In this document: in pieces, positions 1 through 64,000 of the stretch
Layout: each line of letters starts with the position of its first letter
How positions within the stretch are numbered: the stretch's first letter is position 1
NCBI GenBank assembly: GCA_020725025.1
Contig: DYFV01000011.1
Span: 1 to 64,000, forward strand
Reading direction: 5' to 3'
Length of the DNA: 64,000 nucleotides
Origin: Azoarcus sp.
Lineage (GTDB): Bacteria; Pseudomonadota; Gammaproteobacteria; Burkholderiales; Rhodocyclaceae
The notes under the pieces: model-generated
The model's database searches: none
The model's input: only the letters and a program-made list of their open reading frames with translations
Told to the model about the DNA's origin: nothing
Position numbers and translations under genes: made by a program

Positions 1-166
1 GCTGCGATTCGTGCCCCATCTGACCCTGAGTCGCAGGGACGTGGCGATCCGGTTCAAGGAATTTTCGCCGGCACGGAATCCGCGAAACCCGCCCGCTTGC
101 GCACCCGCAATGCGTCGCGCCACGCGGAGCGGGTACAATGGCGCCCTTTCATGCACGGAAGGTCAG

Positions 167-1135
<969 letters not shown>

Positions 1136-2541
1136 TTCCGGGCTGCCCGCCGCAGTGGCCGCTGTGCTGGCGGCGGCGGGCGTAGGGGCGGGGCAGCGGG
1201 TCTGCCTCGCGCTCTCCGGTGGGGTCGATTCCGCCGTTCTCCTCCACCTGCTGGCCGGACTGCGCGCGAGCGTCGGTTTCGAGCTCGCCGCCGCCCACGT
1301 CCACCACGGGCTGAGCCCCAACGCCGACGCCTGGGCGCGCGCGTGCGCTGCGATGTGCGCGGCGCACGCGGTGCCGCTGGAAACCTTCCGCGTCACCGTA
1401 GCGCGCGACGATCCGGCCGGCCTCGAGGCGGCGGCGCGCGCCGCGCGGCATGCGGCGCTGGCGCGCGTGGAGCGCGACTGGCTGGCGACCGCCCATCACC
1501 AGGACGACCAGGCCGAGACCCTGCTCTTCCGCCTGCTGCGCGGCTCGGGCGTGCGCGGGGCGGGAGCGATGGCGCCCGTCGAGCCCGGCCGGCTGCGGCC
1601 GCTCCTGAGCGTGCGGCGCGCCGATATCGTGGCCTATGCCCGAGGCGAAGGGCTTTGCTGGGTCGAGGACGAGAGCAACGCCGATCCGCGCCATGTGCGC
1701 AACTACCTGCGCCACGAGGTCTTTCCCCGCATCGAATGCGCCTTTCCCGGCGCCGTTCCGGCCCTCGCACGGGCGGCGGAGCACTTCCGCGAGGCGGGCG
1801 AGCTGCTGGACGCCCTGGCGGCCCAGGACGCGGCCGCGTGCGGCGGCGTGCCGTTCTCGCGGGAGGCGCTGCTGGCGCTTCCCGACTCGAGAGGCCGCAA
1901 TCTGCTGCGGTGGGCGCTGCGCGCGCAGGGCGGCGAGGCGCCGTCGCGGGCGCGGCTGACCGAGGCGATCCGGCAGGTGCGCGAGGCGCCCGCGGAGCGG
2001 CCGCTGCGGCTGCCGCTCGGGGCGCTCGCCTGCTGCATCTATCGCGGCCGCGTATGGCTCGAGCCCGAGCTGCCGGCGCTGCCGCTGCCGGTCCCCTGGC
2101 ATGGCGAGGACGTGCTCGCCTGGGGCGCGGGGCGGGTGCGCTTCGAGGCGAGCGCCGGCGCAGGACTCGCCCGCAAGGCGCTCGGGGACGCGGGCAGGAT
2201 GGAGCTGGTGCCGCCCTGGCCGGGGCTCGCCATGCGTCTTGCGCCGAACCGGCCGCGGCGAAGCTTCAAGAACCTGTGTCAGGAGGCGGGCATCCCCGCC
2301 TGGCTGCGCCCGCGCCTGCCGGTGCTGCGGGTCGGCGGCGAGGCGGCCTGGATCGGGGAGATCGGCACGGCGGCCGAGCTCGCCTGCGGTCCGGGCGAGG
2401 AGGGGGTGTCGCCGGTGTGGGAGCGCTGAGGGGGCGTCTTTCAGCGTCCGGCGGGTCGCAGGCGCGGCGGCAGCCGAGAACGACGTGGTGCCCCTTCATC
2501 GGCCGATTCGCGGCTTCGGCTGTTCCCCCAGGGTGGTGCTC

Positions 2542-3159
2542 TTACCCCTTGCGGGAATCCCGCGTGAGGTTGATGAGCTGGGCGAGCTCCACCGCCGAGC
2601 GTACCGCCATCTTCTCGAACACCTTGGAGCGGTGCGCCTCCACCGTGCGCATGGAGATGTTGAGCTCGTCGGCGATCACCTTGTTGTACTTGCCGATGAG
2701 GATGAGCTCCATCACCTCGCGCTCGCGGGCGGTGAGGGTGGCGAGCCGCGTCTCGACGGTGTCGCGGCTCACCCGTGCGCGCTGACGCTCGGCGTCCGCC
2801 ACCATCGCGCGCGTCACCACGTCCACCAGGTCGCTGTCGTTGAACGGCTTTTCGATGAAATCGAAGGCCCCTTTCTTGAGGGCGGACACCGCCATCGGCA
2901 CGTCGCCGTGGCCGGTGATGAACACCACCGGCATCTCGAAACCGCGGGAGCGCATCGCCTCGAAGCACTCGAGGCCGCTCATGCCCTCCATGCGGATGTC
3001 GAGCACCGCGCAGCCGCGCCAGTCGGGCTCCGAGGCAGCGAGGAAGGGTTCGGCGCCGTCCCAGGTGGCGCAGGGCACGTCGCGCGTGCGGAACAGCCAC
3101 TCCAGGGCGTCGCGGATGGCTTCGTCGTCGTCGATGATGTGGGCGCGCGCCTCGCTCAT
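2542..3159 (-). CDS. FixJ/DctR-type response regulator (receiver + LuxR HTH)
   Basis: Receiver domain (IDDDEAIRDAL, VFITGHGDVPMAVSALKKGAFDFIEKPF) and LuxR-type HTH (LTAREREVMELILIGKYNKVIADELNISMRTVEAHRSKVFEKM). Confidence 0.93.
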   Translation of the reverse strand: MSEARAHIIDDDEAIRDALEWLFRTRDVPCATWDGAEPFLAASEPDWRGCAVLDIRMEGMSGLECFEAMRSRGFEMPVVFITGHGDVPMAVSALKKGAFDFIEKPFNDSDLVDVVTRAMVADAERQRARVSRDTVETRLATLTAREREVMELILIGKYNKVIADELNISMRTVEAHRSKVFEKMAVRSAVELAQLINLTRDSRKG

Positions 3160-5126
3160 GAAAGCTCCACGGGTAAGGAGAGGATGAAGATGGTACCGCC
3201 CTCGGGGTTCGCTTCGAAACCGAGCCTGCCGCGATGCAGCTCGGCGATCGAGCGGCAGATGTTGAGCCCCATGCCCATGCCTTCGGACTTGGTGGTGAAG
3301 AAGGGCTCGAAGAGCCGGCGCGCCGTCTCGGGGGCGATGCCGCAGCCGAAGTCGGCGATACGCACGATCACGTGCCCGCCTTCCTCACGGGTGGAGATGC
3401 GCACCTTGCGCCGCTCCGCCGGCTGCTCGCGCATGGCGTCCATGCCGTTGCGCACCAGGTTCACGATGACCTGCTCGATCATCACCGGGTCGGCCGGGAT
3501 GTCGGGCAGGTGGGCGGCGAGGTCGGTCTCGATGCGCATGCGCCGCTTGCGCGCGTCCGGCTCGATCAGGCCGACGGCGTCGCGGATGATCGTGTTCACG
3601 TCCAGCTCCTCGCGCTTGGGCTCGGAGCGGCGCACGAAGCCGTGCACCCGGCGGATGATCTCGCCGGCGCGGCGGGCCTGGCGGCCGAGCTTGGCATGGA
3701 TCTCCTTGAGCTCCGGGCGGTCGATCGTCTCCGCCTCGAGGCGGTTCAGGCAGCCGGTGTTGTAGCTGGCGATCGCGGCCAGGGGCTGGTTGAGCTCGTG
3801 GGCGAGGGTGGAGGCCATCTCGCCCATGGTGATGAGGCGCGAAGTGGCCTGCAGCCGCTCGTCCTGCTGGCGCGCGAGCTCGCGCGCCCGCTTCTGCTCG
3901 GTGATGTCCAGCACCGAGCCCATCCAGCCGGTGTGCCGGCCGGATGCGTCGATGAGCGGCGCCTCGAAGATGAGCGCGTCGAGCCGCTCGCCGTTCTTGC
4001 GCCGCAGCCGCACCTCCACGCCTTCGTGGGGGGTGCCGCCGGCCATGATCTGGTCGTGGACTTCCTGGATGCGCTCGATGTGCTCGGGATCCCAGTAGGG
4101 CATGGGGGGCGTGCGGCCGATGAGCTCCTCGGCGCTGTATCCCACCATGCGGCAGAAGGCCGGATTGACGTAGGTGATGCGCCCTTCCAGGTCGCGGGCG
4201 CGCAGGCCGGTGAGCAGCGAGTCCTCCATCGCCTTGCGGAACACCGACTCGCTGCGCAGCGCCTGCTCCGCCGCCTGGCGCCGCGCGAGCTGGCGCCGCA
4301 GCTGCCAGGTGCTCCAGACGATGGCGCTGCTGAGCAGGATGATCGAAGCCATCAGCAGCATCGGGATCCAGCGCGTCTCGCCCCGGTAGGCGGTGATCTC
4401 GAGGGTCAGGCCGTGCCCGGGAGGGTCGAACGGCATGGTGTAGAGCCGATCGTTCGACAGCGGGGCGACCTTGGACTTGGCGGCGATCTCGTGTCCCTCG
4501 GCGTTGCGTACCGCAACCCGGTAGCGCTCCGAGAACCACCACGGCAGCTCGCGCACCACCAGATCCTGCAGGGAGTACACCCCCACCACCACCCCGAGGA
4601 AGGCGTCCCGGGAATAGACGGGGACGTGCACCTCGAACTGGTGGCCGCCGCCCGCGACCTCGTAGGTCGGACCGTAGACCCGGCGCCCGGTCGCACGCGC
4701 GAGCCGGAAGACCGACTCGGCCGGCACCGCGCCGCCCATCTCGTCGATGAATTGCGCGTCGGACAGCGGCGGCATGGCCCCCCGCCTGTTCCCCCGCGCG
4801 TCCAGCCAGACGACCTGGGCGAGACCGCTCTCGGTGCGCAGCATCTGGCGCAGGGCCGCGTCCGTCTGGGCCGAGGGGCCGTCGGCCGACAGCAGCTCGG
4901 TGCCGACCTGCTCGAGCAGCGAGACGTTGCGGTCGAGATGGAACTGGAGGTTCTGCTCCATCCACAGCACGTCGTTGATGAGGATCGCACGCTGCTCGTC
5001 CTCGTCGTGGCTGCGGGTGAGCCACACCAGCGCCACGACCACCGCGAGGAAGAGCGCGAGGGTGACGTAGGGCAGGCGCGCCAGCCAGGGGCCGGGGAGG
5101 CCGATTTCCGGTACGCGGACGTTCAT
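3156..5126 (-). CDS. DctB/FixL-like PAS sensor histidine kinase
   Basis: TM helices, PAS (RITYVNPAFCRMVGYSAEELIGR), H-box TLAHELNQPLAAIASYNTG, ATPase motifs; start MNVRVPEIGL chosen inside ORF 3156..5165. Confidence 0.9.
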   Translation of the reverse strand: MNVRVPEIGLPGPWLARLPYVTLALFLAVVVALVWLTRSHDEDEQRAILINDVLWMEQNLQFHLDRNVSLLEQVGTELLSADGPSAQTDAALRQMLRTESGLAQVVWLDARGNRRGAMPPLSDAQFIDEMGGAVPAESVFRLARATGRRVYGPTYEVAGGGHQFEVHVPVYSRDAFLGVVVGVYSLQDLVVRELPWWFSERYRVAVRNAEGHEIAAKSKVAPLSNDRLYTMPFDPPGHGLTLEITAYRGETRWIPMLLMASIILLSSAIVWSTWQLRRQLARRQAAEQALRSESVFRKAMEDSLLTGLRARDLEGRITYVNPAFCRMVGYSAEELIGRTPPMPYWDPEHIERIQEVHDQIMAGGTPHEGVEVRLRRKNGERLDALIFEAPLIDASGRHTGWMGSVLDITEQKRARELARQQDERLQATSRLITMGEMASTLAHELNQPLAAIASYNTGCLNRLEAETIDRPELKEIHAKLGRQARRAGEIIRRVHGFVRRSEPKREELDVNTIIRDAVGLIEPDARKRRMRIETDLAAHLPDIPADPVMIEQVIVNLVRNGMDAMREQPAERRKVRISTREEGGHVIVRIADFGCGIAPETARRLFEPFFTTKSEGMGMGLNICRSIAELHRGRLGFEANPEGGTIFILSLPVELS

Positions 5127-5150
5127 CTGATCGCTGTGTGCGGCGCAACG

Positions 5151-5164
5151 TGTGGAATACCACA
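5151..5164. promoter_or_regulatory. Inverted repeat TGTGG-AATA-CCACA in the divergent kinase/dctP promoter region
   Basis: Perfect 5-bp dyad with 4-nt spacer between the divergent genes. Confidence 0.5.
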
Positions 5165-5289
5165 ATAGCGCCAGCTTATGGGCGGAACTAGAGTAAGGAC
5201 GCTTCCCGTGCCGGAGTCAGCCCCGCAGTCGCGGAGCGCCGGCAGGTGAGAGCCAAATACCACCACCGTCGTCCGGAGGAGAGAAGGTA

Positions 5290-6294
5290 ATGAAAATTCG
5301 TGCACTCTTGGTCGGTCTGGTTGCCGTCGGACTGTCCGCCACGGCCGTCGCGGCCGATCCGATCGTGATCAAGTTCAGCCACGTCGTCGCCCAGGATACC
5401 CCGAAGGGCAAGGCCGCCGAGAAGTTCAAGCAGCTGGCCGAGAAATATACCAACGGCGCCGTGAAGGTCGAAGTCTACGCCAACAGCACGCTGTACAAGG
5501 ACAAGGAAGAGATGGAAGCGCTGCAGCTGGGCGCCGTCCAGATGCTCGCCCCGTCGCTCGCCAAGTTCGGCCCGCTGGGCGTGCGCGACTTCGAGGCGTT
5601 CGATCTGCCCTACATCTTCGACGGCCGCGATGCCCTGCACAAGGTCACCAAGGGCCCGGTCGGCAAGCAGCTGCTGGCCAAGCTCGAGCCGCGCGGCATC
5701 AAGGGCCTTGCGTACTGGGACAACGGCTTCAAGCACCTCTCGCTGAACGCGCCGATCCGCACCCCGGATGATCTGAAAGGCAAGAAGATGCGCATCCAGT
5801 CGTCCAAGGTGCTCGAGGAGCAGATGCGGGCGCTGGGCGCGCTGCCGCAGGTGATGGCCTTCTCCGAGGTCTACCAGGCGCTGCAGACGGGCGTGGTCGA
5901 CGGCACCGAGAACCCGCACTCCAACCTCTACACCCAGAAGATGCACGAGGTGCAGAGCCACATGGCGCTCACCGAGCACGGCTATCTCGGCTACGCGGTG
6001 ATCACCAACAAGAAGTTCTGGGACGGCCTGCCGGCCGACGTCCGCAGCCAGCTCGACAAGGCGATGGCCGAGGCGACCGACTACGCCAACGAGATCTCCA
6101 AGGCCGAGAACGACAAGGCCCTCGAGGCGGTGCGCGCGTCGGGCAAGACCCAGATCCACACGCCCACCGAGGCCGAGAAGAACGCCTTCAAGAAGGCGCT
6201 CATCCCGGTGCACAAGAAGATGGAGTCGCGCATCGGCGCCGATACGATCAAGGCGATCTACCAGGCGACCGGTTTCGATCCCTCGAAGTTCTAA
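5290..6294 (+). CDS. dctP: TRAP transporter substrate-binding protein (DctP family)
   Basis: Signal peptide; IKFSHVVAQDTPKGKAAEKFKQLAEKYTNGAVKVEVYAN; followed by Q and M subunits. Confidence 0.95.
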   Translation: MKIRALLVGLVAVGLSATAVAADPIVIKFSHVVAQDTPKGKAAEKFKQLAEKYTNGAVKVEVYANSTLYKDKEEMEALQLGAVQMLAPSLAKFGPLGVRDFEAFDLPYIFDGRDALHKVTKGPVGKQLLAKLEPRGIKGLAYWDNGFKHLSLNAPIRTPDDLKGKKMRIQSSKVLEEQMRALGALPQVMAFSEVYQALQTGVVDGTENPHSNLYTQKMHEVQSHMALTEHGYLGYAVITNKKFWDGLPADVRSQLDKAMAEATDYANEISKAENDKALEAVRASGKTQIHTPTEAEKNAFKKALIPVHKKMESRIGADTIKAIYQATGFDPSKF

Positions 6295-6309
6295 GTCAGT
6301 GCCAGGAAG

Positions 6310-6343
6310 CGCCCGCCGGGGAGGTTGCCCGGCGGGCGTTTTT
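6310..6343 (+). terminator. Intrinsic terminator/attenuator between dctP and dctQ
   Basis: CGCCCGCCGGG-loop-CCCGGCGGGCG followed by TTTTT. Confidence 0.85.
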
Positions 6344-6360
6344 GTCGGGAGGGCCCCAAC

Positions 6361-7071
6361 ATGTCCAAGATTATTGACCGCCTGGAGGAGATCATCATCT
6401 CCGTCCTGATTGCGGCGGCGACCGTGATCATCTTCGTGTCGGTCGTGCATCGCTATGCTTCCGGGATGAGCATTCCGGGCGTGCAGGACTGGCTGTTGTC
6501 GCTGCATTTCGGGTGGGCGCAGGAGCTGTGCATCATCCTCTTCGTGTGGATGGCCAAGTTCGGCGCCGCCTACGGCGTGCGTACCGGCATCCACGTCGGC
6601 GTCGACATTCTGATCAACAACGTGCCGGACAGGCAGCGCACAGTGCTGGTCCACCTCGGGCTGCTCGCGGGCGTCGTGTTCACCGCGCTCATCGGCCTGT
6701 TCGGTCTGTTCTTCGTATGGGAGAACGGGATGGCGTACGCCACGCTCACCACCCTGGGCATGGAGGTGGGGGAGTATTTCGAGGGGCCCACCACGCCCGA
6801 TCTCGAATGGCCGACCTGGGCGGTCTATGCGGCCGTGCCGCTGGGCTCCTTCCTGATGTGCTTCCGCTTCCTCCAGGTGATGGTGGGCTTCGCCCGCACC
6901 GGCGAGCTGCCGCACCATGACCACGGCCATGTCGAGGGCGTCGAGGAGCCGGTCCTGATCGGCGAGACGATCGAGGAGGCCGAGGAGATCGAGCACGCGC
7001 ACGCGGGCAAGAGCGACGCGGAATGGGAAAAGCTCCATCCGCACACCGGCCAGCCCAAGATGGGGAGATAA
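6361..7071 (+). CDS. dctQ: TRAP transporter small permease (DctQ family) with acidic/His-rich C-terminal extension
   Basis: Four TM segments, position between dctP and dctM; tail HHDHGHVEGVEEP...EEAEEIEHAHAGK. Confidence 0.92.
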   Translation: MSKIIDRLEEIIISVLIAAATVIIFVSVVHRYASGMSIPGVQDWLLSLHFGWAQELCIILFVWMAKFGAAYGVRTGIHVGVDILINNVPDRQRTVLVHLGLLAGVVFTALIGLFGLFFVWENGMAYATLTTLGMEVGEYFEGPTTPDLEWPTWAVYAAVPLGSFLMCFRFLQVMVGFARTGELPHHDHGHVEGVEEPVLIGETIEEAEEIEHAHAGKSDAEWEKLHPHTGQPKMGR

Positions 7072-7074
7072 GCC

Positions 7075-8358
7075 ATGACTACCGTAGCCATTTTCGGCCT
7101 GCTCGTCGTCCTCATGGCGATCGGCATGCCCATCGGGGTCGCGCTCGGTCTGACCGTGCTGACCTTCATGTTCGCCTTCACAACGGTGCCGCTCGAGTCG
7201 GTCGCGCTCAAGATGTTCACCGGCATCGAGAAGTTCGAGATCATGGCGATCCCGTTCTTCATCCTCGCCGGCAACTTCCTCACGCACGGCGGCGTGGCGC
7301 GGCGCATGATCAACTTCGCCACGGCGATGGTCGGCCACCTGCGCGGCGGTCTCGGCATGAGCGCGGTACTGGCGTGCGCCCTGTTCGCCGCGGTGTCGGG
7401 CTCTTCGCCCGCGACCGTGGTGGCGATCGGCTCGATCCTGATCCCCGCGATGCTCAAGCAGGGTTACCCGCTGCGCTTCGGCGCCGGCGTGGTGGCCTCG
7501 GCCGGCGGTCTCGGCATCCTGATCCCGCCCTCGATCGTGATGGTCATGTACGCGGTGACGACCAACACCTCGGTCGGCGCGCTCTTCATGGCGGGGGTGA
7601 TCCCTGGGCTGCTGCTGGCCTTCATGCTGGGGCTGTGCACCTGGTACGTGGCGGTGAAGAACAACTATCCGACGCTGCCGGCGGCAAGCTGGAAGGAGCG
7701 CTTCCAGTCGTTCAGGAAGGCGTTCTGGGGGCTGATGCTGATCGTCGTCGTGATGGGCGGGATCTACTCCGGACTGTTCACGCCGACCGAGGCGGCGGCG
7801 ATGAGCGCGGTCTACGCCTTCTTCATCGCGGTGTTCGTCTACAAGGATCTCAACCTTAAGCAGATCCCGCGGGTGCTTCTCGACTCGGCGAACATGAGCT
7901 CGATGCTGCTGTTCATCATCGCCAGCGCGGTGCTGTTCTCGTTCATCCTGACGAGCGAGCAGATCCCGCAGCGCATGGCCGATGCGATCGTCGCCAGCGG
8001 CATGGGCGCGATCGGCTTCCTGATCGTGGTGAACCTGCTGTTGCTGGTGGCCGGTGCGTTGATGGAGCCGTCGTCGATCATCCTGATCCTGGCGCCCATC
8101 CTGTTCCCGGTGGCCGTGGCCCTGGGCATCGACCCGATCCACTTCGGGGTGATGATCGTGGTGAACATGGAGATCGGCATGATCACGCCACCGGTGGGTC
8201 TCAACCTGTTCGTCGCCAGCGGGATCACGCGCGCGGGTCTCACCGAGATGAGCAAGGCGGTGATGCCGTGGCTGATCACGATGCTGGTGTACCTGATGAT
8301 CATCACCTACATCCCGGAGATCTCGCTCGTCCTGCCTCGCGCACTGGGCATGATGTAA
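7075..8358 (+). CDS. dctM: TRAP transporter large permease (DctM family)
   Basis: GMPIGVALGLTVL, VSGSSPATVVAIGSILIPAM, ITPPVGLNLFVASGIT motifs. Confidence 0.95.
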   Translation: MTTVAIFGLLVVLMAIGMPIGVALGLTVLTFMFAFTTVPLESVALKMFTGIEKFEIMAIPFFILAGNFLTHGGVARRMINFATAMVGHLRGGLGMSAVLACALFAAVSGSSPATVVAIGSILIPAMLKQGYPLRFGAGVVASAGGLGILIPPSIVMVMYAVTTNTSVGALFMAGVIPGLLLAFMLGLCTWYVAVKNNYPTLPAASWKERFQSFRKAFWGLMLIVVVMGGIYSGLFTPTEAAAMSAVYAFFIAVFVYKDLNLKQIPRVLLDSANMSSMLLFIIASAVLFSFILTSEQIPQRMADAIVASGMGAIGFLIVVNLLLLVAGALMEPSSIILILAPILFPVAVALGIDPIHFGVMIVVNMEIGMITPPVGLNLFVASGITRAGLTEMSKAVMPWLITMLVYLMIITYIPEISLVLPRALGMM

Positions 8359-8387
8359 GCGCCCGAAGGCACGAAGCGGTACGCCGG

Positions 8388-8419
8388 GGGCCCGTCTCGC
8401 GAGAGGCGGGCCCTTTTTT
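8388..8419 (+). terminator. Intrinsic terminator after dctM
   Basis: GGGCCCGTCTCGCGAGAGGCGGGCCC then TTTTTT. Confidence 0.9.
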
Positions 8420-8505
8420 CTCCAGGGCGGGCCCGCACCGCAAAAACTGCTAAAATCGCGCGTTACGCTTTTCAGCACCAACTGTTCAAACCGGAGTTTC
8501 GCCCC

Positions 8506-8931
8506 ATGGCCATCGAACGTACCCTTTCCATCATCAAGCCCGACGCCGTCGCCAAGAACGTGATCGGCAAGATCTACCAGCGTTTCGAAGACGCGGGCCT
8601 CAAGATCGTCGCCTCGAAGATGGTGCACCTGTCCGAGCTCGAGGCCGGCCAGTTCTACGCCGTCCACAAGGAGCGCCCCTTCTTCAAGGATCTCGTGTCC
8701 TTCATGGTTTCGGGTCCGGTCATGATCCAGGTGCTGGAAGGGGAGAACGCCATCGCCAAGAACCGCGAGCTGATGGGCGCCACCGATCCGAAGAAGGCCG
8801 CGCCGGGGACCATCCGTGCCGACTTCGCCGAATCGATCGACGCCAACGCGGTGCATGGCTCCGATGCGCCCGAGACGGCCGCGGTGGAAGTGGCGTTCTT
8901 CTTCCCGGGAATGAACGTTTACAGCCGCTGA
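8506..8931 (+). CDS. ndk: nucleoside diphosphate kinase
   Basis: [45 protein letters not shown]. Confidence 0.97.
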
Positions 8932-9031
8932 TACTCTACGGGGACGCCCGGATCGGCCCGCGCATCTCCCGGCAGCCCGACGGGCTGCCAGATAGCGGGC
9001 CGATTGTATTTGGCGGCAACTTGGATTTCGG

Positions 9032-10162
9032 ATGTCTGAACCGGTCAACCTGCTCGATTTCGACGTAAACGGACTCATCGCCTGGTTCGCCGAGCGCGGC
9101 GAGAAGCCGTTTCGCGCCCGGCAAGTGATGCGCTGGCTGCATCGCGAGGGCTGCGACGATTTCGAGCGCATGACCGACGTGGCGAAGAGCCTGCGGGCCA
9201 AGCTCGCCGCCGAGGCCTGCATCCGCGCGCCCGAGGCGATCCGCGACTCGGTCTCGTCCGACGGCACCCGCAAGTGGCTGCTCGACGTGGGCGGCGCGAA
9301 CGCGGTGGAGGCGGTGTTCATTCCCGAGACCAGCCGCGGCACGCTGTGCATCTCCTCGCAGGCCGGCTGCGCGCTCGACTGCGCGTTCTGCTCCACGGGC
9401 AAGCAAGGCTTCAACCGCAACCTCTCGGCGGGCGAGATCATCGGCCAGCTGTGGCTCGCCAATCGCCTCCTCGGCGCCACCGGCAAGGCCGGCGGAAAGG
9501 ACGAGGAGGGCGAGCCGCTCAACGGGCGCGTCATCAGCAACGTCGTGATGATGGGCATGGGCGAGCCGCTGGCGAACTTCGACAACGTCGTGACCGCGCT
9601 GTCCGTGATGCTGGACGATCACGCCTACGGCCTGTCGCGCCGGCGGGTGACCGTGTCGACCTCGGGCATCGTCCCGGCCATGGACCGCCTGCGCGAGGAG
9701 TGCCCGGTGGCGCTCGCGGTGTCGCTGCACGCCCCGGACGACGCGCTGCGCGACCGCCTCGTGCCGATCAACCGCAAGTATCCCCTGGCCGAGCTCATGG
9801 CCGCCTGCCGGCGCTACCTCGAGCGGGCGCCGCGCGACTTCATCACCTTCGAGTACGTCATGCTCGACGGCGTGAACGACAGCGACGCCCATGCGCGCGC
9901 GCTCGTCCGCCTGGTGCGCGACGTGCCCTGCAAATTCAACCTGATTCCGTTCAACCCGTTCCCGAACTCGGAGTTCCGCCGCTCGGCGCCGGAGCGCATC
10001 CGCCGTTTTGCCGGTATCCTCATCGATGCCGGCATCGTAACCACCACCCGCAAGACCCGCGGGGACGACGTGGATGCGGCCTGCGGTCAGCTCGCCGGAC
10101 AGGTTCAGGACAAGACGCGGCGCACGGTGCGTCTCGCGCAATCGACGGAGGCTCGTTCATGA
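9032..10162 (+). CDS. rlmN: 23S rRNA/tRNA adenine-C2 methyltransferase
   Basis: Radical [44 protein letters not shown]. Confidence 0.96.
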
Positions 10163-10953
10163 CGCGTATCATCGCGACGCTCATCATTCCGCTCGCTGTG
10201 CTCGCAGGTTGTGCTACCACGCCGGGCGGGGGCGGTACGGCGAGCGCCGAACGGCCGGTCTCGGACCTGCCGCCGGCCAACGAAGCCGAGGCGCGTGCCA
10301 AGGTGCACGTCGATCTCGGACTCGCCTACGTCCAGATCGGCCGTTACGACGTGGCGCTGGACGAGGCCAGGACGGCGCTCGCCCTGAGCCCCGGTTATGC
10401 GCCGGCCTATCATCTGATGGGGCTGGTCTACATGTTCATCGACGACAGGCCGACCGCCCGCGCCAACTTCGAGCGCGCGCTGCAGCTTGCGCCCAACGAT
10501 CCGGAGTTCAACAACAGCTACGGGTGGTTCCAATGCGCCACCGGTAACGAGAAGGACGGCCTGGAGCGGCTCGCCTCGGCCGCGCGCAATCCCTACTACC
10601 GTGCGCCGACGCGGCCCTACACGAACGCCGGGCTGTGCCACCTGCGGCTGAAGAACGATACCGCCGCCGCCGAGCAGTTCCAGTGGGCGGTGCAGCTCGA
10701 TCCGGCCAACACGCAGGCCCTCTTCCACCTGGCGGCGATCGCCTATCGGCAGGGCGCCTACGAGCAGGCCCGCGGGCATCTGGTGCAGCTGCATCAGCAG
10801 AGCGAGCCGACCGCGGAGTCCGCGTGGCTCGGCCTGCGTACCGAGCGCAAGCTCGGCAATCGCGACGCAGAGGCGAGCTACGCCGCGCAGCTGCGCGGCC
10901 GCTTCAGCGACTCGTCCGAGTATCAGGCGATGATCCAGGGGCAGTACGAGTGA
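10159..10953 (+). CDS. pilF: type IV pilus biogenesis/stability lipoprotein PilW/PilF (TPR)
   Basis: Lipobox LAGC, TPR repeats, rlmN-pilF-rodZ order. Confidence 0.85.
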
Positions 10954-11882
10954 GCGAGAGCCCCATGCAACACGATCCGGCGAACGAAGCAGCGCGCGAA
11001 CGTCCCGCCGTCGGCGAGATGCTGCGCCGCGCCCGCGAGGCGCGCGGCGAAAGCGTGGCCGATGTCGCCAATGCCTTGAAGCTGACCCAGCGCCAGGTCG
11101 AGGCGATGGAGACCGGGCACTTCGAGCGCTTGCCCGGCGCGGCCTTCGTGCGAGGATTCGTGCGCAACTACGGGCGCCACCTCGGCCTCGACCAGGAGGC
11201 GCTGATGGCGGGCCTTGACGAGGCGACGGCCGCACCCAAGGTCGAGCTGGCCCCAGTGTCCAATGCCGAGGGTGTCATGCCGACCGGCATCAGGGGGCGC
11301 CCGGCGCACCGGCCTCTGGCGGCGGTGGTGCTGCTCCTGGTGGCGGTGATCGTGGCGGGGTGGTACTTCGACTGGTTCAAGGCGCCGGACGGCGGCGAGC
11401 TGCCTCCGACCGCTGCGCCGGTTGCCGAGCCATCCGGAACCTTGCTCGCTCCGGCACCGCAGATCCTGGCCGACGGCACGGGCGCCGAGTCCGCGGGCGT
11501 GCCTGCCGAGCCGCCGGCGGGCGGCGAGAGCGCGACGGTCCCCGTGCCGGTGCCCGCCGTGCCCGTACCCGAGTCCTTGGCTCCGCCGGCTCCGGAAGCT
11601 CCTGCCGCTCCCAGCGCATCCGCCGAGCCTGCGCCCGGCGCCGGCCCCGAGCAGCTCATGTTCCGGCTCAAGGGCGAGTCGTGGATCGAGGTGCGCGACG
11701 CGACCGGCACCATCGTCTTCTCGGGCATCGCGCCGGCCGGCAGCACCCGGACCGTGCAGGGAAAGCCGCCCTTCGCCGTGGTGCTCGGCAACGCGCCCCA
11801 GGTGTCGATCGAGTATCGCGGGCAGCCCGTGGAGCTCGGCTCCCATACGCGCGTCGGAGTCGCCCGCCTGACGGTGCAGTGA
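10950..11882 (+). CDS. rodZ: RodZ-like cytoskeleton protein (HTH, TM, Pro-rich linker, DUF4115)
   Basis: [57 protein letters not shown]; Pro/Ala-rich linker; C-terminal [11 protein letters not shown]. Start could be ATG at 10965. Confidence 0.87.
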
Positions 11883-11896
11883 GAGAGGAACCCCCC

Positions 11897-13147
11897 ATGA
11901 ATGCCCCTTCCGAGCGCCCCGCTTGCGCCCTGCCGCGCCACGCCACCCGCCAGGTGCGGGTCGGTCGCGTGCTGATCGGCTCCGAGGCGCCGGTGGTGGT
12001 GCAGTCGATGACCAACACCGACACCGCCGACGTGCTTGCCACCGCCATGCAGGTGGCCGAGCTCGCGCGCGCCGGCTCCGAGCTGGTGCGCATCACCGTC
12101 AACAACGACGCCGCGGCGCGTGCCGTCCCGCACATCCGCGACCGATTGCTGGCGCTGAACGTCGACGTCCCACTGGTGGGCGACTTCCACTACAACGGCC
12201 ATCGGCTCCTCGCCGACTACCCGGCCTGCGCCGAGGCGCTCGCCAAGCTGCGCATCAACCCGGGCAATGTGGGCGCCGGCGCGAAGCGCGACCCGCAGTT
12301 CGCGGCCATCGTGGAGATGGCCTGCCGCTACGACAAGCCGGTGCGCATCGGCGTGAACTGGGGCAGTCTCGACCAGGCGGTGCTCGCGCGCATCATGGAC
12401 GCGAACGGCAAGCGCGCGGTGCCGCTCGACGCCGGCGCCGTGATGCGCGAGGCGCTCGTCGTCTCTGCCCTGGAGTCGGCCGCGAAGGCCGAGGAGTACG
12501 GGCTCCCGGGCGACCGCATCATCCTCTCCGCCAAGGTCTCGAGCGTGCAGGACCTCATCGCCGTCTACCGCGAGCTCGCTCGGCGCAGCGATTATCCGCT
12601 GCACCTCGGGCTCACCGAGGCGGGCATGGGTTCGAAAGGCATCGTGGCCTCGACGGCGGCGCTCGCGGTGCTGCTTCAGGAAGGGATTGGCGATACCATA
12701 CGCATATCGCTCACGCCGGAGCCGGGCGGCAGCCGTACCCAGGAGGTGGTGGTCGCGCAGGAGATCCTGCAGACGATGGGGCTGCGCGCGTTCACCCCGA
12801 TGGTGACCGCCTGCCCGGGTTGCGGACGTACCACCAGCACCTTCTTCCAGGAGCTGGCGGGCGGCATCCAGTCCTACGTACGCGAGCAGATGCCGGTGTG
12901 GCGGGAGCAGTACGACGGCGTCGAGAACATGACGCTCGCGGTGATGGGCTGCGTAGTGAACGGGCCGGGCGAGAGCAAGCATGCCAACATCGGCATCTCC
13001 CTGCCCGGCACCGGCGAGACGCCTGCCGCTCCGGTGTTCGTGGACGGGGTCAAGACCGTGACCCTGCGCGGGGACAACATCGCCGCCGAGTTCAAGGCCA
13101 TCGTGGATGACTACGTGGCGACGAAGTATACGAAGAAGACGAGCTGA
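11897..13147 (+). CDS. ispG: 4-hydroxy-3-methylbut-2-enyl-diphosphate synthase
   Basis: [57 protein letters not shown]. Confidence 0.96.
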
Positions 13148-13150
13148 AGC

Positions 13151-14473
13151 GTGCTCATGACAGAGAAGAAAACGACCATCCAGGCCCTCCAGGCGGTGCG
13201 CGGGATGAACGACATCCTGCCCGACGAAGCGGAGGTGTGGGAGCACTTCGAGGACATCGTTCGCGACTGGCTGAAGAGCTACGGCTACCGCCCGATCCGC
13301 ATGCCCATCGTCGAGCCCACGCCGCTCTTCAAGCGCGCCATCGGCGAGGTCACCGACATCGTCGAGAAGGAGATGTATTCCTTCGAGGATGCCCTGAACG
13401 GCGAGCAGCTCACGCTGCGCCCGGAAGGTACCGCTTCGTGCGTGCGGGCGGTCATCCAGCACAAGCTGCTGCACGGCGGCGGCGGGCACCGCCTGTACTA
13501 CCACGGCCCGATGTTCCGCCACGAGCGCCCTCAGAAAGGCCGTTATCGCCAGTTCCACCAGATCGGGGTCGAGGCGCTCGGCTTCGAGGGACCGGACATC
13601 GACGCCGAGCACATCCTCATGTGCGCGCGCCTTTGGGACGATCTCGGGCTGGAGGACGTGAGCCTCGAGCTCAACTCGCTGGGCTCCTCCGAGGAGCGCG
13701 CGCGGCACCGGGCCGAGCTCGTCGCCTACCTGCAGGCCCACGAGGCGCGCCTCGACGAGGACGGCAAGCGGCGCCTGCACACCAACCCGCTGCGCATCCT
13801 CGACACCAAGAATCCCGAGCTGCAGGACCTGGTCGAAGCCGCGCCGCGGCTCGTGGACTTCCTCGGCGAGGAGTCGCTCAAGCATTTCGAAGGGGTGCAG
13901 GCGCTGCTCAAGGACGCCGGCGTCCACTTCCGCATCAATCACCGCCTGGTGCGCGGCCTCGACTACTACAATCGCACGGTATTCGAATGGGTGACCACCC
14001 GTCTCGGCGCGCAGGGCACGGTGTGTGCCGGAGGGCGCTACGACGGCCTGGTCGAGCAGCTGGGCGGCAGGCCCGCGCCGGCCGCCGGTTTCGCCATGGG
14101 CGTGGAGCGCCTGCTGGCGTTGTGGCGTGAAAGCGGCGGGGGCGGCGAAACCGCGCAGCCCGACGTGTACGTGGTGCACCAGGGCGAGCAGGCGCTGCGG
14201 CTCGCCTTCCGCGCTGCGGAAGCCTTGCGCGGGCACGGCTTTGCCGTGCTGGCCCACTGCGGCGGGGGCAGCTTCAAGTCGCAGATGAAGAAAGCCGATG
14301 CCAGCGGCGCCCAACTGGCGGTAGTGATCGGCGAGGACGAGGCCGCTGCCGGCGAGGTGGGCCTGAAACCCCTGCGCGGACCGGGCGGCCAGCAGCGCGT
14401 CGCCCTGGAGGGCCTGGCCGACGCCGTGGCCGAATGCCTGTTTACAGAGGAAGAAGACGATGGCGGTGTATGA
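13151..14473 (+). CDS. hisS: histidyl-tRNA synthetase
   Basis: [48 protein letters not shown]. Confidence 0.95.
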
Positions 14474-15107
14474 CCTGGAAGAGCAGGAGCAGATATCCGA
14501 GCTCAAGGCGTGGTGGGAGCAGTACGGCAAGCTCGTGACCGCGATCGCGCTGGCCGCGGCGCTGGCCTCCGTGGGCTGGCAGGGGATGAAGTGGTACCAG
14601 AACAGGCAGGCCTCCGAGGCCAGCGCCCTGTACGCCACCGTCCAGGAAGCAGCCGAGCGGGGTGAAGCGCAGAAGGCGCGCGAGGCGGCCGGACGCATCA
14701 TCGAGAACTACTCCGGCACGGCCTATGCCGAGATGGCCGCGCTCGTCTCCTCCGACGTGCAGTTCTCCGCCGGCGAGGCCCAGAACGCGCGCGCCCAGCT
14801 CGAATGGCTGGCCACCGAGGGGAGCGACCCGCTGCTGCGCGACCTCGCGCGGCTGCGCCTTGCGACGGTGCTCTTCGACGCCGGCGACCACGCCGCCGCC
14901 CTCGCGCAGCTCGGACCGGAGCCTGTCGCTTCGCTCAAGGCGCGCTTCGAGGATCTGCGCGGCGACCTGCAGGCGGCCGCGGGCCAGCCCCAGGCAGCGC
15001 GCGCCGCCTACCAGGCCGCGCTCGACGCGCTGGCCGGCGGCGACGGCCAGGGGGCGGACTCGCTGCGCGAGGTCGTGCGCGTGAAGATGCAGGCGCTGGA
15101 GGGTTGA
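14460..15107 (+). CDS. yfgM: YfgM-family tetratricopeptide protein
   Basis: [46 protein letters not shown]; between hisS and bamB. Confidence 0.88.
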
Positions 15108-15109
15108 CG

Positions 15110-16261
15110 ATGCGACGCATGCCTTCGATCCTGCTGGCCGCCGGCGCAATCGTGCTCGGCGCAGGTTGCTCCTCCCTCAACCCATTCGCGAGCTCCGGCC
15201 CCAAGCCGGCGGAGCTCGTGGCCATCCAGCCCGCGGCCGAGCTCGCCTCGCAGTGGCAGGCGCGCATCGGTGACGCCGGTCCTTACGTGTTCCGCCCGGC
15301 GGTGGTGGGCGAAGACGTCTTCGCCGCCGCCCATGACGGCAGCGTCGCCCGCTACCAGAGCGGGCGTGCGACGTGGACGACCGACCTGGATACGCGGCTC
15401 TCCGCAGGCGTCGGCAGCGACGGTCGCCTGGCGGTCGTGGTGGGCGCCGATGGCGAAGTCATCGCCCTCGATGCCGCCAGCGGCGCCGAGCGCTGGCGCG
15501 CCGCGTCCCGCGCCGAGGTCCTCGTGCCGCCGGCCGTGAGCGACACTGTGGTGGTCGTGCGCACTTCCGACAGCCGCCTCATCGCCTTCGATGCCAAGGA
15601 CGGCTCTCAGCGCTGGGTCTACCAGCGCTCCACGCCGCCGCTGGCGCTGCGCAGCTTCTCCGGCATGACCCTGCAGGGCAACACGGTGGTGGCCGGCTAC
15701 CCGGGTGGCAAGGTCGCGGCGGTGAACCTCGCCAACGGCGGCGCGGTATGGGAGCTCACCGTGGCCTCGCCACGCGGAGCGACCGAGCTCGAACGGGTGG
15801 CCGACGTCGCCGGCACGCCGGTGATCGGACGCCGCGACCTGTGCGCGGTGACCTATCAGGGGCGCGCTGCCTGCTTCGATGCGAGCAACGGCAACGCCAT
15901 GTGGTCGCGCGAGTTCTCGAGCAGCGTGGGCATGGACCGCGACAGCCGCTTCGTCTTCATCACCGACGAGAACGACGCGGTACACGCCCTCGATGCCGCG
16001 ACCGGGGCTTCGGTTTGGAAGCAGGACGCGCTCGCGCGGCGGGGTGTCTCGCGTCCGGCGGTGGTCGGCGACTTCGTCGCGGTGGGCGACAGCGAAGGCT
16101 ACCTGCACCTGCTCGAGCGCGAGACGGGTGAATTCGCGGCGCGGACGCGCGTCGACAGCAGCGCGATCGCCGCCGATCCCGTGGCCCTCGGTGGGAGCAC
16201 CGTGCTGGTCCAGTCGCGGGGGGGCACCGTGCAGGCCTTCGAGGCGAAAGGACTGAAGTGA
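15110..16261 (+). CDS. bamB: outer membrane protein assembly factor BamB
   Basis: Lipoprotein signal ([11 protein letters not shown]), PQQ-like beta-propeller repeats ([21 protein letters not shown]...). Confidence 0.92.
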
Positions 16262-17586
16262 ACCCCACGATCGTCCTGGTCGGCCGGCCCAACGTCGGCA
16301 AGTCGACCCTGTTCAACCGGCTGACCAAGACCCGCGACGCGCTGGTCGCCGATCAGCCCGGGCTCACGCGCGACCGCCACTACGGCATCGGGCGGGTGGG
16401 CGAGCGCGACTATCTGGTGGTCGATACCGCCGGCTTCGACCCGGTGGCCAAGGAAGGCATCATGCACGAGATGGCGCGCCAGGCCGAACAGGCGATCGCC
16501 GAAGCCGACGTGCTGCTCTTCCTGGTGGACGGCCGCGCCGGCCTCACCCCGCACGACGAGCAGATCGCCGCGCGCCTGCGCCGCGCCGACCGCCCCGTGC
16601 TGGTGGTGGTGAACAAGGCCGAGGGCATGGACCGGGCGCTGGTCGCGGCCGAGTTCCATGCCCTCGGGCTGGGCACGCCGCTGCCGGTGTCGGCGGCCCA
16701 CGGCGACGGGGTGCGACAGCTCGTGGAGCTCGCCCTCGCGCCCTTCCCGGTGGAGCCGGAGCCGCCCGAGGATGTGGAGAAGGGGCCGCGCATCGCCATC
16801 GTGGGGCGCCCCAACGTCGGGAAGTCGACCCTGATCAACAGCCTCCTCGGCGAGGAGCGGGTGATCGCCTTCGACATGCCGGGCACCACCCGTGATGCGA
16901 TCTCGATTCCCTTCGAGCGTGACGGACGCCAGTACACGCTGATCGACACGGCCGGATTGCGGCGGCGCGGCAAGGTGTTCGAGGCGATCGAGAAGTTCTC
17001 GGTCATCAAGACCCTGCAAGCCATCGAGCAGGCGAATGTGGTGGTGCTGGTGCTCGATGCGGCACAGGACATTTCCGAGCAGGACGCGCACATCGCCGGC
17101 TTCATCCTCGACGCCGGGCGCGCCCTCGTGGTGGCGGTGAACAAGTGGGACGCGGTCGACGACTACCGCCGCGAGCGGGTGAAGGTCGATATCGCGCGGA
17201 AATTGAACTTTCTGTCCTTTGCCCGCTTCCATTACATTTCCGCGCTCAAGGGCGCCGGAGTGGCTACCGTCATGAAGTCGGTCGATGCCGCGTACGCGGC
17301 GGCGATGGTGAATCTCGCCACGCCGCGGCTCACCCGCACCCTGCAGGCGGCGCTCGCCAAGCAGGCGCCGCCGCGGCACGGCATCTTCCGGCCCAAGATG
17401 CGCTATGCCCACCAGGGAGGGAGCAATCCACCGGTGGTGGTGATTCACGGCACGGGGCTGGAGCACGTGCCGGCCGCCTACGTGCGCTTTCTCGAGCGGA
17501 CCTTCATGGAAGCGTTCAAACTGCAGGGCACGCCGTTGCGCATCCAGTTCCGTACTGCGCACAATCCATTTGCAGCAAAGGAATGA
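16258..17586 (+). CDS. der: GTPase Der (EngA)
   Basis: Two G domains ([35 protein letters not shown]), KH-like C-terminus; GTG start. Confidence 0.96.
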
Positions 17587-17678
17587 ATTCCACACCGGGA
17601 TCACATGCGCATTGCCATGTGGCGATGCAACATGAAATCCTATACATTGTCAAAAATAGAAAACATCGAGGTTAGAAC

Positions 17679-17924
17679 ATGAGCAATAAGGGGCAACTTC
17701 TACAAGACCCGTTTCTGAACACCCTGCGCCGCGAGCACATCCCGGTTTCGATCTATCTCGTCAACGGCATCAAGCTCCAGGGGCAGATCGAGTCCTTCGA
17801 CCAATACGTGGTCCTGCTCAAGAACACCGTCACCCAGATGGTCTACAAGCACGCCATTTCGACCGTGGTGCCGGCGCGCCCCGTCAATATCCAGCAACAG
17901 GATCCGGGTGAAGGCAATAGCTGA
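17679..17924 (+). CDS. hfq: RNA chaperone Hfq
   Basis: [49 protein letters not shown]...[10 protein letters not shown]. Confidence 0.98.
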
Positions 17925-17965
17925 CCGAACGACCTGCGGCCGCCGTCCGGCCGGCCGCCACTGCG

Positions 17966-19123
17966 ATGTTTGAGCGTCCCGATGCGGGCGAGCGGGCGGT
18001 GCTCGTCCAGCTCGATCTGAACCAGGGGGCGCTCGCCGAACGCCTCTCCGAGCTTGAATTGCTGACGGCCAGCGCCGGCGCCAGCGTCGAGGCGGTCGTG
18101 GAAGGGCGTCGCGCCAAACCCGATCCGGCGCTCTTCGCCGGGCGGGGCAAGGTGGAAGAGATCGGTCAGGCGCTGCGCGCGCACGCCGCCGATCTCGTGG
18201 TCTTCAATCACGCCCTGTCGCCCGCGCAACAGCGCAACCTCGAGCGCGAGCTCCAGTGTCGCGTCATCGACCGCACCGCGCTGATCCTCGACATCTTCGC
18301 CCAGCGCGCTCGCAGCCACGAGGGCAAGCTGCAGGTGGAGCTCGCTCAGCTCGATCACCTGTCGACCCGGCTCGTGCGAGGGTGGACCCACCTGGAACGC
18401 CAGAAAGGCGGCATCGGCCTGCGCGGCCCCGGCGAGACCCAGCTCGAGACCGACCGCCGTCTGCTCGGGGCACGGGTCAAGATGCTGAAGTCCCGTCTGG
18501 CGCGCATCGAGAAGCAGCGCCGCGTGCGGCGGCGGGGGCGCGAGCGAGGCGGCGTGTTGTCGGTGTCCCTGGTGGGCTACACCAACGCCGGCAAGTCGAC
18601 CCTGTTCAACGCGCTCACCAAGGCCGGCAGCTATGCGGCCGACCAGCTGTTCGCCACGCTGGATACCACTTCGAGACGGCTCTATCTCGGTGACGCAGGG
18701 AACGTTGTGTTGTCCGACACGGTCGGATTCATCCGTGACCTGCCGCATGCGCTGGTCGCGGCCTTTCACGCCACCCTGGAGGAGACCGCCAACGCCGACT
18801 TGTTGCTCCACGTGGTCGATGCGGCGAGCGCCGACAAGGAGGCGCAGATCGATGCGGTAAACGAGGTTCTGGCCGAGATCGGCGCGGGCGACGTTCCGCA
18901 GATCATGGTCATGAACAAGATCGACCTGACCCAGGCGCTGGCGGGAGTTCGGCGCGACGAGTGTGGTAAGATCGTGCGCGTTTTTTTGAGCGCCAGGACC
19001 GGCGAGGGACTCGATCTGCTCCGCGAGGCGCTGGCGGAGGCGGCCCGCCGCGCCGCCGGCGCAGAGCCGCCGACGGAGTCCGCCCCGATCGACTCCGAAA
19101 TCCATCATCCTGTTCAATCGTGA
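17966..19123 (+). CDS. hflX: GTPase HflX
   Basis: RLVRGWTHLERQKGGIGLRGPGETQLETDRR; VSLVGYTNAGKSTLFNALT. Confidence 0.96.
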   Translation: MFERPDAGERAVLVQLDLNQGALAERLSELELLTASAGASVEAVVEGRRAKPDPALFAGRGKVEEIGQALRAHAADLVVFNHALSPAQQRNLERELQCRVIDRTALILDIFAQRARSHEGKLQVELAQLDHLSTRLVRGWTHLERQKGGIGLRGPGETQLETDRRLLGARVKMLKSRLARIEKQRRVRRRGRERGGVLSVSLVGYTNAGKSTLFNALTKAGSYAADQLFATLDTTSRRLYLGDAGNVVLSDTVGFIRDLPHALVAAFHATLEETANADLLLHVVDAASADKEAQIDAVNEVLAEIGAGDVPQIMVMNKIDLTQALAGVRRDECGKIVRVFLSARTGEGLDLLREALAEAARRAAGAEPPTESAPIDSEIHHPVQS

Positions 19124-19137
19124 TTACGGGCATCCTA

Positions 19138-20400
19138 ATGTCACTCAATGATCCACGCTGGGGAAACCAGGGGAACGACGACGGCAAGCGCGGCGACGGC
19201 AATCGCGGCGGCAATCAGGGGCCGCCGGACCTGGAGGATATCTGGCGCGATTTCAACCAGCGCCTGTCCGGCATCTTCGGCGGCAAGCGCGGGCGGGGCA
19301 CCGGCGGTAACGGGGGTAACGGCGGTCCGCAGTTGCCCCAGGTCTCTTTCCGCCAGTTCGGCGGCGGCGTCGGCGCACTGATTGTTCTGATTCTCGTGGT
19401 TTGGCTGGCGAGCGGCTTCTACATCGTGGATGCCAACCAGCGCGGCGTGGTGTTGCGCTTCGGCGAGTACACGCACACGACGGATCCCGGTCTGCGCTGG
19501 CGCTTGCCCTATCCGATCGAGAGCCACGAGATCGTGGACCTCACCGGCGTACGTACGGTGGAAGTCGGCTATCGCGGCTCCGAGCGGAACAAGGTGCTGC
19601 GCGAAGCGCTGATGCTCACCGACGACGAGAACATCATCAACATCCAGTTCGCGGTGCAGTACGTGCTCTCCAGCCCGGAGAACTATCTCTTCAACAACCG
19701 CTTCCCGGACGACACGGTGATCCAGGCGGCGGAAACCGCGATGCGCGAGATCGTCGGCAAGAGCAAGATGGACTTCGTGCTCTACGAAGGCCGCGAGCAG
19801 ATCGCAGCCACCGCTCTCTCGCTGATGCAGAAGATCCTCGACCGCTACGAGACGGGCATCCTGATTTCCCGCGTCACCATGCAGAACGCTCAGCCTCCCG
19901 AGCAGGTGCAGGCGGCGTTCGACGACGCGGTGAAGGCCGGCCAGGACCGCGAGCGGCTGCGCAACGAGGGCGAAGCCTACGCCAACGACGTCATCCCGCG
20001 TGCCCGCGGTACGGCTTCCCGCCTGATCGAGGAAGCCAACGCCTACCGGGAGCGGGTGGTGGCGAATGCCGAGGGTGAGGCGGACCGCTTCAACCAGGTG
20101 CTCGCCGAATACCGGCGCGCACCCGAGGTGACGCGCGAGCGCTTGTACCTGGAGACCATGCAGCAAGTGATGTCCAACAGCAGCAAGTTGATGATCGACG
20201 CCAAGGGCAACGGGAATCTGCTGGTCCTCCCGCTCGACAAGCTTATGCAGGCGGGCAGTGCGCCGTCGCAGGAGGATGCCCCGGCGGTGACCACGCCGAC
20301 GCCGATGCCGGCGCCGGTGAGCCGTACCGACAATTCGGGGGATTTGCGCAGTCGCGATCGGGGTGACCTGATGCGCTCGCGCGAGCGGGGAGAGCGGTGA
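19138..20400 (+). CDS. hflK: FtsH protease activity modulator HflK
   Basis: SLNDPRWG start, Gly-rich N-terminus, SPFH domain; ATG chosen within ORF 19120..20400. Confidence 0.95.
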   Translation: MSLNDPRWGNQGNDDGKRGDGNRGGNQGPPDLEDIWRDFNQRLSGIFGGKRGRGTGGNGGNGGPQLPQVSFRQFGGGVGALIVLILVVWLASGFYIVDANQRGVVLRFGEYTHTTDPGLRWRLPYPIESHEIVDLTGVRTVEVGYRGSERNKVLREALMLTDDENIINIQFAVQYVLSSPENYLFNNRFPDDTVIQAAETAMREIVGKSKMDFVLYEGREQIAATALSLMQKILDRYETGILISRVTMQNAQPPEQVQAAFDDAVKAGQDRERLRNEGEAYANDVIPRARGTASRLIEEANAYRERVVANAEGEADRFNQVLAEYRRAPEVTRERLYLETMQQVMSNSSKLMIDAKGNGNLLVLPLDKLMQAGSAPSQEDAPAVTTPTPMPAPVSRTDNSGDLRSRDRGDLMRSRERGER

Positions 20401-21281
20401 TGCGTGACAGGATGCCTTTCATTGCGGGGGTGCTGCTCTTCATCGGGGCGCTGGCCTCGATGTCGCTCTTCACCGTCGATCAGCGCCAGTTCGCCATCGT
20501 GTTCCAGCTGGGCGAGGTGAAGGAAGTCATCAGCAAGCCCGGCCTGAACTTCAAGTGGCCGATGATCCAGAACGTCCGCTATTTCGACCGGCGCATCCTG
20601 ACCATGGATACGCCCGAGCCGGAGCGTTTCATCACCGCCGAGAAGAAGAACGTGCTGGTCGACCACTTCGTGAAGTGGCGCATCGTCGATCCGCAGCTCT
20701 ACTACGTGTCGGTGGCCGGCGACGAGGTGCGTGCCCGCACCCGGCTGCTGCAGACGGTCAACGCCGGCCTGCGGGAGGAATTCGGCCGCCGCACGGTGCA
20801 TGACGTGGTCTCCGGCGAGCGCGACCAGATCATGGAGGACATGCGCAGCCGTGCCGACCAGGATGCGCGCAAGATCGGCGTGCAGATCGTCGACGTGCGC
20901 CTGAAGCGGGTCGACCTGCCGCTCGAGGTGTCCGAGTCGGTCTATCGCCGCATGGAGGCCGAGCGCAAGCGCGTGGCCAACGAGCTGCGCTCGGAAGGTG
21001 GCGCGATCGCCGAAAAGATTCGCGCCGACGCCGACCGCCAGCGCGAGGTGATCATCGCCGAGGCCTACCGCGAGGCGCAGCAGATCAAGGGTGCGGGCGA
21101 TGCCAAGGCCACGGCGATCTACGCCCAGGCCTACGGACAGAACGCGGAGTTCTACTCCTTCTACCGCAGCCTGGAAGCCTACCGGGAAAGCTTCGCGGAC
21201 AAGAGCGACGTGCTCGTCGTCGATCCGAGCTCCGAGTTCTTCAAGTTCATGAAGGGGTCGGGCGGGGCGCGCAAGAACTGA
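20397..21281 (+). CDS. hflC: protease modulator HflC
   Basis: SPFH domain; SLFTVDQRQFAIVFQLGEVKEVISKPGLNFKWPMIQNVRYFDRR. Confidence 0.95.
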   Translation: MMRDRMPFIAGVLLFIGALASMSLFTVDQRQFAIVFQLGEVKEVISKPGLNFKWPMIQNVRYFDRRILTMDTPEPERFITAEKKNVLVDHFVKWRIVDPQLYYVSVAGDEVRARTRLLQTVNAGLREEFGRRTVHDVVSGERDQIMEDMRSRADQDARKIGVQIVDVRLKRVDLPLEVSESVYRRMEAERKRVANELRSEGGAIAEKIRADADRQREVIIAEAYREAQQIKGAGDAKATAIYAQAYGQNAEFYSFYRSLEAYRESFADKSDVLVVDPSSEFFKFMKGSGGARKN

Positions 21282-21285
21282 CCCG

Positions 21286-21471
21286 ATGGGCTCCAGCCTG
21301 CTGATGGCCTTCGCACTGATGCTGGTGATCGAAGGCATCCTGCCCTTTGTCGCGCCCGCCGCCTGGCGCGACACTTTCTTGCGCCTGGCCCAGATGGCCG
21401 ACGGCCAGATCCGCTTCGTCGGACTGTCGTCGATGCTGTTGGGCCTCGCGCTCCTGTGGCTGCTTAGTTGA
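21286..21471 (+). CDS. DUF2065 family small membrane protein
   Basis: 61-aa two-TM protein between hflC and hisZ. Confidence 0.85.
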
Positions 21472-21478
21472 ATTGAAC

Positions 21479-22633
21479 ATGCGCTGGGTTCTTCCCGATC
21501 ACATCCAGGACGCGCTGCCGTCCGAGGCAGAGAAGCTCGAGCGGGTGCGCAGGCGCCTGCTCGACGCCTTCCGCACCCACGGCTACCAGCTGGTGATGCC
21601 GCCGCTGCTCGAGTACCTCGACTCGCTCACCACCGGCGCCGGCCAGGACCTCAAGCTGCGCACCTTCAAGCTGGTCGACCAGCTCTCCGGCCGCACCATG
21701 GGCGTGCGCGCGGACATGACCCCCCAGGTGGCTCGCATCGACGCCCACCTGCTCAACCGCGGTGGCGTCTCGCGGCTGTGCTACTGCGGCAGCGTGCTGC
21801 ACACCCTGCCGTCCACGCTTACCGCGACCCGCGAGCCGCTGCAGCTCGGCGCCGAGCTCTACGGCCATGCCGGGCTCGAGGCCGACATCGAGGTGATTCG
21901 CCTCCTGGCGGAAGTGATGCGGCTGGCCGAAGTCCCCGCGAGCCGCATCGACATCGGGCATGTCGGGCTCTTTCGCGTGCTCGCCGCCCGCGCCGGACTG
22001 GTGCCCGAGCGGGAGGAGGAGCTCTTCGACCTGCTGCAGGCGAAGGACATCCCGGGGCTGCGCGAGCTGCTCGCCGGCGTGGCCGAGCCGGTACGCGGCG
22101 CGCTGCTCGCCCTGCCGGGTCTCTACGGTGGCGCCGAGGTGCTCGACGCGGCGCAGGCCTGTCTGCCCGACGACGCCGAAATCGACGCCGCGCTTGCCGA
22201 CCTGCGGCGTCTGGCGGCGGCCCTCGCCGATCTGCCGATCAGCTTCGATCTGGCGGATCTGCGCGGCTACCACTACCACACCGGTGTGGTGTTCGCGGCC
22301 TACGGTGGCGGCTCGCCGGCGGCGCTCGCCCTGGGCGGGCGCTATGACAGCATCGGCGCGTCCTTCGGCCGCGCGCGGGCGGCCACCGGCTTCAGCCTGG
22401 ACCTGCGCGAGTTGGTGCTGCGCCTGCCCGATGCGGCGCAGCCGGGAGCGATCCTCGCGCCGGCCGAGGACGACGCGGCGCTCGCCGAGGCGGTCGCCCG
22501 CCTGCGCCAGCAGGGCGAAATCGTCATGACGGCCTTGCCCGGCCATGACGGATGCTGGAACGAGGCCGGTTGCGACCGGCAGCTCATCAGGCGCGACGGC
22601 CGGTGGACGGTCGAGGCGCTTCAGGGAGAATGA
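21479..22633 (+). CDS. hisZ: ATP phosphoribosyltransferase regulatory subunit
   Basis: [27 protein letters not shown]; HisS-like fold between hflC and purA. Confidence 0.93.
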
Positions 22634-22638
22634 AGTAA

Positions 22639-23949
<1,311 letters not shown>

Positions 23950-23960
23950 CCCGGAAATGA

Positions 23961-23988
23961 AAAAGGCCGGTCGATCGACCGGCCTTTT
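23961..23988. terminator. Bidirectional terminator between purA and tRNA-Leu
   Basis: 28-nt perfect palindrome AAAAGGCCGGTCGATCGACCGGCCTTTT. Confidence 0.9.
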
Positions 23989-23996
23989 CGCGATAC

Positions 23997-24081
23997 TGGT
24001 GCCCAGAAGAGGACTCGAACCTCCACGCCTTGCGGCACTGGTACCTGAAACCAGCGCGTCTACCAATTCCGCCATCTGGGC
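23997..24081 (-). tRNA. tRNA-Leu (anticodon CAG), CCA encoded
   Basis: Reverse complement GCCCAGATGGCGGAATTGGTAGACGCGCTGGTTTCAGGTACCAGTGCCGCAAGGCGTGGAGGTTCGAGTCCTCTTCTGGGCACCA; class II tRNA. Confidence 0.96.
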
Positions 24082-24210
24082 TGAAGCGGCGATTATAGCG
24101 ATTCGTCGATCGGGGCGGAAGCCCTGCAGTGCGATCCCGTACTGCCTGGGAGAGAGTCCGCAATGGGAACGGGCGGAAAGCCCCGAGCGTGCGGGTATGA
24201 GAAAGGCAAC

Positions 24211-24236
24211 AAAAAAGCCGACACTCGGTCGGCTTT
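24211..24236 (-). terminator. Terminator for the upstream tRNA-Leu copy
   Basis: Minus strand: AAAGCCGACCGAGTGTCGGCTTTTTT hairpin with U-tract. Confidence 0.75.
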
Positions 24237-24246
24237 CCTGTAGAAC

Positions 24247-24331
<85 letters not shown>

Positions 24332-24369
24332 AAGAGCCGCGCATTATAAGCATCAAAACGAGAAAGTCA

Positions 24370-26997
24370 ATGAGCAGAAAAAAAACATCCGAAACCGGCG
24401 CAGAGCGCGCCGCAGGCCCCGAGATCAGCGACGTCCGCCGCGCCGATCCGTTCTTCGAGCGCGAGGCGGCGCAATACGATCACCCGCTCCCCAGCCGCGA
24501 GTACATCGAGCAGACCCTGGCCGACCGCGGAGTGCCGATGGCCTTCCACGAGCTTTGCGCCGCGCTCGACGTGCGCGAGGACGAAACCCAGCTCTTCGAG
24601 CGGCGCCTGCGCGCGATGCAGCGCGACGGCCAGGTCCTGCGCAACCGCCGCGACGCCTACCTGCTGCCGGACAAGGCCCATCTCATCCGCGGCCGCGTGT
24701 CCGGACACGCCGACGGCTTCGGCTTCCTCATCCGCGACGACCGTCAGCCCGACGTTTTCCTCGGACCCAAGGAGATGCGCGAGGTGCTGCACGGCGACCG
24801 CGTCATCGTGCGCATCGTCGGCACCGACCGGCGCGGGCGCCCCGAGGGCAAACTGGTCGAGGTGCTCGAGCGCGCCAACAAGCGCGTGGTCGGGCGCGTG
24901 CTCAACGAGCACGGGGTGATGCTGGTGGTGCCCGAGGATCGGCGCATCGCCCAGGACATCCTGGTGGCTCCGGGGGGCAAGAAGGTGGTGCCGGGCCAGG
25001 TGGTGACCGTGGAGCTCGTCGAGCAGCCCACCAAGTACGCCCAGCCCATCGGGCGGGTGGTGGAGGTGCTGGGCAACTACGCGGATCCCGGCATGGAGAT
25101 CGAGATCGCGCTGCGCAAGCACGATCTGCCCTTCGAGTTCTCCGCCGAGGCGAAGGCCGAGACGCGCAGGCTGCCCGCCAAGGTGCGCAAGAAGGACTGG
25201 GCCGGGCGCGAAGACATCACCAAGCTGCCGCTGGTGACCATCGACGGCGAGACCGCAAAGGATTTCGACGACGCGGTCTACTGCGAACGCCAGGGGCGCG
25301 GCTACCGCCTGGTGGTGGCGATCGCCGACGTGTCGCACTACGTGGAGGCCGGAAGCGGGCTCGACGCCGACGCGCAGGCGCGCGGCAACTCGGTGTACTT
25401 CCCGCGCCGGGTGATCCCCATGCTGCCGGAGAAGCTCTCCAACGGCCTGTGCTCCCTGAATCCCCAGGTCGAGCGCCTGTGCATGGTGTGCGACATGTCG
25501 ATTTCCACCGCCGGCGCCATCAAGGGCTACCGCTTCTATCCGGCGGTGATGTTCTCCCACGCGCGGCTCACCTACAACCAGGTCGCGGCCGCGCTCTACG
25601 ACAAGGACCCGGCCGTGCGGGCGGAGCTCGGCGAGCTGCTGCCCCACCTGGAGAACCTGGACAAGCTCTTCCGGGTGCTGCTCAAGGCGCGCGCCAAGCG
25701 CGGCGCGATCGACTTCGAGACCACCGAGACGCGCATGATCTTCGACGAGCAGGGCAAGATCGCGCGCATCGTGCCGGAGGTCCGGAACGACGCCCACCGC
25801 CTCATCGAGGAGTGCATGCTGGCCGCCAACGTGTGCGCCTCGGAGTTCCTGCAGGCGCGCGAGGAGCCGGCCCTCTACCGGGTGCATGAAGGGCCCACGC
25901 CCGAGAAGCTCGAGAAGCTGCGGGGTTTCCTCGCCGAGTTCGGGCTCACGCTGGGCGGCGGCGACGAGCCGCGTGCGGTGGACTACGCGCGGCTCCTGGA
26001 CAAGGCCAAGGAACGTCCCGATGCCCAGCTCCTCCAGACGGTGATGCTGCGCTCGCTGCGCCAGGCGATCTACAGCCCCGACAACGTCGGCCATTTCGGC
26101 CTTGCCTACGAGGCCTACACCCACTTCACCTCGCCGATCCGGCGCTATCCCGACCTGCTGGTGCACCGCGCGATCAAGGCCGCGCTGGAGGGGCGGCGCT
26201 ACGAGGCGGGCGACTGGGACGCCATCGGCCTGCACTGCTCGGCCACCGAGCGGCGCGCCGACGAGGCCACCCGCGACGTGGTGGCCTGGCTCAAGTGCTA
26301 CTTCATGCAGGACAAGGTGGGCGAGGAGTTTTCCGGGAGCGTCTCGGCGGTGGTACCCTTCGGCCTCTTCGTCGCCCTGGACGACGTCTTCATCGAAGGG
26401 CTGGTACACATCTCGGACCTGGGCAGCGACTACTTCAACTACGACGAGGCGCGCCACGAGCTCGCCGGCGAGCGCACCGGCGTCCGCTACCGGCTCGCCG
26501 ACCGGGTGCGGGTGCAGGTGGTGCGGGTCGATCTGGAGACCACCAAGATCGATTTCCGTCTGATCGAGGGCCCGGTCCGGGTTACCGAGCGCGTGGGCAA
26601 GACGGAGAAGGACCGGGCGGCGGCGCAGGCTGCGGCGCCGGCCGAGGAGCGTCGCCCGAGGCGGCGTGCCGCCCGCGAGGTCGCCGCCACGGCGGTCGAA
26701 GCGCGCGAGTTCGGCCTGGTGCAGCCCGGCATCGAGGCCGAGGCGGCCGGCAAGACGGAGCAGGCCGAAAGGACATCGAAGCCCGAGAAACCCGCGAAGG
26801 CCCGGAAGGCGGAGAAAGCCGCGAAGGCGGCAAAGGGAAAGACCGGAAAGACGGAAAAGACCGAGAAGCCCACGAAGAAGGAAGTTGCCGCGAAGCCCGC
26901 CGAGGCCGCGGCCGGACGCAAGCGCGGGAAGGCCGCCGGCGCTTCCCCGACGAACGAACCCGAAACCCCGAAGAAGAAAGGCAAGCAACGTGGCTGA
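24370..26997 (+). CDS. rnr: ribonuclease R with Lys-rich C-terminal tail
   Basis: RNB domain ([40 protein letters not shown]-like), S1 domain, Lys/Ala/Glu-rich tail. Confidence 0.96.
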   Translation: [875 protein letters not shown]

Positions 26998-27802
26998 CAA
27001 GCCCTCCCACCGTTCCCGTTCGCCCCGCACGGGCGAGGCTGCGCCGGCCGCCGAAGGCCGCGCCGACAGCCGTCTCATCTACGGCTTCCATGCCGTGCTG
27101 GGCAAGCTCAGGCGCGACCCCGAGGGCGTGTTCGAGCTCTATCTCTCTTCCCAGCGCCAGGACGTGCGCGCCAGGGACGTGCTGCGCCTCGCGGAGACGA
27201 ACGGCGTGCGGGTGCTCCAGACCGAGCCCGAGCGGCTCGACGGCATGGTGGGCACGCGCCGCCACCAGGGCGTGATCGCGCGGGTGGACGCCCGCCGCCG
27301 CGAGCTCAAGCTCGCGGACGTGCTCGAGGGGCTGGAGGAGAACGCCCTGCTGCTGGTGCTCGACGGCGTGCAGGATCCGCACAACCTCGGGGCATGCCTG
27401 CGGGTTGCCGACGCGGCCGGGGCGCACGCGGTGATCGCGCCCAAGGACCGCGCGGTCGGGCTCAACGCCACGGCGGTGAAGGTTGCCAGCGGCGCCGCCG
27501 ATTCCGTACCCTACGTCACGGTCACCAATCTGGCGCGCGCCTTGCGGGAGATGCAGGAGGCGGGCGTGTGGGTCATCGGTGCGGCCGGCGAGGCGGAGAA
27601 GTCGCTCTACGACATCGACCAGTCCGGCCCCGTGGCCTGGGTGCTCGGGGCCGAGGGCGAGGGGCTGCGTCGGCTCACGCGGGAGACCTGCGACGAGCTC
27701 GCCCGCATTCCCATGCTGGGCAGCGTGGAGAGCCTGAACGTCTCGGTGGCGAGCGGCATCTGCCTGTTCGAGGCGCGGCGGCAGCGGGGCAGTCGAGGGT
27801 AA
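26990..27802 (+). CDS. rlmB: 23S rRNA (guanosine-2'-O)-methyltransferase RlmB
   Basis: SpoU-type motifs (VLDGVQDPHNLGACLRVADAAGAHAVI; NVSVASGICLFEARRQR); GTG start at 26990. Confidence 0.93.
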   Translation: MADKPSHRSRSPRTGEAAPAAEGRADSRLIYGFHAVLGKLRRDPEGVFELYLSSQRQDVRARDVLRLAETNGVRVLQTEPERLDGMVGTRRHQGVIARVDARRRELKLADVLEGLEENALLLVLDGVQDPHNLGACLRVADAAGAHAVIAPKDRAVGLNATAVKVASGAADSVPYVTVTNLARALREMQEAGVWVIGAAGEAEKSLYDIDQSGPVAWVLGAEGEGLRRLTRETCDELARIPMLGSVESLNVSVASGICLFEARRQRGSRG

Positions 27803-27853
27803 TCGGGGCTGGTCGGGCGCGGCGTGCCGGGGGCGATGCGCCGGGGAGGAATC

Positions 27854-29176
27854 ATGAAGAGTGCGTTGGATTTCCTGATCGCCGCCAAGCGCTGCGAGAT
27901 TCAGGGTCTGGAGCAGCTCGCGGTGACGGGCGAGCTGGTGGGGGGCATCAGCCAATTCGTGCATGCCCTGCAGAAGGAACGGGGCTCCTCGAACGTCTAT
28001 CTCGCTTCGCGCGGGGCACGCTTCGGTCCGCAGCGCCAGCAGCGCGTGGCCGACAGCGAGGCGATCGAGGCGGCGGTGCGCGCCGCCTTCGAGCGCCTCG
28101 ACGACTCGGGGCGCCTGTCGGACGGCGCGCGGCTCTTCAGCCGCATCGCCTACGTGCTGCACGCCCTCGACACCCTGCCCGGGCTGCGCGGGCGCATCGA
28201 GGGCCTCTCGATCGCGCCCGAGGAGGCGTTCGGTGCCTACACCGAGCTCATAGGCGGGCTGCTTTCGGTGGTCTTCGAGGCCGCCGACACGGCGGCCGAC
28301 CCGGTGATCTCGCGCGCCCTCGTGGCGATGTTCAACTTCATCCAGGGCAAGGAGCTCGCCGGCCAGGAGCGTGCGGTGGCCGCGGCCGGCTTCGCCGGCG
28401 GGCGCTTCGACGCCGCCCGCCAGCAACGCCTGCTGCATCTGGTCGAGGCGCAGGAGCGCTGCTTCCAGATCTTCACCGAGTTCGCCGACGAGCCGGCGCT
28501 GGCGGCCTGGCGCGCCGCCTCCGGGGCGCCCGAGGTGGCCGAGGTCGAGCGCTTCCGCCGCATCGCATGCACCGCCGTGGCCGGCGCGGCGCTCAAGGCC
28601 GATACCAGCGACCAGTGGTTCGAATGCGCGACCCGACGCATCGACGCCATGAAGGGCATCGAGGACATGCTCGCCTCGGCCCTCCTCGAGCTGTGCCGCG
28701 GCAAGGTCGACGAGGCCCGTGCCGATCTTCAGGACCAGCACAAGTTCTACGACTCGCTCGAGCACATGGCGCCGCGCGCCGCGACGCCGGTGGCGGTCTT
28801 CCTCGGCGAGGACGGCAAGGCGCTGGCGTCCGACGGGGCCGGGCGTGCCGCGCCCGTGCTCGACTCGGACGGGCTCAGCCCGCGCCTGAGCCGCTCCATC
28901 CTGGATCTGGTGCACGCCCAGGCGAGACGCCTGCAGACCATGAGCGACGAGCTCAATACCGCCCGCGCGGCGCTGCACGAGCGCAAGGTGATCGAGCGAG
29001 CCAAGGGGCTGCTGATGGCGCACCGCGGCCTCACCGAGGACCAGGCCTATCGGCTGCTGCGCCAGACCGCGATGGACCAGAAGAAGCGGCTGGTGGACGT
29101 GGCCGAGGCGACCCTCGCCCTCGCCGATTTCCTGCCCGCGGGCCGTCCCGGGGGCGAGGAGCGCGGTCCGCGCTGA
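27854..29176 (+). CDS. NIT-domain/ANTAR-domain transcription antiterminator (NasR-like nitrate regulator)
   Basis: N-terminal NIT-like GISQFVHALQKERGSSNVYLASRG; C-terminal ANTAR ARAALHERKVIERAKGLLMAHRGLTEDQAYRLLRQTAMDQKKRLVDVAEATLAL; next to cobA-nasA. Confidence 0.92.
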   Translation: MKSALDFLIAAKRCEIQGLEQLAVTGELVGGISQFVHALQKERGSSNVYLASRGARFGPQRQQRVADSEAIEAAVRAAFERLDDSGRLSDGARLFSRIAYVLHALDTLPGLRGRIEGLSIAPEEAFGAYTELIGGLLSVVFEAADTAADPVISRALVAMFNFIQGKELAGQERAVAAAGFAGGRFDAARQQRLLHLVEAQERCFQIFTEFADEPALAAWRAASGAPEVAEVERFRRIACTAVAGAALKADTSDQWFECATRRIDAMKGIEDMLASALLELCRGKVDEARADLQDQHKFYDSLEHMAPRAATPVAVFLGEDGKALASDGAGRAAPVLDSDGLSPRLSRSILDLVHAQARRLQTMSDELNTARAALHERKVIERAKGLLMAHRGLTEDQAYRLLRQTAMDQKKRLVDVAEATLALADFLPAGRPGGEERGPR

Positions 29177-29214
29177 GGCGCCTTCCCTGGCTGCGGCGCT
29201 CACGGCAGGCTTCC

Positions 29215-29302
29215 TAGCCCGGATGGCGTGCAACGGAATCCGGGATCGGAGTCGGCCGACGCGCCGCCTGTCCCGGATTCCGCCGGCGCTCCATCCGGGC
29301 TA
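29215..29302. repeat. Dispersed palindromic (REP-like) element, copy A
   Basis: TAGCCCGGATGGCGTGCAACGGAATCCGGGA...TCCCGGATTCCGCCGGCGCTCCATCCGGGCTA inverted arms. Confidence 0.85.
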
Positions 29303-29348
29303 CCCACCGCTGGGGTCTCGGCTTCGACCCCGTTTCTCCCCGATCCCT

Positions 29349-29394
29349 GCACCCCCGGAGTGCGGCCCTCTGCGTTGCTGCACTGCAAGAGTGC
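29349..29394 (+). promoter_or_regulatory. Two candidate NtrC dyads upstream of the cobA-nasA promoter
   Basis: GCACC-N5-AGTGC (29349-29363) and GCACT-N5-AGTGC (29380-29394), centres 31 bp apart, about -144 and -113 from the predicted start. Confidence 0.6.
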
Positions 29395-29473
29395 GCGCCC
29401 CATTCCCCTCCGCTTGATCCACCTTCGAGCCGGATCCCCGTAAGCACGCGGTTTTTCAGCCGCTGCCGCCTAT

Positions 29474-29489
29474 TGGCACGCCTCCTGCT
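29474..29489 (+). promoter_or_regulatory. sigma54-type -24/-12 promoter for cobA-nasA
   Basis: TGGCAC-GCCTC-CTGCT; GG-N10-GC spacing. Confidence 0.75.
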
Positions 29490-29507
29490 ATCCCGTCCTC
29501 GAAAGCC

Positions 29508-29610
29508 GCACCGGGACGTTCCGGTGCATGCGCGAGAAGGTGGACAACGGCGTCCATTTCTCACCCTGTGAAGACTGCAGGGAGAGGAATGCGGCGCCGT
29601 TTGCCGTTTT
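29508..29610 (+). promoter_or_regulatory. Candidate ANTAR-responsive leader of cobA-nasA (two hexaloop hairpins plus competing long hairpin)
   Basis: GCACCGG-GACGTT-CCGGTGC (29508-29527); TGGAC-AACGGC-GTCCA (29541-29556); AACGGCG (29546-29552) complementary to CGCCGTT (29595-29601) plus inner TTTCTCaCCCTG/CAGGGaGAGGAA stem. Confidence 0.65.
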
Positions 29611-29676
29611 CGGGCTCCCAGAACGCGTCGAAATGCTGAACGACGCGCAACGCAACCAATACCGGAGAGCGAGGAC

Positions 29677-30438
29677 ATGTCCAAGGTTTATCTGATCGGT
29701 GCCGGACCCGGCGCGGCCGACCTTCTCACCCTGCGCGCGGCGCGCATCCTGGCCGAGGAGGCGGAGGTCGTGCTGGCCGACGACCTGGTCTCCGCGGCGG
29801 TCCTCGCCCACGTGCGTCCCGGGGCGCGCATCCTGCGGGTGGGCAAGCGCGGCGGGCGTCCGTCCACGCCCCAGTCCTTCATCTGCCGGCTGATGGTGCG
29901 CTACGCCCGGCACGGCAAGGTGGTGGTGCGGCTCAAGGGGGGCGATTCATTCGTCTTCGGGCGCGGCGGCGAGGAAGTGGCGGCGCTCGCGGCGGCCGGC
30001 GTCGACACCGAGGTGGTGCCGGGTCTCACTGCCGGCATCGCGGTGCCGGCCGCCGTGGGCATCCCGGTCACCCATCGCGGCCATTGCCACGGGGTGACCC
30101 TGGTTACCGGCCATGGCAGCGAACACGGCGGCGAGCCGGACTGGGCGGCGCTCGCGCGCACCGGCACCACGCTGGTGATCTACATGGGGCTGGGGCGGCT
30201 GCTCAACATCGCTGCCCGGCTCATCGCGGCCGGCATGGATCCGACGACGCCCGCGGCAGCGATCGCGGCCGGCACCACCGCGGGCCAGCGCCACGTGGTG
30301 GCCTGCCTCGCCGAACTTCCCGCGCGGGTGGCGGCGTCGGATCTCGCCGCGCCCGCGCTCATCGTGGTGGGCGAGGTGGCCGCTTTCGCCCGCCCGGAAA
30401 GCCTGCAGTGGGCCGAGGCCGAGATGCGGGCGGCCTGA
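29677..30438 (+). CDS. cobA: uroporphyrinogen-III C-methyltransferase (SUMT)
   Basis: [63 protein letters not shown]. Confidence 0.96.
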
Positions 30439-30499
30439 ACATGAAAGGGTAGTGGAGGAGGGGACGGGCGGCTTCCGTATGCGGACCGTCCGCGATGCG

Positions 30500-30545
30500 C
30501 CGCCGCGCCCCGCGCGGGACAACGAATGCCCGCGCGGGGCGGCGG
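30500..30545 (+). other. Very stable intercistronic hairpin between cobA and nasA
   Basis: CCGCCG-(CG bulge)-CCCCGCGCGGG / CCCGCGCGGGG-CGGCGG with 10-nt loop. Confidence 0.7.
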
Positions 30546-30631
30546 AAGGCGTCCGAGGAGACAGTCAGAGGGAATCGACGCCCGCCGGCCCGGCGGGCGG
30601 GCGGTCGAGTCGAACACGAGTGGAGAAGGGC

Positions 30632-33382
30632 ATGCATTCACCCGAGCTGAGGACAGCGGAGACCCGCTCCGTGTGCTGCTACTGCGGTACCGGTTGCGGC
30701 GTGATCATCGAGCAGCGTGACGGCCGCATCACCGGCGTGCGGGGCGACCCGGCCCATCCGGCCAACTACGGCCGGTTGTGCAGCAAGGGCTCGAACCTGC
30801 ATCTCACCACCGCCGCCGGCGGCCGGGCGCTGCACCCCATGCTGCGCGAGCACCGCGGCGAGGCGCGCCGGCGGGTGGGCTGGGATCGGGCGCTCGATAC
30901 CGCCGCGGATCGCTTCGCTCAGATCATCGAGCGCCACGGGCCGGACGCGGTCGCGTTCTACGTCTCGGGGCAGCTGCTCACCGAGGACTACTACGTCTTC
31001 AACAAGCTCGCACGCACCCTGGTCGGCACCAACAACATCGACTCCAACTCGCGCCTGTGCATGTCGAGCGCGGTGGCCGGCTACAAGTCCACCCTGGGCG
31101 CCGACAGCGTGCCCAACTGCTACGAGGACATCGCCGCCGCGGACCACCTGCTGATCGCCGGCTCCAACACCGCCTGGGCGCACCCCATCGTGTTCCGCCG
31201 CATCGAGGACGCCAAGGCCGCCAATCCCGAGCTCTTCATCACGGTGGTCGATCCGCGCCGCACCGAGACGGCCGAGTTCGCCGACCTGCACCTGGCGATC
31301 GCGCCGGGCAGCGACGTGCTGCTCTACAACGCCATGCTGCACGTGCTGGTGTGGGAAGACCTCATCGACCGCGACTTCATCGAGCGCCACACCACCGGCT
31401 TCGCCGAGCTGCGCACGGCGGTGCGCGACTGCTCGCCGGGGGCGGTGGCAGCCGCCTGCGGCGTGGCGGCGGAGGACATCGTCGCCGCGGCGCGTCGCTT
31501 CGGCAACGCCCGCGCGGCGCTCTCCATGTGGTGCCAGGGCCTGAACCAGTCCCACCACGGCACCGCCAACAACGCGGCGCTCATCCACCTGCATCTGGCT
31601 ACCGGCCAGATCGGACGCCCGGGCGCCGGCCCGTTCTCGCTCACCGGCCAGCCCAACGCCATGGGCGGGCGCGAGACGGGCACCATGGCCAACATCCTGC
31701 CCGGCCACCGCGATCCGGCGAACGCCGCCGACCGGGACGAGCTCGCCCGCCTGTGGGGCGTGCCGGCGCTGCCCGAGCGCCCCGGGCTGACCGCGATCCC
31801 GCTCTTCGAGGCGATCGCCGAGGGGCGGGTGAAGGCCCTGTGGATCGCCTGTACCAACCCCGCCCAGTCGCTCCCGGACCAGGCCCAGGTGCGCGCCGCG
31901 CTGGAAGCCTGCGAGTTCGTGGTGCTGCAGGAAGCCTTCGGGGACACGGACACCGCCGAGTTCGCCGACCTGCTCCTGCCCGCCGCCGGCTGGGGCGAGA
32001 AGTCGGGGACCGTCACCAACTCGGAGCGGCGCGTCTCCCGGGTGCGGCCCGCGGTGGCTGCGCCGGGCGAGGCGCGCTCCGACTGGGCGATCACCGCCGA
32101 CTTCGCGCGGCGCCTGGCGCGCCGCCTGGGCCGCGAGGCCGACGTGGCGCGCTTCGCGTTCGCCGACGAGGCCGCGGTGTTCGCCGAGCACGTGGCCCTC
32201 ACCGCCGGACGCGATTGCGACATGAGCGGGCTTTCGTACACGCTGCTGGAGGCGGCGGGGCCGCAGCAGTGGCCTTATCCGGCGGGCGCGACGGCAGGGC
32301 GGCCGCGCCTTTATGAAGACGGGCGCTTCCCCACCGCGGACGGGCGGGCGCGCTTCAATCCGAACGGGGCGCCGGTGCGCCACGCGCTCACCCCGGAGCC
32401 CACCGACGCGCGCCACCCCTTCATCCTCAACACGGGCCGGCTGCGCGACCACTGGCACGGCATGAGCCGCACCGGCAGGGTCGCCTCCCTGTGGGGGCAT
32501 GCGCCGCGGGCGGAGATCGGGCTCAATCCCGCCGATCTCGCCCGCCGCGGCTGGCGCGAGGGGCAACTCGTGCGCGTCGCCGGCCGGCGCGGCTCGGTGG
32601 TGTTGCCGGTGGCCGCCGATCCGGCGACGGCCCCGGGCCAGGCCTGGCTGCCGATGCACTGGGGCAGCGCCCAGCTCGCCCAGCCCGGCGCCAACGCCAT
32701 GACCTCGCCGGTCACCGACCCCGTTTCGCGCCAGCCCGCGCTCAAGCAGGCCGCCGTGTCGGTGGAGACCTTTCCGGTGCACTGGGAAGGCGCCTGGGCG
32801 GCGGCCGCCGGCGATGCGCCGGGCGCCACCGCGCTGATGGCCGCGCTGCGGCCCTGGCTCGCCCGCTTCGGGCATGCCTCGCTCACGCTGACCGGCCGCG
32901 AGCGGCCGGTGGTGGTGTTGCGCATCGCCCACGACGCGCCGGTGGCGATCGAGGCGCTGGCCCGGCTCGACGCCCTCTTCGGCTGCGACGGTGAGGACAG
33001 CCTCGCCTTCCGCGACCGCGCCCGCGGCATCGACAAGCGGGCCCGCATCCATGGCGGGCGGCTGCAGGCGATCCGCCTCATCAACGAGACCGCCGGCTTC
33101 GACTGGCTGGTGGAGGCGATCGTCGCCGACCAGGCCGCCGATCCGCTGCGGCCATGGCTGTTCGCGCCCATCGCCCGTCCCCCGGCCGCCGTGCCCGCGG
33201 CCGGCCGCACGGTGTGCAACTGCTTCGGTGTCGGCGAGACCGAGATCCGCGACGCGATCGCCGGGGGCGCCGACCTCGAGTCCCTGCAGGCAAGCCTGAA
33301 GTGCGGCACCTCCTGCGGCTCCTGCCTGCCGGAGCTGCGCCGGCTGGTGGCGGCGGGGCCGGCGGTGCGCGCTGCGGCCTAG
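30632..33382 (+). CDS. nasA: assimilatory nitrate reductase large subunit with C-terminal BFD-like [2Fe-2S] domain
   Basis: 4Fe-4S CCYCGTGCGVIIEQ, molybdopterin oxidoreductase; C-terminal CNCFGVGETEIRDAIAGGADLESLQASLKCGTSCGSCLPELRRLV; RBS ggagaaggg. Confidence 0.95.
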   Translation: MHSPELRTAETRSVCCYCGTGCGVIIEQRDGRITGVRGDPAHPANYGRLCSKGSNLHLTTAAGGRALHPMLREHRGEARRRVGWDRALDTAADRFAQIIERHGPDAVAFYVSGQLLTEDYYVFNKLARTLVGTNNIDSNSRLCMSSAVAGYKSTLGADSVPNCYEDIAAADHLLIAGSNTAWAHPIVFRRIEDAKAANPELFITVVDPRRTETAEFADLHLAIAPGSDVLLYNAMLHVLVWEDLIDRDFIERHTTGFAELRTAVRDCSPGAVAAACGVAAEDIVAAARRFGNARAALSMWCQGLNQSHHGTANNAALIHLHLATGQIGRPGAGPFSLTGQPNAMGGRETGTMANILPGHRDPANAADRDELARLWGVPALPERPGLTAIPLFEAIAEGRVKALWIACTNPAQSLPDQAQVRAALEACEFVVLQEAFGDTDTAEFADLLLPAAGWGEKSGTVTNSERRVSRVRPAVAAPGEARSDWAITADFARRLARRLGREADVARFAFADEAAVFAEHVALTAGRDCDMSGLSYTLLEAAGPQQWPYPAGATAGRPRLYEDGRFPTADGRARFNPNGAPVRHALTPEPTDARHPFILNTGRLRDHWHGMSRTGRVASLWGHAPRAEIGLNPADLARRGWREGQLVRVAGRRGSVVLPVAADPATAPGQAWLPMHWGSAQLAQPGANAMTSPVTDPVSRQPALKQAAVSVETFPVHWEGAWAAAAGDAPGATALMAALRPWLARFGHASLTLTGRERPVVVLRIAHDAPVAIEALARLDALFGCDGEDSLAFRDRARGIDKRARIHGGRLQAIRLINETAGFDWLVEAIVADQAADPLRPWLFAPIARPPAAVPAAGRTVCNCFGVGETEIRDAIAGGADLESLQASLKCGTSCGSCLPELRRLVAAGPAVRAAA

Positions 33383-33401
33383 CACGACTGCCGGCTCCCT
33401 G

Positions 33402-33470
33402 TGGAAACCGGGGGCAGGGAAACCGGGGACGGGAAACCGGGGACAGATCAGGAAACCGGGGACAGATCAA
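33402..33470 (+). repeat. Degenerate tandem repeat of (G)GGAAACCGGGGACAGATCA
   Basis: Four successive imperfect copies after nasA. Confidence 0.75.
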
Positions 33471-33513
33471 GTTTTCTCGGCATGAAAACGTGATCTGTCC
33501 CCGGTCTTTTTTT
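33455..33513 (+). terminator. Strong hairpin plus T7 after nasA
   Basis: ACCGGGGACAGATCA-A-GTTTTC / GAAAAC-G-TGATCTGTCCCCGGT then CTTTTTTT. Confidence 0.85.
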
Positions 33514-33540
33514 CCACATCTCCCGGCGAGCGCTGCTCCT

Positions 33541-33573
33541 GTAGCCCGGATGGTGCCCCAGCGGAATCCGGGA
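33541..33573 (+). repeat. REP-like element, single arm (copy C)
   Basis: GTAGCCCGGATGGTGCCCCAGCGGAATCCGGGA. Confidence 0.75.
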
Positions 33574-33629
33574 GCGGTGGCGAGCGCCCGCCGGCCTCTC
33601 CCTTTCCCTCGCAATCTTCATCCTGCGCC

Positions 33630-33675
33630 GCACCATTTACGTGCGGCAGTCGTGCGCCATGGCCCCTGCTGGTGC
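33630..33675 (+). promoter_or_regulatory. Candidate NtrC site(s) upstream of nrtA
   Basis: GCACC-ATTTA-CGTGC (33630-33644, about -140) and weaker GGCCC-N5-GGTGC (33661-33675, about -109). Confidence 0.6.
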
Positions 33676-33750
33676 GCGCGCGCCCTGATGAGGCCGCCGA
33701 CGACTCTCCATGCGTGAGCAAATCTCAGACTTTTCAGTCACTTGTTTTCA

Positions 33751-33767
33751 TGGCACGACCGTTGCTT
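33751..33767 (+). promoter_or_regulatory. sigma54 -24/-12 promoter for nrtA
   Basis: TGGCAC-GACCG-TTGCTT, matches consensus TGGCAC-N5-TTGCW. Confidence 0.88.
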
Positions 33768-33799
33768 TAGGAGTCTCGAGGCCCACGCGCACCGACCTC

Positions 33800-33903
33800 G
33801 CTCAACGATGAGCACAGCCGGTGTGGCGGCTCCCGCAGGAAGGGGGCGCAGGTGGGAACGAACGATGGGGTCCAAAGGCGGACCGCGGCGGACAAAGGCG
33901 TCC
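33800..33903 (+). promoter_or_regulatory. Candidate ANTAR-responsive leader of nrtA (three A-N-N-G hexaloop hairpins)
   Basis: GCTC-AACGAT-GAGC (33800-33813); GGTCC-AAAGGC-GGACC (33869-33884); GGAC-AAAGGC-GTCC (33890-33903), the last overlapping the terminator 5' arm. Confidence 0.85.
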
Positions 33904-33946
33904 ACGAATCAGCAGCCCGAAGGCTGGTTCGTGGGCGCTTTTTTTT
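33898..33946 (+). terminator. Intrinsic leader terminator upstream of nrtA
   Basis: GCGTCCACGAATCAGC / GCTGGTTCGTGGGCGC (16 bp, two G-U) then TTTTTTTT. Confidence 0.93.
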
Positions 33947-33989
33947 GGCCCCGCACCCATGAAGCATTCATCACTGAGGAGCAAGGTCC

Positions 33990-35396
33990 ATGAAACGGGA
34001 TTCAATGAGGAATACCTGGACGCGCGTCGCCGGCAAGCACGTGCGGGTCACCCTGGCATCGGTCGCCGTGGCGGCCGGCGCGATCGCGATGCCCGCATTC
34101 GCCAAGGGCGAGATCGAGAAGCCCGACCTCAAGTTCGGCTTCATCAAGCTCACCGACATGGTGCCCCTGGCGGTGGCCTACGAGAAGGGCTACTTCGAGG
34201 ACGAGGGGCTGTACGTCACCCTCGAGGCGCAGGCGAACTGGAAGGTGCTGCTCGACCGGGTCATATCCGGCGAGCTCGACGGCGCGCACATGCTCGCCGG
34301 CCAGCCGATCGGCGCGACCATCGGCTACGGTACCAAGGCGGACGTCATCACCGCCTTCAGCATGGACCTCAACGGCAACGGCATCACCGTCTCCAACGCG
34401 GTGATGGAGCGCCTCAAGACCAAGCTCCCCAAGGACGACGACGGCAAGCCGCTGCACCCGGTCAAGGCCGAATATCTCAAGGCGGTGGTCGACGAGTACA
34501 AGAAGGAAGGCAAGCCCTTCAAGATGGGCATGGTCTTCCCGGTGTCCACCCACAACTACGAGCTGCGCTACTGGCTCGCCTCGGGCGGGCTGAACCCGGG
34601 CTACTACGCCCCGGCCAAGGGCGACACGGCCGGCACCATCGGCGCCGACGTGCTGCTCTCCGTGACGCCGCCGCCGCAGATGCCCGCCACCATGGAAGCC
34701 GGCACCATCGACGGCTACTGCGTGGGCGAGCCGTGGAACCAGCAGGCGGTGTTCAAGGGCATCGGCGCGCCGGTCATCACCGACTACGAGATCCAGAAGA
34801 ACAACCCGGAGAAGGTGTTCGGCGTGACCAAGGCCTGGCACGACAAGCACCCGAACACCCACAAGGCGGTGGTCAAGGCGCTGATCCGCGCGGGCTACTG
34901 GCTGGACGCGGAGAACAACAAGAACCGCAAGGAGGCGGCCAAGATGATCTCGGCCTCCAACTACGTCGGCGCCGACTACAAGGTCATCGCCAACAGCATG
35001 ACCGGGACCTTCGAGTACGAGAAGGGCGACGTGCGCCAGGTGCCCGACTTCAACGTCTTCTTCCGCTACAACGCGACGTATCCCTACTACTCGGACGCCA
35101 TCTGGTATCTCACCCAGATGCGCCGCTGGGGCCAGATCGCCGAGTACAAGCCCGACGCCTGGTACATGGAGATCGCGAAGAAGGTCTATCGCCCGGACGT
35201 CTACGCCGCCGCGGCGAAGGAGCTGATCGCCGAGGGCAAGATGAAGGCTTCCGACTTCCCCGACTTCGACAAGGAGACCGGCTTCAAGCCGCCGCAGAAG
35301 GACTTCATCGACGGCGTCGTCTATGACGGCAGCAAGCCCAACGCCTACATCGACAGCTTCAAGATCGGCTTGAAGGGCAAGGACACGGTGAAGTAA
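33990..35396 (+). CDS. nrtA: nitrate ABC transporter substrate-binding protein (NrtA family)
   Basis: [74 protein letters not shown]. Confidence 0.94.
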
Positions 35397-35489
35397 CGCG
35401 GCCGGCGGGCCGGCGCGCGTCGCGCGTCGCACGGCCGCAGTGGCCGGGCCCGCCTGCGTCCCAAGGAATCGACAGACAGGACCATTGCC

Positions 35490-36506
35490 ATGCTCAACAC
35501 GACGGCAAACTTCTTCAACAAGACCGGCTTCACCTGGTTCGTCCCCTTCCTGCGGCTCGCCGCCGGCGAGGACCCGCGCCAGCAACTGCGCGAGATCCTG
35601 GTGCAGATCGGGGTGCCCATCCTCGCCATGGCGCTCTTCCTGCTCCTGTGGAACGCGCTCGCCTCGGGCGTGCAGACGAGCCTGGGCGCCATCCCCGGCC
35701 CGGCGCAGGTGCTCGAAGAGGCGCAGGGCCTCGTCGAGGAGCACCACGCCGAGCGGGAGAAGGAGGCCGCCTTCTACGCCCGCCAGGAGGCGCGCAACGC
35801 CGAGCGCCTGGCCGAGGATCCCGCCGCGCAGGTGACGATCCGCCCCTGGACCGGCAAGCCCACCTACTTCGACCAGATCGTGACCAGCCTGTACACGGTG
35901 TTCACCGGCTTCGCCATCGGCACCCTGGTGGCGGTGCCGCTGGGCATCCTGTGCGGGCTGTCGCGCACCTTCCAGATCGCGTTGAATCCGTTGATCCAGG
36001 TCTTCCGCCCGGTCTCGCCGCTCGCCTGGCTGCCGATCGTGACCCTGGTGGTGAGCGCGGTCTACGTGAGCGCCGACCCGATGTTCGAGAAGTCCTTCAT
36101 CACCTCGGCGATCACCGTGACCCTGTGCTCCCTGTGGCCCACGCTGATCAACACCGCCCTGGGCGTCGCCTCCATCGACAAGGACCTCATCAACGTCTCC
36201 AAGGTGCTGCGCCTGTCCTGGTACACCAAGGTCACCAAGATCGTGCTGCCCTCGTCCTTGAAACTCATCTTCACCGGCCTGCGCCTGTCCCTCGGGGTGG
36301 GCTGGATGGTGCTGATCGCGGCCGAGATGCTGGCGCAGAACCCGGGCCTCGGGAAGTTCGTGTGGGACGAGTTCCAGAACGGCAGCTCCCACTCGCTGGG
36401 CCGGATCATGGTGGCGGTGTTCACCATCGGCTTCGTCGGCTTCCTCCTCGACCGCATCATGAACACGCTGCAGCAGCTGGTGAGCTTCGGCGACACCGCC
36501 CACTGA
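35490..36506 (+). CDS. nrtB: nitrate ABC transporter permease
   Basis: BPD-type permease (GFAIGTLVAVPLGILCGLSRTFQIALNPLIQVFRPVSPLAWLPI). Confidence 0.94.
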   Translation: MLNTTANFFNKTGFTWFVPFLRLAAGEDPRQQLREILVQIGVPILAMALFLLLWNALASGVQTSLGAIPGPAQVLEEAQGLVEEHHAEREKEAAFYARQEARNAERLAEDPAAQVTIRPWTGKPTYFDQIVTSLYTVFTGFAIGTLVAVPLGILCGLSRTFQIALNPLIQVFRPVSPLAWLPIVTLVVSAVYVSADPMFEKSFITSAITVTLCSLWPTLINTALGVASIDKDLINVSKVLRLSWYTKVTKIVLPSSLKLIFTGLRLSLGVGWMVLIAAEMLAQNPGLGKFVWDEFQNGSSHSLGRIMVAVFTIGFVGFLLDRIMNTLQQLVSFGDTAH

Positions 36507-36521
36507 CCCGGGAGAGCGATC

Positions 36522-38285
36522 ATGGCAAGCACGCAACTGAAATTCGTCGAGCCGGCGGAGTACCTGGTGGCGCCGGCCGCCGCCGCGTCCGTACCCGCGC
36601 CCGCGGCGGCACAGGGCGAGGCGGTCCTGTCCCTGCGCGGCGTCGCCAAGTCCTACGGCAGCGGCAGCCGCGTCACCCAGGTGCTGCGGGACATCGACCT
36701 GGACATCCGCGAGGGCGAGTTCGTCGCCATCGTGGGCTTCTCGGGCAGCGGCAAGACCACCCTGATCTCGCTCATGGCCGGTCTCATCGCGCCGGATGCG
36801 GGCGAGGTGCTGCTCAAGGGCGAGCCGGTGGTCGGGCCGGGGCCCGACCGCGGCGTGGTCTTCCAGAGCTACTCGCTGATGCCGTGGATGACGGTGCGCC
36901 AGAACGTGGCGCTGGCGGTGGACCAGATCTTCAAGGATGCCCCCAAGGCGGAGCGCGAGGCGCGGGTGGCGAAGTACGTGGAGATGGTGAACCTCACCCC
37001 CGCCATGGAGAAGCGCCCGGCCGAGCTCTCCGGCGGCATGCGCCAGCGGGTGTCGGTGGCCCGCGCGCTCGCCGGCAGCCCGGACATCCTGCTGCTCGAC
37101 GAGCCGCTGTCGGCGCTGGATGCGCTCACCCGCAGCAACCTGCAGGACGAGATCCTGCGCATCTGGGAGCAGGAGAAGAAGACGGTCGTCCTCATCACCA
37201 ACGATGTGGACGAGGGCATCATCATGGCCGACCGCATCGTCCCGCTGAACCCCGGCCCCGGCGCCACCTTCGGCCCGCAGTTCGAGGTCTCCCTGCCGCG
37301 TCCGCGCGACCGCACGGCGATGAACCACTCGCCCGAGTTCAAGCGCATCCGCAAGGAGGTCACCCAGTACCTGATGCAGGTGGGCTCGGCCCAGGCGGCC
37401 GAAGCGGGCGGCAAGGTCATCAGCCTGCCCACCGTGCTGCCCAACACCAGTCGCGAGCACCAGGCGAAGCTGGCCGGGGCGGCGCCCGAGAAGGCGGTGC
37501 CCAACGCCGAGCGCTATGTGGAGTTTTCCAAGGTCTCCAAGATCTACCCGACCAAGAAGGGCCCGGTCACGGTGGTGGAGGAGTTCGACCTCAAGATCCG
37601 CAAGGGCGAGTTCATCTCGGTGATCGGCCACTCCGGCTGCGGCAAGTCCACCGTGCTTTCGATGGTGGCGGGCCTGAACGAGATCAGCGAGGGCGTGGTG
37701 GTGCTCGACGGGCGCGAGGTGGCCAACGCCGGTCCCGATCGCGGCATCGTGTTCCAGGCGCCCAGCCTGGTGCCCTGGCTGACCGCCGAGGAGAACGTCG
37801 CGCTGGGCGTGGAGCAGGTCTATCCCCACGCCACCCGGGCCGAGCGGGCCGACATCGTGGCCCACTACCTCGCCCGGGTCGGGCTCGCCGACGCCGCCCG
37901 CAAGAAGGCCGCCGAGCTTTCCAACGGAATGAAGCAGCGGGTGGGCATCGCCCGCGCCTTCGCCTTGTCGCCCAAGCTGCTGCTGCTGGACGAGCCCTTC
38001 GGGATGCTCGACTCGCTCACCCGCTGGGATCTGCAGGAGGTGCTGATGGAGGTCTGGAGCCGCACCCAGCTCACCGCCATGATGGTCACCCACGACGTGG
38101 ACGAGGCGATCCTGCTCGCCGATCGGGTGGTGATGATGACCAACGGGCCGCGCGCCAAGGTGGGCAAGATCCTCGAGATCGACCTGCCGCGCCCGCGCAC
38201 CCGCAAGATGCTGCTCGAGCACCCGGACTACTACCGGCTGCGCGAGGAGCTCCTGAGCTTCCTGGAAGAGTGCGGCCACCACTGA
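36522..38285 (+). CDS. nitrate ABC transporter ATPase, two fused ATP-binding domains
   Basis: Walker A twice ([20 protein letters not shown]), signature motifs LSGGMRQR and LSNGMKQR. Confidence 0.92.
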
Positions 38286-38348
38286 CCGGGCGCTCGCGCG
38301 CCGGAAGCAGTCGCACGGAAAGAAGAACAACAACAAGAGCGGATCACC

Positions 38349-39548
38349 ATGCATGCCTTGACAGAGAGAGTCGGGGAGCCGGCCGCGCCGGCGGCGCCCC
38401 GGTGTAGAAGATCCGTGCTGCACGCGATCGCCCCGGCGTGGCTGTGCGCCGGGGCCGGTTTCGCGGCAGCGGCGCTCGTCGACGGCTGGGCGCTGCGCGG
38501 CGCGGCGCTCACAGTGGCAGTGCTCGCGGCGGGCGTGGCGCTGGCGGGGGGGCGCGCGCTGGCACGGCGGCTCGCCGAGCTGGAGGGCTTCGCCACCCAG
38601 CTCGCGGCGGGCCGCCTCGACCTGCGGCTGCCCACGGTCGCCGATGACGCCTTCACCCCCGTCGTCGAGCGCCTGAACGGCGGCACCCGTGCGCTCGCGG
38701 CGGTGCTCATCGAGCTCGGCCGCGCGAGCGACGAGCTGAAGAGCGTCTCCCACGAGGCCTCGGCGAACGCGGTGGCGGGCGAGCAGGGCGTCCATACCCA
38801 GCGCGACGTCACCGTCTCCTCGGCCGCCACCCTGGAAGAGCTCATCACCAGCCTCGCCAGCACCCGCGACGCCGCCGCGGAGGCGGCCGGCGCGGCGGGC
38901 GAGGCGGTTGACGAAGCGCGCCAGGGCAGCGGCCGGGTGAGCGAGGTGGCGGACGCGATGCAGGCGCTGGCCCGCGAGGTGAGCGGCGCCGCCGACACCG
39001 CCGGCGCCCTCGCCGAGCGCTCGCGGCGCATCGACGGCATCGTCGGCACCATCGCCGAGGTGGCCGCGCGCACCAACCTCCTCGCCCTCAACGCCGCCAT
39101 CGAGGCGGCCCGCGCGGGCGAGGCGGGGCGCGGCTTCGCGGTGGTGGCCGACGAGGTCCGCCAGCTCTCCGAGCGCACCACCGGCGCGACGCGCGACATC
39201 GCGGCTCTCGTCGCCGGCGTGCAGGGGGACGTGGCGGCCCTCACCGCGGCAGTGGGCGCGGCCGACGGCAAGGCGCGCGAGAGTGCGGCGCGCGCCGGCG
39301 AGGCCGCGGCGGCGCTGGCTTCGATCGAGCAGGCCGCGCAACGCACCCTGCAGCACATGCAGGAGATCGCCGCCGCCAGCGCCGAGCAGAGCGTCGCCGG
39401 CGAGCGCATCGCGGTGGACATCGAGCGGGTGGCGCGGCTCGCCGACGACAATGCGCGGCGCGTGGCGGAGAACAGCGAGATGGCCCGCTACCTGGAACAG
39501 CTCGTGGCCCGCCTCGAAGAGCGCGTGCGCCACTTCCGCTGCGAGTGA
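38349..39548 (+). CDS. methyl-accepting chemotaxis protein lacking an obvious extracytoplasmic ligand-binding domain
   Basis: Two closely spaced TMs, HAMP-like region, signalling hairpin [44 protein letters not shown]. Confidence 0.93.
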
Positions 39549-39555
39549 GGCAGGC

Positions 39556-40464
39556 ATGACGGCCATGATGACCCTGTCGGCCGCCCTGGGGGGCGGCGTC
39601 CTGCTGGCGACCGCGGGATGGGGCCTGCGCCGGTTCCGGCGCCACGCCCGGCCGCGCCGGGCCGGCCCGGCGCTGGTGCGTGCCTCGCAACTGGTGGAGT
39701 TGATCGCCCAGGTCCAGCAGCACCGCGGCATGTGCGGCGCATGGCTGGCGGGCGACGCGAGCTTCGCCGCGCGCCTGCCGGAAAAGCAGGCGGCGGTGAG
39801 CCGGCTGTTCTCTCTGATCCTCGAGGGCATGCCGGACGAGGAGGCCGAGGACCATCCCTGCTTCGTCAGCCACGACGTGCGCCTCTTGCGCCACCGCTGG
39901 GACGAACTGGTGTCCCGGCTGGCGGACTGCACGCCCGAGCAGAGCTTCCAGACCCATTGCCGCATCGTGGGAAGACTCCTGGACTGGCTCGCCGCCACCG
40001 GCGAGGCGCGTATCGAGCAGCCTTTCGCGGGCGTGGTGCCGGCCGCCGCGGCGCGCAACTTCGCCCATCGCCTGCCGGTGCTCGCCGAATGCCTGGGCCA
40101 GGCGCGGGCGCTGGGCAGTGCGGTGGCGGTCAAGCGCTACTGCCCGCCGGTGGCCCGGGTGCGGCTCGCCTTCCTCGCCTCGCGCTCGGAGACGCTGCTC
40201 GGCCAGGCGGCCGATACTGCAGCGGAAGGCGGTGGCGCCGTGGCGGCCGAGGCGCGGCGCGCGGTGCGCGACTACCTCGAGGCGATCCGCGGGCGGTTGC
40301 TGGCGACCCGCGACGTCGACCTGCCGGCGGGGGAGTACTTCGCGCTGGCCACTCGGGCGATGGAGGCGGTGTTCGCCTGGCTGGAGGCCGAGAAGCATGC
40401 CGTGGCGACGGCGCTGCGCATGGCGGCGAGGCAGGGCGACACGACCGGGGAGGGGCGGCCATGA
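39556..40464 (+). CDS. membrane-anchored NIT-like (nitrate/nitrite sensing) domain protein
   Basis: Single N-terminal TM, then [36 protein letters not shown] and C-terminal [25 protein letters not shown], resembling NIT family patterns. Confidence 0.65.
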
Positions 40465-42617
40465 ATGGTCGCGAGGGATTGCCCTTTGTCCGACGCGTCC
40501 CGGCCAGGTCCTTCCGCCAGGGTCCGCGCATCGACAGCCGGCGGGTGCTCGCCGTGCTCATCGACAACCTCGACGGCGCGGTCTTCCGCTGCGCGATCGA
40601 CGCCGACTGGACCATGCTGTTCGTGAGCGAGGGCTGCCGGCGGCTCACCGGCTACGGGCCCGAGGACTTCGTCGGCAGCCGCAACGCGTCGCTGCAGCGG
40701 CTTACCCTGCCGGCCGATCGGCAGCGGGTGCGCGACGGGATCATGGCGGCGCTGGCGGCCGGTACCCGCTATCAGGTGGAATACCGCATCGTGTGCCGCG
40801 ACGGCATCGAGAAGTGGGTGCTCGAGCGTGGCACGGCGGTGCGCGACGAGTTCGGCGAGCAGGTGCTCGAAGGCTTCATCGAGGACATCACCGACCGGGT
40901 CGCCGCGCTGCGCCGGCTGGCCGAGGCCGAGGCGCGCTACCGGGGGCTCTTCGAGAACTCCGCCACGGGCATCTTCCAGAGCACGCCGGAGGGGCATTAC
41001 CTGGCCGTCAACGCGGCGCTCGCCGGCATGTACGGCTACCCGTCCCCCGAGGCGCTGATCGCCGACCTGCGCGACATCGGCAACCGGCTCTACGTGCAGC
41101 CCGGCCGGCGCCAGGAGTTCGAGCGCCTGATCCGCGAGCACGAGCAGGTGAGCCATTTCGAGTCGGAGGTCTATCGCCGCGACGGCTCCACCCTTTGGAT
41201 CGCCGAGACCGCCCACGCGGTGCGGGCGCCCGACGGCGCGCTGCTCTACTACCAGGGCACGGTCGAGGACATCAGCGAGCGGCGCCGCTATCGGGAGCGG
41301 CTCGAGTACCAGGCGAGTCACGACCTGCTCACCGGCCTGCCCAACCGCAACGCCCTGGGCGAGCGGCTTGCGCGGGCCCTCGCCCACGCCCGGCGCGAGG
41401 GCGGAGAGGTCGCGCTCGCCTTCGTCGATCTCGACAACTTCAAGGTGATCAACGACAGCCTGGGGCACGCCGCCGGAGATCGTCTCCTGATGGCGATCGC
41501 CGGGCGGCTCAACGCGGCGCTGCGCGCCCACGATACCGTGGCCCGCTACGGCGGCGACGAGTTCGTGCTGATCCTGCACCATGTCGGCAGCGTCGCCGCG
41601 CTCGAGGCCATCCTGGAGCGGGTGGCGCAGGAAGTGGCCCGCCCGGTCCACGTCGACGGCCACGAGCTGCTGGTGACATGCAGCATCGGAGTGGCGCTCG
41701 CGCCGGAGGACGGCGAGGATCTGGAGACCCTGCTGCGCCATGCCGACACCGCGATGTACTCGGCCAAGTCGTCCGGCCGCGCCGCCTCGGCCTTCTTCAA
41801 CACCACGCTCAACGCCGGCGCGATGCGCCGCCTGCAACTGGAGTCGGCCCTGCGCCACGCCATCGAGCGCGGCGAGATCGAGGTCCACTTCCAGCCCAAG
41901 GTCGATCGTCGCGGCGAGGTGCTGTCCTTCGAGGCGCTCGCGCGCTGGACGAGCAGCGAGTTCGGCCCGGTCTCGCCGGCGGTGTTCATCCCCATCGCCG
42001 AGGACACCGGCCTCATCGAGGCCATCACCGAGCATGTGCTGGGCGTCGCCTGCCGCGAGGCGGCCGGGTGGGGCCGGGCCCGGCCGACGAGGCTCGCGGT
42101 TGCGGTGAATCTTTCGCCGCGACTGTTCCGCTCCGGACGGCTGGCGAGCCGCATCGCAGCGGTCCTGGCGGAGGCCGGGCTGCCCGCGGCGTGCCTGGAG
42201 GTGGAGCTCACCGAGGGGCTGCTCATGGACACGGGCATCGACGCGGTCGGCCAGCTCCAGGCCCTGAAAGGGCTGGGCCTGCGCCTGGCGGTGGACGACT
42301 TCGGGACGGGCTATTCCTCGCTTGCCTACCTGTCGCGCTTCCCGCTCGACATCCTGAAGATCGACCAGGCCTTCGTCGCGAGCATCGTGCCGGGTTCCAA
42401 CAGCGCCATCCTGGTGCGGGCGATCGCCTCCCTGGGGCGCGAGCTGGGGCTCACGGTGGTGGCCGAGGGGGTGGAGACCCCGCAGCAATGGGATTTCCTG
42501 CGCGAGGCGGGCTGCGACGAATTCCAGGGCTACCACTTCGCCCGCCCCATGCCCGCCGCCGCTGCGCGGGAGTGGCTCGAGCGGGCGGACTACGAGGGCG
42601 TTCAGGCGGTCACGTAG
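40461..42617 (+). CDS. PAS-PAS-GGDEF-EAL protein (c-di-GMP signalling)
   Basis: [10 protein letters not shown] (GGDEF), [41 protein letters not shown] (EAL); overlaps the preceding stop. Confidence 0.94.
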
Positions 42618-42704
42618 CCCGTACGGAGTGCAACGGAATCCGGGACCTTCGGGCGAGACGCCACGACCCGTTCCCGGATTCCGCCTTCGGCTGCATCGGG
42701 CTAC
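42614..42704. repeat. Dispersed palindromic (REP-like) element, copy B
   Basis: GTAGCCCGTACGGAGTGCAACGGAATCCGGGA...TCCCGGATTCCGCCTTCGGCTGCATCGGGCTAC. Confidence 0.85.
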
Positions 42705-43345
42705 GAATGTCGCAGACGCCGATCCGTGGCGCTGCCGAAGAACCGCGCCACGCAACGGTCGAGGCCGCTGCGCGGCGTCTTCTGGATGGCGAGCAGCAGC
42801 TCGTGCTCGATGCTCGCCAGACCGAAGCGGTGCGCGAGCTCGTCGCCGATGCGCCCGAAGAGGTTGGCGGTCGCCTCGGCATCGGCCAGCGCCCGGTGGT
42901 AGCGACCGGTCAGGGGCAGGCCCAGGGCCGAGACCAGGGTGCCGAGCTTGTGGTTGGGCGCGTCGGGAAAGACGCGGCGCGAGAGCAGCAGGGAGCACAC
43001 GAACTCCGCGGGCCGCCGCCGGCCCAGGCGCCCGAGTTCCGCGTCCCAGAAGCGGCGGTCGAAGGCGGCGTTGTGGGCGACCAGAGGGTGCGGGCCCACG
43101 AAATCAGCCGCCTCGGCCATCACCTGGTCAACGGGCGGCGCGGCACGCACCATGGCGTTGGTGATGCCGGTGAGCTGCTCGATCTCCCAGGGCACGCGAA
43201 CGCCCGCGTTCATCAGGCTCTGGTAGCGGTCGACCACCTGACCCTCGCGCACCAGCACCACCGCGATCTCGGTGGGCCGCGCCCCGAGCTCGGGCGCCAT
43301 GCCGGAGGTTTCGAAGTCGATGACGGCGTGGGTGCGGGGGATCAT
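42701..43345 (-). CDS. 3'-5' exonuclease (DnaQ/DEDDh family)
   Basis: HAVIDFETSGM; PLVAHNAAFDRRF; YHRALADAEATANLF. Confidence 0.88.
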   Translation of the reverse strand: MIPRTHAVIDFETSGMAPELGARPTEIAVVLVREGQVVDRYQSLMNAGVRVPWEIEQLTGITNAMVRAAPPVDQVMAEAADFVGPHPLVAHNAAFDRRFWDAELGRLGRRRPAEFVCSLLLSRRVFPDAPNHKLGTLVSALGLPLTGRYHRALADAEATANLFGRIGDELAHRFGLASIEHELLLAIQKTPRSGLDRCVARFFGSATDRRLRHS

Positions 43346-43581
43346 GGGCGTGGGGAGGGTGGCGGGAGGCCGCAGTAGACCAGCACCAGGGAGTCTGTGC
43401 AAGCTGGGTCGGCAAAGCGGGGCCGGCAATGATCACGGCGCCTGCGTTTCGCATGCTTCCTCACGCTCATCGAGCACGGACACTTTCATGTGGACGCCCA
43501 ATCGGCTTTCACATGGCCGGATGGAATTCCTGCGCTGGCAGCACCTTGCCCGGGCGTGCTCGACGGCATGAGGCGCAGCCC

Positions 43582-45267
43582 TCAGCGCGCCACCAGCAGG
43601 TAGAGCAACAGCAGGTTGAGCACCAGCGAGCCGGCCGCGACGAGCTTCAGGCCCAGGGCCGGGTCGCGCTTCATGAGGGGCATGCGGCGCGGCACGGCGA
43701 GGGGGCGGTGGGCGCCCATCTCCAGGGCGAGGAGGAATTCCTCGGCGGTCTCGAAGCGGTCCGCCTTGTCCCGCGCCACCGCCTTCAACAGAACGGCCTC
43801 CAGCCACTGGGGGATGTCGGGGCGGAATCGGCTCGGCGGCACCGGGTCGCCGAAGCGCGGCTTCTGGAAGGGCTCGATCTCGCCATAGGGATACTTGCGG
43901 GTGAGCAGGTGGTAGAGGGTCACGCCCGCCGCGTAGAGGTCGCTCTGCGTGCTCGCCGCCGCGCCGGCGAAGAGCTCCGGGGCCATGTAGCTCGGGGTGC
44001 CCGGGTTGTTGATCTCCTGGAAGCGCTGTTCCTCCTGCCCGTCCGAGGCGGCGACGCCCAGGTCGAGGATGCGCAGCCGTCCCTCGGCGTCGAGGTGTAC
44101 GTTGTCCGGCTTGATGTCCCGGTGGACGATGGCGAGCCGGTGCAGGGTGGCGATGCCCTTCAGGAGCTCGATGCCCAGCGCGGCAGCCTCGGTCGGCGCG
44201 AAGCGCCGGCCGGCGTCGAGCCGGGCGCGCAGTGTCGCCCCGTCGTGCCAGCTCATCAGGTAGTAGAGGTGGGCGCGCTGCGGCCAGGCGACGACTTGCG
44301 GGAAGCGCGCGTCCACCACGCGCCGCGCCAGCCACTCCTCGTGGGCGAGCGCGGCGGTGGATGCGGCGTCGTCGGCCTCCGGGCGCAGGGTCTTCATGAC
44401 GTGGCAGCGCCCTTCCGCGTCGCGCACCCGGTAGAGCAGGGTCACCCGCGAGGCGTGCAGCACTTCCAGCACGGCCAGCCCGTCGAGCGACTGGCCGGGC
44501 TTCAGGAGGGGCGGCACGGGCAGCGCCGAGAGCCGCGCGATGCTGTCGCGCAGGGCGTCCTTCGGCAGGGCGTCGACCCGCAGCACCAGCGCCGTGCAGT
44601 TGTCCTGGCTGCCGCCCGCCTCGGCCAGCGTGGCGAGCCGGCTCGCGGCCTCCTGCGGGTCCGGCGTCTCGGCGAGCACCGCGGCGATCCTCGCCTCGGA
44701 AAGCTGCCCCCACACCCCGTCGGTGAGCAGCACGAATACGTCGCCTTCCTCCAGCTCGCCGTCGGAGAAGTCCACCGCCACCCGCTGGTCGAGGCCGATC
44801 GCGCGGGAGAGCACGTTGTCGAGCTCGGGATGCTCCCACAAGTGGTCGGTGGTGAGTTTTTCCAGTGTGCGGTCGCGCAGGCGGTAGATGCGCGAGTCGC
44901 CGACGTGCGCCACCGTGTAGCGCCGCCCGCGCAGCACCATCGCGGAGAGGGTCGTGGCCATGCCGGCGGTTTCCCTCGCGCGCGCGCTCTGGGAGTGCAG
45001 CCAGCGGTTGAGGGCGGCGATCACCGTCTCCAGGGAGTGCACCACGCTCCAGGTGTCGGGCGTCGCGTAGTAGTCGGTGAAGAGACCGCGCACGGTGTAC
45101 TCGGAGGCCTCCCGCCCGTGGGCATGCCCGCCCAGGCCGTCGGCCACGGCGGCGATCACGCCCTTGGCGTCGAGCTCGGCCCCTTCGGGGGTGACGGCGC
45201 CGCAGAAGTCCTCGTTGCGCGGGCGCGGGCCGGTGAGGGAGGCATGGCCCAGGGTGACACGGATCAT
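43582..45267 (-). CDS. bifunctional PP2C-type phosphatase / Ser-Thr protein kinase with C-terminal TM
   Basis: PP2C AVADGLGGHAHGREAS, VAHVGDSRIYRLRD; kinase HRDIKPDNVHLDAEGRLRILDLG, GTPSYMAPEL; C-terminal hydrophobic helix. Confidence 0.94.
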   Translation of the reverse strand: MIRVTLGHASLTGPRPRNEDFCGAVTPEGAELDAKGVIAAVADGLGGHAHGREASEYTVRGLFTDYYATPDTWSVVHSLETVIAALNRWLHSQSARARETAGMATTLSAMVLRGRRYTVAHVGDSRIYRLRDRTLEKLTTDHLWEHPELDNVLSRAIGLDQRVAVDFSDGELEEGDVFVLLTDGVWGQLSEARIAAVLAETPDPQEAASRLATLAEAGGSQDNCTALVLRVDALPKDALRDSIARLSALPVPPLLKPGQSLDGLAVLEVLHASRVTLLYRVRDAEGRCHVMKTLRPEADDAASTAALAHEEWLARRVVDARFPQVVAWPQRAHLYYLMSWHDGATLRARLDAGRRFAPTEAAALGIELLKGIATLHRLAIVHRDIKPDNVHLDAEGRLRILDLGVAASDGQEEQRFQEINNPGTPSYMAPELFAGAAASTQSDLYAAGVTLYHLLTRKYPYGEIEPFQKPRFGDPVPPSRFRPDIPQWLEAVLLKAVARDKADRFETAEEFLLALEMGAHRPLAVPRRMPLMKRDPALGLKLVAAGSLVLNLLLLYLLVAR

Positions 45268-45350
45268 GTTCGTCCGGGGGTCGAGGCGGAAGCCGAGAGT
45301 GTGACGCGGTCCGGCGTCCGACTCAAACCGCCCGAGGGCGTCCGCACGGG

Positions 45351-48245
45351 TCAGGGGGCGGTGGCGCCTCCGCTCGCGGCTGCCGCGCCGCCCCTGGGGC
45401 GTGTCCGGTACCAGGACTCGAAATCCCGTGCAGGGATGGGGCGGCAGTAGTGGAAGCCTTGCCCGTGGCGGCAGCGGCGCGTCTTGAGCAGTTCAGCGAT
45501 TTCGCTGGACTCGATCCCCTCGGCAATGATCTCCAGCCCCAGCGTGTCGCCCAGCGCGATGATTGCATCGGCGATGGCGAGGCTGGCCGGGTCGCGGTCG
45601 AGGTTGCGCACGAAGGACTGGTCCACCTTGAGGATGTCGATCGGCAGCCACCGGAGGTAGCTCAGGCTGGAGTAGCCCGTGCCGAAGTCGTCCAGCGCCA
45701 CCTTCACACCCAGGTTCCGCAGGGAGTGCAGGGTGGCGGCCGCCTCCTCGACGTTCTTCATGACGATGCTCTCCGTCACCTCGATGTGCAGGTCGGCGGG
45801 TGCGAGCCCGCCTGTCTCCAGCGCCTCGCACAGGTTGGCGTAGAAGCTCTTCTGCCGGAACTGGGTGGGCGAGACGTTCACCGCCACCGGGAAGGCCGGC
45901 AGGCCGTTCGCCTGCCACGCCCGCTTCTGCCGGCATGCCTCGCGCAGCACCCAGGCGCCCAGGGGCGGCATGAAGCCTGCCGTCTCCGCCACGGGCACGA
46001 AGCGGTCGGGCCCGATCCCCATGGCGGGCCAACGCAGCAGCGCTTCGGCGCCCACCACCGATTCGCTCTCGGTGTTCACTATGGGCTGGTAGAAGAGGAC
46101 GAACTCCATGTCGTCGAGGCCGCGCTTCAGGCGGTTCTCGATACGCAGGGCTTCCGTCACCCGCGCATTGAGCTCCGGGCGGAAGAACTGGAAGTTGTTG
46201 CGGCCGGCCTCCTTGGCATGGAACATCGCGGTGTCGGCGTTCTTGATGAGCTCGTCGATGGTCCCGCCGTCCTGCGGGTAGAGCGCGACGCCGATGCTGG
46301 GCGAGATCTCCAGCGTGAGACCGTCCACCTGGCATGGCTCTTCCAGGGAGGAAAGGATCTTCGAGGCGACCCGCATCGGGTCGCCGTCGCCCTGGATGTG
46401 CGGGAGCACCGCGAGGAATTCGTCGCCCCCCAGCCGGCCCACCAGGTCCTCGCCGCGCACGCAGGCGCAAAGCCGGCCCGCGATTTCCTTGAGCACGTCG
46501 TCGCCCACGTCGTGCCCGTAGGTGTCGTTGATCGGTTTGAACCGGTCGAGGTCGACGAAGAGCACTGCCACTCGTACCCCGCTGCGGCTGGCAGCGGCGA
46601 GCAGGCGCTCGCCGAACTCGTAGATGAGGGCACGGTTGGGCAGACCGGTGAGCGGGTCGTGCTGGGACGCCTGGCGGATCCGTTCCTCGGCTTCCTTGCG
46701 TTCCGTGATGTCTATATGGGTCCCCGACAGCTTGACGGTCCTGCCCGCCTCGTCGCGATGGGGAACGGTCCGCGACAGGATCCAGCGGTAGCTGCCGTCC
46801 TTGTGACGCAGTCGATACTCGAACTGGTCGTGGTGCGTGCCGGCCGCTTGGACGAGCTGCCCGACCCGCGAGAGCACGAAGTCCTTGTCGTCGGGGTGCA
46901 GGCGCGATTCCCAGCTGTCGTAGCGATCGGGCAGCTCCCCGTCCTCGAAGCCGAGGTGCCGCTTCCACTCGGGCGAGTAGAAGATCCTGCCGGTCACCAG
47001 GTCGTGCTCCCAGTAGCCCACCTGCGCGAGCGAGGTGGCCAGCTGCAACCGGCCCTGCAACTCACGGACCCGTTGCTCGCCCTCGATCCGCTCGGTGATG
47101 TCGCTCGCCACCACGTTGAAGAAGCGCGTGCCGCCGCGATCGCCGCGTGCCGTGGAGATGGTGCTCTGGCCCCAGATGTACGATCCGTCCTTGAGGAGAT
47201 AGCGCTTGTCGAGCTGGAAGGCGTCGAGCTCGCCGCGGCCCATGCGCTCGAGCACGCCGGCGACGCGGTCGGCGTCGTCGGGGTGGGTCAGCTCGCGGAA
47301 GTGCTTGCCGATCATTTCTTCCGGCGCATACCCCAGCATCTGGGCGAATTTGCGGTTGGCGCGCAGGCAGAAGCCGTCGGGCGAAAAATGGGCCATGCCG
47401 ACCGCCGCCTGCTCGAAGGTGGCGCGAAAGCGTGCCTCGCTCTCCCGCTCGGCCCGCTGCGCCTCCATCTGCGCCGTGATGTCGCGATCGGTGCCCGAGA
47501 CGCGCAGGGGCCGGCCCTCGGCGTCGCGCTCCACGATCTTGCCGCGCGCCTGCAGCCACTTCCACGTTCCCGTCTTGGTGTGCAGGCGAAAATCGACCTC
47601 GAAGGCCGGCGAGTGCCCCTCGAGATGGCAGCGCCAGGCCGCGGTCATGGCCGGGCGGTCGTCCGGATGGACCAGCGCCTCCCAGGCCTCGGCGCAAGCC
47701 TCGATCTCGTCGGGCCCGTAGCCGAGCAGTGCGGGGAAGTCGCCGGCGTACTCCAGCCGCATGTCGTGCAGGTCAAGCTCCCAGAAGTAAAGCTCGGCGC
47801 CCTCCAGGGCGAGCTCCAGGCGCCGTTCGCTGGCGCGCAGCCGCTCCTCGGTTTCGTGCGCGTCGGTGATGTCCACCATCAGGCCGCGCAGCGCTACCGG
47901 TTCGCCGTTCTCCACGACTACCGTGATGATGTCGCGCATCCAGACGGTGTGCCCATCGGCGGCGATCATCCGGTACTGAAGGTCGTGGCCCCGGCAGGCC
48001 CGGGTCTCGGCGAGGCAGGTGGCGAGCGTCGGATCGCGATCTTCGGGATGCAGCTGCCGGAGCCAGACGCTGGGCGTCTCGAACCAGGCGGAGAGGGGGT
48101 AGCCGAGGATGCGCTCCGCCTGGGGGCTCACGTAGGTGAAGCTGAAGCTGGCGACGTCGAGCTCCCAGATGATGCCGTCGATGGAGTTGACGAGCTTCTC
48201 GAAGCTGCCCTGTACCGATCGGGGGGATGCGTTCGGGTCGTTCAT
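45351..48245 (-). CDS. multi-PAS GGDEF-EAL protein
   Basis: Repeated PAS/PAC, RLGGDEFLAVL, EAL domain [37 protein letters not shown]; start MNDPNASPRS chosen. Confidence 0.92.
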   Translation of the reverse strand: MNDPNASPRSVQGSFEKLVNSIDGIIWELDVASFSFTYVSPQAERILGYPLSAWFETPSVWLRQLHPEDRDPTLATCLAETRACRGHDLQYRMIAADGHTVWMRDIITVVVENGEPVALRGLMVDITDAHETEERLRASERRLELALEGAELYFWELDLHDMRLEYAGDFPALLGYGPDEIEACAEAWEALVHPDDRPAMTAAWRCHLEGHSPAFEVDFRLHTKTGTWKWLQARGKIVERDAEGRPLRVSGTDRDITAQMEAQRAERESEARFRATFEQAAVGMAHFSPDGFCLRANRKFAQMLGYAPEEMIGKHFRELTHPDDADRVAGVLERMGRGELDAFQLDKRYLLKDGSYIWGQSTISTARGDRGGTRFFNVVASDITERIEGEQRVRELQGRLQLATSLAQVGYWEHDLVTGRIFYSPEWKRHLGFEDGELPDRYDSWESRLHPDDKDFVLSRVGQLVQAAGTHHDQFEYRLRHKDGSYRWILSRTVPHRDEAGRTVKLSGTHIDITERKEAEERIRQASQHDPLTGLPNRALIYEFGERLLAAASRSGVRVAVLFVDLDRFKPINDTYGHDVGDDVLKEIAGRLCACVRGEDLVGRLGGDEFLAVLPHIQGDGDPMRVASKILSSLEEPCQVDGLTLEISPSIGVALYPQDGGTIDELIKNADTAMFHAKEAGRNNFQFFRPELNARVTEALRIENRLKRGLDDMEFVLFYQPIVNTESESVVGAEALLRWPAMGIGPDRFVPVAETAGFMPPLGAWVLREACRQKRAWQANGLPAFPVAVNVSPTQFRQKSFYANLCEALETGGLAPADLHIEVTESIVMKNVEEAAATLHSLRNLGVKVALDDFGTGYSSLSYLRWLPIDILKVDQSFVRNLDRDPASLAIADAIIALGDTLGLEIIAEGIESSEIAELLKTRRCRHGQGFHYCRPIPARDFESWYRTRPRGGAAAASGGATAP

Positions 48246-48416
48246 CGGTGTGGGGCCGTGCGGGTGCGGCCTGCGGATCCGGAAATAGCCCTCTTCGACC
48301 TGTGGAAGGGAAGGCAGGTTCGGCCTGGATTTCCAGTCGTTTCGCTGACTGGCCCCCATGGCGGACGAAGGAAGCGCTGCGCTATATTGCCTCTCCTCGC
48401 ACTTCCGGCCTCAGCA

Positions 48417-50306
48417 ATGACCGTTCCCCGCAAACCCCTCGAACTGCTCGCGCCCGCCCGCAACGCGGACTTCGGCATCGAGGCCGTGATCCACGGTGCC
48501 GACGCCGTCTACATCGGCGGGCCGGCCTTCGGTGCCCGGGCGGGGGCCGGCAACGACGTGGCCGACATCGCCCGGCTCGCCGACTTCGCCCATCGCTATC
48601 ACGCCAGGGTCTTCGTGGCGGTGAACACCATCCTGCGCGACGACGAGCTGGAAGACGCACGCCGCGTCGTCCGGCAGGTCTACGAGGCCGGAGCCGATGC
48701 GCTGATCGTGCAGGACATGGGTCTGCTGGAGCTGGACCTGCCGCCCATCGAGCTGCATGCGAGTACCCAGACCGACATCCGCAGCGTCGCCAAGGCGCGC
48801 TTCCTCGACCAGGTGGGCTTCTCCCAGATCGTGCTCGCGCGCGAGCTCTCCCTCGACCAGATCCGCAAGATCGCCGACGCCACCGGCTGCCGCCTGGAGT
48901 TCTTCGTGCACGGGGCCCTGTGCGTGAGCTACAGCGGGCAGTGCTACATCAGCCACGCCCACACCGGGCGCAGCGCCAACCGCGGCGAATGCTCCCAGGC
49001 CTGCCGCCTCCCCTACGATCTCGCCGACCAGGAGGGGCGCCTCGTCGCCCAGGACAAGCACCTCCTGTCCATGAAGGACAACGACCAGAGCGCCAACCTG
49101 CGCGCGCTGGTGGAGGCGGGCGTAGGCTCGTTCAAGATCGAGGGGCGGCTGAAGGATCTCGCCTACGTCAAGAACATCACGGCCCACTACCGCCAGCTTC
49201 TCGACGCCATCCTCGAGGAGACACCCGGCAACCGGCGCGCCTCCTCCGGGCGCAGCAGCTTCCTGTTCACCCCGCGCCCGGAAAAGACCTTCAACCGCGG
49301 CGCCACCGACTACTTCGTGAACGGCCGCCACGCCGACATCGGTGCCTTCGAGACGCCGAGCTTCGCCGGGTCGCCCATCGGGCGGGTGCTTCGGCGCGGC
49401 CCGGGATGGTTCGAGGTGGAAAGCAGCGAGCCGCTCAACAACGGGGACGGGCTCGCCTACTTCGAGGCCGGCCAGGAGCTCGCCGGCCTGCGGGTGAACA
49501 CCGCGCAGAAGATCGGGCGCGTGTGGCGCTGCACGCCCAACGGGATGCCCGAGGATCTCGTTCCCGGGACCGAGCTTTACCGCAACCGCGACCAGGCCTT
49601 CGAGCGCGCCCTGGAGAAGAAGTCCGCCGAGCGCCGCGTGGCGGTCAGGCTTCACCTGGCGGAGACGGCCGAGGGTTTCGCGCTGACCCTGTGCGACGAG
49701 GACGGCGTGAGCGCCACCGCGAGCCTCGCCCACGGGAAGGAGGCCGCGCAGAATCCGGAGCGGGCGCTCGCCACCCTGCGCGAGCACCTCCTGAAGCTCG
49801 GCAACACCATGTTCGCCGCCGAGGAAGTCGAGCTCGCCCTGTCGGCGCCCTGGTTCCTGCCCGCCGGCGCCATCAACGCGCTGCGCCGCGAGGCGGTCGC
49901 GCGGCTGGAGGCGGCACGGCTCGCGGCCCACGTCCGCGCGCCGCGCAAGGCGCCGGCGGAGCCGCCCGCCCAGTATCCGGAGGAGGCGCTCAGCTACCTG
50001 GGCAACGTGTACAACGAGAAGGCGCGGGCCTTCTACATGCGCCACGGCGTTCGCCTCATCGACGCCGCCTACGAGGCGAACGGGGAAAAGGGCGAGGTGT
50101 CGCTGATGATCACCAAGCACTGCCTGCGCTACAGCTTTAACCTCTGCCCCAAGGAGGTGAAGGGCATCCGCCCCGATCCGATGACCCTGATGCACGGCAA
50201 GGACAGGCTCACCCTGCGTTTCGACTGCAAGAAGTGCGAGATGCACGTCGTGGGCCGGCTCAGGAAGTCGCGGCCGGTGATGCTCGTGCCGGCTGCGGAT
50301 CGCTGA
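48417..50306 (+). CDS. rlhA: U32 peptidase-family protein, RlhA/YdcP-like (23S rRNA C2501 hydroxylation)
   Basis: PLELLAPARNADFGIEAVIHGADAVYIGGPAFGAR; FVHGALCVSYSGQCYIS; C-terminal CPKEVKGIRPDPMTLMHGKDRLTLRFDCKKCEMHV. Confidence 0.87.
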   Translation: MTVPRKPLELLAPARNADFGIEAVIHGADAVYIGGPAFGARAGAGNDVADIARLADFAHRYHARVFVAVNTILRDDELEDARRVVRQVYEAGADALIVQDMGLLELDLPPIELHASTQTDIRSVAKARFLDQVGFSQIVLARELSLDQIRKIADATGCRLEFFVHGALCVSYSGQCYISHAHTGRSANRGECSQACRLPYDLADQEGRLVAQDKHLLSMKDNDQSANLRALVEAGVGSFKIEGRLKDLAYVKNITAHYRQLLDAILEETPGNRRASSGRSSFLFTPRPEKTFNRGATDYFVNGRHADIGAFETPSFAGSPIGRVLRRGPGWFEVESSEPLNNGDGLAYFEAGQELAGLRVNTAQKIGRVWRCTPNGMPEDLVPGTELYRNRDQAFERALEKKSAERRVAVRLHLAETAEGFALTLCDEDGVSATASLAHGKEAAQNPERALATLREHLLKLGNTMFAAEEVELALSAPWFLPAGAINALRREAVARLEAARLAAHVRAPRKAPAEPPAQYPEEALSYLGNVYNEKARAFYMRHGVRLIDAAYEANGEKGEVSLMITKHCLRYSFNLCPKEVKGIRPDPMTLMHGKDRLTLRFDCKKCEMHVVGRLRKSRPVMLVPAADR

Positions 50307-50552
50307 CCCTTTCCGCCGCCGGGCGGTGCAAGGGCTACACCGGCGGGCAGGAACTACCTGCGCGGCCGGCCGACGGCGGTGGGCTGCGCCCCCGTTCTTC
50401 CCGCAGCCGCGGGAACGCCGAATGCATGTCCCCGGCCTCGAGCGACAACCCCCGCTCGCCAGCTGTCCCGCCGGAACCGCTGTCCGGATCGCGGCATCGA
50501 TGGAGGCCTTCCCCGCGCGTCCGACGCTGGCAACTTGGTATAGGAGCGAGAC

Positions 50553-51206
50553 ATGCGTAGAGCGAGCCCCCATTTCCTGCCGGCCACCCTCGTCGTGGCC
50601 GGCCTGGCCCTGCCGACGGGCGTCACGAGCGCCGCCAGCGCCGAGGCGCTGCAACCCCCCATGCTGCCCCTGCTGGTGCAGGCAGGCGAGACCGCGCGCG
50701 GCACGGCCAAGTCGGGCCAGGCCTCCCTGTCCGAATCCGCCCGCAAGTTCGTCGAGGAGGCTGGCAAGAGCAACCTGCTCGAGATCCAGCTGGGTCAGGT
50801 GGCCGACAACAAGGCCCAGTCCGACCGCGTCAAGCAGTTCGGTCAGCAGATGGTCAAGGACCACGCCAAGGCCGACGCCCAGCTCGTGGAGGTGGTCGAG
50901 CCGATGGGCATCAAGGTGGCCAAGCAGCTCGACGAGCAGGGCAAGCAGAAGGTCGAGCGCCTGCGCAAGCTCGAGGGCCGGGAGTTCGACGAGGCCTACA
51001 TGGAGGAGATGGTCCAGGCCCACCAGAAGGACATCGAGTCCTTCCGCAAGCAGGCCGAGGGCGGCGACAACCCGAAACTCAAGGAGTACGCCGAGAACAC
51101 CCTGCCCGTGCTGGAGGAACACCTGAAGCAGGCGAAGGAGATCTCCGAGACGATGCAGGGCGGCGCGGCGGGACGTGCCGGCCCGGATGCGCCTGCCGGC
51201 CGCTGA
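50553..51206 (+). CDS. DUF4142 domain protein, secreted
   Basis: Signal peptide; KFVEEAGKSNLLEIQLGQVADNKAQSDRVKQFGQQMVKDHAKADAQL... Confidence 0.88.
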   Translation: MRRASPHFLPATLVVAGLALPTGVTSAASAEALQPPMLPLLVQAGETARGTAKSGQASLSESARKFVEEAGKSNLLEIQLGQVADNKAQSDRVKQFGQQMVKDHAKADAQLVEVVEPMGIKVAKQLDEQGKQKVERLRKLEGREFDEAYMEEMVQAHQKDIESFRKQAEGGDNPKLKEYAENTLPVLEEHLKQAKEISETMQGGAAGRAGPDAPAGR

Positions 51207-51269
51207 AGCGGCGGCGGCCGCCTGCGAAGACGGCCGCCCGTGCGCGCCCCGAGGGCGGGGCGCCGGTCC

Positions 51270-52484
51270 TCAGATCTTCGCGCTGGTGAGGTGAGGCGCG
51301 CCCCAGGTGGTGCGCCAGCGCTTCTTTACGCCGGTGAGCCCCGCGAGCGCAAGCACCGCCAGGCAGGCGAAGATCAGGAAGCCCGCCTGGTAGCTGCCGG
51401 TGAGCTCGCGGGAGTAGCCGAGGCTGGAGGCGAGGTAGAAGCCGCCCACCCCGCCGGCCATGCCCACCAGGCCGGTCATCACGCCGATCTCGCGCCGGAA
51501 GCGCTGCGGCACGAGCTGGAACACCGCGCCGTTGCCCATGCCCAGCGCCAGCATGGCCCCGACGAACACGACCAGCGCCATCCACGCCGACGGTAGCCCG
51601 ACGCTCACCAGGGCGAGGAAGACCGCGGCGAGCAGGTACATCACCGTGAGCGACTTCACCCCGCCCACCCGGTCGGCCACGTTGCCGCCCACCGGGCGCA
51701 CCAGGGAGCCGGCGAACACGCAGGCCGCGGTGAAGTAGCCGGCGGTCTTGGGGTCCAGCCCGTACTGGGTGTTGAAGTAGATCACCAGGGAGGAGGCGAG
51801 GCCCACGAAGCCGCCGAAGGTGACCGAGTAGAAGAACATGAACCACCACGCGTCCCGGTCCTTCAGCACCTTCATGTACTCCGCGAAGGACTTGGGCGGC
51901 GGCGCGTCCGGGGCATCCTTGGCCACCACCACGAAGAACACCAGCACCAGCACGAGCGGGACGAGGGCGATGCCGAACACGCTGGTCCAACCGTAGGCGG
52001 CGGCGAGCCCCGGCGCCAGCAGCGCGGCGAAGGCGGTGCCGGAGTTGCCGGCACCGGCGATGCCCATCGCCGTGCCCTGGTGCTCGGGCGGATACCAGCG
52101 CGAGGCGAGCGGCAGCGCCGCGGCGAAGGAGGCCCCGGCCACCCCGAGGAAGAGCCCCAGCACCAGCGTCTGCTCGTAGCTGTGGATGCCGAACAGCCAC
52201 GCCCAGGCGAGGGCGGCGATGACCACCACCTGACCGATGATGGCCGCGCGCTTGGGCGAGAGGCGGTCTACCAGCACGCCCATGACGATGCGCAGCAGCG
52301 CCCCGGCGAGCACCGGGGTGGCGACCATGAGGCCCTTCTGCGCGTGGGAAAGCCCCAGGTCGTTGGCGATGCCCACGCCCAGCGGGCCCAGGATCACCCA
52401 CACCATGAAGGCGAGGTCGAAGTAAAGGAAGGCGGCGATCAGCGTGGGCGTGTGCCCGGCCTTCAGGAAGGATTTGGAGAGCAT
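51270..52484 (-). CDS. MFS nitrate/nitrite transporter (NarK/NasA type)
   Basis: 12-TM MFS; GVLVDRLSPKRAAIIGQ; GVGIANDLGLSHAQKGLMVATPVLAGALLRI; third gene of the nirBD operon. Confidence 0.93.
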   Translation of the reverse strand: MLSKSFLKAGHTPTLIAAFLYFDLAFMVWVILGPLGVGIANDLGLSHAQKGLMVATPVLAGALLRIVMGVLVDRLSPKRAAIIGQVVVIAALAWAWLFGIHSYEQTLVLGLFLGVAGASFAAALPLASRWYPPEHQGTAMGIAGAGNSGTAFAALLAPGLAAAYGWTSVFGIALVPLVLVLVFFVVVAKDAPDAPPPKSFAEYMKVLKDRDAWWFMFFYSVTFGGFVGLASSLVIYFNTQYGLDPKTAGYFTAACVFAGSLVRPVGGNVADRVGGVKSLTVMYLLAAVFLALVSVGLPSAWMALVVFVGAMLALGMGNGAVFQLVPQRFRREIGVMTGLVGMAGGVGGFYLASSLGYSRELTGSYQAGFLIFACLAVLALAGLTGVKKRWRTTWGAPHLTSAKI

Positions 52485-52508
52485 GGCTGTGGATTCGCGT
52501 GTGGATGC

Positions 52509-52541
52509 CCGCCGTCGGGCGCGAATCGCGCCCGACGGCGG
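52509..52541. other. Perfect 15-bp stem, 3-nt loop hairpin between nirD and the MFS gene
   Basis: CCGCCGTCGGGCGCG-AAT-CGCGCCCGACGGCGG. Confidence 0.85.
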
Positions 52542-52582
52542 CACATCGGATTGGACCGGAAAAGCGGGACTTCGGCGTGCCC

Positions 52583-52915
52583 TCAGAGCTGGAGGAAGAT
52601 GTCGCCGTCTTCGACCCGCACCTGGAAGGGCCTGGTGCAGCCCACGTCGGGGGCTGCCGCCTCGCCGTTCTCGAGCTGGATCTTCCAGCTGTGCAGCGGG
52701 CAGGTCACGGTGCGCCCGTGGACGATGCCCGGCGAGAGCGGACCGCCCTTGTGGGGGCACTTGTCGTGCACCGCGAAGATCTCGTCCTCGGCGTTGCGGA
52801 AGATCGCGATGTCGCCGTGGCGCGCGCTCTTCACCACCCGCGAGCCCAGCACCGGGATCTCTTCCATTCGGCACACACGCTTCCAGTCGGCGGCCACTTC
52901 AATCGTCGTCGTCAT
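52583..52915 (-). CDS. nirD: nitrite reductase small subunit (Rieske-type)
   Basis: HDKCPHKGGPLSPGIVHGRTVTCPLHSWKIQLENG. Confidence 0.94.
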   Translation of the reverse strand: MTTTIEVAADWKRVCRMEEIPVLGSRVVKSARHGDIAIFRNAEDEIFAVHDKCPHKGGPLSPGIVHGRTVTCPLHSWKIQLENGEAAAPDVGCTRPFQVRVEDGDIFLQL

Positions 52916-52940
52916 GATGTCGGTTCCCTGGAGGCGGTGG

Positions 52941-55388
52941 TCAGGCTTCGATCGCGAGATCTTCGAACTGGCGCCGCAGCAGCGGCTTCTCGGCGTGCTC
53001 CTGCCACGGATCCTTGTAGTCCTTGAGCGCGTAGAGGAGCCGCTCGTAGAGCGCGCGGCGGTTGTCCGCGTCCTCCACCACGAGCTTCTTCACGTGGTCC
53101 AGGCCCACCCGCTGCACGTAGTGGCAGGTGCGCTCCAGGTAGAAGCCTTCCTCCCGGTAGAGCTGCAGGAAGGCGCCGGAGACCTCCTTCACCTCCTCGT
53201 CGGTCTTCACCTTGCACAGGAACTCGGCGACTTCGGTCTTGATGCCGCCGTTGCCCGCGACGTAGATCTCGTAGCCGGAATCGACCCCGATCACGCCGAT
53301 GTCCTTGATGCCGGCCTCGGCGCAGTTCCTCGGGCAGCCGGACACGGCGAGCTTCACCTTGTGGGGCGACCACATGCCGAAGAGCATCTTCTCCAGCTTC
53401 ACCCCCATCTCCATCGAGCGCTGGGTGCCGAAGCGGCAGTGCTCGGCGCCGACGCAGGTCTTCACCGTGCGGATCGACTTGCCGTAGGCGTGGCCCGAGA
53501 CCATGCCGGCCTTGCCCAGGTCCGCCCACATCAGGGGCAGGTCCTCCTTCTTCACCCCCAAGAGGTCGATGCGCTGGCCGCCGGTGACCTTCACCGTGGG
53601 CACCTTGTACTTCTCGGCGACATCCGCGATGGCCCGCAGCTCGTCGGGCGTGGTGAGCCCGCCCCACATTCGCGGCACCACCGAGTAGGTGCCGTCCTTC
53701 TGGATGTTGGCGTGGGCGCGCTCGTTCACGAAGCGGCTCTGCGGGTCGTCCTGGGCCTCGTGGGGCCAGGTCGAGATGACGTAGTAGTTGAGCGCCGGGC
53801 GGCAGGTGGCGCAGCCGTTGGGCGTCTTCCAGTCGAGGAAGCGCTGGGCGTCGGCCACCGACAGGAGCTTGTTCTCGCGGATCGCGCGGCGCACCTCCCC
53901 GTGGGAGAGGTCGGTGCAGCCGCACACCGCCTTGCTGGTCGAGTCGGCCGGCTGGTAGGCGCCGCCCACGGTGGAGGCGAGGATCTGCTCCACCAGGCCG
54001 GTACACGAGCCGCAGGAGGAGGCCGCCTTGGTGTGCTTCTTCACCTCGTCCAGGGAGAACAGGCCGTGCTCCTTGATGGCCTTGACGATGGTGCCCTTGC
54101 ACACGCCGTTGCAGCCGCACACCTCGGCGGTGTCGGGCATGGCGGCGGCGGAGTTCGCGCCCTTGTGGCCGGCGTCGCCCAGGTGGGCGTTGCCGAAGAG
54201 CAGGTGATCGCGGATCTCGTGGACGTCCTGGCGGTCCTTGAGGAGCTGGAAGTACCACGCCCCGTCCTTGGTGTCGCCGTAGAGCACGGAGCCCACCACC
54301 TTGTCGTCCTTGAGCACCACGCGCTTGTAGACGCCCGCGCCCGGGTCGTGCAGCACGATGTCCTCGGTACCTTCGCCGCCCATGAAGTCGCCCGCGGAAA
54401 AGACGTCGATGCCGGTGACCTTGAGCTTGGTGGAGGTGACCGAGCCCTGGTAGCGGCCGATGCCGTACATGGCGAGGTGGTTGGCGCACACCTTGGCCTG
54501 CTCGAAGAGGGGGGCCACGAGGCCGTAGGCGGTGCCGCGGTGGTTGGCGCACTCGCCGACGGCGTAGATGCGCGGGTCGTAGGTCTGCATGGTGTCGCTC
54601 ACCACGATGCCGCGGTCGCAGTGGATGCCGGCGGCCTGGGCGAGCTCGGTGTTGGGACGGATGCCCGCGGCCATCACCACCAGGTCGGCGGGGAGAGTTT
54701 CGCCGTCCTTGAAGCGCACGGCACAGACGCGGCCCGATTCGCCGGCGACCAGCTCGGAGGTCTGCTTGTTGAGCGCGAACTTCATGCCCTTGGCTTCCAG
54801 GGCGGACTGCAGCATCTTGCCCGCGGTGCGGTCGAGCTGGCGCTCCATGATCCAGTCGGCGATGTGCACCACGGTGACGTCCATGCCGCGCAGGGCCAGG
54901 CCGTTGGCCGCCTCCAGGCCCAGCAGGCCCGCGCCGATCACGACCGCGTGGCGGTGGCGTGCGGCGGCGTCGATCATCTCGTCGGTGTCCTTGATGTCCC
55001 GGTAGGAGATCACGCCCGGCAGGTCCTTGCCCGGGACGGGGAGGATGAAGGGCGTGGAGCCGGTGGCGATGAGCAGCCGGTCGTACTCCACCTCGGTGCC
55101 GTCGGCCGCGATCACCTTGCGGCGCTTGCGGTCGATCTTCTCGACCTTGTTGTTCAGGTGCAGCGCGATGCCGTTGTCGGCATACCACTGCTTGTCGTTC
55201 AGGATGATGTCCTGGATCGTCATCTCCCCGGCGAGCACCGGCGACAGCAGGATGCGGTTGTAGTTCGGGTGCGGCTCCGCCCCGAAGACGGTGATGTCGT
55301 ACAGGTCGGGGGACAGCTTCAGCAGCTCTTCGAGCGTGCGGACGCCGGCCATGCCGTTGCCGACCATGACGAGTTTCGACTTGCGCAT
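52941..55388 (-). CDS. nirB: assimilatory nitrite reductase large subunit
   Basis: MRKSKLVMVGNGMAGVRTLEELL; BFD CGCNGVCKGTIVKAI and CGCTDLSHGEVRRAI; siroheme motifs CVGAEHCRFG, SGCPRNCAEAGIKDIGV. Confidence 0.96.
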   Translation of the reverse strand: MRKSKLVMVGNGMAGVRTLEELLKLSPDLYDITVFGAEPHPNYNRILLSPVLAGEMTIQDIILNDKQWYADNGIALHLNNKVEKIDRKRRKVIAADGTEVEYDRLLIATGSTPFILPVPGKDLPGVISYRDIKDTDEMIDAAARHRHAVVIGAGLLGLEAANGLALRGMDVTVVHIADWIMERQLDRTAGKMLQSALEAKGMKFALNKQTSELVAGESGRVCAVRFKDGETLPADLVVMAAGIRPNTELAQAAGIHCDRGIVVSDTMQTYDPRIYAVGECANHRGTAYGLVAPLFEQAKVCANHLAMYGIGRYQGSVTSTKLKVTGIDVFSAGDFMGGEGTEDIVLHDPGAGVYKRVVLKDDKVVGSVLYGDTKDGAWYFQLLKDRQDVHEIRDHLLFGNAHLGDAGHKGANSAAAMPDTAEVCGCNGVCKGTIVKAIKEHGLFSLDEVKKHTKAASSCGSCTGLVEQILASTVGGAYQPADSTSKAVCGCTDLSHGEVRRAIRENKLLSVADAQRFLDWKTPNGCATCRPALNYYVISTWPHEAQDDPQSRFVNERAHANIQKDGTYSVVPRMWGGLTTPDELRAIADVAEKYKVPTVKVTGGQRIDLLGVKKEDLPLMWADLGKAGMVSGHAYGKSIRTVKTCVGAEHCRFGTQRSMEMGVKLEKMLFGMWSPHKVKLAVSGCPRNCAEAGIKDIGVIGVDSGYEIYVAGNGGIKTEVAEFLCKVKTDEEVKEVSGAFLQLYREEGFYLERTCHYVQRVGLDHVKKLVVEDADNRRALYERLLYALKDYKDPWQEHAEKPLLRRQFEDLAIEA

Positions 55389-55426
55389 GATGTTCCCTCG
55401 CAACAATTGCCCCGGCGGGCGCCGGA

Positions 55427-55510
55427 GACGATTTCCTTGTCGCTTCAGGGATCGTCGTTGATCCTGGAACCCTCGCGGGTCCCGGTGGGGTGGCCGCCGT
55501 TGGCCGCCCC
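55427..55510 (-). promoter_or_regulatory. Candidate ANTAR-responsive leader of nirB
   Basis: mRNA sense: GGGGCGGCC-AACGGC-GGCCACCCC (55510-55487), GGATC-AACGAC-GATCC (55464-55449), competing hairpin GACGAT...ATCGTC (55456-55427). Confidence 0.7.
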
Positions 55511-55582
55511 GGGGGCTGATGCGAATCCACTTACGCTTGCCGATCGCGCATCCCTTGCGCGACCGGCTCCTGGGCAGCGGTC

Positions 55583-55598
55583 AGCAAGACCCATGCCA
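55583..55598 (-). promoter_or_regulatory. sigma54-type -24/-12 promoter for nirB
   Basis: Minus strand TGGCAT-GGGTC-TTGCT; GG-N10-GC spacing. Confidence 0.78.
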
Positions 55599-55770
55599 TT
55601 GGCCGGAAGCCCCGTCGCAGCGGGGTGTCGGCGCCCCGCAATCCTTGGTGCAATGCGGAAACCGGCACATGCGGATGCGGGCCTCGCCGTGCTGCACTGC
55701 GATGCCGCACCCCGGGTCGATGCACCAACTTGAACCCGCATGCACCGCGAGAAGGCGCCGGCCGGGTGCG

Positions 55771-55819
55771 TTGACCGTTTTCGCAGGCTGTCGCTACAAT
55801 GCTTCAACATTTATTGAAG
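55771..55819 (+). promoter_or_regulatory. arsR promoter with overlapping ArsR-type operator
   Basis: TTGACC-N18-TACAAT followed directly by CTTCAA-CATTTA-TTGAAG inverted repeat (55802-55819). Confidence 0.75.
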
Positions 55820-55831
55820 AGACAAAACGAC

Positions 55832-56281
55832 ATGGCCGACGCGCTCCGTAAACAGGCCGAACCGGAAGCCGCCGAGCTCGCGGCGCCGGCGCTGCCGGCC
55901 GAGCTCAAGACCCGCGCGCTGCAGGTGTTCGAGGCGCTCTCGTCCGAGGTGCGCCTGGACGTGTTCCGGCTGCTGGTGCAGGCGGGGTCCCAGGGCCGGG
56001 TGGCGGGGGAGATCTCCACCGCGCTCGGGGTGCCCCCCACCAATCTCTCCTTCCACCTCAAGGCGCTGGTGCAGTCCGGGCTGCTCGCGGTGGAGCAGGA
56101 GGGGCGCTACCAGCGCTACCGCGCCAATATCGCGCTGATGCTCGAGACCATCGCCTTCCTCACCGCCAACTGCTGCGGCGACCACCCCGAGGAATGCGCC
56201 GACCTTCGGCGGAGCATGCCCGCCCTCGAACCCTTTCTTCCACCGCTCGTCTGCTCGCCCCAGGGAGGCTGCAACAAGTGA
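55832..56281 (+). CDS. arsR: ArsR-family transcriptional regulator
   Basis: HTH VFEALSSEVRLDVFRLLVQAGSQGRVAGEISTALGVPPTNLSFHLKALVQSGLLAVEQEGRYQRYRANI; NCCGDHPEEC. Confidence 0.95.
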   Translation: MADALRKQAEPEAAELAAPALPAELKTRALQVFEALSSEVRLDVFRLLVQAGSQGRVAGEISTALGVPPTNLSFHLKALVQSGLLAVEQEGRYQRYRANIALMLETIAFLTANCCGDHPEECADLRRSMPALEPFLPPLVCSPQGGCNK

Positions 56282-56769
56282 ACGTCCTTTTCCTGTGCAC
56301 CGGGAACTCCTGCCGGTCCATCCTCGCCGAGGCCACCTTCAACGCGCTGGCGCCGGCCGGCATGCGCGCCATGAGCGCCGGCAGCCAGCCCGCCGGCTAC
56401 GTGCACCCGCGCTCGCTGGCGCTGCTCGCCCGCGAGGGCATTCCGGCCACGGACTACTACAGCAAGTCGTGGAACGAGCTGCCCGAGACGCCCGACGTGG
56501 TGATCACCGTGTGCGCCTCCGCGGCAGGCGAGACCTGCCCGGTCTATCTCGCGCCGGTGCCGCGCGCCCACTGGGGCGTGGACGATCCGGCCAAGGCCAC
56601 CGGCACCGACGCCGAGATCGACGCCGCCTTCGAGACGGCCTACCGCATCCTGCGCGCCCGCATCGAGGCCTTCCTGGCGCTGCCGGCCGATCTGGCCGAA
56701 CGCGATCCCGAAGCCTTCCGCGCGGCGCTCGCGCGCATCGGCACGCTGCTGCCGGCAACCATGGCCTGA
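56278..56769 (+). CDS. arsC: arsenate reductase (LMW phosphatase-type ArsC)
   Basis: NVLFLCTGNSCRSILAEATFN; VVITVCASAAGETCPV; GTG start overlapping arsR stop. Confidence 0.92.
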   Translation: MNVLFLCTGNSCRSILAEATFNALAPAGMRAMSAGSQPAGYVHPRSLALLAREGIPATDYYSKSWNELPETPDVVITVCASAAGETCPVYLAPVPRAHWGVDDPAKATGTDAEIDAAFETAYRILRARIEAFLALPADLAERDPEAFRAALARIGTLLPATMA

Positions 56770-56783
56770 AGAGGAACGAAGCG

Positions 56784-57137
56784 ATGAAGACGATCCAGGT
56801 ATTCGATCCGGCGCTGTGCTGCAGCACCGGCGTGTGCGGCACCGAGGTGGACCAGGCCCTGGTCACCGCCGCGGCCGATCTCGAGTGGGCGAAGGGGCAG
56901 GGGGCGCGCATCGAGCGCTTCAACCTCGCCCAGCAGCCCCTCGCCTTCGCCCAGAACCCGGTGGTGAAAGGCTTCCTGGAGCGCTCCGGCCAGGAGGCGC
57001 TGCCCCTGGTGCTGGTGGACGGCGAAGTCGCCCTCGCCGGCCGCTATCCCAACCGCGCCGAGCTCGCCCGCTGGGCCGGGCTGTCGGTGGTGCCGTCGGT
57101 CGAGAGCTCCTGCTGCAGCGGCGGGCGCTGCTGCTGA
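56784..57137 (+). CDS. arsD: arsenic metallochaperone ArsD
   Basis: IQVFDPALCCSTGVCGTEVDQAL; C-terminal CC pairs SSCCSGGRCC. Confidence 0.95.
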   Translation: MKTIQVFDPALCCSTGVCGTEVDQALVTAAADLEWAKGQGARIERFNLAQQPLAFAQNPVVKGFLERSGQEALPLVLVDGEVALAGRYPNRAELARWAGLSVVPSVESSCCSGGRCC

Positions 57138-57189
57138 CAAGGCACCGCTCCTACGGGGGCGAGCCCGACCTCTTCCGATTGGTGATTCG

Positions 57190-58956
57190 ATGAAATTCCT
57201 CGACAACCCGCCGCGCTTCCTCTTCTTCACCGGCAAGGGCGGCGTGGGCAAGACCTCGCTCGCCTGCGCCACCGCGGTGCGGCTCGCCGAAGACGGCCGC
57301 AAGGTGCTCCTGGTGAGCACCGATCCTGCCTCCAACGTGGCGCAGGTCTTCGGCCAGACGATCGGCAACGCCCTCACGCCGATCGTCGCGGTGGCGAACC
57401 TCGCCGCACTGGAGATCGACCCCGAGGCTGCCGCCCAGGCCTATCGGGACCGCATCGTCGGCCCGGTGCGCGGCGTGCTCCCGGACGAGGTGGTGCGCGG
57501 CATCGAGGAGCAGCTCTCGGGCGCCTGCACCACCGAGATCGCCGCCTTCGACGAGTTCACCGGGCTCCTCACCGACGGCGAGCTGGTGCGCGGCTTCGAC
57601 CACATCGTGTTCGACACCGCGCCCACCGGCCACACCATCCGCCTGCTGCAGCTGCCGAGCGCCTGGACGGGCTTCCTCGACGCGAGCGACACCGGCGCTT
57701 CCTGCCTCGGGCCGCTTGCCGGGCTCGAGAAGCAGCGCGAGCAGTACCGCGCCGCGGTCGCGGCGCTGGCCGATCCCGAGCGCACCCGCCTGGTGCTGGT
57801 CGCCCGCGCCCAGGCCTCGACCCTGCGCGAGGTTGCCCGCACCCACGGCGAGCTTGCCGCCCTGGGCCTGGTGCGCCAGCACCTCGTCATCAATGGCGTG
57901 CTGCCCGAAGACGAGGCGGCCGGCGACCCGCTCGCCGCCGCCATCGTGCGCCGCGAGGCGGAGGCGCTGGCGAGCCTGCCGCCCCAGCTCGCGACGCTGC
58001 CGGTCGACCGGGTGCCGCTCATGCCCTTCAACCTGGTCGGCCTACCGGCGCTGAAGGCGCTCCTCGATCCCGCCGCGGGTGGTCCCGACGCGCCCGAGGA
58101 ACCCGGCGCGCATCCCGATCTTCCTGGGCTGGCCGCGCTCGTGGACGAAATCGCCGCCGACGGCCACGGGCTCGTGATGCTGATGGGCAAGGGCGGGGTG
58201 GGCAAGACCACGCTCGCCGCCGCCGTCGCCGTCGAGCTCGCCCGGCGCGGCCTGGCGGTGCACCTCACCACTTCCGACCCCGCCGCGCATCTCGCCGAGA
58301 CCCTCGAAGGCGGGGGCCTCGACGCGCTTACCGTGAGCCGCATCGACCCGCAGGCCGAGACCGAGCGCTATCGCGCGCACGTGCTCGAAACGAAGGGGCG
58401 CGACCTGGACCCCCAGGGCCGCGCGCTGCTGGAGGAAGACCTGCGCTCGCCCTGCACCGAGGAGATCGCGGTGTTCCAGGCCTTCTCGCGCATCATCCGC
58501 GAGGCCGGGAAGAAGTTCGTGGTGATGGACACCGCGCCCACCGGGCATACCCTGCTGCTGCTCGACGCGACCGGCGCCTACCACCGGGAGATGGCGCGTC
58601 ACATGGAAAAGAGCGGCATCCAGCACTACACCACGCCGATGATGCAGCTGCAGAACCCGGCGCAGACCAAGGTACTCATCGTCACCCTCGCCGAGACCAC
58701 GCCGGTGCTGGAAGCCGCCCGCCTGCAGGACGACCTGCGCCGCGCCGGCATCGAGCCCTGGGGCTGGATCATCAACAACAGCGTGGCCGCCGCCCGCACC
58801 GCCTCGCCGCTGCTCGCCCGCCGGGCGGCGCGCGAGTGGCCGCAGATCGAGGCGGTGCGCGAGCACCACGCGCGCCGCGTGGCGCTCCTCCCGTTGCAGG
58901 CGGAAGAGCCGGTCGGTGTCGCGCGCCTGCAGGCGCTCGCCGCCGGGCAGGGCTGA
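57190..58956 (+). CDS. arsA: arsenite-activated ATPase ArsA (duplicated P-loop)
   Basis: FFTGKGGVGKTSLA and MLMGKGGVGKTTLA; DTAPTGHTIRLLQLP and DTAPTGHTLLLLD. Confidence 0.96.
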   Translation: MKFLDNPPRFLFFTGKGGVGKTSLACATAVRLAEDGRKVLLVSTDPASNVAQVFGQTIGNALTPIVAVANLAALEIDPEAAAQAYRDRIVGPVRGVLPDEVVRGIEEQLSGACTTEIAAFDEFTGLLTDGELVRGFDHIVFDTAPTGHTIRLLQLPSAWTGFLDASDTGASCLGPLAGLEKQREQYRAAVAALADPERTRLVLVARAQASTLREVARTHGELAALGLVRQHLVINGVLPEDEAAGDPLAAAIVRREAEALASLPPQLATLPVDRVPLMPFNLVGLPALKALLDPAAGGPDAPEEPGAHPDLPGLAALVDEIAADGHGLVMLMGKGGVGKTTLAAAVAVELARRGLAVHLTTSDPAAHLAETLEGGGLDALTVSRIDPQAETERYRAHVLETKGRDLDPQGRALLEEDLRSPCTEEIAVFQAFSRIIREAGKKFVVMDTAPTGHTLLLLDATGAYHREMARHMEKSGIQHYTTPMMQLQNPAQTKVLIVTLAETTPVLEAARLQDDLRRAGIEPWGWIINNSVAAARTASPLLARRAAREWPQIEAVREHHARRVALLPLQAEEPVGVARLQALAAGQG

Positions 58957-59000
58957 GCCGCCGTCCGGCACCCATTCAAACAACATCACGGAGCCGTTTC

Positions 59001-60113
59001 ATGTCCGCCCAATGCGAAGTCACCGCCAAGCGCGCGGCCGCCGCGCCGATGAGCTTCTTCGAGCGCTATCTGACCCTGTGGGTCTTCCTCTGCATCGTCG
59101 CCGGCATCGGGCTGGGTCAGGTCATGCCGGGCTTCTTCCAGGCGGTCGGCCGCATGGAGGTGGCGCAGGTGAACCTGCCGGTGGGCCTGCTCATCTGGAT
59201 CATGATCATCCCCATGCTGATGAAGGTCGACTTCGGCGCCCTGCACGAGATCCGCGGCCACATGCGCGGCATCGGCGTGACGCTGTTCGTGAACTGGCTG
59301 GTGAAGCCGTTCTCGATGGCGCTGCTGGCCTGGATCTTCATCCGTGAGCTGTTCGCCCCGTGGCTGCCCGCGGATCAGATCGACAGCTACATCGCCGGCC
59401 TCATCCTGCTCGCCGCCGCGCCGTGCACCGCCATGGTGTTCGTGTGGAGCCGGCTCACCAACGGGGACCCGATCTTCACCCTGTCGCAGGTGGCGCTCAA
59501 CGACACCATCATGGTGTTCGCCTTCGCGCCGATCGTGGGCCTGTTGCTCGGCATCTCGGCGATCATCGTGCCCTGGGACACCCTCATCACCTCGGTGGTG
59601 CTCTACATCGTGATCCCGGTGGCGATCGCGCAGGTGTGGCGCAAGCAGCTCCTCAAGCGCGGCCAGGCAGCTTTCGACGCGACCATGGAGAAGATCGGCC
59701 CGTGGTCGATCAGCGCGCTGCTGGTGACCCTGGTGCTGCTCTTCGCATTCCAGGGCGAGGCCATCCTCGCCCAGCCGCTCATCATCGCGCTGCTGGCGGT
59801 ACCCATCCTCATCCAGGTCTTCTTCAACTCCTCGCTCGCCTACCTCCTCAACCGCGCGGTGGGAGAGAAGCACAGCGTCGCCTGCCCGTCGGCGCTGATC
59901 GGGGCATCGAACTTCTTCGAGCTCGCGGTGGCGGCGGCGATCAGCCTGTTCGGCTTCGACTCCGGGGCGGCGCTCGCCACGGTGGTCGGGGTGCTCATCG
60001 AGGTGCCGGTGATGCTGCTGGTGGTGCGCGTGGTCAACGCCAGCAAGGGCTGGTACGAGGCCGGCGCCGCGGGGCGCGGTCTCACCGCCGCCCGGCCGGG
60101 AGAGGCGGACTGA
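59001..60113 (+). CDS. acr3: ACR3-family arsenite efflux transporter
   Basis: FFERYLTLWVFLCIVAGIGLGQVMPG; APCTAMVFVWSRLTNGDP; SNFFELAVAAAISLFG. Confidence 0.95.
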   Translation: MSAQCEVTAKRAAAAPMSFFERYLTLWVFLCIVAGIGLGQVMPGFFQAVGRMEVAQVNLPVGLLIWIMIIPMLMKVDFGALHEIRGHMRGIGVTLFVNWLVKPFSMALLAWIFIRELFAPWLPADQIDSYIAGLILLAAAPCTAMVFVWSRLTNGDPIFTLSQVALNDTIMVFAFAPIVGLLLGISAIIVPWDTLITSVVLYIVIPVAIAQVWRKQLLKRGQAAFDATMEKIGPWSISALLVTLVLLFAFQGEAILAQPLIIALLAVPILIQVFFNSSLAYLLNRAVGEKHSVACPSALIGASNFFELAVAAAISLFGFDSGAALATVVGVLIEVPVMLLVVRVVNASKGWYEAGAAGRGLTAARPGEAD

Positions 60114-60126
60114 CGCGGGCGGCGCG

Positions 60127-60666
60127 ATGCGCTGCGTAACGGACGCCTGGCGTCGGCACGAAGCGGAGCTGCGCCGCTTCCTGCGGCATCGCCACGGCGA
60201 CGCCGCCGGCGCGGAGGACCTCTTGCAGGAGGTGTTCCTGCGCGCGCTCGGCCAGGGTCGAGGCTTCTGCACGGTCGCCAATCCGCGCGCGTGGCTCTTC
60301 CAGGTCGCGCGGAACCTCCTGGTCGACCGCCTGCGCCTGGCGAAGCCCGAGGTGCCCCTGCCGGAGGATCTGGCAGAGGTCCCGGTCGCGCCGCCCGCGG
60401 TGGACGCGCTCAGCGCCTGCCTGCCGCGAGTGCTCGCCGAGCTCTCCGCCGAGGACCGCGAGGCGATCACCCTGTGCGATCTCGAAGGTCTCACCCGGCA
60501 GGCCTTCGCCGAGCGCCTCGGGCTCACGCTCCCCGCCGCCAAGTCGCGCGTCCAGCGCGCGCGGGCGCGGTTGCGGGCTCGCCTGGTGGAGGCCTGCCAG
60601 GTGCGCTTCGACGCGGCCGGCCAGGTGTGCTGCTTCACGCCGCGCCCGCCTGCGCCGGGCGTCTGA
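60127..60666 (+). CDS. ECF/SigZ-like RNA polymerase sigma factor with C-terminal Cys cluster
   Basis: Region 2 AEDLLQEVFLRAL, region 4 LTRQAFAERLGLTLPAAKSRVQRARARLR; C-terminus EACQVRFDAAGQVCCFTPRPP. Confidence 0.88.
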   Translation: MRCVTDAWRRHEAELRRFLRHRHGDAAGAEDLLQEVFLRALGQGRGFCTVANPRAWLFQVARNLLVDRLRLAKPEVPLPEDLAEVPVAPPAVDALSACLPRVLAELSAEDREAITLCDLEGLTRQAFAERLGLTLPAAKSRVQRARARLRARLVEACQVRFDAAGQVCCFTPRPPAPGV

Positions 60667-60730
60667 GGCGGGGCTTTCCGGCCGGCACGCGCGCGCATGC
60701 CGCCGTCCTCGTCGCGGCGCAGCAATTGCG

Positions 60731-60772
60731 CTGACCAGGGTCAACGAACGCATCCCGTCGATGGGCTAGAGT
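60731..60772 (+). promoter_or_regulatory. FNR/CRP-type box CTGAC-N4-GTCAA with class II spacing to TAGAGT
   Basis: CTGACCAGGGTCAA (60731-60744), -10-like TAGAGT (60767-60772), 22-nt gap. Confidence 0.5.
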
Positions 60773-60950
60773 GACTGCAGTCCCGGGCCGCGGGTGCGCG
60801 CATCGTGATCGGCAATCGCCCCGTCGAGCACGCTCTTTCGGGGGATGTTATCCGCATCGACGCTGGCTAGTATCGGAGCACGGGGCGACCAGGCCGACGT
60901 CGTCTCGCGCACTACCGGGTTTTCGTTCGAACCGGCCAGAGGAGATCGCC

Positions 60951-61346
60951 ATGGACACCATCGAGCAAATCGTCGCCGGCTTCCGCGCCCAGCTTCCCTC
61001 CGACAGCATGACGGCGGCCGCCATCGACCGTGGCGCGCCGGTCGAGGAGATCTCGGCCTGCGCGGCTGCCGAAGGATTGCATTCCTTCGCCGGCGCGCTG
61101 TTCGAAGCCTGCGAGGTAAGGGCGACCGACGGCCTGCCCGACTCGGACACGCGGCCCCTGGGAGACATCCGCGGGCGGCTCGCGGAATTCCGCCGCGACC
61201 TGCCCACCGACAGCGCGGCCGCGCGCGCGATCGACGCCGGGGCGAGCCTGGAGGAGATCTCCGAGGCCGCGGCGCAGGAGGGGCTCGATTCGCTGACCGC
61301 GCTCCTGATGGAGAGCGAGCAGGAACAGATCGGAAGGGGGCGCTGA
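60951..61346 (+). CDS. small acidic hypothetical protein with two internal repeats
   Basis: IEQIVAGFRAQLPSDSMTAAAIDRGAPVEEISACAAAEGLHSFAGALFE aligned with LGDIRGRLAEFRRDLPTDSAAARAIDAGASLEEISEAAAQEGLDSLTALLME; upstream AGAGGAGA RBS. Confidence 0.75.
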   Translation: MDTIEQIVAGFRAQLPSDSMTAAAIDRGAPVEEISACAAAEGLHSFAGALFEACEVRATDGLPDSDTRPLGDIRGRLAEFRRDLPTDSAAARAIDAGASLEEISEAAAQEGLDSLTALLMESEQEQIGRGR

Positions 61347-61436
61347 ACGAGCGCGGGACGAGGCGGGGCGAGGCCGCGCCTTTCCTCTTGTCGAAGTCGG
61401 TCGGCGTTGCCGCATCTCCCCGTCCTGGAGCCGCTC

Positions 61437-62369
61437 ATGGTCCTGCGTCACATGGTTGCCGTCCTGCTGTTGTACCTGCTCGTCCTGCCCGCCCGGGCGG
61501 GCGAGTTGCTCGCGGCCGAGCCTTTGGGCGACGGCGTTTTCGCCCTCATCGGCGAAACGGGTGCGCGCAGCTACGAGAACCACGGTCTCAACGCCAACTT
61601 CGGTGTCATCGACACGCCGGAAGGCGCCATCCTGATCGACAGCGGCGCCTCCCTGGAGGGCGCGAGGCTGCTCGCCGATCGCGCGCAGGCCTTGACCGGC
61701 AAACCGGTGAAATGGGTGATCAACACCGGCAGCCAGGACCACCGCTGGCTGGGCAACGCCTGGTTTCGCAGCCGGGGCGTGGAAGTCATCGCCCTCGCGC
61801 GCACGGTGGCCACCCAGCGGACCCACGGCCTCGCCCAGCTCGACGGCTTGCGCGGGGTACTGAAGGAGCGCCTTTCCGGGACCGAGCCCGCGTACGCGAG
61901 CAGGGTCATCGAGGCGGACGCGGCGAAGCTCGTCCTGGGCGGACGCGCGGTGGAGATCCGCTACTTCGCCGACGCACACTTTCCCGGCGATGCGGTGGTC
62001 TGGCTCCCCGGGAAGCGGATCGCCTTCGCGGGCGACCACGTTTACGTCGACCGCCTCCTCGGCGTCCTGCCGCAGAGCGATGCCACGAGCTGGCTCGCCG
62101 CGTTTCGCGAGCTCGAGGCGCTGGGGCCGGCCGCCATCGTCCCCGGGCACGGCCGGGTGACGGACCTTGCCGGCGCCCGCCGCGACACCGGCGACTACCT
62201 CGCCTTCCTCACCGAAGGCGTGGAGCGGTTCGCCGAGGACATGGCGGGGGTGGAGGAGGCGGTCGCGGCGCTCGGCGATGCGCCGCGCTTCGCTCGGCTC
62301 GCCAACTACGCCGAGCTGCACCGGGGCAACGTGAGCCGCGCCTACCTGCGCGTCGAAATGGGACGGTGA
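61437..62369 (+). CDS. periplasmic MBL-fold hydrolase-like protein with altered HxHxDH motif
   Basis: Signal peptide; INTGSQDHRWLGN in place of NTHxHxDHxxGN; AFAGDHVYVDR and VPGHGRV retained. Confidence 0.85.
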   Translation: MVLRHMVAVLLLYLLVLPARAGELLAAEPLGDGVFALIGETGARSYENHGLNANFGVIDTPEGAILIDSGASLEGARLLADRAQALTGKPVKWVINTGSQDHRWLGNAWFRSRGVEVIALARTVATQRTHGLAQLDGLRGVLKERLSGTEPAYASRVIEADAAKLVLGGRAVEIRYFADAHFPGDAVVWLPGKRIAFAGDHVYVDRLLGVLPQSDATSWLAAFRELEALGPAAIVPGHGRVTDLAGARRDTGDYLAFLTEGVERFAEDMAGVEEAVAALGDAPRFARLANYAELHRGNVSRAYLRVEMGR

Positions 62370-62496
62370 CCTCCGTCGGGGAACGGGCGTCGGGGCGGCG
62401 GCCTTGCCTGCATCCTTTTGCCTGCGCATTCGTCTCCCGGGTGAGCGCGGCAAGACACCACGGAGGTGGCCGCCCGCCCCCGACCGGAGATACAGC

Positions 62497-63558
62497 GTGA
62501 ACCACACACAGGACCTCGAACTGCCCGGCCCGGTACGGACGCCGCCGTACCTCTGGCTCGCCGGCCTTGCCCTGGCGGCGCTCGCCTGGGTGGCGCTCTA
62601 CAGCCACCTCACCGAAATCGCCGACGCGGCGATCGCCGCGCTGGGCCTGTCGCGTGCGACGCATTTCGGCGAGGCCGTCCATTTCTTCCTCTACGACACG
62701 CCCAAGGTGCTCCTGCTGCTGACCGGCATCGTCTTCGTAATGGGCGTCGTCCAGACCTTCTTCTCGCCCGAGCGCACCCGCGCGCTGCTCTCGGGCAAGC
62801 GCCTCGGCATCGGCAACGTCATGGCGGCGAGCCTCGGGGTCGTCACGCCCTTCTGTTCCTGCTCGGCGGTACCGCTCTTCATCGGTTTCCTCTCCGCCGG
62901 CGTGCCGTTGGGGGTGACCTTCTCCTTCCTGATCTCGGCGCCGATGGTGAACGAAGTGGCGCTGGCGCTCCTCTTCGGCCTCTTCGGCTGGAAGGTGGCG
63001 GCGCTCTACCTCGGCCTGGGGTTGCTTGTGGCCATCGCCGCCGGTCTCGTGATCGGCAAGCTCGGCATGGAGCGTCATCTGGAGGACTGGGTACGCGCGA
63101 TCCAGGCCGGGTCGGCCACCCCCCCGGCCGGCGAGCGCCTGTCGTGGGTGCAGCGTTTCGAGGCGGGCCGTGACCACGTGCGCGAGATCGTCGCCAAGGT
63201 GTGGCCCTACGTGCTCGCCGGCATCGCCCTGGGCGCAGGCATCCACGGCTACGTGCCCCAGGATTTCATGGCCTCGATCATGGGCCGCGAGGCATGGTGG
63301 GCGGTGCCGGCCGCGGTGCTGCTCGGCGTGCCGATGTACACCAACGCCGCCGGCATCATTCCCATCGTCGAGGCGCTGATCGGCAAGGGCGCGGCGCTGG
63401 GCACCGTGCTCGCCTTCATGATGGCGGTGATCGCGCTGTCCGCGCCCGAGATGATCATCCTGCGCAAGGTGCTCAAGCCCCGCCTCATCGCCACCTTCGC
63501 CGGCGTGGTGGCCTGCGGCATCCTGCTGGTCGGCTACGTCTTCAACATGGTTCTTTAA
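62497..63558 (+). CDS. permease, ArsP/DUF318 (UPF0718)-like
   Basis: VTPFCSCSAVPLFIGFLSAGVPLGVTFSFLISAPMVNEVAL; multi-TM; GTG start. Confidence 0.88.
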   Translation: MNHTQDLELPGPVRTPPYLWLAGLALAALAWVALYSHLTEIADAAIAALGLSRATHFGEAVHFFLYDTPKVLLLLTGIVFVMGVVQTFFSPERTRALLSGKRLGIGNVMAASLGVVTPFCSCSAVPLFIGFLSAGVPLGVTFSFLISAPMVNEVALALLFGLFGWKVAALYLGLGLLVAIAAGLVIGKLGMERHLEDWVRAIQAGSATPPAGERLSWVQRFEAGRDHVREIVAKVWPYVLAGIALGAGIHGYVPQDFMASIMGREAWWAVPAAVLLGVPMYTNAAGIIPIVEALIGKGAALGTVLAFMMAVIALSAPEMIILRKVLKPRLIATFAGVVACGILLVGYVFNMVL

Positions 63559-63581
63559 CGCCACACACAGGGAGCATCGTC

Positions 63582-63812
63582 ATGAAAAACGTCAAGGTCC
63601 TCGGCACCGGCTGCGCCAATTGCAGGAACACGGTCAAGCTGATCGAGGAGGTGGCGCGCGACAAGGGCGTCGAGATCACGCTGGAAAAGGTCGAGGACAT
63701 CCAGGCGATCATGGCGTACCAGGTCATGGCCACGCCGGGCGTGGTCGTCGACGGGCAGGTCGTGCATGCCGGCGGCGTGCCGACGCGGAGCAAGATCGAA
63801 GGCTGGTTGTGA
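63582..63812 (+). CDS. thioredoxin-like small redox protein (MTH895/TM0996 type)
   Basis: MKNVKVLGTGCANCRNTVKLIEE (CxxC); ATPGVVVDGQVVHAGGVPTRSKIEGWL. Confidence 0.92.
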   Translation: MKNVKVLGTGCANCRNTVKLIEEVARDKGVEITLEKVEDIQAIMAYQVMATPGVVVDGQVVHAGGVPTRSKIEGWL

Positions 63813-63895
63813 TCGGCAGGCCGGCCACCTGCGGTCATCCCCCGGCGTCTTGAGGGTGTCCGGCACCGGGTCGAGTCGGACAGGAGGCTTCAACG

Positions 63896-64000
63896 ATGAA
63901 ACCGCGTGCGCTGCGCTGGCTTTGCTGCCTGCTGGCCTGGTTGGCGTTCGCCGGTAGCGCGGTGGCGGAGGCGTCGTCGTCCGACCGGGTCCCCGGTGAC
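63896..64000 (+). CDS. 5' fragment of a secreted protein (runs off the window)
   Basis: MKPRALRWLCCLLAWLAFAGSAVAEASSSDRVPGD, signal peptide, open to the window end. Confidence 0.6.
   Translation, partial: MKPRALRWLCCLLAWLAFAGSAVAEASSSDRVPGD

Follow-up and report, generated by a model that had tools for sequence, protein, structure and literature searches.

In Klebsiella oxytoca, the NIT-ANTAR protein NasR acts as a nitrate antiterminator on the nasF leader, a precedent that the initial annotation had named and that the literature bears out; an A at position 1 and a G at position 4 of each hexaloop (A1/G4) and a C:G closing pair are equally established for this target (PMC7496416, PMC3369931). 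Dual control by Ntr and NasR is also known in Klebsiella (PMC5424462). The NasS-NasT systems of Paracoccus (PMC5424462) and Bradyrhizobium (PMC6759348) employ an ANTAR antiterminator that acts on nitrate/nitrite leader RNAs and has several targets. As for translation, Ramesh et al. suggested that some ANTAR matches may act at its initiation, translational control by a mycobacterial ANTAR RNA takes the form of repression (PMC8164766), and ANTAR-driven translational activation has been engineered in the NmPAL riboptoregulator (PMC11381354).

We analysed a 64-kb stretch of DNA (the window) from an Azoarcus-related bacterium, together with the rest of its genome (G000; other G numbers denote genomes, and L numbers loci, that were compared). 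The system in the window shares with Klebsiella nasF a NIT-ANTAR protein, dual hexaloops with A1/G4, the C:G closing pair, an overlap between the second hairpin (P2) and a terminator, and probably combined Ntr and nitrate control. Klebsiella uses this arrangement at one operon, whereas the window genome has four leaders on separate operons. Unlike in Klebsiella, one of these leaders lacks a terminator and instead shows complementarity to a Shine-Dalgarno (SD) sequence, and the regulator gene is linked to rnr-rlmB. An ANTAR antiterminator with several nitrate/nitrite leader targets is also a feature of NasS-NasT; however, the sensor there is a separate NasS protein, whereas the window protein carries a fused NIT domain.

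We propose that these genes form a NasR-type nitrate-assimilation regulon with two tiers of control, including an SD-based output at nirB, an identity for the Rfam narK RNA, and service of the same leaders by a receiver-ANTAR protein in congeners; on the sequence comparisons below, we put the probability of this overall reading at roughly 0.8. In the first tier, nitrogen limitation would act through NtrC on the sigma54 promoters of the nitrate operons. In the second, nitrate or nitrite would cause NasR to bind the pair of hexaloop hairpins (P1 and P2) in each leader. NasR-bound P2 would exclude an intrinsic terminator at nrtABCD, at a leader on contig 77 and probably at cobA-nasA, and at nirBD-MFS it would more likely hold the 3' strand of P2 off the nirB SD, thereby activating translation. 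In congeners, the ANTAR gene at this chromosomal position would instead supply a receiver-type protein that serves the same leaders. Within this model, we infer the protein-RNA binding, the nitrate response, termination and the translational effect. The two-tier principle itself is already known from Klebsiella nasF; the novelty lies in a design that spans several operons, in a probable second mode of output and in the assignment of the narK RNA. The initial annotation had one regulator gating three leaders by antitermination. Comparative evidence sustains the NtrC/sigma54-controlled, ANTAR-type leaders on several operons and the linked NIT-ANTAR gene; uniform antitermination was not supported, since the nirB leader lacks a P2-overlapping terminator. 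The fourth leader, the regulator exchange at the locus and the match to the Rfam narK RNA are additions to that three-operon reading.

Table 1 Features of the predicted regulon (window positions unless another locus is given).
Feature	Position	Strand	Basis or remark
nasR: predicted NIT-ANTAR one-component nitrate/nitrite-responsive RNA-binding regulator	27854..29176	+	Pfam NIT + ANTAR; directly 3' of rnr-rlmB
Two NtrC-like dyads GCAC-N7-GTGC, 5' of cobA sigma54 element	29349-29363, 29380-29394		Exact; at -125 and -94 relative to the -24 element
Sigma54 -24/-12 element TGGCACGCCTCCTGC of cobA-nasA	29474..29488	+	Pattern match
cobA leader P1, loop GACGTT (non-canonical, G1)	29508..29527	+	Sequence; R1 19.2 bits
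cobA leader P2 GGAC-AACGGC-GTCC	29542..29555	+	Identical to P2 of relatives
cobA terminator-like stem, followed by weak U tract (TTTGCCGTTTTC)	29546..29601	+	Local fold -40.3 kcal/mol
cobA (uroporphyrinogen-III C-methyltransferase, siroheme)	29677..30438	+	NCBIfam
nasA-type assimilatory nitrate reductase, C-terminal BFD-like [2Fe-2S] domain	30632..33382	+	Pfam/NCBIfam
NtrC-like dyad GCACCATTTACGTGC, 5' of nrt sigma54 element	33630..33644		Exact GCAC-N7-GTGC at -121
Sigma54 element TGGCACGACCGTTGC of nrtABCD	33751..33765	+	Pattern match
nrt leader extra hexaloop hairpin GCTC-AACGAT-GAGC	33800..33813	+	Sequence; 5' of P1-P2
nrt leader P1 GGTCC-AAAGGC-GGACC	33869..33884	+	R1 36.0 bits, E 5e-8
nrt leader P2 GGAC-AAAGGC-GTCC	33890..33903	+	R1 match
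nrt intrinsic terminator, ends in 8 T	33895..33946	+	Local fold -34.1 kcal/mol; also in full leader fold
nrtA, nrtB, nrtCD (nitrate ABC transporter)	33990..38285	+	Pfam/NCBIfam
MCP-like protein, stand-alone NIT protein (39556-40464), PAS-GGDEF-EAL protein	38349..42617	+	Pfam
NarK-type MFS transporter	51270..52484	-	67% identical to MFS gene behind above-threshold Rfam narK RNA
nirD	52583..52915	-	TIGR02378
nirB	52941..55388	-	TIGR02374
nirB SD CGAGGGA, complementary to P2 3' side (TCCCT, 55451-55447)	55394..55400	-	Local fold; candidate translational switch
nirB leader P2 GGATC-AACGAC-GATCC	55449..55464	-	R1 match; homologues retain stem, loops vary
nirB leader P1 GGCC-AACGGC-GGCC	55492..55505	-	R1 21.7 bits; homologue GGCC-AAGGAC-GGCC
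Sigma54 element TGGCATGGGTCTTGC of nirBD-MFS	55584..55598	-	Pattern match
Fourth leader	L162:8666-8717 (G000 contig 77)		Sigma54 element, full terminator, two NtrC-like dyads

The predicted regulator contains a NIT domain (E 4e-60) and an ANTAR domain (E 4e-21) in Pfam, and its closest solved structure is Klebsiella NasR (4akk, E 2.8e-60), with an alignment that spans both domains. The gene was therefore correctly called NIT-ANTAR at the outset; its product is of the NasR type and is the sole ANTAR protein in the genome. A conserved GQER motif, invariant in three NIT-ANTAR proteins, may correspond to E175/R176 in the helix-5 nitrate pocket of NasR.

The pattern TGGCAY-N5-YTGC has exactly three matches in the window against 0.71 expected (at 29474, 33751 and 55598(-)), one at each of the cobA-nasA, nrtABCD and nirBD-MFS promoters; the GG-N10-GC elements first noticed at the head of the three nitrate operons are confirmed and are the window's only matches to this pattern. 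The genome encodes sigma54 proteins (rpoN) and a single NtrC that passes the family cut-off. Exact NtrC-like dyads accompany the cobA, nrt and contig-77 leaders, and no exact GCAC-N7-GTGC dyad occurs 5' of the nirB sigma54 element. Of 90 leaders of this type, 61 have such a dyad in the 200 bp upstream, compared with 0.48 expected.

Seven hexaloops in the three window leaders, six of them fitting A-N-N-G-N-N, had been listed from the sequence, and all seven are present as described. The exception, GACGTT in the cobA leader, is indeed non-canonical, with a G at position 1 and loop ends that could pair as G.U; the P1 loop of the homologous leader in another genome (G089) is ATCGAC and keeps A1/G4. 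Canonical C-ANNGNN-G hairpins with a stem of at least 4 bp number three in the nrt leader (0.07 expected; reached by 0 of 1000 dinucleotide shuffles), two in the nirB leader (0.07 expected; 1/1000) and one in the cobA leader (0.03 expected; 33/1000). Tandem dual hexaloop hairpins are complete in the nrt and nirB leaders, and the cobA pair has the non-canonical P1.

The initial annotation had proposed a scan with an ANTAR-RNA covariance model. Our model (R1), trained on 38 leaders of other genomes with the window sequences excluded, recovers all three window leaders (E 5e-8 for nrt, 3e-4 for nirB and 1e-3 for cobA) and a fourth outside the window. This fourth leader, on contig 77, is the best R1 match in the whole genome (38.2 bits) and precedes a gene for a NirB-like FAD flavoprotein that is 36% identical to NirB; because contamination of the assembly is 5%, it could be foreign. 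Further low-score matches in the genome (L120-L123) come without a leader-like sigma54 site and were discarded as chance.

In relatives, the comparison covered 84 loci that surround NIT-ANTAR genes, most of them from a named set of 80. Here, 69 leaders were detected 5' of an nrtA-type gene, the majority immediately 3' of nasR, and five 5' of nirB-type genes. Covariation, whose absence from the hexaloop stems would have spoken against an ANTAR target, was found in P1: two-sided change affects five of six pairs across 38 sequences, a score reached by 0 of 500 shuffles. P2 is invariant across this alignment and so yields no covariation signal. Since the P1 set was chosen partly by stem length, two selections that remove this bias were added. 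With P2 and the sigma54 element as the only anchors, 94 of 102 loops of the best upstream hairpin had A1 and 98 had G4; of 88 leaders selected by loop motif only, between 73 and 80 paired at each flanking position through pair 6. Below P2, the complement of its loop, CGCC(G/T)T, occurs in 85 of 90 leaders (8.8 when shuffled) and a T-run in 84, which indicates that the P2 loop and 3' strand form the 5' arm of a terminator. In a table of 61 related genomes compiled by hand, leaders (E <=1e-3) were found in 20 of 38 genomes with an ANTAR protein and in none of 23 without (p 8e-6).

Folding of the three window leaders recovered the expected terminator in part: at nrt and, with a weak U tract, at cobA, P2 and an intrinsic terminator share sequence and exclude each other, as they also do in the contig-77 leader, and no such terminator was found at nirB. 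The nrt terminator overlaps the P2 loop and the P2 3' strand, and the same two elements make up the 5' arm of the cobA terminator-like stem (leader fold z -4.66). Antitermination would thus fit the nrt and contig-77 leaders, and probably cobA. Three-hairpin leaders like that of nrt recur in relatives, e.g. L052, L072 and L086. The MCP, NIT and GGDEF-EAL genes that follow nrtCD may be co-transcribed with nrt, judging from their close spacing on the same strand; the mcp-NIT gene pair also adjoins nas genes elsewhere (L217, L223), which suggests a nitrate-linked behavioural output. The intergenic stretches 29216-29305, 33541-33600 and 42614-42705 are alike, built on cccggat / cggaatccggga, and have the appearance of a palindromic repeat that is dispersed.

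The nirB leader differs in its likely output. The local fold of the G000 leader contains no U-tract terminator formed from P2, and a GNRA-loop hairpin lies between P1 and P2. The SD of nirB is some 50 nt 3' of P2, outside the dual stem-loop, which sets the leader apart from the actinobacterial translational ANTAR RNA, whose RBS/start codon is inside it. The proposed switch shares the level of translation initiation with the actinobacterial RNAs and the NmPAL riboptoregulator; the latter is a synthetic activator, whereas activation is proposed here in a natural leader. Most of 21 nirB-type leaders fold locally so that the 3' strand of P2 is paired with the SD around an inner hairpin, and the per-lineage shuffle values of the class combine to p 0.0015. 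Across 14 lineages, the leaders' own P2-3'/SD complementarity beats that with swapped SD regions, all 20000 and all 5000 permutations being worse (p<2e-4); of eleven control windows 5' of P2 in this class, one gave p 0.013 and the others were null. An ANTAR protein, of NIT-ANTAR size in some and of receiver size in others, is present in each of the 20 nirB-class genomes that were searched. In the G000 leader alone, the P2-3'/SD pairing is not significant (17/100 shuffles), and forcing P1-P2 in its full-length fold leaves SD accessibility unchanged, so that the translational reading draws on the comparative test. RNAalifold returned no consensus structure for the nirB class, as the gapped inner hairpins could not be aligned by MAFFT. 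On balance, we lean towards a nirB leader that gates the SD, with translational activation as its output.

That every leader, nirB included, works by transcription antitermination is the less probable though still credible view, in which a GC-rich hairpin of the nirB leader (CTCCGGC-GCCC-GCCGGGG, then CAATTGTTG) would be a poor intrinsic or Rho-assisted terminator. A GC-rich hairpin stands at that place in many nirB leaders, with better T tracts in G159, G101 and G145, and ordinary terminators occur in nirB leaders of other genomes. However, the candidate in G000 has a poor U tract and shares no sequence with P2, so that it could still form with NasR bound, and coevolution links the 3' side of P2 to the SD. 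It is improbable that the nirB leader is instead a decayed, non-functional copy, leaving nirB under NtrC/sigma54 alone. The missing U-tract terminator and exact NtrC dyad, together with an R1 score below that of the nrt leader, would agree with decay, but the homologues conserve both stems and their 42-43 nt spacing, and they keep A1/G4 even as the other loop letters differ (AACGGC/AACGAC in G000, AAGGAC/AGCGCC in homologues); a few of their P2 loops start with G or T. Chance also rarely produces two canonical hairpins, as the single shuffle in 1000 noted above attests.

A reader other than NasR, be it a different factor or a protein-free riboswitch with NasR working elsewhere, appears very improbable. 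The function of the leaders is itself deduced, and the likeness of P1-P2 is to ANTAR targets in general, which leaves room for this idea; against it stand the single ANTAR protein of the genome, encoded next to the leaders, and the confinement of leaders to ANTAR-bearing genomes.

The reader of this RNA seems exchangeable. In ten congeners, an ANTAR gene lies immediately 3' of rlmB (and rnr, where the stretch extends that far), as it does in NIT-ANTAR genomes such as those of Azoarcus and Pseudothauera (rnr again where covered); further downstream come the nrt leader and nrtA, in some congeners with a few kb of other genes between. The product of the congener gene is a receiver-ANTAR protein, judging from the domains of one and the 93-97% identity of the others to it, and no nasS was found 5' of it in the one congener examined. 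The window NIT-ANTAR protein and the congener receiver-ANTAR protein are about 40% identical over their shared part; hence the whole gene, rather than the sensor domain alone, seems to have been replaced. Judged from these genomes, congeners thus appear to hold a receiver-ANTAR protein at the nasR position while the RNA leaders are the same. Whether the full combination holds, with one regulator and one RNA element serving two outputs (antitermination and nirB translation) and the sensor swapped in place under an unchanged RNA code, we consider evenly balanced.

At the gathering threshold, Rfam matched nothing but tRNAs in the window, and 20 loci gave no match at all. A link to the narK RNA (RF03032) surfaced only at an E-value threshold: the nrt leader scores 17.7 bits and the contig-77 leader 32.1 bits, both below the gathering score of 43.2 bits. 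In the RF03032 consensus, a sigma54 -24/-12 element is followed by P1 CCAACGGCGG and after that by CGACAAAGACGUCG (P2), and the aligned leader has the same order of GGCAC..TTGCT, CCAACGGCGG hairpin and GACAAAG.CGUC; the P2 stretch is unpaired in the Rfam structure. Both above-threshold members that were found in the class carry GG-N10-GC, P1, P2 and a terminator, and one of them has a NasT-like gene on one side and a NarK-type MFS gene on the other. L317, L318 and L319, which are narK RNA members or near-threshold matches, combine a sigma54 promoter, ANTAR P1-P2 and a terminator. We conclude that the narK RNA probably joins a sigma54 promoter to an ANTAR target.

Collectively, these comparisons would extend the Klebsiella nasF paradigm from one operon to a testable regulon design that is widespread in Betaproteobacteria. 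The narK RNA, named only from its gene neighbour, gains a likely molecular partner, and part of its Rfam model would represent a DNA promoter. If confirmed, the nirB class would be a case of natural ANTAR-driven translational activation, for which the only other report that we found concerns an engineered circuit. The apparent exchange of the sensor protein in place suggests that a regulatory RNA code can outlast its reader.
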